From Trachythela sp. YZ-2020 (lineage: Eukaryota; Cnidaria; Anthozoa; Malacalcyonacea; Clavulariidae), in assembly GCA_016169945.1 (NCBI GenBank), contig JADLSH010000216.1, forward strand, positions 340,501 to 404,500: 64,000 nucleotides of DNA. The letters run 5' to 3'. The translations under genes were made by a program, and so were the position numbers. The number at the start of each line of letters is the position of its first letter. Position 1 is the first letter of the stretch. Below are positions 1-64,000 of this stretch, one piece after another. Under the pieces are notes generated by a model. It was not told the DNA's origin. It saw nothing but the letters and a program-made list of their open reading frames with translations, and did no database searches.

Positions 1-867
1 AAAGCCTTGAAGTGGAACCGTAATTATAGAAAATATAGAGCATGAACACAATTTGCTTTCACGCCATTATAACGCCTCTCCCGCCTAAATATAACCGACT
101 TATACTTGATGTAATTTGAAATAAAATCGTTTAAAATCACTATATAGCTAGTGAGGGGTAGGTGGGTACTCATTTGGAGAAAAAAACTTTTTCGTAAATG
201 CTCTAATGCTCGCGATTTTCCAATAACATGTCGTTGCTATGGTGGTTGCTACGGGACAAAATTTCAAACAAGCTGCTATTTTCCCCTATTTATCCATTTT
301 CCGCCAAACAAATAGAAAAATTAACACCAGAAAACGAAAAAGGGATCATTAATGATGCATAATATGGCTAATTTCTAAATAGGATTTTCTTTTAAAATTT
401 TGTATAAGACCACCTTAAGAGAGGTTGCAAATGTAGTGATATAATAGGCGTTTCGCCCGGGACCCAAGAATGGTGTCCGCTTACGAGTATTTTCTTACTT
501 CGTTTCTTCCTCTGTTCTTTTTTCTACCTTCTTATTCCTTCCATTTTTTGTGTCAGTCTGTTACAATTCCCTATTATTTACTTCGCTCCTTTCTTTTCTT
601 ACTTACCTTCAATCTTTGTTCTTTCAGCTTTCTTATATATCTTTTCGTTCTATATATTTTCCATTAATTCCTTCATTTATTCATTCACTAATTCTTTCTT
701 TCATAATTCTTCCTTTACCTACTGATTTGTTTGCTTGCTATCTGTCAGTTAACCCGGTAGAGAAACAATTAGGGGTACAAACACTGATTTGAAAACAAGG
801 ACTGGACAGAGCAACCTATTGAATTCAATGAGCCAATTTTGAAGTTCTGTTTTGAAATTGTACATAA
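1..867. other. non-coding stretch, pyrimidine-rich in part
   Basis: No gene recognised. About 480-740 is a T/C-rich tract whose short open frames are low-complexity Phe/Leu/Ser runs with no family resemblance. I see no RNA gene or inverted-repeat element here. Confidence 0.5.
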
Positions 868-1413
868 TCATACCTTGTCTCTTGAAAGCCAAGACGAATC
901 TATTCCACAAAAAATGAAGCATTCTGGTAGTACATGCCTGTTTCTTTGAGGCAAGGTCTTACTTGGTTCCTTAACTGAATTGCATGTAATCTTTCTTCTG
1001 GGTTCCACGGCTGGTTCCATGTGGCATGTGTGGTCTATGGTATTAGCGACCTTTTCCGTGCTTGTACTAGCTCCGTTTTCCTCTTTTCTCTGTTGTCTAC
1101 TGATCTTTTCTTCATCGCTAAATTTCTTGTAGCATTTCATGTGGTGGTACCATTCTAAATCAAAACTTTCGTTTGTGTTCTCTGCCAAGTATGATCATGA
1201 ATTGACGAATTCGTCATCAAACTTATCATACGAATCCTTCGCTATCTCAGCTTGCAGGCAATTAAGTTTCGCCCATTTAGTCCTGCAATCGACAAATTTC
1301 TTAAGCCTTTGACTAGTAACTTTGGAAAGTTGCTCGGTTACGCCTTCAAAATGCATAAAACATGAGGATATTCGAATTTTTGACATATCGTCATTAGTAG
1401 CTATCTGGCCCAT
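868..1413 (-). pseudogene. fragment of a Cys/His-containing cnidarian-type gene, interrupted by a stop
   Basis: One minus-strand frame is open across 1413-868 except for a TGA at about 1195-1197, so two apparent ORFs are halves of one frame. The second half contains FDLEWYHHMKCYKKF followed by a basic stretch and LPECFIFCG. This spacing of Cys and His resembles the N-terminal region of uncharacterised multi-copy proteins often seen in cnidarian genomes, recalled and not searched. The frame runs into AAG|GTATGATTA at about 870, a good splice donor, so this may be a 5' exon whose remaining exons lie outside or were lost. No ATG directly starts the second half. A decayed gene or element fragment is most likely; a real exon with a recent stop is the alternative. 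Confidence 0.35.
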
Positions 1414-1722
1414 CTTGAATAAGCGTGTTTTATTGAGATCAGTTTTTCCTATCTGCGCGTGCGCATTTAGTATTTTGTGGATGCGTAGTCAAGCGCATGC
1501 GTAGTTGCAACACAACAATGGCCGTTCATGGATTTCGAAACACGAGAAAGCCCGAACTTTGGAGAGGTTGTACTTCAATTTGTGCAACTATTTCGCTTGG
1601 GGGGAAGTGGATTCTAACTAAGTAAGTTCTAATCTATCGATTCATGTAAAAATTATGTAGTTACACGAGGGGTGCTACGGAATCTGTTTTCTAAGCATAT
1701 TTTCGACCCTCATCCTACGGCC
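1414..1722. other. non-coding spacer
   Basis: No gene recognised. Holds several copies of GCATGCG-like words around 1,450-1,500. It leads directly into the hexamer microsatellite. Confidence 0.4.
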
Positions 1723-1723
1723 T

Positions 1724-2676
1724 ATATAGTCATAGTCATAGTCATAGTCATAGTCATAGTCATAGTCATAGTCATAGTCATAGTCATAGTCATAGTCATA
1801 GTCACAGTCATAGTCATAGTCATAGTCATAGTCATAGTCATAGTCATAGTCATAGTCATAGTCATAGTCATAGTCATAGTCATAGTCATAGTCATAGTCA
1901 TAGTCATAGTCATAGTCATAGTCATAGTCATAGTCATAGTCATAGTCATAGTCATAGTCATAGTCATAGTCATAGTCATAGTCATAGTCATGGTCATGGT
2001 CATAGTCATAGTCATAGTCATAGTCATAGTCATAGTCATAGTCATAGTCATAGTCATAGTCATAGTCATAGTCATAGTCATAGTCATAGTCATAGTCATA
2101 GTCATAGTCATGGACTATAGTCATAGACATAGTCATAGTCATAGTCATAGTCATGGACCATAGTCGAAGTCATGGACCATAGTCATAGTCATGGACTATA
2201 GTCATAGTCATAGACTATAGTCGTAGTCGTAGTCATAGACTATAGTCATAGTCATAGACTACAGTCATAGTCATAGTCATAGACTATAGTCATAGTCATA
2301 GTCATAGTCATAGTCATAGTCATAGTCATAGTCATAGTCATAGTCATAGTCATAGTCATAGTCATAGTCATAGTCATAGTCATAGTCATAGTCATAGTCA
2401 TAGTCATAGTCATAGTCATAGTCATAGTCATAGTCATGGACCATATTCATAGTCATGGACTATAGTCATAGTCATAGTCATAGACTACAGTCATAATCAT
2501 AGTCATGGACTATAGTCATAGTTATAGTCATGGACTATAGTCATAGTCATAGTCATAGTCATAGTCATAGTCATAGTCATAGTCATAGTCATAGTCATAG
2601 ACCATAGTCTATAGTCATAGTCATAGTCATAGTCATAGTCATAGTCATAGTCATAGTCATAGTCATAGTCATAGTC
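1724..2676. repeat. (TAGTCA)n hexanucleotide microsatellite
   Basis: About 950 bp of almost uninterrupted TAGTCA units, with rarer variants (TGGTCA, TAGACTATAG, GGACCATAG) grouped at 2,105-2,290 and 2,435-2,610. The period of six keeps several frames open, which gives long artificial ORFs of Val-Ile, Met-Thr or Asp-Tyr on both strands. These are not genes. The array ends exactly where the packaging-ATPase ORF begins. Confidence 0.97.
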
Positions 2677-3651
2677 ATGGACATGTCCCATGAGTGCGAC
2701 GTTTGCGGCAAATCGTTTGTAAATACAAGTAATCGTCTTCGCCACAAGAAGACTGTTCATGCGAATAAAAATCGTAATCTTGGACAACAATACTTTACGG
2801 TTAATGGATCTACAGTTCTGCAACACCCCTTTACTTGTATCGTAGCAGGGTGTACACAGAGTGGCAAGACTGTATGGGTGAAAAGTCTATTGGAGAATGC
2901 CCAGAAAACCATAAGTCCACCTCCTCAGCGTATCATCTGGTGTTATGGTCAATGGCAGCCATCCTATTTTGATATGATGAGAACAATGCCTGGAATAGAA
3001 TTCAATGAAGGAATACCTGGAGATATTGACAAAGCAGGTTACCTAGATGTTTCTCAACGCAATTTGATCGTACTAGATGATCTCATGGCACAATCTGGCA
3101 AGGACAAACGTATAGCTGATCTTTTCACAAAAGGGAGTCATCACAGAAATTTGTCCGTCATCTACATTGTCCAAAATATATTTCATCAAGGCAAAGAAAT
3201 GAGAAATATTAGTCTCAACGCTCATTATATCGTGTTGTTTAACTCGCCAAGAGATAAGCAACAAATCTTTATGCTTGCAAGACAAGTTCATCCTGGCAGC
3301 GTGCAAGAGTTTATGAGGAGTTATGAAGAAGCTACGAGCCGTCCTCATGGGTATTTGACGTTGGATTTAAAACCTACAACGGATGATCAACAACGACTCA
3401 AAACAAATGTATTGCTAGGCGAGGCCTTAGTCGAATATGTACGGAAACAGTCCTATCGTCAACCACCCCTTGTAAATGCAATGTATAACACCGAGCAGCG
3501 AATGCAAGAGATCGTTAAAGCACCACAGCTTACCGCGGTTGAAAAAAGCAAACTGTATTCTGACCAACTAAATCGATTTCTGACTTTTAGAAAACAAGAT
3601 GGATATTACAGTCCATCATCCCCCAATTGTTGTAACCCCAGATATCGTTGA
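2677..3651 (+). CDS. C2H2 zinc finger plus FtsK/HerA-type (A32-like) packaging ATPase of a virus-like DNA element
   Basis: A 324-residue intact ORF. Residues 7-28 form a C2H2 zinc finger (CDVC...H...H). Residues 58-65 are a Walker A motif GCTQSGKT, and residues 129-137 (NLIVLDDLM) are a Walker B strand. A conserved segment follows, with VIYIVQNIFHQGK and HYIVLFNSPRDKQQ. The order matches the DNA-packaging ATPases of Polinton/Maverick and adintovirus-like elements, which pump DNA into capsids. That assignment rests on motif recognition. The first ATG lies at the last hexamer of the microsatellite, and ATG codons at residues 1 and 3 are both possible. It overlaps the next ORF by about 50 bases. 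No polymerase, integrase or capsid gene is in view, so this is probably a fragment of an old insertion. The domestication alternative cannot be tested here. Confidence 0.75.
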   Translation: MDMSHECDVCGKSFVNTSNRLRHKKTVHANKNRNLGQQYFTVNGSTVLQHPFTCIVAGCTQSGKTVWVKSLLENAQKTISPPPQRIIWCYGQWQPSYFDMMRTMPGIEFNEGIPGDIDKAGYLDVSQRNLIVLDDLMAQSGKDKRIADLFTKGSHHRNLSVIYIVQNIFHQGKEMRNISLNAHYIVLFNSPRDKQQIFMLARQVHPGSVQEFMRSYEEATSRPHGYLTLDLKPTTDDQQRLKTNVLLGEALVEYVRKQSYRQPPLVNAMYNTEQRMQEIVKAPQLTAVEKSKLYSDQLNRFLTFRKQDGYYSPSSPNCCNPRYR

Positions 3652-4023
3652 ACCACCAACCGTTCCTGAACCTATGGGGATAACACAACCAACCACTCCT
3701 AGATCTATCGAGATGACACAACCTGTGCCTGCTACTCCTAAACCTGGCTTTCTCACACCACCACCAACACAAGGAGAACGACCCAATCTCAAACACAACT
3801 TTTTCCACAATTGGGTAGACTCGGCTGATTGGAGACCTAAAGATTTAGCAATGATGACTCCAGAGCAACGAGAAGTTACGAACAAAGACTGCTTCACGAG
3901 AGACCAAAATATATTCCTATGAAAGCTGAAGATATTGCAAGATTATCACCCGAAGACAGACAAGAATATGATAACTCTTTAAAGATACCTAAACGATATG
4001 CTCTTAGGAGCAGACCTTACTAA
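3599..4023 (+). pseudogene. small virus-element protein, frameshifted near its C terminus
   Basis: An ATG at 3599 opens a 107-residue frame: a Pro/Thr-rich first part (MDITVHHPPIVV) followed by a more conserved-looking part with FFHNWVDSADW and MMTPEQREVTN. It stops at 3922. Between about 3,885 and 3,900 an adjacent frame takes over and stays open to a TAA at 4021-4023 with protein-like sequence (MKAEDIARLSPEDRQEY near its middle). The simplest reading is one protein broken by a single-base indel. It starts inside the end of the ATPase ORF, the compact overlap typical of virus-like elements. Function unknown. Confidence 0.55.
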
Positions 4024-4860
4024 CGTTGTAAAATAAATTTTAAGCAATAAATTTGTTTTAAAATGAATTCTGTGTGTGTGCTGTATGTATATTGTAACAA
4101 TATTTTCCCGTCCTATAATTATATGTTCTCAATTTATTCAAATCGCCGTTGACGCTTTACAAATGACTTACAAACCTACGCATAGAAATGTGTTTACATA
4201 CAATGTTGGTATATACTCGTAAATGTCGCTTAAAAATCACTACTTTTCATCCTCTGCTACATCTAAACGCTTGAAACTTTGTAAGGTTTAAATCTCTTTA
4301 AGAACTATGTTTATACATTCGCTTGGCGAACATATATTTGTATTTCTCTATAAGACCTTAGCTATGCTGATTAAACTTTAAGATCTTCTCGTTTTAGAAA
4401 GCTATATTTCTGCTTGTTATTACTTCGCATAAGGCAATAATATTTTACTAGGTTAAGCGTCGCTATATTAGTTGTCTAAGCCGTTTCGTATAAGGTGATA
4501 TTAGATACGAGAATATATTTACTCGTTGTCGAAACGGACTGTGTTTGGAACACGACGCTTGGCAAACTATATAGGGACGCTATAGCTATTGTGCTGGTGT
4601 TTATACTCTTTGATAACGCTACTTTGTTTGGTCGCGCTACTTGGTAGCGCTACTCTGTTGTAATGTAAATCGGTAGCGCGACGCTATTATGACTAGATTT
4701 TTTTACTTTAAAAGGGTGGACCGAGTTGTATAATTAATGATGTTTATGTTAATGATGAGTTGCGGCTCCCTTTTTTATGTTAATTACGTAACACGCCACC
4801 CTCATACGCTAATGACCACGTGCCACCCCGTGCCAGCCCAAAAATAAGGGTTGATCGGCC
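4024..4860. other. non-coding flank of the virus-like block
   Basis: AT-rich, no gene recognised. Around 4,610-4,690 the word GGTAGCG / CGCTACT recurs several times in both orientations (for example GGTCGCGCTACTTGGTAGCGCTACT). It could be a decayed terminal repeat of the virus-like element; I see no matching copy upstream of 1,720. Confidence 0.3.
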
Positions 4861-4899
4861 CCTATATTACTACTAACATAATACCCTGGCAGAGATCGT

Positions 4900-5400
4900 A
4901 TTTTGGGGAGGGACCAGCTAGTCTCCGGACTGAAAGACCATCTATTGCTTATAGAATGCCCACTGTGATAAAAAAAAATCATAAAATTAGACATGACTCC
5001 CACTGCAATAATCCCCCCCCTGTCACACCTGTTGTTACGATTGTCCTCAAGCTCTAGACCACAATCTCTCATGACCGCACTTTGGTAAATAAAAAAACAA
5101 CGCACGTATTATGCAATAAAAAATGTATTTCTAAAACACAACATGTACATCATTCTACATGTATAACGCTAGTAAATGAAATGTTTTCTAATCGTAATAA
5201 TCCGTTTTATAACCAGGTATCCTTTAATGAAGTTAGATAGTTCATCCGTAGTGTGGGAAGCACTATAAAAATGAAACAAAAAATATTTAACTCAAAGCTA
5301 TCTAGACGATACTTCCCCACCAAACACCAGAAATTGTAAGAACCTTATCCAACATGTCAGCAACACCACAGTAGATTTGTGGTGGTCACACGAATATTAT
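4900..5400. repeat. unit-boundary segment of the tandem duplication (unit A)
   Basis: Begins near CTAGTCTCCGGACTGA and runs through ATTATGCAATAAAA, TAACGCTAGTAAATGAAATG and CAAAGCTATCTAGAC. The same words, in the same order, recur at about 13,090, 51,610 and 63,650. This marks where successive duplicated units join. Confidence 0.8.
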
Positions 5401-5408
5401 GCATATAA

Positions 5409-6010
5409 TTATGCATAGCAGATGCACAATGCAGTCATAGTGGAAAATATCCCTTGCTGAGCGGTTTTTCGTGGATGGAAGTTTCGAGCGAAACCGATAC
5501 ATATTTCAGCCCAGTTACGAAAAATGCTACTATGCGCCTTAGAGCAGGAATCGAACCTGAGGCCCTGCGAATCCGATGTAGCGCTCTGACCCTGAGCTAC
5601 AGAATCCAGTTGCCAAGTACCAACCACAAGTTCATGCACATATACTCGGGTGATGACGAATATATCCCTTACCCTTCTGTATCTGCACACCACATTGCTG
5701 CAGGTATTTCCACATCGGTAACGAAGGTTGCTACATCGGGTGCAGAAGTTGGGTACATTTACACAGACTCGAACTCTGTATGGAACTCTTTTGGTCTTCC
5801 ACACGAAGCGAGGTCCATAGCCACGGTAGTAACGGATCTTGTATTTGTATCTGACGATTCTGTATCTGGTCACCCAACGGCATACTTTCCTGCTACCACA
5901 TCGGACTCTTTTGCACACACGTCGGTTGCACCATTTGGCTTTGCATACACGTCTGCATCCACAGACCCTGCACCAGAGTCTTCCTCTCCTGTATCGTCTG
6001 CATGCCAAAC
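5409..6010 (-). CDS. exon 4 of copy A: cationic Cys-rich mature domain with long C-terminal tail
   Basis: Starts just after the Lys-Arg site. Motifs in order: RRYRRGRLWC, CGCRRVC, KWCNRRVC, GSRKVCRW, a Cys-free Tyr/Arg segment (RYKYKIRYYRGYGPRF), then RVCVNVPNFCTRCSNL and RCGNTC. After RVRDIF the frame continues for about 80 more residues through tRNA-like sequence (5534-5607) and stops at 5409. Copies B and D stop soon after RVRDIS. The tail may be non-conserved read-on sequence. Confidence 0.7.
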
Positions 6011-9000
6011 CTTAATACAAACTACATGTTAGAAGATGATATGAAGTCAAATCTGATCCAACATCTTCCAACATCAGTCAACGTTACCAAACATGACCCA
6101 ACAATGTTGGACGATGTTGGATGAAAATTTTGATTTAAGTCAAACCTAATCCAACTTCAGGCAAAATTACCAAACATGACCCAACAATGTTGGACGATGT
6201 TGAATGAAAATGTTGATTTGAGTCAAACCTAATCCAACTTCAGTCAAAATTACCGAACATTACCCAACAATATTGGACGATTTGAATGAAAATTTTGAAT
6301 AAAGTCAAACTTGATTCAACTTCAGTCAACATTACCAAACATCCATCAATCAATGATATCAATAAACGATATTGCAAATGCTGGTTTCCACAAAACGCGT
6401 GTACAAACAATTTACAACAAAAATGTTAGCTAAATTTTAACTACAGTAACTGTAAATGAAACTATACTATAAAGAAACTTATACATAAAATATATTAACA
6501 ACTATTAATCTCTCATAACGTGTTTGAGTAGCATTTTTTCTCAAAAGATGACGGAAATTTGCTTTCCCTAATAGCTTTTGGTAGGGCGTTCAATGTTGAT
6601 TTCCCCATCAAACATGAAACTCCTTTTCATATTATTTGTGCGAGGCTGTGGCATTGAGCACAGAGTTATCGAAATATCTCGAAGATTATAATTTGTTACA
6701 TCATTCTTATTGGTGAAAAGATGTGTAAGATATTTAGGACTTATTTTATTCGACACTTTGAACATTAGTTTTGCTTTGGTATTTTTCTTTGCACAGCGAG
6801 TGTCTCGCATCCTGGCGCATTTAATACTACTTTATGATTTACATTGTTGCTCATTCTTGTTATTACTCGACGTTTCGAGCGAACTGGAAGTAAGTAGAAT
6901 ATATTGACGAATGGCCTTCGCTCGAACGTCTAGTATTGTTTATATTTTTCAGCTTGTTAGATCTTTCAATCCATTTCTTGAATAATGTTCATATCTGCCT
7001 ACATTGAAACCCCATATTCTACATGTTAGCACATTGCAGTGTTTTAGTAGGGGACGAAAAGTAAAGAGGGTTCCGGTGAACAATGCTATATTGTTCAAAT
7101 TGTATGTTAATTGAGATTCTTCTCGTTTACCCTATCTTTATCGGTAAATGTTTATCGTTAAGTCTAGTGACTGTGGGATTAGAACTCGGATAAATTATAT
7201 TGGATGACGTTTCTACTGGTGTTTCCACAGCGAGCAAGCTGAAAAATATTTGTCTATCGTTTGTTGGTAATCAAACCACTCAACAGTTTATAAAATGACT
7301 CAACTGAGAGAAAGCATAGGAAGAATTTAGTATACATTAAAGGATAAACCACACGGTCTTGTTCCTCTAGCGTATTTCCCAATCTCTTCCAATGAATACA
7401 TTTTTCAAAAAGAAAAGTCAACAAGAGAAGAAGTGAAAACGTTAAAATATACTGACCTCGTTTCTCGGGCTCGTCATCAGCAACGTCTGTTGTTTCTTCT
7501 AAAGAAAAGAACGTTATTTTCTTGCATTATTCTATACCTCTTAAGGAAATAAACTTTATTTTTACTGAATAACTCTACAGTTTTAAACTGTTCTTCTCAG
7601 TCGAGGTCCACTAAGGGCCATCCTCTGTTCGTGCATTGTCGCTGCAGGAAACAATTTATACTAAACTAACTTTATTTACACTAAAATAACTTTATTTACA
7701 CTATATAGCTCGGCTATTAGCTATATATATTAGATAGCTCCATCGGTTATGCTAGATAGCTCTATCTCGATCCTTAGAGATCCTGTATATTACTGGAGGA
7801 AAACAGATCACCCCAAGAGAACATACGGTGTTTGGTACAGTCCAACTGAAAGCACACGTTTCGCATGCAACTGAGGTAAAATTATAATCAGACAACTAAA
7901 TACTTCAGGAATTAAACCCCGTTCACGGCGGTGAAAGACACGTACACTAACCGCTGTGTCACCATCGCGTTCTTACTTTTTAAAGTGCTACATATTGGTA
8001 AATCTGAATGGTTCGTAATTGTGATTGATAATTAGATTTTGAAATCTACTTTTAGTCAATGTCAAGCAAAGAATGGTGAATGAAAATCGAACCACTAGAG
8101 ATGCAATGCAAGTTAAAGATAGACAAGTTCAGGAAATACCATTTCATATATAATTCTTTGAAAGAGAAATGGTTGTTTACCTTCATCTTCTTCGGTCTCT
8201 TCATCTTCGTTTTCCTCGTCAGCTTCCGTCTCCTCTTCTTCGTCAGCTTGTTCTTCGTCAGCTTGTTCTTCGTCAGCTTGTTCTTCGTCAGCTGCTACGT
8301 CAGCTGTCTCCGGCTGATCTTCCATTTTTGGTGCATCATCGACGGCGGGAGTCTCTTCTTCCGCCCGAGCCACTGTTGGTTAAAGAATAAAGAAAAGTTA
8401 GTTGTTTTAACAAAATCAGACTGCAAATACTTAAAATTCCATGGGTGTATAGTTCTAAAACTGTTAGAACAATCTCTGAATTTGTGCATAAACACCGATG
8501 GTAAAGTAATTAGAAAGCTTACTCGAATCTTTTGGTACTTATACTATTTAAATAGGTATGAAATTATTCTAAGATATTTTTCATTCTGTTCATGCATTAA
8601 GGTTTAGAAAATGAAACCTCGATCAATTGCTCTATCCAATTTGGTTCACAAACGTTTTACGATTTGATATGTTTGCCATGGACGCATAGACGAGTAGAAA
8701 TTTCCGTAAGATCACTGTCCATATGGATGTTCTTTTAATTCGGGACTTATATCTCATCGTTTTCTATCTATTAATGCTAAGCTTTAGCTAGAATACATCG
8801 TTTCACCCTCTGAGGTAAATCGTAGGCCTTTGAAAAACTGTTTACAAGGCAGTTGGAGAATGCCTACAATTTGACTTGCTTGTATGATGAAAAAACTAAA
8901 TTTTGGCTCTACCACAAATTATTTTATGGTGAAAAAATCCTGTAATTCATGTGCTTGGGGTTAAAACACTAGCCTTGAAGTGCAAGCAATCGCACATTTC

Positions 9001-9178
9001 GAGCGAGAAAATCATCTGCAGTAACTGTAAGTCCCTAAGTGTTGGTCTGGTGTGATGCTTTCCCAGCATGCATAGCTCGATCCTCAATCATGCAACTGAG
9101 TGAAATGACAGCTTCGAACTTACCAAAAACGCAGGCCGAAGCCAACAAAAGGAAACACAACAACGCAAAACTCTTCAT
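5409..9178 (-). CDS. secreted Cys/Arg-rich peptide precursor, copy A (4 exons, complete)
   Basis: Exons on the minus strand: 1 at 9124-9178, 2 at 8181-8372, 3 at 7457-7498, 4 at 5409-6010. Exon 1 encodes a signal peptide (MKSFALLCFLLLASACVF) and ends at a GTAAGT donor. Exon 2 (64 codons) is a highly acidic propeptide with repeated ADEEQ. Exon 3 (14 codons) ends in EPEKR, a dibasic proprotein-convertase-type site. Exon 4 carries a strongly basic domain with 15 Cys in its first ~115 residues. All three introns are phase 1, so exons join in frame with AG acceptors and GT donors. The anionic pro-piece probably neutralises the cationic mature peptide until cleavage, as in many host-defence peptide precursors; that role is inferred. 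The family is not recognised, and a structural or venom role is possible. The exon-4 acceptor (ATTAAG|GTTTGGC) was chosen because it alone keeps the Cys-rich frame in all copies. Confidence 0.75.
5534..5607 (-). tRNA. tRNA-like pseudogene embedded at the 3' end of copy A
   Basis: On the minus strand GTAGCTCAGGGTCAGAGCG (A-box/D-arm) is followed about 35 bases later by GGTTCGATTCC (B-box/T-arm). The D-stem GCTC/GAGC and the T-stem pair. The acceptor and anticodon stems are imperfect, so this is a pseudogene or a SINE head and probably not a working tRNA. It is present in units A, B, D and E. Confidence 0.5.
6040..6350. repeat. CCAACAATGTTGG minisatellite in intron 3 of copy A
   Basis: About four units of roughly 78-80 bp, each with the palindrome CCAACAATGTTGG, then GACGATGTTGRATGAAAATTTTGA and GTCAAACCTAATCCAACTTC. 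Immediately intronic of exon 4. The array exists in all units with different copy numbers. Confidence 0.85.
6540..6830 (-). mobile_element. LINE 3'-end remnant in intron 3 (unit A)
   Basis: The minus frame at 6810-6568 reads MFKVSNKISPKYLTHLF and later MPQPRTNNMKRSF. This resembles the C-terminal tail of CR1/L2-type LINE reverse transcriptases (pattern K-LN--AP-YL--LF ... P-PRT---KRSF). It is broken by frameshifts and has no RT core, so it is an old 5'-truncated copy. Related remnants sit at the same place in the other units. Confidence 0.55.
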
Positions 9179-9252
9179 TGTTCTTCTGCTTTTCTTCAAA
9201 CTGTTTCTTGCTTGAAGTTCCAACACCAAGTGACGAACTGATAAAACTTGCG

Positions 9253-9262
9253 CCCTTTTATA
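9253..9262 (-). promoter_or_regulatory. TATA box of copy A
   Basis: TATAAAAGGG on the minus strand about 75-85 bases upstream of the exon-1 ATG. A TATCAGTT initiator-like word lies roughly 22-25 bases downstream of it. Both are kept in copies D and E and, slightly altered, in C. Confidence 0.7.
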
Positions 9263-9379
9263 CTCTGTCTCCGGTTGATTTATGCAGAGTTCGCGATGTC
9301 GTTGCCATGGTTGCAATATTACTGCGTATTCGTCAGCAGCATTGTAAGCCAATATGCTGAGAACATGTATTCTTAATTT

Positions 9380-10198
9380 CACATCCTGGCCTCAAAAGAA
9401 ACTTTGAATCAGAAAGTTGCAGAAGTACGATACTTGAAAATCGTCTGAAAACACAAGTGTTGTACTTGTTTAGCCTCAAGAAAGCTTACAGTGCTCAAGC
9501 TTTTTTTTCCCGTTTTATACATGGGTTATTAGGTAGTTTTTTAATGAAAAACTTGTCTTAAAAGAGAGATGTCTTTTTAAAAGCTCTATGAAGCAATAAC
9601 CATCAAAGGGGGAAGATAACAATATTGTATTGTGAATTTTCAGCGATTCGCCCGCACAAATTTGACTTATTGCACGCGAAAGAAAAGTGGTCATATTAAG
9701 CCGCAGCTTGATACCTTTATTCAAGAGCAATTACATTATTCGCTTTTCTAAAATGCATGATATGTAGTAGTGTATAGGCATGCATGCATATTTTCACTCA
9801 TGACATAGCTCTAGTTGCAGTATATTTCCATGTATTGTCCTGATTCTTATTTTCCCTTAATTTTTACAATGAAATTTCCATCATTTTTTTACTCACTACA
9901 AATACGATTAGATTCGTATACTGGTTCCAAAACTCACACGCGATCTTAATGTGCTTAACTTATTAGCAAGATGTAATCCACCTACGTGCATCACTGTGCT
10001 CTCATATAGGTACTTACAAGGACGAGATGTCTTCCTGTTGCAAATTAATAATTACAGTTTGAACGCACTGAAAGAGATCTTTACTGTTTTACTACAGTTC
10101 TTTCAGCTGAGACTCTTGAATGATATGCAATTTTGCAGCTAAAATTTAGTAACTAAGGAAACGGGTGACTTTCATATTACTATCCCGAAACTACGACA
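9380..10198. other. upstream flank of copy A, no gene
   Basis: Conserved in units D (25,280-26,098) and E (58,100-58,935). The short minus frame at 9730-9515 is AT-rich and is not maintained identically in the other units. Nothing further recognised. Confidence 0.5.
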
Positions 10199-10276
10199 CA
10201 AGGATTAGGGTTAGGATTAAGGGTTAGGACTTAGGATTAGGGTTGTGGTTAGGATTAGTATTAGAGTTAGGATTAA
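10199..10276 (+). repeat. degenerate TTAGGG telomere-like tract (unit A)
   Basis: Reads as GGATTAGGGTTAGGATTAAG and similar: TTAGGG units mixed with TTAGGA. TTAGGG is the usual metazoan telomere repeat, so this may be an interstitial telomeric relic. The same tract recurs in D and E. Confidence 0.7.
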
Positions 10277-10685
10277 GTTTAAGTTGTATTAAAATTCAGG
10301 TCGTTAATATGGAAATTAAGCCAAGGAAACGGTGATGTTTTGGATTAGACATACATGCACCTTACTTTAGATGGGAGGTATAATCCCATCAGCATCGGGA
10401 GCCCTGACCTGGCCACTGTCACTGGTATTTTTGACGAATAACAGGGCGAAATATGCAATATTATGCAGACCTATGTGCAGTTTTAATATGTCATTTACAC
10501 AGGAACCTTTAAATAGTACTTTTTGGCTAATTTTTGCCTAATCCTTTTGCAATAACATGATATTGCATGGCTCTTTATATTTAACAATTATTCGCCGAAG
10601 GCGAGGTGAATATCGGTGAATAAAAACCGAGACGAAGTCCAGGTTTTTATTCATCGATATTCATCGAGACTGAAGCGAATAATTG

Positions 10686-10876
10686 TTTTAGTAAAATTAC
10701 ATAGGTGATTATTTGGAAAAAAATAAAAAATGCACATTTCCAAAAATATTTTAATTGAATATTTACGATAAAAGCGGCTTAAAAACGCTTTAGGCGATTA
10801 TCGCGTATTAATCCGAGGCAGCGCAACCATCAGCGTTGAGAATTTTCAATTATCACCTATGGAATTTTACTAAACA
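10686..10876. mobile_element. small inverted-repeat element (MITE-like), unit A
   Basis: The left end TTTAGTAAAATTACATAGG and the right end CCTATGGAATTTTACTAAA are inverted repeats around an AT-rich centre. A longer version, with about 150 bp more in the middle, is at 28,414-28,768. Just left of it, 10,587-10,685 is a further imperfect palindrome (ATTCGCCGAAGGCG and ATTCATCGATATTCATCG). Confidence 0.6.
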
Positions 10877-11530
10877 GTAATAGTCAATAGACCATGTATT
10901 TATAATTTGATCTTATGTTGTCTTTAAAAAGTAGTAAAGTTAAAATAAGCAAGCTGATACTAAATGACCGGGTTTTTCTCAAATAGTAGCCCCAGAGGCG
11001 ACTGTAATGCAACATTGGCGGGACCGTGCGGGTGATAAATCATCAGTGCATGTCATGTTTATTACAATTGCCACTTGTACAGCTATTTCAATTAAGGTTG
11101 TCACAGGCAATAGTCAAATGTACAATCCAAGCGCGAACAGCAAGATGGGTATATCATATTTTCATATTTTTTAGCCAATGAAGTAGCCTATGACAATACG
11201 GTTCTTTTTTGTTTTGGCAATTCCCAGAGGTATACATGCATGCTTTTCTGGGTTTATATTTAATTTGTCGGCGACAACGCGTACAGAAATTTACAAATTG
11301 GCGACAAATGGTTGAAGTTTGTAAGTAATAAGTTGCTTCTTTCACTTCCAATCCTATTATTTCTGTCAAGAAAGTAGTTCTCCACCGTAAGTCTTGTCTG
11401 TAAGCCTATGCATAGAGTATTCTTTGATATATCAAGCGATTGATATTAAAGAGCTGATTTACTTCTTTATATGCAAATATGATAAATGCTCGCCACTGCA
11501 ACCTATAATACGCCCTTAGTGGCGTAAATA

Positions 11531-11631
11531 CAAGTGGGGCAAATACAATGGTAATAACATTATTTCGTTCCAATGGGAATACTTGTCCCTAGGGTCATGC
11601 TATTGTTGCTCTATTGTGTTTGCCCCACTTG
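11531..11631. repeat. segment between CAAGTGGGGCAAA inverted repeats, orientation 1 (unit A)
   Basis: Bounded by CAAGTGGGGC and GCCCCACTTG. The 80-base centre (ATACAATGGTAATAACATT ... CCCTAGGGTCATGCTATTG) is the reverse complement of the centre at 49331-49416 and 61389-61475. Confidence 0.75.
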
Positions 11632-11639
11632 GCAAGATG

Positions 11640-11985
11640 GCGTCGCGAACCCCGAAAAGGCGTATATATTTTAGCCTAAAAATATCTCATTCTCATTATA
11701 CTCTGCACTTGGATTGTACATTTGACTATTGCTTTTGACAACCTTAATTGAAACAGCTGTATCTATTATTTCATGCATGGTACACTTGAAAGAACGGAGT
11801 GCTAAGCATCTTCTTGGGAGGGTGAGTTCAAGTGAAAGTGTAATATACACTGACTTGATTTATACTACGTCGGAAATTTTCTTCAAAATCTTTATTATGG
11901 AAATAGAATGAAAATGACAATTAGTATAGAAATTATACTTATTCCATGCCAATTGCCAGTGGGTTTTCCCCGTCACGTGACAAAA
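11640..11985. other. unit A spacer differing from D and E
   Basis: No gene seen. Up to about 11,810 it matches D and E; after GTGCTAAGCAT it diverges from them completely until the inverted segment begins. Confidence 0.4.
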
Positions 11986-11997
11986 TTCTAGAATCGT

Positions 11998-12310
11998 TAA
12001 CGTGCAACCTATAAAGCTGGCTGTTCAATATGTTTTGTATGTCATTATAACAAGTATTCATAACAAATTTGAAGTCGATACAATTATTCTGTCGCGAGTT
12101 AAGAAGGTTTGAATAATTCTTATTGCTGACGTCAGCATTATTTTCAAATGCCGTTGAAAGCTATGTTTTTTAACAAACCTAACGCGAAAAACCTATTTTA
12201 GCTTTTAAAAGCAATATATAGTATCATAGTAAACAGAATATAGACATATGTAATAAAACACATCGTTTCTCGAGCATTTGCTCTTTGGCCGCCATGTTGA
12301 AAGGCAAAAA
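11998..12310. other. segment inverted relative to units D and E
   Basis: TGCAACCTATAAAGCTGGCT near 12,003 and GGCCGCCATGTTGAAAGGCA near 12,287 occur as reverse complements, in reversed order, at 50,905-50,925 and 50,024-50,045 in D, and likewise in E. The A version is shorter: about 600 bp of the D/E segment is missing. An inverted repeat (TTGAAAGGCA / TGCCTTTCAA) sits at the 12,300 end. Confidence 0.75.
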
Positions 12311-12344
12311 TTCCAACACGGCTGCCTTTCAACATATAATAACA

Positions 12345-13073
12345 AAGGTAGTGGCATATCATATATTAGCATATTTTCGTTTTTCATTCACAATAATGGC
12401 AAATCATGTAATCGTGTAATGGTGCACACTATACCATGCTCAGATCTTTGATTGATAAACAGTAATATACTGACTATATATCATTATAGTCAGTATATAA
12501 TATCATTATTGTCTCCTCCACGATGTTATGTGTGTGATTGTGTGTTTGTCTGTAAGAACAGTAACTCAAAAACTATAGTTGAACAATCTTGACATGGAGT
12601 TAATGCAGAGGCCTCACCACGGGATGGACTGGGGTGTAGAAAACATTAGGCGAGTACAAACCATGTCTTGGTGTAGTACAAGTTGAATTAAGATATTGAG
12701 TTGGTAAAATACTCGCCAAACAAATTGTATTTCTCGAAATATGATGGTGTTGTGAAAAAGTTCTCTTCATTTTCAGATTATATCATATTTTTCTCTTCAA
12801 TTTGAAAAGCAAAACTTTTGAAGTCCTACGTTTCGCGTCGTTCAGAATTTGTAAAATCTTAACCCAAAATGCAGGAAATGACAATTCAGGGACATAATAT
12901 TTTCTAACTACTAAATTTGGTCTTGCTTTCTTTGGGATGAAGAGAACTGCACGCGTAAGTAGTCACTTATTCTAATGGCGGAGGTACACTATGCAGTCTT
13001 GTCATGGATTGCTTTTAATGGGCAGCATTTGTCGTATTTTCGGTCACTCTAAACGGCGTCGTCACGAATATTT
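12345..13073. other. distal spacer of unit A, no gene
   Basis: Collinear again with D (51,033-51,594) and E (63,075-63,635) from ACTCAAAAACTATAGTTGAA onward. No coding sequence recognised. Confidence 0.5.
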
Positions 13074-13500
13074 TCCTGGGGGGGTGGGGGGTACGAACTA
13101 GTCCCCGGACTGAAAGGACCCTCTATTGCTTATAGAATGTGCAGTGATAAAAAAAATTTAGATATGACCCCCACTACAATAACCCTCCCTCCTCAAACAT
13201 GTTGTCCGATTGTCCTCAAGGTCTAGGCCACAATCTCTCGTGACCGCACTTTGGAAAATCAAAAACGAAAACACGTATTATGCAACAAAAGTTTATTTCT
13301 AAAACACAAAATGAACACAACTCTGTACATCTTTCTACATGTATAACGCTAGTAAATGAAATGTTTTCCAATCGTAATAATCCGTTTTATAACCAGGTAT
13401 CCTTTAACGAAGTTAGGTAGTTCATCCGTGGTATGGGAAGCACTATATGAAAGAAAACAAAAATTGTTAAATTCAAAGCTATCTGGACAATAGACCAATT
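13074..13500. repeat. unit-boundary segment (A/B junction)
   Basis: Contains TAGTCCCCGGACTGAAAGG, TTATGCAACAAAAGTTTATT and TAACGCTAGTAAATGAAATG, matching 4,900, 51,600 and 63,640. Confidence 0.8.
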
Positions 13501-14250
13501 CGTAATGTCAATGCACATCCAAATGACGCATTCTGCGTCGGGATAAAATTGCAGTTGAATCATAACATGTAGCTAAGACTGGAGGTTTTAAAATATGCAT
13601 ATCAAACTATTCAATTGTTCAATCATTCTTTGTGTTTTACAAACAGCCACAATACAACTACAATGTGATTTGAATGTGTAAAATTTGCTCAAAGAACAAT
13701 TAGCTTTCGCATTATTGACTAATCTTACATTACACAAAACTATTCCCTTATGTGCAACTTTCTATATATTTCTTTACACAGAGGACAAAGTATAGACGAC
13801 TTTCATAATACAGATGAGCCGTTTAAATATTCTTTTATGTGCATCTTAATAAGTCTCATTGACATCGTTCAGGTTAATCAATTCTATTCAATTTCAGTCA
13901 CAGAAACGAGGCTGATAAGGCTTATTAAGATGCACATAAAAGAATATTTAAACTCATCTGAATTATGAAAGTGGTCTATGTTGGTACGAAAAGGCATTGA
14001 ATATATGATTGACCAGTTGTTTACTTTAATATATGCATATTCATCATCTTCCAGACTTAGCTACATGTTATGATATCCCGACGCAGAACGTGTCATTTGG
14101 ATGCGCATTCGACGATACGCGTGCTTTCCCACCAGTCACCAGAAACTGTAAGAAACTCTTCTAACATGTCAGCAAGCCACAGTTAGAGTTGTGGTGGTCA
14201 CACCAATATGGCCGCTTCACTTATGCATAGCAAATGTACAATGCAGTATA
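13501..14250. other. 3' flank of copy B with a large imperfect palindrome
   Basis: ATGCACATCCAAATGACGCATTCTGCGTCGGGATAAAATTGCAGTTG at 13,510 recurs inverted around 14,060-14,105. A second inverted pair, TTCAGATGAGTTTAAATATTC and GAATATTTAAACTCATCTGA, lies at about 13,810-13,965. Unit D has the outer palindrome but lacks the inner pair. No gene seen. Confidence 0.5.
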
Positions 14251-14345
14251 AGTGAAATCTATCCCTTGTTGAAGGGTTTTTCTTGGATGGAGGTTTCGAG
14301 CGAAGCCGATATGTATTTCACAGCGGTTGCGAAAATGCTACTATA

Positions 14346-14419
14346 GGCCCTTCGAGCAGGAATAGATCCTACGGCCCTGCGAATCCGGTGAAGCGCTCTG
14401 ACCCTGAGCTACAGAGTCC
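14346..14419 (-). tRNA. tRNA-like pseudogene (unit B)
   Basis: Minus-strand GTAGCTCAGGGTCAGAGCG followed by GCAGGGCCGTAGGATCTATTCC. The T-arm has lost the consensus TTCRA, so it is more decayed than in A. Confidence 0.4.
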
Positions 14420-14462
14420 AGTTGCCAAGAGCCAAATACAAGTTCATGCACATATACTAGGG

Positions 14463-14876
14463 TGATGCCAGTCTATAGTACAGTTTAAGGGTAAACTCGG
14501 AACCTTTGATAATGGGGTTGCAAGACATCTTTAAGGCCGTTTTCCACTTCAAACGTAACGTTCCGTAGCATTTTCCTCTTTATCGAAGATCCGAAGTCAG
14601 TAGTTCTACCCGAGTGCTCAAGAAACAATGAAATACGCTACGTTACGGTACGGTACGATACCGTTCAGGCCGTTTTCCACTTCAAACGTATCGTATTTCT
14701 TTGTTTCCTGAGCACTCGGGCAGAACTAATGACTTCGACACAAAAGAAAATGCTACGATACCATACGATACGTTTGAAGTGGAAAACGGACTTTAAAGTG
14801 AAAAACAGTCTTGAGGCATTCCGTCCACCTCAGAGTGGTGACATAATAAACTAAACTAAATTTAGGATATTTACGG
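14463..14876. mobile_element. MITE-bearing insertion at the 3' end of the Cys-rich exon (unit B)
   Basis: A and E lack this ~410 bp. Within it, 14535-14792 is bounded by TTAA on both sides and by inverted ends CCGTTTTCCACTTCAAACG / CGTTTGAAGTGGAAAACGG, with an extra internal copy near 14,670. TTAA flanks suggest a piggyBac-like MITE. The insertion supplies the stop codon of copy B's ORF. Confidence 0.65.
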
Positions 14877-15212
14877 ATATATCCCTTACCCTTCTATATC
14901 TGCACACATTGCTGCAGGTATTTCCACATCGGTAACGAAGGTTGCTACATCGGGTGCAGAAGTTGGGTACATTTACACAGACTCGAACTCTGTATGGAAC
15001 TCTTTTTGTCTTCCACACGAAGCGAGGTCCATAAGGGATCTTGTATTTGTATTTGACGATTCTATATCTCGTCACCCAACGGCATACTTTCCTGCTACCA
15101 CATCGGACTCTTTTGCACACACGTCGGTTGCACCATTTGGCTGTGCATACACGTCTGCATCCACAGGCCTTGCACCAGAGTTTTCCTCTCCTGTATCGTC
15201 TGCATGCCAAAC
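14851..15212 (-). CDS. exon 4 of copy B: cationic Cys-rich mature domain
   Basis: Intact frame with all 15 cysteines of the core (motifs RRYRRGKLWC, CGCRRVC, KWCNRRVC, NVPNFCTRC). The Tyr/Arg linker is shorter than in A (KYKYKIPYGPRF) and the protein ends with VNILNLV because of the adjacent insertion. The ATTAAG|GTTTGGC acceptor is kept. Its own upstream exons are damaged, so it probably depends on copy C's exons to be expressed. Confidence 0.65.
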
Positions 15213-18200
15213 CTTAATACAAACTACATGTTACAATATGATATGAAGTCAAATTTGATCCAACATCTTGCAACATCAGTCAACGTTACCAAACATGACC
15301 CAACAATGTTGGACGATGTTGGATGAAAATTTTGAATTTCGTCAAACCTAATCCAACTTATGTCAAAATTACCAAACATGAAGCAACAATGTTGGATGAT
15401 TTGAATAAAAATTTTGAACTAAGTCAAACTTGATTCAACATCAGTCAACATTACCGTACATGACCCAACAGTGTTGGACGATGTTGAATGAAAATTTTGA
15501 TTTAAGTCAAACCTAATCCAACTTCAGTCAACATAGAAAGCATGACCCAACAATGTTGGACGATGTTGAATGAAAATTTTGATTTAAATCAAACCTAATC
15601 CAACTTCAGTCAACATGCAAATCAAGATCCAACAATGTTGGACGATGTTTAATGAAAATTTTGAAATCTAACTCAAAGCTGATTCAACTTCAGTCAACAC
15701 TACCAAACATGACCCAACAATGTTGGATGATGTTGAATGAACATTTTGAATTAAGTCAAACTTGATTCAACATCAGTCAACATTACCGAACATGATCCAA
15801 CAATGTTGGACGATGTTGAATGAACATTTTGATTTAAGTCAACATCAGTCAACATTTCCAAACATCCATCAATCAATGGTATCAATAAAACTAAATTGCA
15901 AATGCTGGTTTCCACAAAGGGCGTGTACAAACAATTTACTACTAAAATGTTCGCTAAATTTAAACTGCAGTAACTGTAAACGAAACCATACTATAAAAAA
16001 TTATACATAAAATATATTAACAACTACTAATCTCTCTTAACGTGTTTGAGTAGCATTTTTTCTCAAAAGATGACGGAAATTTGCTTTCCCTAGTAGCTCT
16101 TGGTTGGGCGTTCCATGTTGATGTCCCCATCAAACATAAAACTCCTTTTCATATTATTTGTGCGAGGCTGTGGTATTGAGCGCAGAGTTATCGAAATATC
16201 TCGTAGTATAATTTGTTACATTCTTATTGGTGAAAAGATGTGTAAGAGATTTAGGATCTATCTTATTCAACACTTTGAACATTAGTTTTGCTTTGGTATT
16301 TTTCTTTCCACAGCGAGTGTCTCCCATCCTAGCGCATTTAATACTACTTCATGATTTACATTGTTGCACATTCTTGTTATTATTACTCGACGTTTCTACC
16401 GAACTGGAAGTGAGTAGAATATATTAACATCCAGAAGGCGAATGGCCTTCGCTCGAACGTTTATATTTTTTATATTTTTCAGCTTGTTAGATCTTTCAAT
16501 CCATTTCTTGAATAATGTTCATCTCTGCCTACATTGAAACCCCATATTCTACATGTTAGCACATTGCAGTGTTTTAGTAGGGGACGAAAAGGACTCCGGT
16601 GAACAATGCTATATTGTTCAAATTGTATGTTAATTGAGATTCTTCTCGTTTCCTCTATCTTTATCGGTAAATGTTTATCGTTAAGTCTAGTGACTGTGGG
16701 ATTAGAACTCGGATAAATTATATTGGATGACGTTTCTCCTGGTGTTTCCACACCGAGCAAGCTGAAAAAATATTTGTCTGTCGTTTGTTGGTGATCAAAC
16801 CACTCAACAGTTTATACAATGACTCAACTCATGAGAGAAAGCATAGGAAGAATTTAGTATACAATAAAGGATAACCACACTTGTTTCTCTAGCGTATTTC
16901 CCAATCTCTTCCAATGAATATATTTAATATTCAAAAAGAAAAGTCAACAAGAAAAGAAGTGAAAACGATTGAAATATACTGACCTCGTTTCTCGGGCTCG
17001 TCATCAGCAACGTCTGTGGTTTCTTCTAAAGAAACGAACGTTATTTTTTTTCATTATTCTATACCTCTCATTATCCTATACCTCATTCTTTTATACCTAT
17101 TTTTACTGAATAACTCTACAGTCTTAAACTGTTCTTCTCAGTCGAGGTCCACTAAGGGCCATCCCCTGTTCGTGCATTGTCGCTGCAGGAAACAATTTAG
17201 ACTAAACTAACTTTATTTACACTAAAATAACTTTCTTTACACTATATAGCTCTATTAGTTATACATATTAGATAGCTCCGTCGGTTATGCTGGATAGCTC
17301 TGTCTCGATCGTTAGAGATCCTGTATATTACTGGAGGAAACCAGATCACCCCAAGAGAACATACGGTGCTTGGTCAAGTACAACTGAATGCACACGTTTC
17401 CCATGCAACTGAGGTAAAATTGTAATTAGACAACTAAATACTTCAGGAATTAAACCCCGTTCACGGTGGTGAAAGACACGTACACTAACCGTTGTGTCAC
17501 TATCGCGTTCTTACGTTTTAAAGTGCGGCATATCGGTAAATCTGAATGGTTCGTAATTGTGATTGATAATTAGATTTTGAAATCTACTTTTAGTCCATGT
17601 CATGCAAAGAATGGGAATAAAAATCGAACCACTGGAGATGCAACGCAAGTTAAAGATAGACAAGTTCAGGAAAAACAATTTCAGGTATAAATATTTGAAA
17701 GAGAAATGGTTGTTTACCTTCATCTTCTTCGGTCTCTTCATCTTCGTCTTCCTCATCAGCTTCCGTCTCTTCTTCGTCAGCTTGCTCTTCGTCAGCTTGT
17801 TCTTCGTCAGCTTCATCTTCGTCATCTTGTTCTTCGTCAGCTGCTACGTCAGCTGTCTCCGGCTGATCTTCCTTTTTGGGGCATCATCGACGGCGGGAGT
17901 CTCTTCTTCCGCGCGAGCCACTGTTTGTTAACGAATAAAGAAAAGTTAGTGGTTTTAACAAAATGAGACTGCAACTACTTAAATTCCCCCGAGTGTACAT
18001 TTCTAAAAATGTTAGAACAATCACTGAATTTTTGCATAAACACCGATGGTAAAGTAATTAGACAGCTTACTCGAATCTTTTGGTACTCACTATTTAAATA
18101 GGTATGAAATTATTCTAAGATCTTTTTCAGTCTGTTCATGCATTAAGGTTTAGAAAATGAAACCTCAATTGCTCTATCCCATTTGGTTCACAAACGTTTT

Positions 18201-21161
18201 ATGATTTGATATGTTTCCCATGATTTGAAAATGAATTAAACCCAGCTGTAAGCAGTAGAAATTTCGGTAAGATTACTGTCCATATGGTTGTTCTTAAGTT
18301 CTTATAATTCGGGACTTATATCTCATCGTTTTCTATCTATTAATGCTAAGCTTTAGCTAAAATACTTCGTTTCACCCTCTGAGGTAAATCGAAGGCCTTT
18401 GAAAAAAACTGTTTACAATGCAATCGCACATTTTCGAGCAAGAAAATCATCTGCAGTAACTGTAAGTCGCTACAACATTGACGATTCACGCACTTGGAAG
18501 ACTGTCTGTGTCAAATGCAACACAAGCAGAAGTCTCATCCGACCATTAACTTGCTGTTACTAAAGGGGCGTTTACACATTGCGATTTTGTCCTGTGCAGT
18601 TCGGGTTCTGGTGTATGAAATTCATATGACGCCAATTCCAGAAATCTGTATTGAGCTGAAATTTAAATGCACTATTTGACGCGTGCCTACTCGATCGCAT
18701 ACACCGAAATGCGAGTCGTACTCGGCGGATCGCGGTGTGTAAACGTACCTTAAATACCCTTATTTCTGTTTTCTATATTTAAATTTATAGTTTGTAAAGG
18801 GCCCACTGTAATTGGTGTTAAGCTGTTGTGGTGTCCCAGCTTCTTTTTTTATGTATATTGTTTGTCTTAGTGCAATTAATGTATGATGTTTGAAGCGAAG
18901 CACAATAAATAAATAAATAAAAAAGTGTTTTATTTATAAATAAATAAAAAACCTAATCCAACTTCAGTCAAACTTACCAAACATAAAGCAACAATGTTGG
19001 ATGATGTTGAATGAAAATTTTGAACTAAGTCAAACTTGATTCAACATCAGTCAACATTACCGTACATAACCCAACAGTGTTGGACGATGTTGAATGAAAA
19101 TTTTGATTTAATTTAATCAACATCAGTCAACATTACCAAACATCCATCAATCGATGATATCAATAAAACTATATTGCAAATGCTGGTTTCCACAAAGCGC
19201 GTGTACAAACAATTTACAACAAAAATGTTAGCTAAATTTCAACTAACTGTAAATGAAACTATACTATAAAAAAACTTATACATAAAATATATTAACAACT
19301 ATTAATCTCTCATAACGTGTTTGAGTAGCATTTTTTCTCAAAAGATGACGGAAATTTGCTTTCCCTAATAGCTTTTGACATGGCGTTCCATGTTGATGTC
19401 CCCATCAAACATGAAACTCCTTTTCATATTATTTGTGCGAGGCTGTGGCAAGAATTTAGTATACATTAAATGATAAACCACACTTGTTCCTCTAGCGTAT
19501 ATCTCAATCTCTTCCAATGAATACATTTTTCAAAAAGAAAAGTCAACAAGAGAAGAAGTGAAAACGATTGAAATATACTGACCTCGTTTCTCGGGCTCGG
19601 CATCAGCAACGTCTGTTGTTTCTTCTGAAGAAAAGAACGTTATTTTCTTTCATTATTCTATACCTCTTCAGGAAATAAACTTTATTTTTTACTGAATAAC
19701 TACAGTTTTAAACTATTCTTCTCAGTCGAGGTCCACTAAGGGCCATCCCCTGTTCGTGCATTGTCGCTGCAGGAAACAACTTTATTTACACTAAACTAAC
19801 TTTATTTACACTATATAGCTCTATTAGTTATATTCATTAGATAGCTCCATGGGTTATGCTAGATAGCTCTGTCTCGATCCTTAGAGATCCTGTATATTAC
19901 TGGAGGAAACCAGATCACCCCAAGAGAACATACGGTGTTTGGTAAAGTACAAATTATAATCAGACAACTAAATACTTCAGGAATTAAACTGTTCACGGTG
20001 GTGAAAGACACGTACACTAACTGCTGTGTCACTATCGCGTTCTTACGTTTTAAAGTGCGGCATATCGGTAAATCTGAATTGTTCATAATTCTGATTGATA
20101 ATTAGATTTTGAAATCTACTTTTAGTCCATGTCATGCAAAGAATGGTGAATGAAAATCGAACCACTGGAGATGCAATGCAAGTTCAAGATAGACAATTTC
20201 AGGCAAAACAATTTCAGGTATAATTATTTGAAAGAGAAATGGTTGTTTACCTTCATCTTCTTCGGTCTCTTCATCTTCGTCTTCCTCGTCAGCTTCCGTC
20301 TCTTCTTCGTCAGCTTGCTCTTCGTCAGCTTGTTCTTCGTCAGCTTGTTCTTCGTCATCTTGTTCTTCGTCAGCTGCTACGTCAGCTGTCTCCGACTGAT
20401 CTTCCATTTTTGGGGCATCATCGACGGCGGGGGTCTCTTCTTCCGCGCGAGCCACTGTTTGTTAACGAATAAAGAAAAGTTAGTGGTTTTAACAAAATGA
20501 GACTGCAACTACTTAAAATCCCCGGGTGTACATTTCTAAAACTGTTAGAACAATCACTGAATTTTTGCATAAACACCGATGGTAAAGTAATTAGACAGCT
20601 TACTCGAATCTTTTGGTACTTACTATTTAAATAGGTATGAAATTATTTTAAGATCTTTTTCAGTCTGTTCATGCATTAAGGTTTAGAAAATGAAACCTCA
20701 ATTACTCTATCCCATTTGGTTCACAAACGTTTTATGATTTGATATGTTTCCCATGGACGCAGTTTGAAAAGGAATTAAACCACAGCTGTAAGCAGTAGAA
20801 ATTTCGGTAAGATTACTGTCCATATGGTTGTTCTTAAGTTCTTATAATTCGGGACTTATATCTCATCGTTTTCAATCTATTAATGCTAAGCTTTAGCTAA
20901 AATACTTCGTTTCACCCTCTGAGGTAAATCGAAGGCCTTTGAAAAAAACTGTTTACAAGGCAATCGCACATTTTCGAGCAAGAAAATCATCTGCAGTAAC
21001 TGTAAGTCGCAGTAACTGTAAGTGTTGGTCTGGTGTGATGCTTTCCCAGCATACATAGCTCGATCCTCAATCATGCAACTGAGTGAAATGACAGCTTAGA
21101 ACTTACCAAAAACGCAGGCCGAAGCCAACAAAAGGAAACACAACAACGCAAAACTCTTCAT
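14851..21161 (-). CDS. possible composite B+C gene (promoter and exons 1-3 from C, exon 4 from B)
   Basis: Reading along the minus strand: C exon 1 at 21107-21161, C exon 2 at 20251-20454, C exon 3 at 19583-19624, B exon 2 at 17718-17920 (frameshifted), B exon 3 at 16984-17025, B exon 4 at 14851-15212. C has a TATA box, signal peptide, acidic exon and Lys-Arg site but no Cys-rich exon. B has the Cys-rich exon but no promoter or signal. Every exon is phase 1, so C exon 3 can join B exon 4 (or B exon 3 then exon 4) in frame if B exon 2 is skipped. Including B exon 2 would shift the frame. Whether it is spliced like this is inference; two separate pseudogenes is the alternative. Confidence 0.45.
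15235..15900. repeat. CCAACAATGTTGG minisatellite in intron 3 (unit B, longest array)
   Basis: About eight units of ~78 bp with CCAACARTGTTGGACGATGTTG, separated by GTCAAACCTAATCCAACTTC or GTCAAACTTGATTCAACATC. It is twice the length of the arrays in A, D and E. Confidence 0.85.
16050..16330 (-). mobile_element. LINE 3'-end remnant in intron 3 (unit B)
   Basis: Same remnant as at 6,540-6,830, with GGAGTTTTATGTTTGATGGG and GTGTTGAATAAGATAGATCC still visible on the minus strand. Multiple indels; no intact frame. Confidence 0.5.
16984..17920 (-). pseudogene. exons 2 and 3 of copy B, exon 2 frameshifted, exon 1 missing
   Basis: Exon 2 at 17718-17920 begins correctly (VARAEEETPAVDDAP) but at about 17,872 one base is missing relative to copies A, C, D and E (CCTTTTTGG instead of CCATTTTTGG), so the frame shifts and soon meets TAG. 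Exon 3 at 16984-17025 is intact, including the EKR site and both splice sites. Exon 1 is absent: similarity to the other units ends near 18,475 just before where it should be. Confidence 0.8.
18476..18950. mobile_element. nested insertions at the B/C junction: MITE plus SINE-like tail
   Basis: 18563-18751 has inverted ends AGGGGCGTTTACAC / GTGTAAACGTACCT next to TAA on each side, a PIF/Harbinger-like MITE pattern. 18,795-18,930 contains AAAGGGCCCACTGTAATTGG and a GAAGC...AATAAATAAATAAA tail similar to the 3' half of the SINEs at 48,736 and 60,793. This block replaces exon 1 of copy B and exon 4 of copy C. Confidence 0.6.
18951..19140. repeat. truncated CCAACAATGTTGG minisatellite (unit C)
   Basis: Two units and a remnant; its left edge coincides with the start of unit C, where exon 4 should be but is not. 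Sequence is closest to 22,876-23,060 of unit D. Confidence 0.8.
20251..21161 (-). CDS. exons 1 and 2 of copy C (signal peptide and acidic propeptide)
   Basis: Exon 1 at 21107-21161 is identical in peptide to copy A (MKSFALLCFLLLASACVF). Exon 2 at 20251-20454 has 68 codons, in frame, with four repeat units including one ADEEQ-to-DDEEQ change. Exon 3 follows at 19583-19624 with an AEPEKR site. Donors and acceptors are all GT/AG. No Cys-rich exon lies between exon 3 and the insertion at 18,950. Confidence 0.7.
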
Positions 21162-21234
21162 TGTTCTTCTGCTCTTCTTCAAACTGTTTCTTGTTTGGGT
21201 GCCAAGACCAAGTGAAGAACTGATAAAACTCGCG

Positions 21235-21244
21235 CCCTTATATA
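21235..21244 (-). promoter_or_regulatory. TATA box of copy C
   Basis: TATATAAGGG on the minus strand, a one-base variant of the TATAAAAGGG box in A and D, at the same distance from the ATG. Confidence 0.65.
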
Positions 21245-22008
21245 CTCTTTCTAAGACTGCATTTTGCAGAGCTCGCGATGTCGTTGCCATGGTTGCAATA
21301 TTACTGCGTATTCGTCAGCATTGTTAAAGCCAATATGCTGAGAGCATGTATTATTCTCAATTTCACATCCTGACCTCAAAGAAAACTTTGAATCATAACA
21401 AATTGCAGTTGAATCATAACATGTAGCTAAGACTGGAGGTTTTAAAATATGCATATCAAAGTATTCAATTGTTCAATCATTCATTTGTGTTTAACAAACA
21501 GCCACAATACAACTACATTGTGATTTGAATATGAAAAACGTAGCTCAAAGAACAATTAGCTTTCGTACGGTTGACTAATCTTACATTACACAAAACTATT
21601 CCCTTAAGTGCAACTTTCTAGATTTTGCTTTACACAGAGGAGAAAGTATATTGGTACGAAACGCATTGAATATATGATTGACCAGTTGTTTACTTTGATA
21701 TATGCATATTCATAATCTTCCAGACTTAGCTACATGTTATGATTCAACTGCAATTTTATCCCGACGCAGAACGTGTCATTTGGATGCGCAGTCGACATTA
21801 CGATTTGGTCTATACGCGTGCTTTCCCACCAATCACCAGAAACTGTAAGAACCTCTTCTAACATGTCAGCAAACCGCTTCATTTATGCATAGCAAATGTA
21901 CAATGCAGTCCTAGTGAAATCTATCCCTTGTTGAAGGGTTTTTCTTGGATGGAGGTTTCGAGCGAAACCGATACGTATTTCACAGCGGTTGCGAAAAATG
22001 CTACTATA

Positions 22009-22082
22009 GGCCCTTCGAGCAGGAATAGAACCTACGGCCCTGCGAATCCGGTGCAGCGCTCTGACCCTGAGCTACAAAGTCC
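22009..22082 (-). tRNA. tRNA-like pseudogene (unit D, best preserved)
   Basis: Minus strand: GTAGCTCAGGGTCAGAGCG, then CTGCACCGGATTCGCAG (anticodon-arm-like, 4 of 5 pairs) and GTAGGTTCTATTCCTGC (T-arm, 5 pairs with one G-T). Acceptor pairing is partial and position 33 is not T, so a working tRNA is unlikely. Confidence 0.5.
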
Positions 22083-22197
22083 AGTTGCCAAGTGCCAACC
22101 ACAAGTTCATGCACATATACTAGGGTGATGCCAGTCTATAGTACAGTTTAAGGGTAAACTCAGAACCTTTGTTAATGGGGCTGCAAGACATCTTTAA

Positions 22198-22330
22198 GGC
22201 CGTTTTCCACTTCAAACGTAACGTACCGTAGCATTTTCCTTTGTATCGAAGTCAGTAGTTCTACCCGAGTGCTCAAGAAACAATGAAATACGCTACGTTA
22301 CGGTACGATACGGTTAAAGTGGAAAACAGT
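22198..22330. mobile_element. deleted copy of the TTAA MITE (unit D)
   Basis: Same insertion as 14535-14792 with the middle lost: it starts TTAAGGCCGTTTTCCAC and resumes at AAAGTGGAAAACAGTC. Like B, unit D therefore has the early stop for exon 4. Confidence 0.6.
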
Positions 22331-22371
22331 CTTGAGGCATTCCGTCCACCTCAGAGTGGCGACATAATAAA

Positions 22372-22736
22372 CTAAACTAAATTTAGGATATTTACGGATA
22401 TGTCCCTTACCCTTCTGTATCTGCACACCGCATTGCTGCAGGTATTTCCACATCGGTAACGAAGGTTGCTACATCGGGTGCAGAACTTGGGTACATTTAC
22501 ACAGACTCGAACTCTGTATGGAACTCTTTTGGTCTTCCACACGAAGCGAGGTCCATAAGGGATCTTGTATTTGTATTTGACGATTCTATATCTGGTCACC
22601 CAACGGCATACTTTCCTGCTACCACATCGGACTCTTTTGCACACACGTCGGTTGCACCATTTGGCTTTGCATACACGTCTGCATCCACAGGCCTTGCACC
22701 AGAGTCTTCCTCTCCTGTATCGTTTGCATGTCAAAC
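22372..22736 (-). CDS. exon 4 of copy D: cationic Cys-rich mature domain
   Basis: 15 cysteines at conserved positions; about a third of residues are Arg or Lys. Acceptor ATTAAG|GTTTGAC. The upstream GCAGACG acceptor alternative seen in A is absent here (GCAAACG), which supports the ATTAAG site in all copies. Confidence 0.7.
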
Positions 22737-25085
22737 CTTAATACAAACTACATGTTAGAAGATGATATGAAGTCAAATCTGATCCAACATCTTCCAACAT
22801 CAGTCAACGTTACCAAACATGACCCAACAATGTTGGACGATGTTGGATGAAAATTTTGATTTTGGTCAAACCTAATCCAACTTCAGTCAAAATTACCAAA
22901 CATGAAGCAACAATGTTGGATGATGTTGAATGAAAATTTTGAACTAAGTCAAACTTGATTCAACATCAGTCAACATTACCGTACATAACCCAACAGTGTT
23001 GGACGATGTTGAATGAAAATTTTGATTTAATTTAATCAACATCAGTCAACATTACCAAACATCCATCAATCGATGATATCAATAAAACTATATTGCAAAT
23101 GCTGGTTTCCACAAAGCGCGTGTACAAACAATTTACAACAAAAATGTTAAAAAAACTTATACATAAAATATATTAACAACTGTTAATCTCTCATAACGTG
23201 TTTGAGTAGCATTTTTTCTCAAAAGATGACGGAAATTTGCTTTCCCTAATAGCTTTTGATATGGCGTTCCATGTTGATGTCCCCATCAAACATGAAACTC
23301 CTTTTCATATTATTTGTGCGAGGCTGTGGCAAGAATTTAGCATACATTAAATGATAAACCACACTTGTTCCTCTAGCGTATATCTCAATCTCTTCCAATG
23401 AATACATTTTTCAAAAAGAAAAGTCAACAAGAGAAGAAGTGAAAACGATTAAAATATACTGACCTCGTTTCTCGGGCTCGTCATCAGCAACGTCTGTGGT
23501 TTCTTCTAAAGAAACGAGCGTTATTTTCTTTCATTATTCTATACCTCTTCAGGAAATAAACTTTATTTTTACTGAATAACTCTACAGTTTTAAACTGTTC
23601 TTCTCAGTCGATGTCCACTAAGGGCCATCCCCTGTTCGTGCATTGTCGCTGCAGGAAACAACTTAGACTAAACTAACTTTATTTACACTAAACTAACTTT
23701 ATTTACACTATATAGCTCTATTAGTTATATATATTAGATAGCTCCATGGGTTATGCTAGATAGCTCTATCTCGATCCTTAGAGATCCTGTATATTACTGG
23801 AGGAAACCAGATCACCCCAAGAGAACATACGGTGTTTGGTAAAGTACAAATTATAATCAGACAACTAAATACTTCAGGAATTAAACCCCGTTCACGGTGG
23901 TGAAAGACACGTACACCAACCGCTGTGTCACTATCGCGTTCTTACGTTTTAAAGTGCGGCATATCGGTAAATCTGAATGGTTCATAATTGTGATTGATAA
24001 TTAGATTTTGAAATCTGCTTTTAGTTAATGTCATGCAAAGAATGGTGAATGAAAATCGAACCACTGGAGATGCAATGCAAGTTAAAGATAGACAATTTCA
24101 GGAAAAACAATTTCAGGTATAATTCTTTGAAAGAGAAATGGTTGTTTACCTTCATCTTCTTCGGTCTCTTCATCTTGGTTTTCCTCGTCAGCTTCCGTCT
24201 CTTCTTCGTCAGCTTGTTCTTCGTCAGCTGTCTCTAGTTGATCTTCCATTTTTGGGGCATCATCGACGGCGGGGGTCTCTTCTTCCGCGCGAGCCACTGT
24301 TGGTTAAAGAATAAAGAAAAGGTTTTAGCAAAATCAGACTGCAACTACTTAAAATCCCCCTTGTGTATAGTTCTAAAATTGTTCGAACAATCTCTGAATT
24401 TGTGCATAAACACCGATGGTAAATCTTTTATTGGTACTTACTATTTAAATAGGTATGAAATTATTCTAGGATATTTTTCATTCTGTTCATGCGTTAAGGT
24501 TTAGAAAATGAAACCTCAATTGCTCTATCCCATTTGGTTCACAAACATTTTACGATTTGATATGTTTCCCATGGTCGCAGTTTGAAAAGGAATTAAACCA
24601 CAGCTGTAAGCAGTAGAAATTTCAGTAAGATCACTGTCCATATGGATGTTCCTTTAATTCGGGACCTATATATCATCGTTTTCTATCTATTAATGTAAGC
24701 TTTAGCTAAAATACTTCGTTTCACCCTCTGAGGTAAATCTAAGGCCTTTGAAAAAACTGTTTACAAGGCAGTTGGAGAATGCCTACAATTTGACTTGCTT
24801 GTATGATGAAAAAACTAAATTTTGGCTCTACCACAAATGATTTGATGGTGAAAAAATCCTATATTTCATGTGCTTGGGGTTAGAAAACTAGCCTTGAAGT
24901 GCAAGCAATCGCACATTTTCGAGCAAGAAAATCATCTGCAGTAAAGTGTTGGTCTGGTGTGATGCTTTCCCAGCATGCATAGCTCGATCCTCAATCATGC
25001 AACTGAGTGAAATCACAGCTTCGAACTTACCAAAAACGCAGGCCGAAGCCAACAAAAGGAAACACAACAACGCAAAACTCTTCAT
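22372..25085 (-). CDS. secreted Cys/Arg-rich peptide precursor, copy D (4 exons, complete)
   Basis: Exons: 1 at 25031-25085, 2 at 24150-24296, 3 at 23464-23505, 4 at 22372-22736. The signal peptide is identical to that of copy A. Exon 2 is the shortest acidic exon (49 codons): the DVAADEEQ part and several repeat units are missing, yet the reading frame is kept. Exon 3 ends EPEKR. Exon 4 encodes about 121 residues after the dibasic site and stops at VNILNLV. TATA box, splice sites and all phase-1 junctions are intact, so this looks functional. The mature peptide differs from A by substitutions in the first loop (CKRYRRGRLWC, CKACGC) and by the shorter PYGPRF linker. Function unknown; a cationic host-defence or venom-type peptide is inferred from layout only. 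Confidence 0.75.
22755..23060. repeat. CCAACAATGTTGG minisatellite in intron 3 (unit D)
   Basis: About four units of the same ~78-bp repeat as in the other introns. Confidence 0.8.
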
Positions 25086-25158
25086 TGTTCTTCTGCTTTT
25101 CTTCAAACTGTTTCTTGTTTGAGTGCCAAGACCAAGTGACGAACTGATAAAACTTGCG

Positions 25159-25168
25159 CCCTTTTATA
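25159..25168 (-). promoter_or_regulatory. TATA box of copy D
   Basis: TATAAAAGGG followed by GCGCAAGTTTTATCAGTTCG, identical to copy A. Confidence 0.7.
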
Positions 25169-26098
25169 CTCTGTCTCCGGTTGATTTATGCAGAGTTCGC
25201 GATGTCGTTGCCATGGTTGCAATATTACTGCGTATTCGTCAGCAGCATTGTAAGCCAATATGCTGAGAACATGTATTCTTAATTTCACATCCTGGCCTCA
25301 AAAGAAACTTTGAATCAGAAAGTTGCAGAAGTACGATACTTGAGAATCACCTGAAAAACACAAGTGTTGTACTTGTTTAGCCTCAAGAAAGCTTACAGTG
25401 ATCAAGCTTTTTTTCCCCGTTTTATACATGGGTTATTAGGTAGTTTTTTAATGAAAAAAGAGAGATGTCTTTTTAAAAGCTCTATGAAGCAATAACAATC
25501 AAAGGCAAATGATAACAATATTGTATTGTCAATTTTCAGCGATTCGCCCACACAAAATTGACTTATTGCACGCGAAAGAAAAGTGGTCATTTTAAGCCGC
25601 AGCTTGATACCTTTATTCAAGAGCAATTACATTATTCGCTTTTCTAAAATGCATGATATGTAGTAGTGTATAGGCATGCATGCATATTTTCACTCATCAC
25701 ATAGCTCTAGTTGCAGTATATTTCCATGTATTGTCCTGATTCTTATTTTCCCTTAATTTTTACAATGAAATTTCCATCATTTTTTTACTCACTACAAATA
25801 CGATTAGATTCGTATACTGGTTCCAAAACTCACACGCGATCTTAATGTGCTTAACTTATTAGCAAGATGTAATCCACCTACGTGCATCACTGTGCTCTCA
25901 TATAGGTACTTACAAGGGCGCGATGTGTTCCTGTTTCAAATTAATAATTACGGTTTGAACGCACTGAAAGAGATCTTTCCTGTTTTACTACAGTTCTTTC
26001 AGCTCGGAGACTCTTGAATGATATGCAATTTTTGCAGCTAAAATTTAGTAACTAAGGAAACGGGTGACTTTCATATTACTATCCCGAAATTACGACAC

Positions 26099-26165
26099 AA
26101 GGATTAGGGTTAGGATTAAGAGTTAGGATTAGGGTTGTGGTTAGGATTAGAGTTAGGATTAAGGC
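26099..26165 (+). repeat. degenerate TTAGGG telomere-like tract (unit D)
   Basis: GGATTAGGGTTAGGATTAAG and variants, as in A. Confidence 0.7.
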
Positions 26166-26288
26166 TCAGTTTGTATTAAAATTCAGGTCGTTAATATGGA
26201 AATTAAGCCAAGGAAACGGTGATTTTTTGGATTAGACATACATGCACCTTACTTTAGATGGGAGGTATAATCCCATCAGCATCGGGAG

Positions 26289-27186
26289 CCCTGATCTTCG
26301 GCGACCGCGGATCAGGGTTTTTTACACGTGTCATGTATACCGATATTGACTCGTACCATACAATCTACATACAATGTTGTAGCTATGATTGCACACCAAT
26401 GATTTATCTAACTAAAGCCCTGACCTTCGGCGACCACGGATCAGGTTTTTTACACGTGTCATGTATACCGATATTGACTCGTACCATACAATCTACATAC
26501 AATGTTGTAGCTATGATTGCACACCAATGATTTATCTAACTAAAGCCCTGACCTTTGGCGACCCTGGATAAGGTTTTTTACATGTGTCATATATACCGAT
26601 ATTGACTCGTACCATACAATCTATATACAATGTTGTAGCTATGATTGCACACCAATGATTTATCTAACTAAAGCCCTGTCCTTCGGCGACCCTGGATCAG
26701 GTTTTTTACATGTGTCATGTATACCGATATTGACTCGTACCATACAATCTACATACAATGTTGTAGCTATGATTGCACACCAATGATTTATCTAACTAAA
26801 GCCCTGACCTTCGGCGACCCTGGATCAGGTTTTTTACATGTGTCATGTATATCGATATTGACTCGTACCATACAATCTATATACAATGTTGTAGCTATGA
26901 TTGCACACCAATGATTTATCTAACTAAAGCCCTGACCTTCGGCGACCCTGGATCAGGTTTTTTACATGTGTCATGTATACCGATATTGACTCGTACCATA
27001 CAATCTACATACAATGTTGTAGCTATGATTGCACACCAATGATTTATCTAACTAAAGCCCTGACCTTCGGCGACCCTGGATAAGGTTTTTTACATGTGTC
27101 ATGTATACCGATATTGACTCGTGCCATACAATCTACATACAATGTTGTAGCTATGATTGCACACCAATGATTTATCTAACTAACGC
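26289..27186 (+). repeat. 128-bp satellite, 7 copies (unit D)
   Basis: Unit starts near CCCTGACCTTCGGCGACC, continues GGATCAGGTTTTTTACA, ATACCGATATTGACTCG, ACAATGTTGTAGCTATG and ends ATTTATCTAACTAAAG. Starts at about 26,289, 26,418, 26,546, 26,674, 26,802, 26,930 and 27,058. Copies differ by few substitutions. Unit A has only the first ~10 bases; unit E has three copies. The ORFs across it are by-products. Confidence 0.95.
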
Positions 27187-27765
27187 CCTGGTCAAGCGAG
27201 ATGAGAGTTGATGAGAGTTGGCAAGCGAGAGTTTGCATGAGAGTTTCATTCGTAACTTGCCAAATTATTTAAAGGGCTTATGCAGCGAAAATTCGGTTCG
27301 AGTGAAACTCTCTTATTAAAGAGAACTTTTGAAGTTATGAAGATTGACGTTTGGAGCTTTTCCATATCTCACTTCGTTCTTGAGATATTAAGATGTGTTT
27401 GATATGTAAATAACATCACTGTTACATCACACTGCATAATGAATTGTTGGAAAATCACGAATACCTCTGAGATTATTTAACCAATCGCCTTTAAACTGTC
27501 ATTTGTTTCTGCCTATCGCAGGACACCCTCCTTCCAGTACATTAGTTAAAAAAGGCCCTGTAAGAAGGCGATTCAGCTCGTTTTATCTCAGTATCTTCAA
27601 GTCAGCAACAAAGTGAGCGTATTAGCGAGACGATCCCACCCACCCGGGAAAATTCGTGGACTTATCACCGCAGGAAGTTCGTGTTTGACTCACTTTCCTT
27701 CCGCTGACTAACGTTTATCCGATACCTAAATCAACTGAGCTAGAATACGAGTGTTGGGAAATAGA
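27187..27765. other. spacer after the satellite, no gene
   Basis: Contains a short direct repeat (GATGAGAGTT / GCAAGCGAGAGTTTGCATGAGAGTT). The last ~230 bases (GGCGATTCAGCTCGTTTTATC onward) are shared with 59,527-59,700. No coding sequence recognised. Confidence 0.4.
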
Positions 27766-28382
27766 ATACTATTATTATTATTAAATTTGCATGTTCCTCT
27801 AGGGACTTTTCAACATACAATTACAATTACAAAACAGATATACAATCTAAAAACCATGCTTAAATATTTAGTTACCTAAAACAAATCTGTCTATTAAAAC
27901 CTTCGTAATATGTTCTTATGTATTAAATTCATTAAAATGTTAAGCATATGCTAAGAATTTAAGAGATATTCTTTTAAGTTTTTTCTTAAAATCTTTGAGT
28001 TTGGGAATCTTTTTAAGTTCGTCATCAATTTCATTCCATATTTTTACTGCGCGATAGTAAAATGTTCTTTGCCCCGTACTAGTTCTATAGCTTGGGATGT
28101 CTAAGCGGTGGTTATTTTTAGTCTGGCGATTATGAATGTCGGATCTTTTCACAAATTTATTTGCAAGGTAATTATGTGCAAGATTGTTCAGACATTTATA
28201 AGTCATTACCGTGTCTTTATAAATAGGTAAGTTTTCAATAGATAGCCATTTACGTTCTTGCAGACCTGGTGTTACATGATCGAACTTTCTAATATTTGTG
28301 ATGATTCGGCAAGCAAAGTTCTGTACTGATTGTAATTTCTTTAAGTTTTTTTATGAAGTATTAGCCCACACAGTAGAACAGT
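27766..28382 (-). mobile_element. 5'-truncated LINE (CR1/L2-like), RT C-terminal end, unit D
   Basis: Minus strand encodes FDHVTPGLQERKWLSIENL, then MTYKCLNNLAHNYLANKF and RTSTGQRTFYYRAVKIWNEI. This is the characteristic tail that follows the reverse transcriptase in CR1/L2-type LINEs. The 3' end carries an (AAT)n tail at about 27,770-27,783. The 5' end is truncated, with a stop near 28,345. Shared with unit E (59,704-60,245), absent in A. Confidence 0.75.
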
Positions 28383-28413
28383 AGGATATTCACCGAGCGT
28401 GAGGCGAATAATT

Positions 28414-28768
28414 GTTTTAGTAAAATTACATAGGTGATTATTTGGAAAAAAATAAATAATGCACATTTCAAAAATATTTTAATTGAATATTTACAATAAG
28501 AGCGGCTTAAAAACGCTTTAGGTGATTATCGCGTATTATTATATAAAGTATAGTGCTTTATAGAGATTTCGAGCACTGATAAAACTGATAATCTCACATG
28601 TGAAAATTATCGCTTTTGAAGTTTATGAAAATGGATATTTATGTTCAACACTCGAAATAAATCTGGCCAAATTTCCGCGCACCATGTATTATTCTCTATT
28701 TAATCCGAGGTAGCGCAACCAATCAGCGTTGAGAATTTTTAATAATCACCTTGTAATTTTACTAAATA
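28414..28768. mobile_element. inverted-repeat element (MITE-like), unit D
   Basis: TTTAGTAAAATTACATAGG at the left, CCTTGTAATTTTACTAAA at the right; a longer relative of 10,686-10,876. It is missing from unit E, where 28,316-28,806 is deleted (GATTCGGCA|ACTGACACTGG at 60,240). Confidence 0.6.
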
Positions 28769-29585
28769 AATATATAAAATGCATCTGTAGTGTAATATAC
28801 ATGAATAACAAAAATAAGGCCACTGACACTGGTATTTTTGACGAATAATAGGGCGAAATATGCAATATTATGCAGACCTATATGTGCAGTTTTAATGTCA
28901 TTGACACAGGAACCCTTTAAATAGTACTTTGGCTAATTTTTGGCTTCTCGTTTTACAATAACTTGATATTGCATGGCTCTTTATATACAGTAATAGTCAA
29001 TAGACCATGTATTTATAATTTGATCTTATGTTGTTCTTAAAAATAGCAAAGTTAAACTAAGCAAGCTGATACTAAATGACCGGTTTTTTCTCAAATAGTA
29101 GCTCCAGAGGCGACTGTAATGCAGTGTTTATTTATTTTTCGTTTAGGTCAGATCGAATTGGTGGTTGCAGGTATTCGGATCCTGGAACATGTTTTGGGGA
29201 CCCTGTCCAGTTGGAACAGCTATTGGGTCTATATTAATGGTTTGAAGTGAGGTGTTGGATAATTATAGTGGTTTGATGTATAATGAATGGTTCATTGTTT
29301 ATTAAATGGTATATTGTTTGATTCGTGGTGTGAATAATATGAAGACAACATAATGAAAATATAGAACAGTAACATATTGAAAATATAGAACAGTAACATA
29401 TTGAAAATATAGAACAGTAACATGATGAGATTATGGATAATAAATGTGATAAAATGAATTTGTGTGTTGTTTGTGTAGGCAAAACCCGGGTGCAATCATG
29501 TGTGGAATGATGCCAAGGTCTGGGTGAATGCCAGTGTGTTTTTGCCACCCAGACCAAGTCCCATATCGTTTTCTGTTAAAAACTT

Positions 29586-29637
29586 GGTTATGTTATCATC
29601 AGGTTCCGAGCATAACCGGGACAGCACGTTTCTAACC
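29586..29637 (-). ncRNA. candidate minimal hammerhead-like motif in the Penelope repeat end
   Basis: On the minus strand GGTTA-GAAAC-GTGCT-GTC is followed by CCGGTTATGCTCGGAAC and CTGATGA-TAAC. The three conserved core boxes (CUGAUGA, GAAA, GUC) are present, with a 2-bp stem III (AC/GU), a possible CCG/CGG stem I and GTTA/TAAC stem II. Minimal hammerheads are known in repeat ends of metazoan Penelope-like elements. However, the order here is permuted (open stem II) and 1-3 bases beside CUGAUGA are unpaired. Same motif at 34,910-34,955, 40,175-40,225 and 46,155-46,203. Confidence 0.3.
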
Positions 29638-31035
29638 AGCTAGCAGGTCTTGGAACAACGTGCTTGCATATACATATTGATTTTGGTGGTTTATGAATAA
29701 ACCATGCCGCGCAAAATATGCGTTGATATTTCGTGCGCAAAAAAATGTGGAATTGTGTGTGAGAATGGTTTTTATGTGGTACTGGTGATGGGGGTGGTTT
29801 ATATAAACTATGTGAAATGTTATAAGTGAGACATTTGATAATAAATACGGTGAAAAATGAAGTTTACTTACGAGAAGGATTGAGTAGATGTTTTCGTTGC
29901 GTAGACGCGAGCGGAAAGAATTTATCAGCGGGGGGTTGAAACGGAAGGAAAATTTGAGGCATGTCGGTGAATCTGATTAATGATGCATGTGGGTTGTGAC
30001 AATGGTTGTGACAGATGGTGTGACGTATGTGTGACCTGTGATCGTGGTATCGAGATGTGGACGATGATGAAAATTGTTGTACGAAGTGGAAGCATGGGTT
30101 GACAGTGTAGTATGTGAGTGGGTCAGCGTGGTCTGTGTGGTGAATAACAGACGGTTGACAGTGTAGTACGTAATGAGTGAATTGTGGTCTGTGGGTGAAT
30201 GTGATAATGATGTTATGTAGTTTGTGACAGATGGCGTGACGCATGTGTGACATGATGGTCAGGACTTTGTTCTGGCTTTTCGTTCTTTGGGAGAGTTGTG
30301 AATGGCCGGTTTGGGTATATTTTGGATGGCAAGAGCGGTGTTTTAGGATGCCGATTGGGGGATGTGTTGTAAGATGGACCAGGTGGGTTTCCGATCGGGG
30401 TTCGGGGAGGGTGGATTCGTATGGGGGCTGCCCAGTGAGCGTTCAACGAAAAAAATTGTACACCAAGTATGCGTGAAATATAAGTTGTATCTGTGATTAT
30501 TTACATGAACTATTTATATTCACATGGTGGAGATTATGTTATGTACAAGATTATTATGTATGTACAGTGCAGACAGGTGAATGTGTGCGTGAGAGAGGAA
30601 GCAATTTGGTGCAGATCATACATTGGAATCAAAATTTCCAGTATGAAGTGTTTGATCTGATTAGATCCAGGCTGAAATAGATTGTGATGGACCATTAATT
30701 TATACTTATAGTGAATGGTCCCATACCGATTCAATAGTATTGTGACTGTGGTCACTGCATGTTCTAATTAGGAGGCAGTTTTTCCAAGGAACCCATTTTG
30801 TAAACCATATTTAAAAAAACATATTTAAAACCTATTTACAAAAACATATTTGAAAACACCTATTTGAATGTTTTTTGTCTATTCTGTTCTTAGGTGCTGT
30901 TAGGCCTTTACTAGTGATGTCTTGGGTGGAAGATCCAATCTGTATCTGTGTCTTTAAGCCTTGATTATGTGTGTGGCAACTGTGGAATTGTCCAATTCGT
31001 GTGGAGGGATTGATGTGCTAGCATTGTTGGCGACT

Positions 31036-32966
31036 TCAGGTAGACATGTTTGTACTGCGACCAGGTGTCCATTTGTACGGTTTTCTGTGTGTGTGTGTGT
31101 GTGGGGGGGTTATGATGAGGGTGGTCAAGTAAATCTGGGGTGGGGGTGGTTTGCGATTGATGTAAGGGAGGAAACCATGAGGGTGGTAAGGTGTATTTGG
31201 CTCGGGGGGGGAAGGAAAAATGTGGGGGGGGGGGTTGCGATGTGGGTGGTCAAGTGAATTTGGTGCGAACAAGGTGTTCCTTAAGATTTTGTGACGCTGA
31301 TATGCCATGACTGGTGAGTTTGGCCATATGTCTGAAAGTGTGTGGTCGTTTTCAATATAATGCCAGTGTTGTTTGAGAATGTGTGATAGTGGTGCGAGGT
31401 CAGGGTGATATGGGATGACAAATGGTAGGGTGCGTGTGTTGTTTGTGGGTGTGGTATTTGTGAGTAGTTGTGATTGGGTGTATGTTGAGGCTTTTTCGAT
31501 GTGAGGTAGGATATCCTTGTCTTTATAGCCTCTCCCTATTAGGGCGACTCTGAGTTTCTGTGCTTTCTCATGAAACTCTTTGTCATCTGTGATTATCCTC
31601 CTGTATCTGAGCATCTGGCTGTATATTAAGCCTTTTTTGCATGTATTTGGATGATGTGAGGAGTGGTGTAAGAGTGGCATGCAGTCTGTGGGTTTAATGT
31701 AGAGTGTTGTGTTGAGTGTGTTTTGGGAGGTGGTGTAAACTGTGGTGTCGAGGAAATTCACACTTGTTTTTGAGAGTGTGACTTCAAATTTGATTGTGGG
31801 GTGGAATGAGTTGAGATGATTGATGAATGTTTGGGTGAATCCTCTCCATGTGTCCAGACTAAGAATATATCATCTATAAATCTTTTCCACAGAGGGGTAT
31901 GAGGTGATCAGGTGCAGATGAGAGAAGTGAGTCCTCTAATGCGCCCATGAAAATGTTTGCAAAAGAGGGTGCCATTTGGGGGCCCAGGGCAGTGCCATGT
32001 TTCTGTAAGTAAAGTTGATCTTTGAATGTGAAGTAGTTTTCTTTGAGTATGTGTTCAAGAAATTGGTGTATGACTTTGCGAAGTGGCCATAGATGTCCGT
32101 GTTTGGTGTCCAGTGCTTCCAATGCAGCACGGATCCTTCATCGTGCAGGATGTTGGTGTATAATGATTTGACATCGATGGTGGCGAGAACGGTGTTGGGT
32201 GGTAATGGTGTTGGGATATCGAATATGGTTTGTAGGAAATGGTTGGTGTCCTTGATGTAAGATGGGAGTGAATAGCAGAGTGGTTTGAGATGTGTGTCTA
32301 TGAATGAGGAGAGCCTATCTGTTGGTGAGTCGCAACCCGATATGATCAGTCGTCCTGGATTATTTGGTTTGTGTATTTTTGGTAGTAAGTAAAATATGGG
32401 TACGCGTGGTGGTGAGGGTGGTAGTAGGTACTTGAGTGTTTGGTGGTCAATGTCTCCATATTTAAAGAGATCTTTGACATAATTTGTGATGGTATTGGTT
32501 TGTGCTGTGATGGCTGTGTTTGGTTGGGCCTGTATTTGTGCATAATATTTTTTGTCATTGAGTTGGGAGACTGCCTCTTTTTCATAGTCAGTTGTTGACC
32601 AAATGACCACTGCACCTCCCTTGTCTGCTGGTTTAATGACATATGTTTGATTGTGGATGTTGTGGTTTGCAAGAAATTCCAGTTCCTCTTTATTTAGGTT
32701 GGAATTGTGTTGTTCATGCAGTTGTGTTTGAATGTATGCTGGATGGATTCTGCAACAGAGACTATGAATGAAATTAAGTTTGGATTGTCCGGAGTAGGCG
32801 GTGTCCACAGACTTTTGGTCTTGAATGGATTTGGATGATCATTGGAAAAATTTCTAAAGTGGTAATGTATGTACATGGATCTTCTGAATTGTTTGAAAGA
32901 ATTGACAATTGTTTTGATGTGAGTGTTGGCTGGTGTTGGTACGAATTTGAGGCCCTTTGAAAGCAT
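31036..32966 (-). pseudogene. Penelope-like reverse transcriptase, unit 1, frameshifted
   Basis: Recognisable blocks in order: MLSKGLKFVPTP, KPADKGGAVVIW, LLPKIHKPNNPGR, TIDVKSLYTN, NYFTFKDQLYLQKHG and SVNFLDTTVY-like sequence near 31,760. The palm motif region around 31,870-31,980 is disrupted. At least four frame changes. Confidence 0.85.
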
Positions 32967-33639
32967 GGATGTTAATGGTTGTGGTATTTCTTGGTTAGTG
33001 AGATTGACAATGAGGTTGTTGTTGGTATGTTGCTTGATTTTTTGGTGGTGAGTTGGCGATCATGTTGGTGTTTGGTGTAGTGGAGGTCAACAAGTTTGTC
33101 GAACATGATTGAAGTGGTGTTCATTTTGGCGATAGGTGTGATCGAGTTTTGGGTTTCGTTGGGATTGGTGGGGGTTTGGGAGGTTGTAGGGGCTAATGTA
33201 GTGGAGGATGGGGTTTGATTTGGTTGAGGTGTGGTTTCCATGGGAGTGTCGGATGGGGTTTGATGTGGTTGAGGTGTGGGGTCCGTGGGAGTTTTGGATG
33301 GGGGTTCATTTGGTTGAGGTGTGGTATCCATGGGAGTGGTGTGGGGTTGGGAAATGGTGGGTTTGGGTGTGTTTAGGACTTGGATGGAGATGGGTTTAGA
33401 AATGGTGGGTGTGCTGGGGGTTTGTGAGGTGATGGGTTTGGGTGTGTTAGGGGGTAGGGTTTGTGTTGGACTAGGTGTGGTTGTAAATTTGGGAAGGTTG
33501 GATGTGGTGCTGCTTCGCGGGGTGGTGGGTTTAGGTGTTCTGGATTGTAGGGTTTGTGTTGGGCCGGGTGTGGTTATGGGTTTGGAAAGGGTGAATGTGG
33601 TGCGGGAGGGGGTGGGTTTGGGTTTTCTGGATTTTAGGG

Positions 33640-34236
33640 TTAGGGATGGCCTAGGCTTTGTATGGGTAAGGGATGTGGCAGGTTTTGTTTTGTTGGGGAT
33701 ATGGGTAGAGGTGGGTTTGGAGACAGTGGATGTGGCTTGGGTTTGGGTGGTTTGGGTTTTCTGGATTTTATGGTTAGGGACGGCCTAGGGTTTGTATAGG
33801 TAAGGGGTGTGGCAGGTTTTGTTTTCTTGGGGATGTGGGTGGAACTGGGTTCGGAGATAGTGGATGTGGCTTGGGTGTGGGTGGTTTTGAGTTTGGGTGT
33901 GTTGGAGCTTAGGGTTTGTTTAGGTGTGGTCAAGGTTGGGGAGGTGGTGGGTTCTGGTCTGGTGGGGACTTGGGAGGAAATGGGTGTAGTGTCAGAATCA
34001 GTGAGGTCGAAGGTTGCCGGTGTTGAATTTATGAGGGAGGAAGGTGAGTGTGTTGACATTGGTGAGTTGGTGGGTTCAGGGTGCGTCACGGTTGTATCTG
34101 GGGATGGTGTTGGGGTGCAGTCTATCATGGCTGCGCAAACAGCATCCGATTCCCCAAGGAGATCTTGGAGTGCGGTGGCAAGTTCTGGCCAACGTTGAGA
34201 CTGGTCAATGTCCATTTGCTCGTTTTGTGAAGCCAT
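33640..34236 (-). pseudogene. Penelope-like ORF1, unit 1, truncated by frameshift and deletion
   Basis: Starts MASQNEQMDIDQSQRWPELA, then becomes Thr/Pro/Ser-rich. The frame shifts near 33,750 (one T short in GGTGGTTTGGG) and resumes in pieces to about 32,972. Confidence 0.8.
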
Positions 34237-36509
34237 AGATATTGGCTAAATATGAAATGAGTGAGTAATGGTTGGTTATGGTAATATGGTATGCTTCTGA
34301 TTTTATTTTGTGGTGATCTGTGGTCTACCGTTTATGTAGACTTATAATAGATCTGTTTTAGACCCACATGGCCACTTTGTGTGTGCCAGGAGATCTCTTG
34401 ATGCTTACCCTTTTCCTGCGAATATATCACAATGTTTATTTATTTTTCGTTTAGGTCAGATCGAATTGGTGGTTGCAGGTATTCGGATCCTGGAACATGT
34501 TTTGGGGACCCTGTCCAGTTGGAACAGCTATTGGGTCTATATTAAGATATTTCTTTGTGGTTTGAAGTGAGGTGTTGGATAATTATAGTGGTTTGATGTA
34601 TAATGAATGGTTCATTGTTTATTAAATGGTATATTGTTTGATTCGTGGTGTGAATAATATGATTACAACATAATGAAAATATAGAACAGTAACATATTGA
34701 AAATATAGAACAGTAACATATTGAAAATATAGAACAGTAACATGATGAGATTATGGATAATAAATGTGATAAAATGAATTTGTGTGTTGTTTGTGTAGGC
34801 AAAACCCGGGTGCAATCATGTGTGGAATGATGCCAAGGTCTGGGTGAATGCCAGTGTGTTTTTGCCACCCAGACCAAGTCCCATATCGTTTTCTGTTAAA
34901 AACTTGGTTATGTTATCATCAGGCCGAGCATAACCGGGACAGCACGTTTCTAACCAGCTAGCAGGTCTTGGAACAACGTGCTTGCATATACATATTGATT
35001 TTGGTGGTTTATGAATAAACCATGCCGCGCAAAATATGCGTTGATATTTCGTGCGCAAAAAAATGTGGAATTGTGTGTGAGAATGGTTTTTATGTGGTAC
35101 TGGTGATGGGGGTGGTTTATATAAACTATGTGAAATGTTATAAGTGAGACATTTGATAATAAATACGGTGAAAAATGAAGTTTACTTACGAGAAGGATTG
35201 AGTAGATGTTTTCGTTGCGTAGACGCGAGCGGAAAGAATTTATCAGCGGGGGGTTGAAACGGAAGGAAAATTTGAGGCATGTCGGTGAATCTGATTAATG
35301 ATGCATGTGGGTTGTGACAATGGTTGTGACAGATGATGTGACGTATGTGTGACCTGTGATCGTGGTATCGAGATGTGGACGATGATGAAAATTGTTGTAC
35401 GAAGTGGAAGCATGGGTTGACAGTGTAGTACGTAATGAGTGAATTGTGGTCTGTGTGGTGAATGTGGATAATGATGTATGTGGTTTGTGGTTTGTGACAG
35501 ATGGCGTGACGCATGTGTGACATGATGGTCGGGACTTTGTTCTGGCTTTTCGTTCTTTGGGAGAGTTGTGAATGGCCGGTTTGGGTATATTTTGGATGGC
35601 AAGAGCGGTGTTTTAGGATGCCGATTGGGGGATGTGTTGTAAGATGGACCAGGTGGGTTTCCGATCGGGGTTCGGGGAGGGTGGATTCGTATGGGGGCTG
35701 CCCAGTGAGCGTTCAACGAAAAAAATTGTACACCAAGTATGCGTGAAATATAAGTTGTATCTGTGATTATTTACATGAACTATTTATATTCACATGGTGG
35801 AGATTATGTTATGTACAAGATTATTATGTATGTACAGTGCAGACAGGTGAATGTGTGCGTGAGAGAGGAAGCAATTTGGTGCAGATCATACATTGGAATC
35901 AAAATTTCCAGTATGAAGTGTTTGATCTGATTAGATCCAGGCTGAAATAGATTGTGATGGACCATTAATTTATACTTATAGTGAATGGTCCCATACCGAT
36001 TCAATAGTATTGTGACTGTGGTCACTGCATGTTCTAATTTGGAGGCAGTTTTTCCAAGGAACCCATTTTGTAAACCATATTTAAAAAAACATATTTAAAA
36101 CCTATTTACAAAAACATATTTGAAAACACCTATTTGAATGTTTTTTGTCTATTCTGTTCTTAGGTGCTGTTAGGCCTTTACTAGTGATGTCTTGGGTGGA
36201 AGATCCAATCTGTATCTGTGTCTTTAAGCCTTGATTATGTGTGTGGCAACTGTGGAATTGTCCAATTCGTGTGGAGGATTGATGTGCTAGCATTGTTGGC
36301 GACTTCAGGTAGACATGTTTGTACTGCGACCAGGTGTCCATTTGTACGGTTTTCTGTGTGTGTGTGTGGGGTTATGATGAGGTGGTCAAGTAAATCTGGG
36401 GTGGGGTGGTTTGCGATTGATGTAAGGGAGGAAACCATGAGGGTGGTAAGGTGTATTTGGCTCGGGGGGGGAAGGAAAAATGTGGGGGGGGGGGTTGCGA
36501 TGTGGGTGG

Positions 36510-38231
36510 TCAAGTGAATTTGGTGCGAACAAGGTGTTCCTTAAGATTTTTGTGACGCTGATATGCCATGACTGGTGAGTTTGGCCATATGTCTGAAAGT
36601 GTGTGGTCGTTTTCAATATAATGCCAGTGTTGTTTGAGAATGTGTGATAGTGGTGCGAGGTCAGGGTGATATGGGATGACAAATGGTAGGGTGCGTGTGT
36701 TGTTTGTGGGTGTGGTATTTGTGAGTAGTTGTGATTGGGTGTATGTTGAGGCTTTTTCGATGTGAGGTAGGATATCCTTGTCTTTATAGCCTCTCCCTAT
36801 TAGGGCGACTCTGAGTTTCTGTGCTTTCTCATGAAACTCTTTGTCATCTGTGATTATCCTCCTGTATCTGAGCATCTGGCTGTATATTAAGCCTTTTTTG
36901 CATGTATTTGGATGATGTGAGGAGTGGTGTAAGAGTGGCATGCAGTCTGTGGGTTTAATGTAGAGTGTTGTGTTGAGTGTGTTTTGGGAGGTGGTGTAAA
37001 CTGTGGTGTCGAGGAAATTCACACTTGTTTTTGAGAGTGTGACTTCAAATTTGATTGTGGGGTGGAATGAGTTGAGATGATTGATGAATGTTTGGAGTGA
37101 ATCCTCTCCATGTGTCCAGACTAAGAATATATCATCTATAAATCTTTTCCACAGGAGGGGTATGAGGTGATCGGGTGCAGATGAGAGAAGTGAGTCCTCT
37201 AATGCGCCCATGAAAATGTTTGCAAAAGAGGGTGCCATTTTGGTGCCCATGGCAGTGCCATGTTTCTGTAAGTAAAGTTGATCTTTGAATGTGAAGTAGT
37301 TTTCTTTGAGTATGTGTTCAAGAAATTGGTGTATGACTTTGCGAAGTGGCCATAGATGTCCGTGTTTGGTGTCCAGTGCTTCCAATGCAGCACGGATCCC
37401 TTCATCGTGCGGGATGTTGGTGTATAATGATTTGACATCGATGGTGGCGAGAACGGTGTTGGTGGTAATGGTGTTGGGATATCGAATATGGTTTGTAGGA
37501 AATGGTTGGTGTCCTTGATGTAAGATGGGAGTGAATAGCAGAGTGGTTTTGAGATGTGTGTCTATGAATGAGGAGAGCCTATCTGTTGGTGAGTCGCAAC
37601 CCGATATGATCGGTCGTCCTGGATTATTTGGTTTGTGTATTTTTGGTAGTAAGTAAAATATGGGTACGCGTGGTGGTGAGGGTGGTAGTAGGTACTTGAG
37701 TGTTTGGTGGTCAATGTCTCCATATTTAAAGAGATCTTTGACATAATTTGTGATGGTATTGGTTTGTGCTGTGATGGCTGTGTTTGGTTGGGCCTGTATT
37801 TGTGCATAATATTTTTTGTCATTGAGTTGGGAGACTGCCTCTTTTTCATAGTCAGTTGTTGACCAAATGACCACTGCACCTCCCTTGTCTGCTGGTTTAA
37901 TGACATATGTTTGATTGTGGATGTTGTGGTTTGCAAGAAATTCCAGTTCCTCTTTATTTAGGTTGGAATTGTGTTGTTCATGCGAGTTGTGTTTGAATGT
38001 ATGCTGGATGGATTCTGCAACAGAGACTATGAATGAAATTAAGTTTGGATTGTCCGGAGTAGGCGGTGTCCACAGACTTTTGGTCTTGAATGGATTTGGA
38101 TGATCATTGGAAAAATTTCTAAAGTGGTAATGTATGTACATGGATCTTCTGAATTGTTTGAAAGAATTGACAATTGTTTTGATGTGAGTGTTGGCTGGTG
38201 TTGGTACGAATTTGAGGCCCTTTGAAAGCAT
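36510..38231 (-). CDS. Penelope-like reverse transcriptase, unit 2 (573 aa, open)
   Basis: Telomerase-related RT of the Penelope class; it would copy the element RNA into DNA at a nick. Motifs: DKGGAVVIW at residues 115-123, LPKIHKPNNPGRPIISG at 195-211, TIDVKSLYTN with the first catalytic Asp at 263-272, GTAMGTKMAPSFAN at 325-338, FIDDIFLVW with the catalytic DD at 364-372. The ORF ends at LKEHLVRTKFT, just where other Penelope proteins continue into a Cys motif and a GIY-YIG endonuclease; neither is found downstream. Residues about 227-257 are read in a shifted frame relative to units 1 and 3, because of an extra T near 37,548 and a missing G near 37,461 that cancel. So the enzyme may be inactive despite being open. 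The true start may lie upstream of this ATG. Confidence 0.85.
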   Translation of the reverse strand: MLSKGLKFVPTPANTHIKTIVNSFKQFRRSMYIHYHFRNFSNDHPNPFKTKSLWTPPTPDNPNLISFIVSVAESIQHTFKHNSHEQHNSNLNKEELEFLANHNIHNQTYVIKPADKGGAVVIWSTTDYEKEAVSQLNDKKYYAQIQAQPNTAITAQTNTITNYVKDLFKYGDIDHQTLKYLLPPSPPRVPIFYLLPKIHKPNNPGRPIISGCDSPTDRLSSFIDTHLKTTLLFTPILHQGHQPFPTNHIRYPNTITTNTVLATIDVKSLYTNIPHDEGIRAALEALDTKHGHLWPLRKVIHQFLEHILKENYFTFKDQLYLQKHGTAMGTKMAPSFANIFMGALEDSLLSSAPDHLIPLLWKRFIDDIFLVWTHGEDSLQTFINHLNSFHPTIKFEVTLSKTSVNFLDTTVYTTSQNTLNTTLYIKPTDCMPLLHHSSHHPNTCKKGLIYSQMLRYRRIITDDKEFHEKAQKLRVALIGRGYKDKDILPHIEKASTYTQSQLLTNTTPTNNTRTLPFVIPYHPDLAPLSHILKQHWHYIENDHTLSDIWPNSPVMAYQRHKNLKEHLVRTKFT

Positions 38232-38236
38232 GGATG

Positions 38237-39505
38237 TTAATGGTTGTGGTATTTCTTGGTTAGTGAGATTGACAATGAGGTTGTTGTTGGTATGTTGCTT
38301 GATTTTTTGGTGGTGAGTTGGCGATCATGTTGGTGTTTGGTGTAGTGGAGGTCAACAAGTTTGTCGAACATGATTGAAGTGGTGTTCATTTTGGCGATAG
38401 GTGTGATCGAGTTTTGGGTTTCGTTGGGATTGGTGGGGGTTTGGGAGGTTGTAGGGGCTAATGTAGTGGAGGATGGGGTTTGATTTGGATTTGAGTGTGG
38501 TTTCCATGGGAGTGTCGGATGGGGTTTGATGTGGTTGAGGTGTGGGGTCCGTGGGAGTTTTGGATGGGGGTTCATTTGGTTGAGGTGTGGTATCCATGGG
38601 AGTGGTGTGGGGTTGGGAAATGGTGGGTTTGGGTGTGTTTAGGACTTGGATGGAGATGGGTTTAGAAATGGTGGGTGTGCTGGGGGTTTGTGAGGTGATG
38701 GGTTTGGGTGTGTTAGGGGGTAGGGTTTGTGTTGGACTAGGTGTGGTTGTAAATTTGGGAAGGTTGGATGTGGTGCTGCTTCGCAGGTGGTGGGTGGGTT
38801 TAGGTGTTCTGGATTTAGGGTTTGTGTTGGGCCGGGTGTGGTTATGGGTTTGGAAAGGGTGAATGTGGTGCGGGAGGGGGTGGGTTTGGGTTTTCTGGAT
38901 TTTAGGGTTAGGGATGGCCTAGGCTTTGTATGGGTAAGGGATGTGGCAGGTTTTGTTTTGTTGGGGATATGGGTAGAGGTGGGTTTGGAGACAGTGGATG
39001 TGGCTTGGGTTTGGGTGGTTTTGGGTTTTCTGGATTTTATGGTTAGGGACGGCCTAGGGTTTGTATAGGTAAGGGGTGTGGCAGGTTTTGTTTTCTTGGG
39101 GATGTGGGTGGAACTGGGTTCGGAGATAGTGGATGTGGCTTGGGTGTGGGTGGTTTTGAGTTTGGGTGTGTTGGAGCTTAGGGTTTGTTTAGGTGTGGTC
39201 AAGGTTGGGGAGGTGGTGGGTTCTGGTCTGGTGGGGACTTGGGAGGAAATGGGTGTAGTGTCAGAATCAGTGAGGTCGAAGGTTGCCGGTGTTGAATTTA
39301 TGAGGGAGGAAGGTGAGTGTGTTGACATTGGTGAGTTGGTGGGTTCAGGGTGCGTCACGGTTGTATCTGGGGATGGTGTTGGGGTGCAGTCTATCATGGC
39401 TGCGCAAACAGCATCCGATTCCCCAAGGAGATCTTGGAGTGCGGTGGCAAGTTCTGGCCAACGTTGAGACTGGTCAATGTCCATTTGCTCGTTTTGTGAA
39501 GCCAT
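38237..39505 (-). pseudogene. Penelope-like ORF1, unit 2, deleted and frameshifted
   Basis: Intact from 39505 (MASQNEQMDIDQ) to about 38,800, where indels in the TTCGCAGGTGGTGGGTGGG region break the frame. Further frames continue to the 703-bp deletion point near 38,310. Confidence 0.8.
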
Positions 39506-41790
39506 AGATATTGGCTAAATATGAAATGAGTGAGTAATGGTTGGTTATGGTAATATGGTATGCTTCTGATTTTATTTTGTGGTGATCTGTGGTCTACCGT
39601 TTATGTAGACTTATAATAGATCTGTTTTAGACCCACATGGCCACTTTGTGTGTGCCAGGAGATCTCTTGATGCTTACCCTTTTCCTGCGAATATATCACA
39701 ATGTTTATTTATTTTTCGTTTAGGTCAGATCAATTGGTGGTTGCAGGTATTCGGATCCTGGAACATGTTTTGGGGACCCTGTCCAGTTGGAACAGCTATT
39801 GGGTCTATATTAAGATATTTCTTTGTGGTTTGAAGTGAGGTGTTGGATAATTATAGTGGTTTGATGTATAATGAATGGTTCATTGTTTATTAAATGGTAT
39901 ATTGTTTGATTCGTGGTGTGAATAATATGATTACAACATAATGAAAATATAGAACAGTAACATATTGAAAATATAGAACAGTAACATATTGAAAATATAG
40001 AACAGTAACATGATGAGATTATGGATAATAAATGTGATAAAATGAATTTGTGTGTTGTTTGTGTAGGCAAAACCAGGTGCAATCATGTGTGGAATGATGC
40101 CAAGGTCTGGGTGAATGCCAGTGTGTTTTTGCCACCCAGACCAAGTCCCATATCGTTTTCTGTTAAAAACTTGGTTATGTTATCATCAGGTTCCGAGCAT
40201 AACCGGGACAGCACGTTTCTAACCAGCTAGCAGGTCTTGGAACAACGTGCTTGCATATACATATTGATTTTGGTGGTTTATGAATAAACCATGCCGCGCA
40301 AAATATGCGTTGATATTTCGTGCGCAAAAAAATGTGGAATTGTGTGTGAGAATGGTTTTTATGTGGTACTGGTGATGGGGGTGGTTTATATAAACTATGT
40401 GAAATGTTATAAGTGAGACATTTGATAATAAATACGGTGAAAAATGAAGTTTACTTACGAGAAGGATTGAGTAGATGTTTTCGTTGCGTAGACGCGAGCG
40501 GAAAGAATTTATCAGCGGGGGGTTGAAACGGAAGGAAAATTTGAGGCATGTCGGTGAATCTGATTAATGATGCATGTGGGTTGTGACAATGGTTGTGACA
40601 GATGATGTGACGTATGTGTGACCTGTGATCGTGGTATCGAGATGTGGACGATGATGAAAATTGTTGTACGAAGTGGAAGCATGGGTTGACAGTGTAGTAC
40701 GTAATGAGTGAATTGTGGTCTGTGTGGTGAATGTGGATAATGATGTATGTGGTTTGTGACAGATGGCGTGACGCATGTGTGACATGATGGTCGGGACTTT
40801 GTTCTGGCTTTTCGTTCTTTGGGAGAGTTGTGAATGGCCGGTTTGGGTATATTTTGGATGGCAAGAGCGGTGTTTTAGGATGCCGATTGGGGGATGTGTT
40901 GTAAGATGGACCAGGTGGGTTTCCGATCGGGGTTCGGGGAGGGTGGATTCGTATGGGGGCTGCCCAGTGAGCGTTCAACGAAAAATATTGTACACCAAGT
41001 ATGCGTGAAATATAAGTTGTATCTGTGATTATTTACATGAACTATTTATATTCACATGGTGGAGATTATGTTATGTACAAGATTATTATGTATGTACAGT
41101 GCAGACAGGTGAATGTGTGCGTGAGAGAGGAAGCAATTTGGTGCAGATCATACATTGGAATCAAAATTTCCAGTATGAAGTGTTTGATCTGATTAGATCC
41201 AGGCTGAAATAGATTGTGATGGACCATTAATTTATACTTATAGTGAATGGTCCCATACCGATTCAATAGTATTGTGACTGTGGTCACTGCATGTTCTAAT
41301 TAGGAGGCAGTTTTTCCAAGGAACCCATTTTGTAAACCATATTTAAAAAAACATATTTAAAACATATTTAAAACCTATTTACAAAAACATATTTGAAAAC
41401 ACCTATTTGAATGTTTTTTGTCTATTCTGTTCTTAGGTGCTGTTAGGCCTTTACTAGTGATGTCTTGGGTGGAAGATCCAATCTGTATCTGTGTCTTTAA
41501 GCCTTGATTATGTGTGTGGCAACTGTGGAATTGTCCAATTCGTGTGGAGGGATTGATGTGCTAGCATTGTTGGCGACTTCAGGTAGACATGTTTGTACTG
41601 CGACCAGGTGTCCATTTGTACGGTTTTCTGTGTGTGTGTGTGTGGGGGGGGTTATGATGAGGGTGGTCAAGTAAATCTGGGGTGGGGGTGGTTTGCGATT
41701 GATGTAAGGGAGGAAACCATGAGGGTGGTAAGGTGTATTTGGCTCGGGGGGGGAAGGAAAAATGTGGGGGGGGGGTTGTGATGTGGGTGG

Positions 41791-43508
41791 TCAAGTGAAT
41801 TTGGTGCGAACAAGGTGTTCCTTAAGATTTTTGTGACGCTGATATGCCATGACTGGTGAGTTTGGCCATATGTCTGAAAGTGTGTGGTCGTTTTCAATAT
41901 AATGCCAGTGTTGTTTGAGAATGTGTGATAGTGGTGCGAGGTCAGGGTGATATGGGATGACAAATGGTAGGGTGCGTGTGTTGTTTGTGGGTGTGGTATT
42001 TGTGAGTAGTTGTGATTGGGTGTATGTTGAGGCTTTTTCGATGTGAGGTAGGATATCCTTGTCTTTATAGCCTCTCCCTATTAGGGCGACTCTGAGTTTC
42101 TGTGCTTTCTCATGAAACTCTTTGTCATCTGTGATTATCCTCCTGTATCTGAGCATCTGGCTGTATATTAAGCCTTTTTGCATGTATTTGGATGATGTGA
42201 GTAGTGTAAGAGTGGCATGCAGTCTGTGGGTTTAATGTAGAGTGTTGTGTTGAGTGTGTTTTGGGAGGTGGTGTAAACTGTGGTGTCGAGGAAATTCACA
42301 CTTGTTTTTGAGAGTGTGACTTCAAATTTGATTGTGGGGTGGAATGAGTTGAGATGATTGATGAATGTTTGGAGTGAATCCTCTCCATGTGTCCAGACTA
42401 AGAATATATCATCTATAAATCTTTTCCACAGGAGGGGTATGAGGTGATCGGGTGCAGATGAGAGAAGTGAGTCCTCTAATGCGCCCATGAAAATGTTTGC
42501 AAAAGAGGGTGCCATTTTGGTGCCCATGGCAGTGCCATGTTTCTGTAAGTAAAGTTGATCTTTGAATGTGAAGTAGTTTTCTTTGAGTATGTGTTCAAGA
42601 AATTGGTGTATGACTTTGCGAAGTGGCCATAGATGTCCGTGTTTGGTGTCCAGTGCTTCCAATGCAGCACGGATCCCTTCATCGTGCGGGATGTTGGTGT
42701 ATAATGATTTGACATCGATGGTGGCGAGAACGGTGTTGGGTGGTAATGGTGTTGGGATATCGAATATGGTTTGTAGGAAATGGTTGGTGTCCTTGATGTA
42801 AGATGGGAGTGAATAGCAGAGTGGTTTGAGATGTGTGTCTATGAATGAGGAGAGCCTATCTGTTGGTGAGTCGCAACCCGATATGATCGGTCGTCCTGGA
42901 TTATTTGGTTTGTGTATTTTTGGTAGTAAGTAAAATATGGGTACGCGTGGTGGTGAGGGTGGTAGTAGGTACTTGAGTGTTTGGTGGTCAATGTCTCCAT
43001 ATTTAAAGAGATCTTTGACATAATTTGTGATGGTATTGGTTTGTGCTGTGATGGCTGTGTTTGGTTGGGCCTGTATTTGTGCATAATATTTTTTGTCATT
43101 GAGTTGGGAGACTGCCTCTTTTTCATAGTCAGTTGTTGACCAAATGACCACTGCACCTCCCTTGTCTGCTGGTTTAATGACATATGTTTGATTGTGGATG
43201 TTGTGGTTTGCAAGAAATTCCAGTTCCTCTTTATTTAGGTTGGAATTGTGTTGTTCATGCGAGTTGTGTTTGAATGTATGCTGGATGGATTCTGCAACAG
43301 AGACTATGAATGAAATTAAGTTTGGATTGTCCGGAGTAGGCGGTGTCCACAGACTTTTGGTCTTGAATGGATTTGGATGATCATTGGAAAAATTTCTAAA
43401 GTGGTAATGTATGTACATGGATCTTCTGAATTGTTTGAAAGAATTGACAATTGTTTTGATGTGAGTGTTGGCTGGTGTTGGTACGAATTTGAGGCCCTTT
43501 GAAAGCAT
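41791..43508 (-). pseudogene. Penelope-like reverse transcriptase, unit 3, one frameshift near the C terminus
   Basis: Open from 43508 to about 42,168 (446 aa) with all RT motifs, including TIDVKSLYTNIPHDEGI, GTAMGTKMAPSFAN and FIDDIFLVW, then shifts at CCTTTTTGCATG (one T short of units 1 and 2). A 6-base difference lies near 42,200. The remaining 130 residues are open from 42183 to 41791. The frame is also open upstream of the ATG, into the end of ORF1. Confidence 0.85.
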
Positions 43509-43654
43509 GGATGTTAATGGTTGTGGTATTTCTTGGTTAGTGAGATTGACAATGAGGTTGTTGTTGGTATGTTGCTTGATTTTTTGGTGGTAGTGTTTTT
43601 TGTCATGGTTCTTTTTGAAGGGTCTCCGATGTGATTTTTCTTTGAGGAAGGATT

Positions 43655-45481
43655 TTATTGCCTTCCTTTCATGAACATGTTGTATATGGTTGGGAACTGT
43701 TGTTCCTTCCCCAATAGTCGTTGGTGGATGAATGATGGTGTGGTTGTGGGTGGTGGCGGTGGTATCCTCAGTGGTGGTGTTTGGTTGGCCGGTGGTTGTG
43801 ATTGAGTGTGTGCTGCCTGTGGTGGTCTCCGAAAATCCTGACGTTTTTCATGTTCGTGATAGTGTGAATGTGTTGGTGATATGGTGTTGCGACGTTTGTA
43901 TTGTGTTGTGGAGGAAGGTTGATACAATTGTTTTCGTTTTGATTGTGGATTGTGTTTTGATTGTGGATTGTTTTTTGGTCGTGACTTGTGTTTCGATTGT
44001 GGCTTGTGTTTTGGTGGTGGCTTGTGTGTGCTGGCAATGTGCAGAATTGTGTTAGACAGCTCCTGTGGGAGGTCTTTGTCTATGGTGGTGGAGATTGAGG
44101 CAATTTCTTCCTCAGTTTTCTCCAACCGTTCCTTGTGGTGTTTGTGGAGGATGTGAGTGAGTTGGGCCGTGCAGTTTTTTATGGCAGTGTCCCATGCTGC
44201 TTGATGGTCTGAGGACAGTTGAACCCAGGGCTGCAGGTTGATGGTGATGCCGGTTGGTGAAGTGTTGTTGCTGATATGCTTGGTGATGGTGGTGAGTTGG
44301 CGATCATGTTGGTGTTTGGTGTAGTGGAGGTCAACAAGTTTGTCGAACATGATTGAAGTGGTGTTCATTTTGGCGATAGGTGTGATCGAGTTTTGGGTTT
44401 CGTTGGGATTGGTGGGGGTTTGGGAGGTTGTAGGGGCTAATGTAGTGGAGGATGGGGTTTGATTTGGTTGAGGTGTGGTTTCCATGGGAGTGTCGGATGG
44501 GGTTTGATGTGGTTGAGGTGTGGGGTCCGTGGGAGTTTTGGATGGGGGTTCATTTGGTTGAGGTGTGGTATCCATGGGAGTGGTGTGGGGTTGGGAAATG
44601 GTGGGTTTGGGTGTGTTTAGGACTTGGATGGAGATGGGTTTAGAAATGGTGGGTGTGCTGGGGGTTTGTGAGGTGATGGGTTTGGGTGTGTTAGGGGGTA
44701 GGGTTTGTGTTGGACTAGGTGTGGTTGTAAATTTGGGAAGGTTGGATGTGGTGCTGCTTCGCGGGGTGGTGGGTTTAGGTGTTCTGGATTGTAGGGTTTG
44801 TGTTGGGCCGGGTGTGGTTATGGGTTTGGAAAGGGTGAATGTGGTGCGGGAGGGGGTGGGTTTGGGTTTTCTGGATTTTAGGGTTAGGGATGGCCTAGGC
44901 TTTGTATGGGTAAGGGATGTGGCAGGTTTTGTTTTGTTGGGGATATGGGTAGAGGTGGGTTTGGAGACAGTGGATGTGGCTTGGGTTTGGGTGGTTTTGG
45001 GTTTTCTGGATTTTATGGTTAGGGACGGCCTAGGGTTTGTATAGGTAAGGGGTGTGGCAGGTTTTGTTTTCTTGGGGATGTGGGTGGAACTGGGTTCGGA
45101 GATAGTGGATGTGGCTTGGGTGTGGGTGGTTTTGAGTTTGGGTGTGTTGGAGCTTAGGGTTTGTTTAGGTGTGGTCAAGGTTGGGGAGGTGGTGGGTTCT
45201 GGTCTGGTGGGGACTTGGGAGGAAATGGGTGTAGTGTCAGAATCAGTGAGGTCGAAGGTTGCCGGTGTTGAATTTATGAGGGAGGAAGGTGAGTGTGTTG
45301 ACATTGGTGAGTTGGTGGGTTCAGGGTGCGTCACGGTTGTATCTGGGGATGGTGTTGGGGTGCAGTCTATCATGGCTGCGCAAACAGCATCCGATTCCCC
45401 AAGGAGATCTTGGAGTGCGGTGGCAAGTTCTGGCCAACGTTGAGACTGGTCAATGTCCATTTGCTCGTTTTGTGAAGCCAT
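43655..45481 (-). CDS. Penelope-like ORF1 protein, unit 3 (608 aa, intact)
   Basis: N-terminal ~45 residues look folded (MASQNEQMDIDQSQRWPELA ... DLLGESDAVCAAMIDC). Residues about 45-350 are Thr/Pro/Ser/Lys-rich repeats. A second ordered-looking part follows (SIMFDKLVDLHYTKHQHDRQ, ITINLQPWVQLSSDHQAAWD, KERLEKTEEEIASISTTI). The C terminus is basic, His/Lys/Pro-rich (KHKPQSKHKS), suited to RNA binding. I know no named family; a nucleic-acid-binding partner of the RT is inferred. The RT frame lies -1 relative to this one and overlaps its last 100 or more bases. Confidence 0.75.
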   Translation of the reverse strand: MASQNEQMDIDQSQRWPELATALQDLLGESDAVCAAMIDCTPTPSPDTTVTHPEPTNSPMSTHSPSSLINSTPATFDLTDSDTTPISSQVPTRPEPTTSPTLTTPKQTLSSNTPKLKTTHTQATSTISEPSSTHIPKKTKPATPLTYTNPRPSLTIKSRKPKTTQTQATSTVSKPTSTHIPNKTKPATSLTHTKPRPSLTLKSRKPKPTPSRTTFTLSKPITTPGPTQTLQSRTPKPTTPRSSTTSNLPKFTTTPSPTQTLPPNTPKPITSQTPSTPTISKPISIQVLNTPKPTISQPHTTPMDTTPQPNEPPSKTPTDPTPQPHQTPSDTPMETTPQPNQTPSSTTLAPTTSQTPTNPNETQNSITPIAKMNTTSIMFDKLVDLHYTKHQHDRQLTTITKHISNNTSPTGITINLQPWVQLSSDHQAAWDTAIKNCTAQLTHILHKHHKERLEKTEEEIASISTTIDKDLPQELSNTILHIASTHKPPPKHKPQSKHKSRPKNNPQSKHNPQSKRKQLYQPSSTTQYKRRNTISPTHSHYHEHEKRQDFRRPPQAAHTQSQPPANQTPPLRIPPPPPTTTPSFIHQRLLGKEQQFPTIYNMFMKGRQ

Positions 45482-45677
45482 AGATATTGGCTAAATATGA
45501 AATGAGTGAGTAATGGTTGGTTATGGTAATATGGTATGCTTCTGATTTTATTTTGTGGTGATCTGTGGTCTACCGTTTATGTAGACTTATAATAGATCTG
45601 TTTTAGACCCACATGGCCACTTTGTGTGTGCCAGGAGATCTCTTGATGCTTACCCTTTTCCTGCGAATATATCACAA

Positions 45678-48486
45678 TGTTTATTTATTTTTCGTTTAGG
45701 TCAGATCGAATTGGTGGTTGCAGGTATTCGGATCCTGGAACATGTTTTGGGGACCCTGTCCAGTTGGAACAGCTCTTGGGTCTATATTAAGATATTTCTT
45801 TATGGTTTGAAGTGAGGTGTTGGATAATTATAGTGGTTTGATGTATGATGAATGGTTCATTGTTTATTAAATGGTATATTGTTTGATTCGTGGTGTGAAT
45901 AATATGATTACAACATAATGAAAATATAGAACAGTAACATATTGAAAATATAGAATAGTAACATATTGAAAATATAGAACAGTAACATGATGAGATTATG
46001 GATATTAAATGTGATAAAATGAATTTGTGTGTTGTTTGTGTAGGCAAAGCCCGGGTGCAATCATGTGTGGAATGATGCCAAGGTCTGGGTGAATGCCAGT
46101 GTGTTTTTGCCACCCAGACCAAGTCCCATATCGTTTTCTGTTAAAAACTTGGTTATGTTATCATCAGGTTCCGAGCATAACCGGGACAGCACGTTTCTAA
46201 CCAGCTAGCAGGTCTTGGAACAACGTGCTTGCATATAAATATTGATTTTGGTGGTTTATGAATAAACCATGTGGTCCGCGCGAAATATGCGTTGATATTT
46301 CGTGCGCAAAAACATTGTGAAATCGTGTGTGAGAATGGTTTTTATGTAGTGTTGATGATGAGGGTGGTTTATATAAACTATGTGAAGTGTTATATGCGAG
46401 ACATTTAATAATAAATACGGTGAAAATTAAGTTTACTTACGAGAAGGATTGAGTTGATTTTCTCTTTGCGTTGACGCGAGCGGAAAGGATTTATCAGTGG
46501 GGGGTTGAGAACTTGAGACGGAAGGAAAATTTGAGGGCTGTTGGTGAATCTGACTAATGATGCATGTGGATTGTGACAGATGGTGTGACGTATGTGTGAC
46601 CTGTGATCGTGACGGTGGGATCAAGATGTGGACTATGATGAAAATTGTTGTACGAAGTGGAAGCACGGGTTGACAATGTAGTACGTAATGAGTGAATTGC
46701 GGTCTGTGTGGTGAATGTGGATAATGATGTATGTGGTTTGTGACAGATGGCGTGACGCATGTGTGACATGATGCTCGTGACTTTGTTTTGGCTTCTCGCT
46801 CTTTGGGAGAATTGTGAATGGCGGACTTGGGTATGGCACATTGTGTCCAAATTTCAGTCTGGCCAACATACATCTGGTTAGTTTGTCAAGTCATTTTTGT
46901 TATGCTTTATTTGCTGAGTTGCTAGATATTGCTAAATATGGAATGAGTGACTAATGGTTGGTTAAGGCATGTTGCTGATGCTTAACCTTTTCCTGTGAGT
47001 GTTGGCCGAGATTGGGGTTTCGATTAAGGTTTGAAATCCAGTGAGATCAGATGTTGAGGAGGTGTACAGTGGTGAAAATTGTTGTGCGGAGTGGAAGAAT
47101 CAATTGACAATGTGGTACGAAGTGAGTGTAGTGTGGTCTGTGATGGATGGTGGTGAATCTGAATAACGGTGTTTTGGTGTGTGACAGATGGCGTGACGCA
47201 TGTGTGACATGATGGTTGTGACAGTGGGATCAAGGGGTGGACAAAGAGATGAAAATTGTTGTATGAAGTGGAAGCATTGATTGACAATGTAGTACGGAAG
47301 GAATGAAGTGTGGTCTGTTTGGCGAATGTGGATAATTATGTATGTGGTTTGTGACAGATGGCATGACAATGTGGTACGAAGTGAGTGTAGTGTGGTCTGT
47401 GATGGATGGTGGTGAATCTGAATAACAGTGTTTTGGTGTGTGACAGATGGCGTGACGCATGTGTGACATGATGTTCGTGACAGTGGGATCAAGGGTGGAC
47501 AAAGAGATGAAAATTGTTGTATGAAGTGGAAGCATTGATTGACAATGTAGTACGGAAGGAATGAAGTGTGGTCTGTTTGGCGAATGTGGATAATTATGTA
47601 TGTGGTTTGTGACAGATGGCATGACAATGTGGTACGAAGTGAGTGTAGTGTGGTCTGTGATGGATGGTGGTGAATCTGAATAACGGTGTTTTGGTGTGTG
47701 ACAGATGGCGTGACGCATGTGTGACATGATGATTGTGACAGTGGGATCAAGAGGTGGACAAAGAGATGAAAATTGTTGTATGAAGTGGAAGCATTGATTG
47801 ACAATGTAGTACGGAAGGAATGAAGTGTGGTCTGTGTGGCGAATGTGGATAATTATGTATGTGGTTTGTGACAGATGGCATGACAATGTGGTACGAAGTG
47901 AGTGTAGTGTGGTCTGTGATGGATGGTGGTGAATCTGAATAACGGTGTTTTGGTGTGTGACAGATGGCGTGACGCATGTGTGACATGATGATTGTGACAG
48001 TGGGATCAAGAGGTGGACAAAGAGATGAAAATTGTTGTATGAAGTGGAGGCATTGATTGACAATGTAGTACGGAAGGAATGAAGTGTGGTCTGTGTGGTG
48101 AATGTGGATAATTAAATAATGATGTATGTGGTTTGTGACAGATGGCATGACGCATGTGTGACATGATGCTCGTGACTTTGTTTTGGTTTCTCGCTCTTTG
48201 GGAGAATTATGAATGGCGGACTCAGGTATGGCACATTGTGTCCAAGTTTAAGTCTGGTCAACATTCATCTGGTTAGTTTGTCAAGCCATTTTTGTTATTA
48301 ATGGTTTTATTTGCTGAGTTGCTAAATATTGCTAAGTATGAAATGAGTGAGTAATGGTTGGTTATGGCATGTTTCTGATTTTATTTCGTGGTGATCTATG
48401 TTGTCTACCGTTTATGTAGACTTGTAATAGATCTGTTTTAGACCCACATGGCCACTTTGTGTGTACCAGGAGATCTCTTGATGCTT
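45678..48486 (-). mobile_element. Penelope-like unit 4 (non-coding, internally repeated)
   Basis: Matches the repeat end of the other units up to about 46,860, then carries a ~260-bp tandem repeat. It ends with the ORF1 leader region (GTAGACTTRTAATAGATCTG ... CAGGAGATCTCTTGATGCTT). ORF1 and RT are absent, so it could only move with help from other copies. Confidence 0.8.
47100..48160. repeat. ~260-bp tandem repeat inside Penelope unit 4, about four copies
   Basis: Repeats start at about 47,105, 47,367, 47,626 and 47,885 with GACAATGTGGTACGAAGTGA, and include GTGACAGATGGCGTGACGC and GATGAAAATTGTTGTATGAA. Units are nearly identical. The repeat is built from words already present once in the ends of units 1-3 (for example 30,060-30,250). 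Confidence 0.9.
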
Positions 48487-48735
48487 GACGGGACCGTGGC
48501 GGGACCGTGCGGGTGATAAATCATCAGTCCATGCCATGTTTATTATAATTGCCACTTGTACAGCTATTTCAATTAAGGTTGTCACAGGCAATAGTCATGC
48601 AAATGTACACTCCAAGCGCGAATAGCAAGATGGGTATATATTATTTTAATATTTTTAGCCGTTTAATGCAGCCAATGAAGTAGCCTATGACAGTACGGCT
48701 CTTTTTTGTTTTGGCAATTCCCAGAGGTATATCAT

Positions 48736-49028
48736 GGGGCTTCGGTGGCGAAGTGGTTAGCGCACTTGCCTTTCACCTCTAAGGTCGCTGGTTCAAGTCT
48801 CAGTGAGAACTTTCTCAATGCGACTCGAACCCAGTCCTCAAGTGAAAAGAGTAAAGTCAACGCTCTGCCGAAAGTCGTGGGTTTTCTCCAGGTACTCCGG
48901 TTTCCTCCCACAGGGAAAGTTGACAGGGTGGGTTAGGTAAAAGGGCCCACAGTAATTGGCATATGCTGTTGTGGTGACCCTGCCCTAGTTGGCGAAGCTA
49001 AATAAATATAAAAAAAACCAAAAAAAAC
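48736..49028 (+). mobile_element. tRNA-derived SINE (unit D)
   Basis: Starts GGGGCTTCGGTGGCGAAGTG, with an A-box-like TGGCGAAGTGG and B-box GGTTCAAGTCT 30-40 bases apart. A body with AAAGGGCCCACAGTAATTGG follows, then a GGCGAAGCTAAATAAATA tail and an A-rich end. Unit A at 11,230 has the uninterrupted site (GAGGTATACATGCATGC), which proves insertion. Confidence 0.8.
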
Positions 49029-49330
49029 ATGCATCCTTTTCTGGGTTTATATTTAATTTGTCGGCGACAACGCGTACAGAAATTTACAAATTGGCGACAA
49101 ACGGTTGAAGTTTGTAAGTAATAAGTTTCTTCTTTCACTTCCAATCCTATTATTTCTGTCAAGAAAATAGTTCTCCACCGTAAGTGGTATTACACCTATG
49201 CACATGGTATTCTTTGATATATCAAGCGATTGATATTAAAGAGCTGATTTACTTCTAAATATGCAAATATCATATATGCTCGCACTGCGATCTATAATAC
49301 TCCTTTTCTTGGTTCGCGACGCCATCTTGC

Positions 49331-49416
49331 CAAGTGGGGCAAACACAACATGCAGAGCAACAATAGCATTACCCTAGGGCCGAAGTAATATTATTACCAT
49401 TGTATTTGCCCCACTT
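49331..49416. repeat. segment between CAAGTGGGGCAAA inverted repeats, orientation 2 (unit D)
   Basis: The inverted repeat here is longer than in A: GACGCCATCTTGCCAAGTGG on the left and its complement on the right. The centre is reversed compared with unit A. Confidence 0.75.
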
Positions 49417-49439
49417 GGCAAGATGGCGTCGCGAATCCC

Positions 49440-51594
49440 GAAAATGCGTATATATTTTTGCCTAAAAATATCTCATTCTCATTGTACTCTTTGCGCTTGG
49501 ATTGTACATTTGACTATTGCTTTTGACAACCTTAATTGAAATAGCTGTATCTAGCTATTATCTCATGCGTGGCACGCTTGAAAGAACGTGCTAAGCATTT
49601 TCCAAACTCGTACCCAGGCTTTTCCCTCTTGTGGAGGAAAAACCCTGGATGGAGCCGGTCACGTGTCTCTTTAAAAATTTATTGCCTAAGGGGTGAGGAT
49701 CGGAAAAGTATCATATTACATGCTTCCAATGGAAAATTATACGCTTCGATTGCACGGAGTGGGATATTATGTATAATAGATAATGGGAATCATATATAGT
49801 TCAAAATACTTGCAAAATTTGGTTTTTGTTTGCTTTTAAGTTTTAAAAAAGGTTTAAACAGTTTTATCAACATGTAAGTCAAGAAACCAAACAAAATTGT
49901 ATGCTTTTGAGCTGTTGTTTATTGTTCTCTCACTCAAGCACGGTTTCATATCTGACGCCTCTGGTCTGGTCTATATTATTAAATCAATCGTCATTATAAA
50001 TATAGAAACCTCCAACATGGCTGCCTTTCAACATGGCGGCCAAAGAGTAAATGCTCGAGAAAAGATGTGTTTCATTACATATGTCTATATTCTGTTTACT
50101 ATATATGATACTATATATATTGCTTTTAAAATTAAAGCTAAAATAGGTTTTTCGCGTTAGGTTTGTGAAAAAAACATAACTTTTATAAAGTGGATCGATA
50201 CAGTTTTCAAAAATTCAGGTGTCCAACACTTTGAAATTTTTAAACTACGTATTTTTAGGTTTTATTCACCAGGATATCGGGGTTTCATATTTTTTGATCT
50301 TTCTACTTTCAAATTATGTTAGTTTTAGCAACACATAGTTCGTTACTATGGCAACATACGCGTACGAAATTCACTCCAGAATAGCATATCGCCTCGTGTA
50401 GTTGGAAAAGAAGCACGGTTACCCCCGATTTTTTTCGTGCATCATTTTACTTGCAAGACAGACTAACAATAAGCAAAATATTAAAAAAATTCTGTAATGC
50501 CATTTTTTTGAAAAAGACAAAAATGTCGTTTTCTTCAATAAAATTGTTTTGGCATTACATAATTTTTTTATTTTTGGTAAAATGAAAGATTCTTGCGGCA
50601 ATACAGCATGCAAAATTTGAACATAGGTCACCGGACAAAATAATGAGATATAGCGCATTGTTTTTTAAAAATGGAATTTTTTAATGACGTCAGCAATTGA
50701 CATGAAAACAGTATATAACACGCGTAATGACGCGAAATGGCGCGAGCAACTGCCCACGTCAGGTCATTTTGGAAGTTCTTTCGTTAATACCCCCGCGCGC
50801 ACAACCCGTGGTCACGCGGGTTTGTACATATAGTATGAAGTTTTATTTTCGCGATTCTTGAATAAGGTTTTTCTGATTACTATATCGAGCCACCTGAACA
50901 GCCAGCTTTATAGGTTGCATGTGAAAGATTTACTTAATTCGTACAGAAAGTAGTAAATTACCGAAAAATTGCTCAAAAAGTAATTAGTAATTAGTAACGC
51001 CTTACTTTGGTAACGAGTATTTACAACACTGATTGCGTGTTTCTCTGCAAGCACAATAACTCAAAAACTATAGTTGAACAATTTTGACATGGAGTTAATG
51101 CAGAGGCCTCGCCACGGGATGGACTGGGGTGTAGAAAACATTAGGGGAGTACAAACCATGTCTTGGTGTAGTACAAGTTGAATTAAGCCATTGAGTTCGT
51201 AAAATACTCGCCAAACAAATTGTATTTCTCGAAATATGATGGTATTGTGAAAAAGTTCTCTTCACTTTCAGATTATATCATATTTTTCTCTTCAATTTGA
51301 AGAGTAAAACTTTTGAAGTCCTGAATATATATTCTTTTCAATATTTATACGACGTTTCGTGTCGTTCAGAATTTGTATCCCAAAATGCAGGAAATGACAA
51401 TTCAGGGACATAATATTTTCTAACTACTAAATTTGGTCTTGCTTTCTTTGGGATGAAGAGAAGTGCTGCATGCGTAATTAGTGACTTATTCTGATGACGG
51501 AGGTACACTATGCAGTCTTGTCATGGATTGCTTTTAATGGGCAGCATTGGTCGTATAATTATCGATCACTCTAAACGGCGTCGTCACGAAAATT
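49440..51594. other. distal spacer of unit D, no convincing gene
   Basis: Matches unit E (61,500-63,635) nearly base for base. 50,010-50,945 is the segment inverted in unit A. Short frames, such as those at 49,897-50,160 and 50,658-50,419, are shared by D and E only because the DNA is duplicated, with no family features. Confidence 0.5.
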
Positions 51595-52010
51595 TTCCTG
51601 GGGGGTGGGGGGTACTAGCTAGTCTCCGGACTGACGGGACCCTCTATTGCTTATAGAATGTGTAGTGATACAAAATCAGAAAATTAGATATGACCCCCAC
51701 TACAATAACCCCCCCCCCCTCAAACATGTTATACGATTGTCCTCAAGCTCTATACCACAATCTCTCGTGACCGCACTTTAATTTGGAAAATCAAAAACGA
51801 AAACACATATTATGCAACAAAAGTTTATTTCTAAAACACAAAATGAACACAAATTTGTACATCATTCTACATGTATAACGCTAGTAAATGAAATATTTTC
51901 CAATCGTAATAATCCGTTTTGTAACCAGGCAACCTTTAACGAAGTTAGATAGTTCATCCGCGGTATGGGAAGCACTATATATAAAAAAACAAAAATTGTT
52001 TAATTCAAAG
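51595..52010. repeat. unit-boundary segment (D/E junction)
   Basis: TAGTCTCCGGACTGACGGG, TTATGCAACAAAAGTTTATT, TAACGCTAGTAAATGAAAT, as at the other junctions. Confidence 0.8.
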
Positions 52011-52120
52011 CTATCTAGACAATAGACCAATTCATAATGTCAATGCACATCCAAATGACGCATTCTGCGTCGGGATAAAATTGCAGTTGAATCATAACAT
52101 GTACCCAAGACCACAATTAA

Positions 52121-52390
52121 TATAGAGATAACATGTTTAGGATACTCGGCTTTCGCTTTTGTTCTATGTTTTTGTTTGCATTTGTGCACGGTCACGGTTA
52201 GTGAATATATTGTAGTTTTATGAATCGACCAATAGAAATGTTTGGGCTTAATCTCCAAACCGTGTTTCTGAAATATTAATGAATGTAAAACAAAAGATTT
52301 GTGCACGGTCAGGTACCGTTCAACATAAATCCCATTCAATTGTTAGCTGCTTTGTAATTTGACGAGTTTCCTAACCATGTTATCTCTATA
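52121..52390. mobile_element. 270-bp MITE with TTAA flanks (unit E only)
   Basis: Ends TATAGAGATAACATG ... CATGTTATCTCTATA, with further pairing inward (TTAGGA / TCCTAA), and flanked by TTAA on both sides. This fits a piggyBac-like non-autonomous element. Absent at the matching place in units B (13,567) and D (21,424). A few extra bases outside the TTAA (CCCAAGACCACAA) are unexplained. Confidence 0.75.
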
Positions 52391-52594
52391 TTAACTATGC
52401 TAAGACTGGAGGTTTTAAAATATGAATATCAAAGTATTCAATTGTTCAATCATTCTTTGTGTTTAACAAACAACCACAATACAACTGCAATGTGATTTGA
52501 ATATGTAAAACATTGCTCAAAGAACAATTAGCTTTCGCCCGATTGACTAATCTGGCATTACACAAAACTATTCCCTTATGTGCAACTTTCTATA

Positions 52595-53757
52595 CAGGGT
52601 GTCTCAAAAAAACCGCTACCCTTAGAAATTAGAGGCTTTAGAAAAAGCCTCGATTTTGCACACTTGGGAATTTAAAATTGCTTATTTGCTTCTAATTGCA
52701 TGCAAATATGCCAGACAAAGCGAAATTTCTAAAGCCTCTAATTTCCCCGCCGCACACTAGAGCTATCAGCTTAGCAAAGTTTCACTCGTGACTGTTGGCG
52801 TAAGCAAGTTCCCCCAGTGTGCGGTGGCGTTTTGAGCGCTGTTGTTCACGCGTGCCATCGGCACCTGATATTCAACATGTTGAACAATTTTGTGCACGAG
52901 TGAACATTTCTTCCAAGTGTGCGCGCGTGCAAAGCTATCGCCTTACAATGTCATACGAATACGCATGCGTAGAAGTGCTAATCGCGATCAATAAAATGGC
53001 GGCGAGTAGTGATTTGGTGGCTGAGGCAATGTTGGAAGACAAGATAGAAATATCCGTCATACAAGCAAACTTGAAATATCTAATATCTGTTCAAATGTTC
53101 AACCTACCTGTTTTTCCAAGTTTTCCAGCCATTTCGTGCATAGATTTATCGCGCATACCTCGATTTTTTAATTCAGGACACCTTACGTCGTATAGACAAG
53201 GATAGTCCGGCCAAATATCAGCTATCTTGTCTTCCAACATTGCTTCAGCCACCAAATCACTACTCGCCGCCATTTTATTTGTCGCGATTAGCACTTCTAC
53301 GCATGCGTATTCGTATGACATTGTAAGGCGATAGCACAGAATAAGATACACAGAAGGTCGACTCAGCCAAAAAAGCGTAACCGCTGCCACGCCATCACAC
53401 GCCATGGTCCTAGCCAGTGCGCTAAGGAGAGGCATTCACGCACTGGCTAGGACCATGGCGTCTGATGGCGTGGCGCGGTTACGCCAAAATCATAGGAAAA
53501 ATCAAGAAGTCGACCTTCTGTGTACCTTATTCTGTGGCGATAGCTTTGCACGCGCGCACACTTGGAAGAAATGTTCACTCGTGCACAAAATTGTTCAACA
53601 TGTTGAATATCAGGTGCCGATGGCACGCGTGAACAACAGCGCTCAAAACGCCACCGCACACTGGGGGAACTTGCTTACGCCAACAGTCACGAGTGAAACT
53701 TTGCTAAGCTGATAGCTCCAGTGTGCGGCGGGGTAGCGGTTTTTTTGAGACACCCTG
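52595..53757. mobile_element. 1.16-kb foldback DNA element carrying a captured exon (unit E only)
   Basis: Terminal inverted repeats CAGGGTGTCTCAAAAAAACC / GGTTTTTTTGAGACACCCTG flanked by TA on both sides, a Tc1/mariner-like target. Empty site in unit B (13,768) and D (21,630). Long arms pair: 52,745-52,945 with 53,530-53,725, and 52,940-53,048 with 53,221-53,335. A central hairpin lies at 53,355-53,525. No transposase ORF. The internal sequence is gene-derived (see next entry). Confidence 0.85.
53108..53273 (-). pseudogene. captured first exon of a MADF-domain gene
   Basis: ATG at 53273 in an AAATAAAATGGCGGCG context opens MAASSDLVAEAMLEDKIADI, continuing with WPDYPCLYDVRCPELKNRG and MHEMAGKLGKTG. 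This is the first half of a MADF (Adf-1-type DNA-binding) domain. The frame ends at AAACAG|GTAGGTTG, a clean donor, so the piece is promoter-side sequence plus exon 1 of a cellular or transposon gene. Only its first ~48 coding bases are repeated in the left arm (52,996-53,045). MADF proteins also accompany PIF/Harbinger transposases, so the donor gene could itself be transposon-borne. Confidence 0.65.
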
Positions 53758-54175
53758 TATTTTGCTTTACACAGAGGACAAGGTATGTTGGTACGAAAAG
53801 GCATTGAATATATGATTGACCAGTTGTTTATTTTGATATATGCATATTCATAGTCTTCCAGACTTAGCTACATGTTATGATTCAACTGCAATTTTATCCC
53901 GACGCAGAACGTGTCATTTGGATGCACAATCGACATTACGATTTGGTCTATACGCGTGCTTTCCTACCAATCACCAGAAACTGTAAGAACCTCTTCTAAC
54001 ATGTCACCAAACCACAGTAGAGTTGTGGTGGTCACACTAATATGGCCGCTTCATTTATGAATAGCAAATGTACAATGCAGTATTAGTGAAATCTATCCCT
54101 TGTTGAAGGGTTTTTCTTGGATGGAGGTTTCGAGCGAAACCGATACGTATTTCACAGCGGTCGCAAAAAATGCTA

Positions 54176-54654
54176 CTATAGGCCCTTCGAGCAGGAATAG
54201 AACCTACGGCCCTGCGAATCCGGTGCAGCGCTCTGACCCTGAACTACAAAGTCCAGTTGCCAAGTGCCAACCACAAGTTCATGCATATATACTCGAGTGA
54301 TGACGAATATATCCCTTACCCTTCTGTATCCGCACACATTGCTGCACGTATTTCCACATCGGTAACGAAGGTTGCTACATCGGGTGCAGAAGTTGGGTAC
54401 ATTTACACAGACTCGAACTCTGTATGGAACTCTTTTGGTCTTCCACACGAAGCGAGGTCCATAGCCACGGTAGTAACGGATCTTGTATTTGTATCTGACG
54501 ATTCTGTATCTGGTCACCCAACGGCATACTTTCCTGCTACCACATCGGACTCTTTTGCACACACGTCGGTTGCACCATTTGGCTTTGCATACACGTCTGC
54601 ATCCACAGACCCTGCACCAGAGTCTTCCTCTCCTGTATCGTTTGCATGCCCAAC
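54176..54654 (-). CDS. exon 4 of copy E: cationic Cys-rich mature domain with A-type tail
   Basis: Core cysteines conserved; VCGYRRVRDIF replaces CRYRRVRDIF. The tail continues VITRVYMHELVVGTWQLD, nearly the same as in A, then diverges. The acceptor is ATTAAG|GTTGGGC. Confidence 0.7.
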
Positions 54655-57600
54655 CTTAATACAAACTACATGTTAGAACATAATATGAAGTCAAATCTGA
54701 TCCAACATCTTGTAACATCAGTCAACGTTGCCAAACACGACCCAACAATATTGAACGATGTTAGATGAAAATTTTGATTTATGTCCAACCTAATCCAACT
54801 TCAGTCAAAATTACGAAACATGACCCAACAGTGTTGAACGATGTTTAATGAAAATTTTGAATAAAGTCAAACTTGATTCAACTTCAGTCAACACAACCGG
54901 ACATGACACAACAATGTTGGACGATGTTGGATGAAAATTTTGAATAAAGTCAAACCGGATCCAACATCTTCAATTACCAAACATCCATCAATCAATGATA
55001 TCAATAAACAATATTGCAAATGCTGGTTTCCACAAAGGGCGTGTACAAACAATTTACAACTAAAATGTTAGCTAAATTTTATACTAACTGTAAACGAAAC
55101 TATACTATAAGAAAGTTATATTTAAAATATATTAACAACTAGCAATTTTTTTCTCAAAAGATGACGGAGATTTGCTTTCCCTAATGTCTTTTGGTAAGGC
55201 GTTCCATGTTGATGTCCCCAACACATGAAACTCCTTTTCATATTATTTGTGCGACACTGTGGTATTGAGCACAGAGTTATCGAAAGATTATAATTTGTTA
55301 CATCCTTCTTATTGGTGAAAAGATATGTAAGAGATTTAGGACCTATCTTATTCAACATTTTGAACATTAGTTTTGCTTTCGTATTTTTCTTTGCACATCG
55401 AATGTCTCCCGTCCTAGCGCATTTACTACTACTTCATGATTTACATTGTTGCTCATTCTTGTTATTACTCGAGCTGCTCTGACCCATGAAACATTAACCA
55501 ACAGCGTTGGATATTGTCGGACCAACATGTTGCCCTGGGAATGAACGGGACTTTACTGTATTCAAATTAAGAAGTTAGGTGAAGGATACAACTACATGAA
55601 ATATATAAACAAAAACGTCGACGTTTCGAGCGAACTGGAAGTAAGTAGAATATATTAACATCCAGACGACGAAAGGCCTTCGCTCGAGCGAAGGACCTAT
55701 TTTATATTTTTCAGGTGGTTAGATCCTTCAACCAATTTCTTGAATATTTTTCATCGCTGTCTACACTGAAACCCCGCATTCTAGTTGGCATATTGCAGTG
55801 TTTTAGTAGGCGACGAAAAGTAAAAAGGGCTCCGGTGAACAATGCTATATTGTTCAAATTGTATGTTAATTGAGAAGAAGCCTATGTGCTCGTTTCCTCT
55901 ATCTTTATCGGTAAATCTTTATCGTTAAGTCTAGTGACTGTGGGATTAGAACTCGGGTAAATTATATTGGATGACGTTTCTCCTGGTGTTTCCACACCGA
56001 GCAAGCTGAAAAAATATTTGTCTATGGTTTGTTGGTAATCAAACCACTCAACGGTTTATAAAATGACTCAACTGAGGGAAAGCATAGGAAGAATTTAGTA
56101 TACATTAAAGGATAAACCACACGGTCTTGTTCCTCTAGCGCATATCCCAATCTCTTCCAATGAATACATTTTTCAAAAATAAAAGTCAACAAGAGAAGAA
56201 GTGAAAACGATTAAAATATACTGACCTCGTTTCTCGGGCTCGTCATCAGCAACATCTGTGGTTTCTTCTAAACAAAGGAACGTTATTTTCTTTCATTATT
56301 CTATACCTCTTCAGGAAATAAACTTTATTTTTACTGAATAACTCTACAGTTTTAAACTGTTCTTCTCAGTCGAGGTCCACCAAGGGCCATCCCCTATTCG
56401 TTTACACTAAACTAACTTTATTTACACTATATAGCTCTATCAGTTATATGGATTAGATAGCTCCATCGGTTATGCTAGATAGCTCTATCTCGATCCTTAG
56501 AGGCCCAGTATATTACTGGAGGAAACCGGAGCACCCGAAGAAAACATACGATGTTTGGTAACGTCTAACTGAAAGACACGTTTCGCATGCAACTGAGGTA
56601 AAATTATAATCAGACAACTAAATACTTCAGGTATCGAACCCCGTTCACAGTGGTGAAAGACATGTATCGAGTTCTGTCACCATCGCGTTCTTACTTTTTA
56701 AAGTGCTACATATCGGTAAATCTGAATGGTCCATAATTGTGATTGATAATTAGATTTTGAAATCTACTTTTAGTCAATGTCATGCAAAGAATGGTGAATG
56801 AAAATCGAACCACTGGAGATGCAATGGAAGTTAAAGATAGACAAGTTCAGGAAAAACAATTTCAGGTATAATTCTTTGAAAGAGAAATGGTTGTTTACCT
56901 TCATCTTCTTCGGTCTCTTCATCTTCGTCTTCCTCGTCAGCTTCCGTCTCTTCTTCGTCAGCTTGTTCTTCGTCAGCTTGTTCTTCGTCAGCTTGTTCTT
57001 CGTCAGCTGCTACGTCAGCTGTCTCCGGCTGATCTTCCATTTTTGGGGCATCATCGACGGCGGGAGTCTCTTCTTCCGCGCGAGCCACTGTTTGTTAACG
57101 AATAAAGAAAAGTTAGTGGTTTTAACAAAATGAGACTGCAACTACTTAAAATCCCCCGAGTGTACATTTCTAAAAATGTTAGAACAATCACTGATTTTTT
57201 GCATAAACACCGATGGTAAAGTAATTAGATAGCTTACTCGAATATTTTGGTACTTACTATTTAAATAGGTATGAAATTATTCTAAGATCTTTTTCAGTCT
57301 GTTCATGCATTAAGGTTTAGAAAATGAAACCTCAATTACTCTATCCCATTTGGTTCACAAACGTTTTATGATTTGATATGTTTCCCATGGACGCAGTTTG
57401 AAAAGGAATTAAACCACAGCTGCAAGGAGTAGAAATTTCAGTAAGATTACTGTCCATATGGATGTTCTTTTAATTCGGGACTTATATCTCATCGTTTTCT
57501 ATCTATTAATGCTAAGCTTTAGCTAAAATACTTCGTTTCACCCTCTGAGGTAAATCGAAGGCCTTTGAAAAAACTGTTTACAAGGCAGTTGGAGAATGCC

Positions 57601-57915
57601 TACAATTTGACTTGCTTGTATGATGAAAAAACTAAATTTTGGCTCTACCACAAATGATTTTATGGTGAAAAAATCCTATATTTCATGTGCTTGGGGTTAA
57701 AACACTAGCCTTGAAGTGCAAGCAATCGCACATTTTCGAGCAAGAAAATCATCTGCAGTAACTGTAAGTCGCTAAGTGTTGGTCTGGTGTGATGCTTTCC
57801 CAGCATGCATAGCTCGATCCTCAATCATGCAACTGAGTGAAATGACGGCTTCGAACTTACCAAAAACGCAGGCCGAAGCCAACAACAGGAAACACAACAA
57901 CGCAAAACTCTTCAT
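54176..57915 (-). CDS. secreted Cys/Arg-rich peptide precursor, copy E (4 exons, complete)
   Basis: Exons: 1 at 57861-57915, 2 at 56899-57087, 3 at 56226-56267, 4 at 54176-54654. The signal peptide matches copy A. Exon 2 (63 codons) has three ADEEQ-type repeats. Exon 3 gives EPEKR. Exon 4 begins with a Trp substitution right after the dibasic site (GWACKRYRRG) and keeps the 15 cysteines and the longer RYYRGYGPRF linker of copy A. All junctions are phase 1 with GT/AG. As in A, no MITE interrupts the 3' end, and the frame runs on through tRNA-like sequence to 54176. Likely functional; role inferred as for copy A. Confidence 0.75.
54181..54254 (-). tRNA. tRNA-like pseudogene (unit E)
   Basis: Same element as in A, B and D; the D-arm has a substitution (GTAGTTCAGGGTCAGAGCG) that weakens its stem. 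Confidence 0.45.
54680..54985. repeat. CCAACAATGTTGG minisatellite in intron 3 (unit E)
   Basis: About four units, the most diverged array (CCAACAATATTGAACG, CAACAGTGTTGAACG). Confidence 0.75.
55122..55400 (-). mobile_element. LINE 3'-end remnant in intron 3 (unit E)
   Basis: Best-preserved frame of this remnant: MFKMLNKIGPKSLTYLF, CSIPQCRTNNMKRSF and KTLGKANLRHLLRKKL. CR1/L2-like C-terminal tail. Confidence 0.55.
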
Positions 57916-57988
57916 TGTTCTTCTGCTTTTCTTCAAACTGTTTCTTGCTTGAAGTTCCAACACCAAGTGACGAACTGATAAAACTTGG

Positions 57989-57998
57989 GCCTTTTATA
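57989..57998 (-). promoter_or_regulatory. TATA box of copy E
   Basis: TATAAAAGGCCC on the minus strand; TATCAGTTCG follows at the same spacing as in A and D. Confidence 0.7.
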
Positions 57999-58935
57999 CG
58001 CTGTCTCCTGCTGATTTATGCAGGTTCGCGATGTCGTTGCCATGGTTGCAATATTACTACGTATTCGTCAGCAGCATTGTAAGCCAATATGCTGAGAACA
58101 TGTATTCTTAATTTCACATCCTGGCCTCAAAAGAAACTTTGAATCAGAAAGTTGCAGAAGTACGATACTTGAAAATCGTCTGAAAACACAAGTGTTGTAC
58201 TTGTTTAGCCTCAAGAAAGCTTACAGTGCTCAAGCTTTTTTTTCCCGTTTTATACATGGGTTATTAGGTAGTTTTTTAATGAAAAACTTGTATTAGAAGA
58301 GAGATGTCTTTTTAAAAGCTCTATGAAGCAATAACAATCAAAGGGGGAAGATAACAATATTGTATTGTGAATTTTCAGCGATTCGCCCACACAAAATTGA
58401 CTTATTGCACTCGAAAGAAAAGTGGTCATTTTAAGCCGGAGCTTGATACCTTTATTCAAGAGCAATTCCATTATTCGCTTTTCTAAAATGCATGATATGT
58501 AGTAATGTATAGGCATGCATGCATATTTTCACTCATCACATAGCTCTAGTTGCAGTATATTTCCATGTATTGTCCTGATTCTTATATTCCCTTAATTTTT
58601 ACAATGAAATTTCCATCATTTTTTTACTCACTACAAATACGATTAGATTCGTATACTGGTTCCAAAACTCACACGCGATATTAATGTGCTTAACTTATTA
58701 GCAAGATGTAATCCACCTACGTGCATCACTGTGCTCTCATGAAGGTACTTACAAGGACGCGATGTGTTCCTGTTTCAAATTAATAATTACGGTTTGAACG
58801 CACTGAAAGAGATCTTTCCTGTTTTACTACAGTTCTTTCATCTCGGAGACTCTTGAATAATATGCAATTTTTGCAGCTAAAATTTAGTAACTAAGGAAAC
58901 GGGTGACTTTCATATTACTAGCCCGAAATTACGAC

Positions 58936-59002
58936 ACAAGGATTAGGGTTAGGATTAAGAGTTAGGATTAGGGTTGTGGTTAGGATTAGAGTTAGGATTA
59001 AG
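58936..59002 (+). repeat. degenerate TTAGGG telomere-like tract (unit E)
   Basis: Identical in arrangement to the unit D tract. Confidence 0.7.
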
Positions 59003-59128
59003 GCTCAGTTTGTATTAAAATTCAGGTCGTTAATATATATGGAAATTAAGCCAAGAAAACGGTGATTTTTTGGATTAGACATGCATGCACCTTACTTTAG
59101 CTGGGAGGTATAATCCCATCAGCATCGG

Positions 59129-59506
59129 GGGCCCCGATCTTCGGCGACCGCGGATCAGGGTTTTTTACACGTGTCATGTATACCGATATTGACTCGTACC
59201 ATGCAATCTACATACAATGTTGAAGCTATGATTGCACACCAATGATTTATCTAACTAAAGCCCTGACCTTCGGCGACCACGGATCAGGTTTTTTACATGT
59301 GTCATGTATACCGATATTGACTCGTACCATGCAATCTACATACAATGTTGTAGCTATGATTGCACATCAATGATTTATCTAACTAAAGCCCTGACCTTTG
59401 GCGACCCTGGATAAGGTTTTTTACATGTGTCATGTATACCGATATTGACTCGTATACCATACAATCTATATACAATGTTGTAGCTATGATTGCACACCAA
59501 TGATTA
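59129..59506 (+). repeat. 128-bp satellite, 3 copies (unit E)
   Basis: Same repeat as 26,289-27,186. The third copy breaks off at CACCAATGATTAGTTAAAAA and joins sequence that in D lies ~340 bp beyond the satellite. Confidence 0.9.
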
Positions 59507-59703
59507 GTTAAAAAAGGCCCTGTAAGTAGGCGATTCAGCTCGTTTTATCTCAGTATCTTCAAGTCAGCAACAAAGTGAGCGTATTAGCGAGACGATCCCA
59601 CCCACCCGGGAAAATTCGTGGACTTATCACCGCAGGAAGTTCGTGTTTGACTCACTTTCCTTCCGCTGACTAACGTTTATGACTAACGAGTGTTGGGAAA
59701 TAG

Positions 59704-60245
59704 AATACTATTATTATTATTAAATTTGCATGTTCCTCTAGGGACTTTTCAACATTTACAATTACAAAACAGATATACAATCTAAAAACCATGCTTAAAT
59801 ATTTAGTTACCTAAAACAAATCTGTCTATTAAAACCTTCGTAATATGTTCTTATGTATTAAATTCATTAAAATGTTAAGCATATGCTAAGAATTTAAGAG
59901 ATATTCTTTTAAGTTTTTTCTTAAAATCTTTGAGTTTGGGAATCTTTTTAAGTTCGTCATCAATTTCATTCCATATTTTTACTGCGCGATAGTAAAATGT
60001 TCTTTGCCCCGTACTAGTTCTATAGCTTGGGATGTCTAAGCGGTGGTTATTTTTAGTCTGGCGATTATGAATGTCGGATCTTTTCACAAATTTATTTGCA
60101 AGGTAATTATGTGCAAGATTGTTCAGACATTTATAAGTCATTACCGTGTCTTTATAAATAGGTAAGTTTTCAATAGATAGCCATTTAAGTTCTTGCAGAC
60201 CTGGTGTTACATGATCGAACTTTTTAATATTTGTGATGATTCGGC
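59704..60245 (-). mobile_element. 5'-truncated LINE (CR1/L2-like), unit E
   Basis: Same insertion as in unit D with identical C-terminal peptide (88 aa at 60141-59875), cut shorter at the 5' side by a deletion ending in ACTGACACTGG. Confidence 0.75.
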
Positions 60246-60792
60246 AACTGACACTGGTATTTTTGACGAATAATAGGGCGAAATATGCAATATTATGCAG
60301 ACCTATATGTGCAGTTTTAATGTCATTGACACAGGAACCCTTTAAATAGTACTTTGGCTAATTTTTGGCTTCTCGTTTTACAATAACTTGATATTGCATG
60401 GCTCTTTATATACAGTAATAGTCAATAGACCATGTATTTATAAATTGATCTTATGTTGTTCTTAAAAATAGCAAAGTTAAAATAAGCAAGCTGATACTAA
60501 ATGACCGGGTTTTTCTCAAATAGTAGCCCCAGAGGCGACTGTAATGCAGCATTGGCGGGACCGTGCGGGTGATAAATCATCAGTCCATGCCATGTTTATT
60601 ATAATTGCCACTTGTACAGCTATTTCAATTAAGGTTGTCACAGGCAATAGTCGTGCAAATGTACACTCCAAGCGCGAACAGCAAGATGGGTATATCTTAT
60701 TTTCATAGTTTTTAGCTGTTTAATGCAGCCAATGAAGCAGCCTATGACAGTACGGCTCTTTTTTGTTTTGGCAATTCCCAGAGGTATATCAT

Positions 60793-61085
60793 GGGGCTTC
60801 GGAGGCGAAGTGGTTAGCGCACTTGCCTTTCACCTCTAAGGTCGCTGGTTCAAGTCTCAGTGAGAACTTTCTCAATGAGACTCGAACCCAGTCCTCAAGT
60901 GAAAAGAGTAAAGTCAACGCTCTGCCGAAAGTCGTGGGTTTTCTCCAGGTACTCCGGTTTCCTCCCACAGGGAAAGTTGACAGGGTGGGTTAGGTAAAAG
61001 GGCCCACAGTAATTGGCATATGCTGTTGTGGTGACCCTGCCCTAGTTGGCGAAGCTAAATAAATATAAAAAAACAACAAAAAAAA
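60793..61085 (+). mobile_element. tRNA-derived SINE (unit E)
   Basis: Same insertion as 48,736-49,028, with only a few substitutions in the tRNA-like head (GGAGGCGAAGTGG). Confidence 0.8.
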
Positions 61086-61388
61086 CATGCATCCTTTTCT
61101 GGGTTTATATTTAATTTGTCGGCGACAACGCGTACAGAAATTTACAAATTGGCGACAAACGGTTGAAGTTTGTAAGTAATAAGTTTCTTCTTTCACTTCC
61201 AATCCTATTATTTCTGTCAAGAAAATAGTTCTCCACCGTAAGTGGTATTACACCTATGCACATGGTATTCTTTGATATATCAAGCGATTGATATTAAAGA
61301 GCTGATTTACTTCTAAATATGCAAATATCATATATGCTCGCACTGCGATCTATAATACTCCTTTTCGCGGTTCGCGACGCCATCTTGC

Positions 61389-61475
61389 CAAGTGGGGCAA
61401 ACACAACATGCAGAGCAACAATAGCATGACCCTAGGGACGAAGTAATGTTATTACCATTGTATTTGCCCCACTTG
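61389..61475. repeat. segment between CAAGTGGGGCAAA inverted repeats, orientation 2 (unit E)
   Basis: Same orientation as unit D, opposite to unit A. Confidence 0.75.
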
Positions 61476-61499
61476 GCAAGATGGCGTCGCGAATCCCGA

Positions 61500-63635
61500 A
61501 ATGGCGTATATATTTTTGCCTAAAAATATCTCATTCTCATTATACTCTTTGCGCTTGGACTGTACATTTGACTATTGCTTTTGACAACCTTAATTGAAAT
61601 AGCTGTATCTATTATCTCATGCATGGCACACTTGAATGAACGTAGTGCTAAGCATTTTCCAACCTCGTACCCACGCTTTTCCCTCTTGTGGAGGAAAACC
61701 CTGGATGAAGCTGGTCACGTGTCTCTTTAAAAATTTATTGCCTAAGGGGTGAGGGTCGGAAAAATATCATATTACATGCTTCCATTTGAAAATTATACAC
61801 TTCAATTGCTAGGAGTGGGATATTATGTATAATAGATCTTGGGAATCATATATAGTTCAAAATACTTGCAAAATTTGGTTTTTGTTTGCTTTTAAGTTTT
61901 AAAAAAGGTTTAAACAGTTTTATCAACATGTAAGTCAAGAAACCAAACAAAATTGTACGCTTTTGAGCTGTTGTTTATTGTTCTCTCACTCAAGCACGGT
62001 TTCATATCTGACGCCTCTGGTCTGGTCTATATTATTAAATCAATCGTCATTATAAATATAGAAACCGCCAACACGGCTGCCTTTCAACATGGCGGCCAAA
62101 GAGTAAATGCTCGAGAAAAGATGTGTTTCATTACATATGTCTATATTCTGTTTACTATGATACTATATATTGCTTTTAAAAGCTAAAATAGGTTTTTCGC
62201 GTTAGGTTTGTGAAAAAAACATAACTTTTATAAAGTGGATCGATACAGTTTTCAAAAATTCAGGTGTCCAACACTTTGAAATTTTTAAACTACGTATTTT
62301 TAGGTTTTATTCACCAGGATATCGGGGTTTCATATTTTTTGATCTTTCTACTTTCAAATTATGTTAGTTTTAGCAACACATAGTTCGTTACTATGGCAAC
62401 ATACGCGTACGAAATTCACTCCAGAATAGCATATCGCCTCGTGTAGTTGGAAAAGAAGCACGGTTACCCCCGATTTTTTTCGTGCATCATTTTACTTGCA
62501 AGACAGACTAACAATAAGCAAAATATTAAAAAAATTCTGTAATGCCATTTTTTTGAAAAAGACAAAAATGTCGTTTTCTTCAATAAAATTGTTTTGGCAT
62601 TACATAATTTTTTTATTTTTGGTAAAATGAAAGATTCTTGCGGCAATACAGCATGCAAAATTTGAACATAGGGCACCGGACAAAATAATGAGATATAGCG
62701 CATTGTTTTTTAAAAATGGAATTTTTTAATGACGTCAGCAATTGACATGAAAACAGTATATAACACGCGTAATGACGCGAAATGGCGCGAGCAACTGCCC
62801 ACGTCAGGTCATTTTGGAAGTTCTTTCGTTAATACCCCCGCGCGCACAACCCGTGGTCACGCGGGTTTGTACATATAGTATGAAGTTTTATTTTCGCGAT
62901 TCTTGAATAAGGTTTTTCTGATTACTATATCGAGCCACCTGAACAGCCAGCTTTATAGGTTGCATGTGAAAGATTTACTTAATTCGTACAGAAAGTAGTA
63001 AATTACCGAAAAATTGTTCAAAAAGTAATTAGTAATTAGTAACGCCTTACTTTGGTAACGAGTATTTACAACACTGATTGCGTGTTTCTCTGCAAGCACA
63101 ATAACTCAAAAACTATAGTTGAACAATTTTGACATGGAGTTAATGCAGAGGCCTCGCCACGGGATGTACTGGGGTGTAGAAAACATTAGGGGAGTACAAA
63201 CCATGTCTTGGTGTAGTACAAGTTGAATTAAGCCATTGAGTTGGTAATATACTCGCCAAACAAATTGTATTTCTCGAAATACGATGGTATTGTGAAAAAG
63301 TTCTCTTCACTTTCAGATTATATCATATTTTTCTCTTCAATTTGAAGAGTAAAACTTTTGAAGTCCTGAATATATATTCTTTTCAATATTTATACGACGT
63401 TTCGTGTCGTTCAGAATTTGTATCCCAAAATGCAGGAAATGACAATTCAGGGACATAATATTTTCTAACTACTAAATTTGGTCTTGCTTTCTTTGGGATG
63501 AAGAGAAGTGCATGCGTAAGTAGTGACTTATTCTGATGACGGAGGTACACTATGCAGTCTTGTCATGGATTGCTTTTAATGGGCAGCATTGGTCGTATAA
63601 TTTTCGATCACTCTAAACGGCGTCGTCACGAAAAT
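61500..63635. other. distal spacer of unit E, no convincing gene
   Basis: Near copy of 49,440-51,594. No coding or RNA gene recognised. Confidence 0.5.
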
Positions 63636-64000
63636 TTTCCTGGGGGTGGGGGTACTAGCTAGTCTCCGGACTGACGGGACCCTCTATTGCTTATAGAATG
63701 TGTACTGATACAAAATCAGAAAATTAGATATGACCCTCACTACAATAACCCCCTCCCCCCCTCAAACATGTTATACGATTGTCCTCAAGCTCTATACCAC
63801 AATCTCTCGTGACCGCACTTTGGAAAATCAAAAACGAAAACACATATTATGCAACAAAAGTTTATTTCTAAAACACAAAATGAACACAAATTTGTACATC
63901 ATTCTACATGTATAACGCTAGTAAATGAAATGTTTTCCAATCGTAATAATCCGTTTTATAACCAGGCATCCTTTAACGAAGTTAGATAGTTCATCCGTGG
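63636..64000. repeat. start of unit F (boundary segment)
   Basis: CTAGTCTCCGGACTGACGGG through TAACGCTAGTAAATGAAATG and onward; matches 51,600-51,965. The array of units therefore continues past the window. Confidence 0.8.

Follow-up and report, generated by a model that had tools for sequence, protein, structure and literature searches.

A tandem octocoral gene family encoding secreted precursors with an acidic pro-piece and a cysteine-rich cationic mature part, tentatively assigned to host defence

The octocoral Trachythela sp. YZ-2020 carries a tandem gene family whose precursors combine a signal peptide, a strongly acidic pro-piece and an extremely cationic, Cys-rich mature part. As a whole, this family is best explained as encoding a charge-masked cationic effector, most likely one of host defence, a reading that we favour tentatively and with close to even confidence. 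The defence role, which we infer, is favoured by the charge masking together with the diversification of the mature part.

In order to count copies, the exons of gene A were mapped across the window (the whole 64,000-nucleotide stretch of DNA analysed here, C198:340501-404500 of a 578-Mb genome) and the adjoining sequence. Inside the window, exon 1 is found four times, the exon 2/3 pair five times and exon 4 four times; so the window contains four genes (A, B, D and E), all on the minus strand. The initial annotation had listed five related loci, but its fifth is an internal duplication of gene B, because the additional exon 2-3 pair has no exon 1 of its own. Gene A consists of the signal-peptide exon 1 (9124..9178, with TATAAAA ~84 bp upstream), exon 2 with the acidic pro-piece (8181..8372), exon 3 with the pro-piece end and its putative EPEKR cleavage site (7457..7498), exon 4 with the cationic mature part and 15 Cys (5673..6010) and exon 5 (5242..5262), which encodes CFPHYG-stop including a 16th Cys and matches the ends of homologues P0003, P0006 and P0008. 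Gene B (21161-13422) carries exons 2 and 3 in tandem duplicate: exon 1 (21107..21161) is followed by exon 2a, whose acidic frame is open (20251..20454), exon 3a (19583..19624), exon 2b, an acidic duplicate with its frame shifted by a one-base deletion (17718..17920), exon 3b (16984..17025), exon 4 (14890..15212) and exon 5 (13422..13442, CFPYHG-stop, AATAAA downstream). Gene D is made up of exon 1 (25031..25085), a shortened acidic exon 2 (24150..24296), exon 3 (23464..23505) and exon 4 (22411..22736), and gene E of exon 1 (57861..57915), acidic exon 2 (56899..57087), exon 3 (56226..56267), exon 4 (54320..54654) and exon 5 (51954..51974, CFPYRG-stop, AATAAA downstream). At the right end of the window lie the final bases of exon 5 of gene F (63991..64000, minus strand), whose other exons are located beyond it. 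Altogether the array comprises seven genes, with F, G and H to the right of the window up to ~C198:436 kb, and an eighth gene, Z, is dispersed on contig C185. A genome-wide search with exon 2 returned at least nine places, all within these eight genes.

The exon layout described by the initial annotation, i.e. a signal exon, an acidic exon, an exon ending in EKR and a basic Cys exon, is present on the minus strand, and the proposed splice sites and TATA boxes are borne out as well. The exons are bounded by GT-AG junctions and would be joined in phase 1, and TATAAAA lies 81-84 bp upstream of the ATG in five of the eight genes, with TATATAA in B, F and H; a simple pattern search of the eight promoters found no NF-kB-like site. 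Besides the gene count, the 3' end and the number of cysteines had to be revised. The stretch 5409-5672, formerly read as the tail of exon 4, is intron and lies beyond a GTAAGG donor that is present in all eight copies. The C-termini of database homologues, CSPVYRG and CHPYYG, extend past the originally proposed exon 4, the donor sitting just before. In six genes, a 21-nt exon 5 (TGC-TTC-CCA-...-TGA) follows a TATAG acceptor, and gene Z has a longer, basic exon 5 (CYPRYPSRHPHRYPHHYG). The mature part of these seven genes contains 16 Cys, and the 15 conserved cysteines counted before apply to gene D, the exception, for which no exon 5 was found between its exon 4 and the start of gene B, and which may be incomplete. 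AATAAA is found within ~150 nt after exon 5 in four of the six exon-5-bearing genes of the array, and in gene Z too. The models amount to seven complete in-frame five-exon precursors of 213-238 residues and a near-complete eighth from gene D.

Several other features accompany these genes. A tandem repeat with an 83-base unit, in 3-7 copies, occupies intron 3 shortly upstream of exon 4 in all four genes of the window (6067-6342, 15271-15842, 22793-23062 and 54714-54984). Exon 4 is overlapped on the plus strand by antisense ORFs in gene A (5454-6032, 192 aa) and gene E (54257-54676, 139 aa), which are probably a by-product of codon make-up. Downstream of exon 4 of gene D there is a tRNA-Ser call (22009-22080, minus strand), and a similar tRNA-like stretch is recognizable by eye downstream of exon 4 of gene A (~5530-5610, minus strand); both possibly represent a tRNA-derived SINE. 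A 128-base satellite lies ~1.2 kb ahead of the ATG of gene D (26287-27190, 7 copies) and of gene E (59131-59505, 3 copies). Between these two genes, a G-rich, strongly skewed block (28000-48200, GC skew ~0.35-0.55) contains about four copies spaced 5.3-6.0 kb apart and an ORF (36510-38231, minus strand) that matches the RVT_1 reverse transcriptase family (E = 3.4e-15); we take this block to be, possibly, a series of tandem Penelope-like retroelements. Near the left end, about 156 copies of the 6-base unit ATAGTC (1726-2678) directly precede a 324-aa ORF (2677-3651, plus strand), which matches a Pox_A32-type packaging ATPase (E = 1.8e-7), shows a weak zinc finger and is perhaps part of a Polinton-like element.

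Charges, cysteines and motifs were tallied for 11 precursors, i.e. the eight genes reported here and three database proteins. All 11 pro-pieces (59-92 residues) close with EPEKR, and their charge ranges from -30 to -45; the mature part (109-124 residues) has a net charge of +32 to +44. Mature parts lack Asp and Glu altogether in 10 of the 11 sequences, the eleventh, from Dendronephthya gigantea, having a single Glu; their pI is 10.3-11.0 and their mass 13.3-15.9 kDa (10 sequences). In sum, the charges of the two parts roughly cancel, yet they show no correlation (r = -0.10, nine sequences), so that masking is plausible but is not shown by co-evolution. Defensins and eosinophil major basic protein likewise have an anionic pro-piece that offsets a cytotoxic cationic product, a likeness that may be taken as an analogy and implies no sequence relation. 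At the other end of the precursor, nine of the ten exon-5-bearing sequences (seven here, three from databases) terminate in Gly, a possible amidation signal, and gene H terminates in Ala.

Exon 4 is constrained in its Cys frame, the property on which the initial annotation had staked its reading. In an alignment of ten mature proteins (gene D, having no exon 5, was left out), all 16 Cys columns are invariant versus 21 of the 88 other ungapped columns (Fisher p = 4.9e-9). Twelve of the 16 Cys mirror each other across a predicted hairpin; this mirror spacing is seen in all 11 rows and in 14 of 16 homologues, and is reached equally by 0.2-2.1% of random Cys arrangements. Furthermore, insertions and deletions either are compensated between the strands (a 2+2 deletion in D. 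gigantea) or lie at the tip (4 and 8 residues). Two AlphaFold models agree on one hairpin with strands of 39-40 residues in which block means of pLDDT are 78-96; their pTM is low (0.34 and 0.37), both runs used largely the same alignment, and they were judged without coordinates or Cys-Cys distances. The hairpin fold and its disulfide pairing are best treated as predicted. In the numbering of the gene A mature part, the nested pairs would be C19-C109, C23-C104, C28-C100, C33-C93, C38-C90 and C44-C83.

The nearest structural counterparts would be beta-hairpin antimicrobial peptides, of which protegrin, arenicin, thanatin and theta-defensin are given as peptides of 16-21 residues closed by one to three disulfides, and hepcidins as having four, in the available portion of one account (PMC13001179). 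The same portion describes cationic, single antiparallel hairpins with cross-strand disulfides, a trait that the octocoral protein is predicted to share, and, in some families, release of the peptide from a longer precursor (PMC13001179). As excerpted there, these are short polypeptides, and the octocoral mature part, although cationic, is far larger with its 109-124 residues and 16 Cys (PMC13001179). We consider it possible, if short of probable, that the family represents a new octocoral-restricted architecture: a free-standing hairpin with ~40 residues per strand, six nested disulfides, a charge near +40 and a nearly charge-neutral pro-form, in which the tip and faces diversify, the ladder stays fixed and the strands shorten in step. 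Such a protein might function like an oversized beta-hairpin antimicrobial or be a pore- or fibre-forming rod.

Searches of ~5.8 billion proteins yielded 16 homologues (best E = 6e-37), and the widest search added none. The three species-named proteins among them, one from Dendronephthya gigantea and two from Paramuricea clavata, are all predicted with the full precursor layout, and the remaining 13 of 16 resemble exon 4 read on into introns. The D. gigantea protein is labelled as a RING1a-like ligase, perhaps owing to its acidic stretch, and both P. clavata proteins are labelled hypothetical. Against Pfam and NCBIfam, no model scored above its cut-off, and PDB sequences gave no match. SCRiPs are much smaller peptides with 8 Cys. 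By the defining features compared, the mature parts do not seem to belong to a known group, galaxins failing on the di-Cys motif and beta-hairpin antimicrobials on length. None of the titles and abstract openings found in the open-licence literature names the family. As the initial annotation had surmised in proposing an undescribed cnidarian secreted family that joins an anionic pro-piece to a cationic Cys-rich product, this octocoral family, with its layout in three proteins of two further octocorals, looks undescribed.

Codon models, run with our own script on the eight paralogues with gene conversion unmodelled and gene D exon 5 entered as gaps, separate the two parts of the precursor. For the mature part, a one-ratio omega of 1.28 fits no better than omega = 1 (lnL -867.33 versus -867.70), and a model placing ~47% of sites at omega ~4 beats the nearly-neutral model (2dlnL = 17.85, p = 1.3e-4). 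This signal survives removal of gene D (p = 5e-4) or gene H (p = 5e-6) and is no longer significant once gene Z is removed (p = 0.076). In the pro-piece, omega is ~0.3 and a high-omega class is absent. It appears that the mature part diversifies around fixed Cys while the pro-piece is conserved, the signal depending largely on gene Z.

These data suggest how a charge-masked effector might operate. The signal peptide would route the precursor into the secretory pathway, where the pro-piece (-30 to -45) would offset the mature part (+32 to +44) while the precursor is made and stored; unmasked, the effector could harm or stick to the cell that produces it. A protease for dibasic sites would then cut after Glu-Lys-Arg and free a protein of ~13-16 kDa, which would fold into a single very long antiparallel beta-hairpin with about six nested cross-strand disulfides, the four leftover Cys forming two further bonds near the hairpin ends. 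The Gly that ends most copies could be used for amidation. The unmasked protein would bind polyanionic surfaces, and these would most likely be the membranes or cell walls of microbes. In favour of such targets are the very high charge of the protein, its predicted disulfide-laddered hairpin and its diversification.

Second to microbial defence we place a nematocyst role, because the propart ends in Lys-Arg, even though it far exceeds the 9-17 residues quoted for toxins. In that case, which we hold to be rather unlikely, the protein would be a venom or capsule-matrix component, and its acidic Lys-Arg propart would be the usual signal of cnidarian nematocyst precursors. Like the sea anemone toxins treated in passages of one review (PMC3447340), the octocoral precursors have a signal peptide, a negative propart ending in Lys-Arg (all 11 sequences) and a Cys-rich mature part that appears to evolve faster, and the same passages describe those toxins as having a conserved leader and a fast mature part. 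A tandem array with a fast mature part would also suit venom genes. The octocoral propart, however, measures 59-92 residues versus the 9-17 quoted, and according to these passages such proparts also occur on toxins absent from nematocysts (PMC3447340). Moreover, the mature part matches no Pfam family above cut-off, and the main-text passages of a paper on Eunicella singularis venom describe no such protein (PMC11896702).

We also regard as unlikely, and rank behind the nematocyst, a skeletal or extracellular matrix role, in which the protein would be basic and cross-linked, would reside in sclerites, axis or mesoglea and would use the acidic piece for secretion or mineral control. Scleritin is a secreted protein of 135 residues whose signal peptide accounts for 20, and it is not known to carry an acidic pro-piece. 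According to passages of two papers, 24 matrix proteins of Corallium rubrum are found only in octocorals and nine of these are strongly alkaline, with scleritin as the most abundant (PMC7853314) and with a band of ~15 kDa (PMC9581515); compared by description only, the mature part resembles these proteins in being octocoral-restricted, basic and ~15 kDa in size, traits of which the last two are not specific to scleritin. Amgalaxin-like 1 of Acropora millepora, as presented in sections of its description, likewise joins a signal peptide and an acidic domain (pI 3.21) to a strongly basic Cys-rich region (pI 12.39), but it has 660 residues and the tandem di-Cys repeats by which galaxins are defined (PMC2726143), whereas the octocoral proteins have ~215 residues and no Cys-Cys motif in any of the 11 mature parts. 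Furthermore, one would less expect a matrix protein to combine a fast mature part with a conserved pro-piece. With its extreme charge and essentially no acidic residues, the mature part would bind any polyanion and might act as a mucus, egg-coat or DNA- or polysaccharide-condensing protein without defence function, but nothing specific points there, and we hold this very improbable. Least probable of all is a decaying or untranslated array: exon 5 is missing from gene D and one of the duplicated exons of gene B is frameshifted, but seven of the eight genes have complete in-frame models and splice sites, the Cys columns are fixed, and homologues are retained in other octocorals.

In summary, our study supplies gene models for proteins that are now recorded as "hypothetical" or as a RING1a ligase. 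Should they turn out to be skeletal or venomous, they would form a new family of basic skeletal or venom proteins. If the model of a charge-masked defence effector holds, the family would represent a new way of folding and masking a very cationic protein and a clear case of indel compensation across a disulfide ladder, with natural variants at hand for testing, and octocorals would gain a gene-encoded family of defence proteins.
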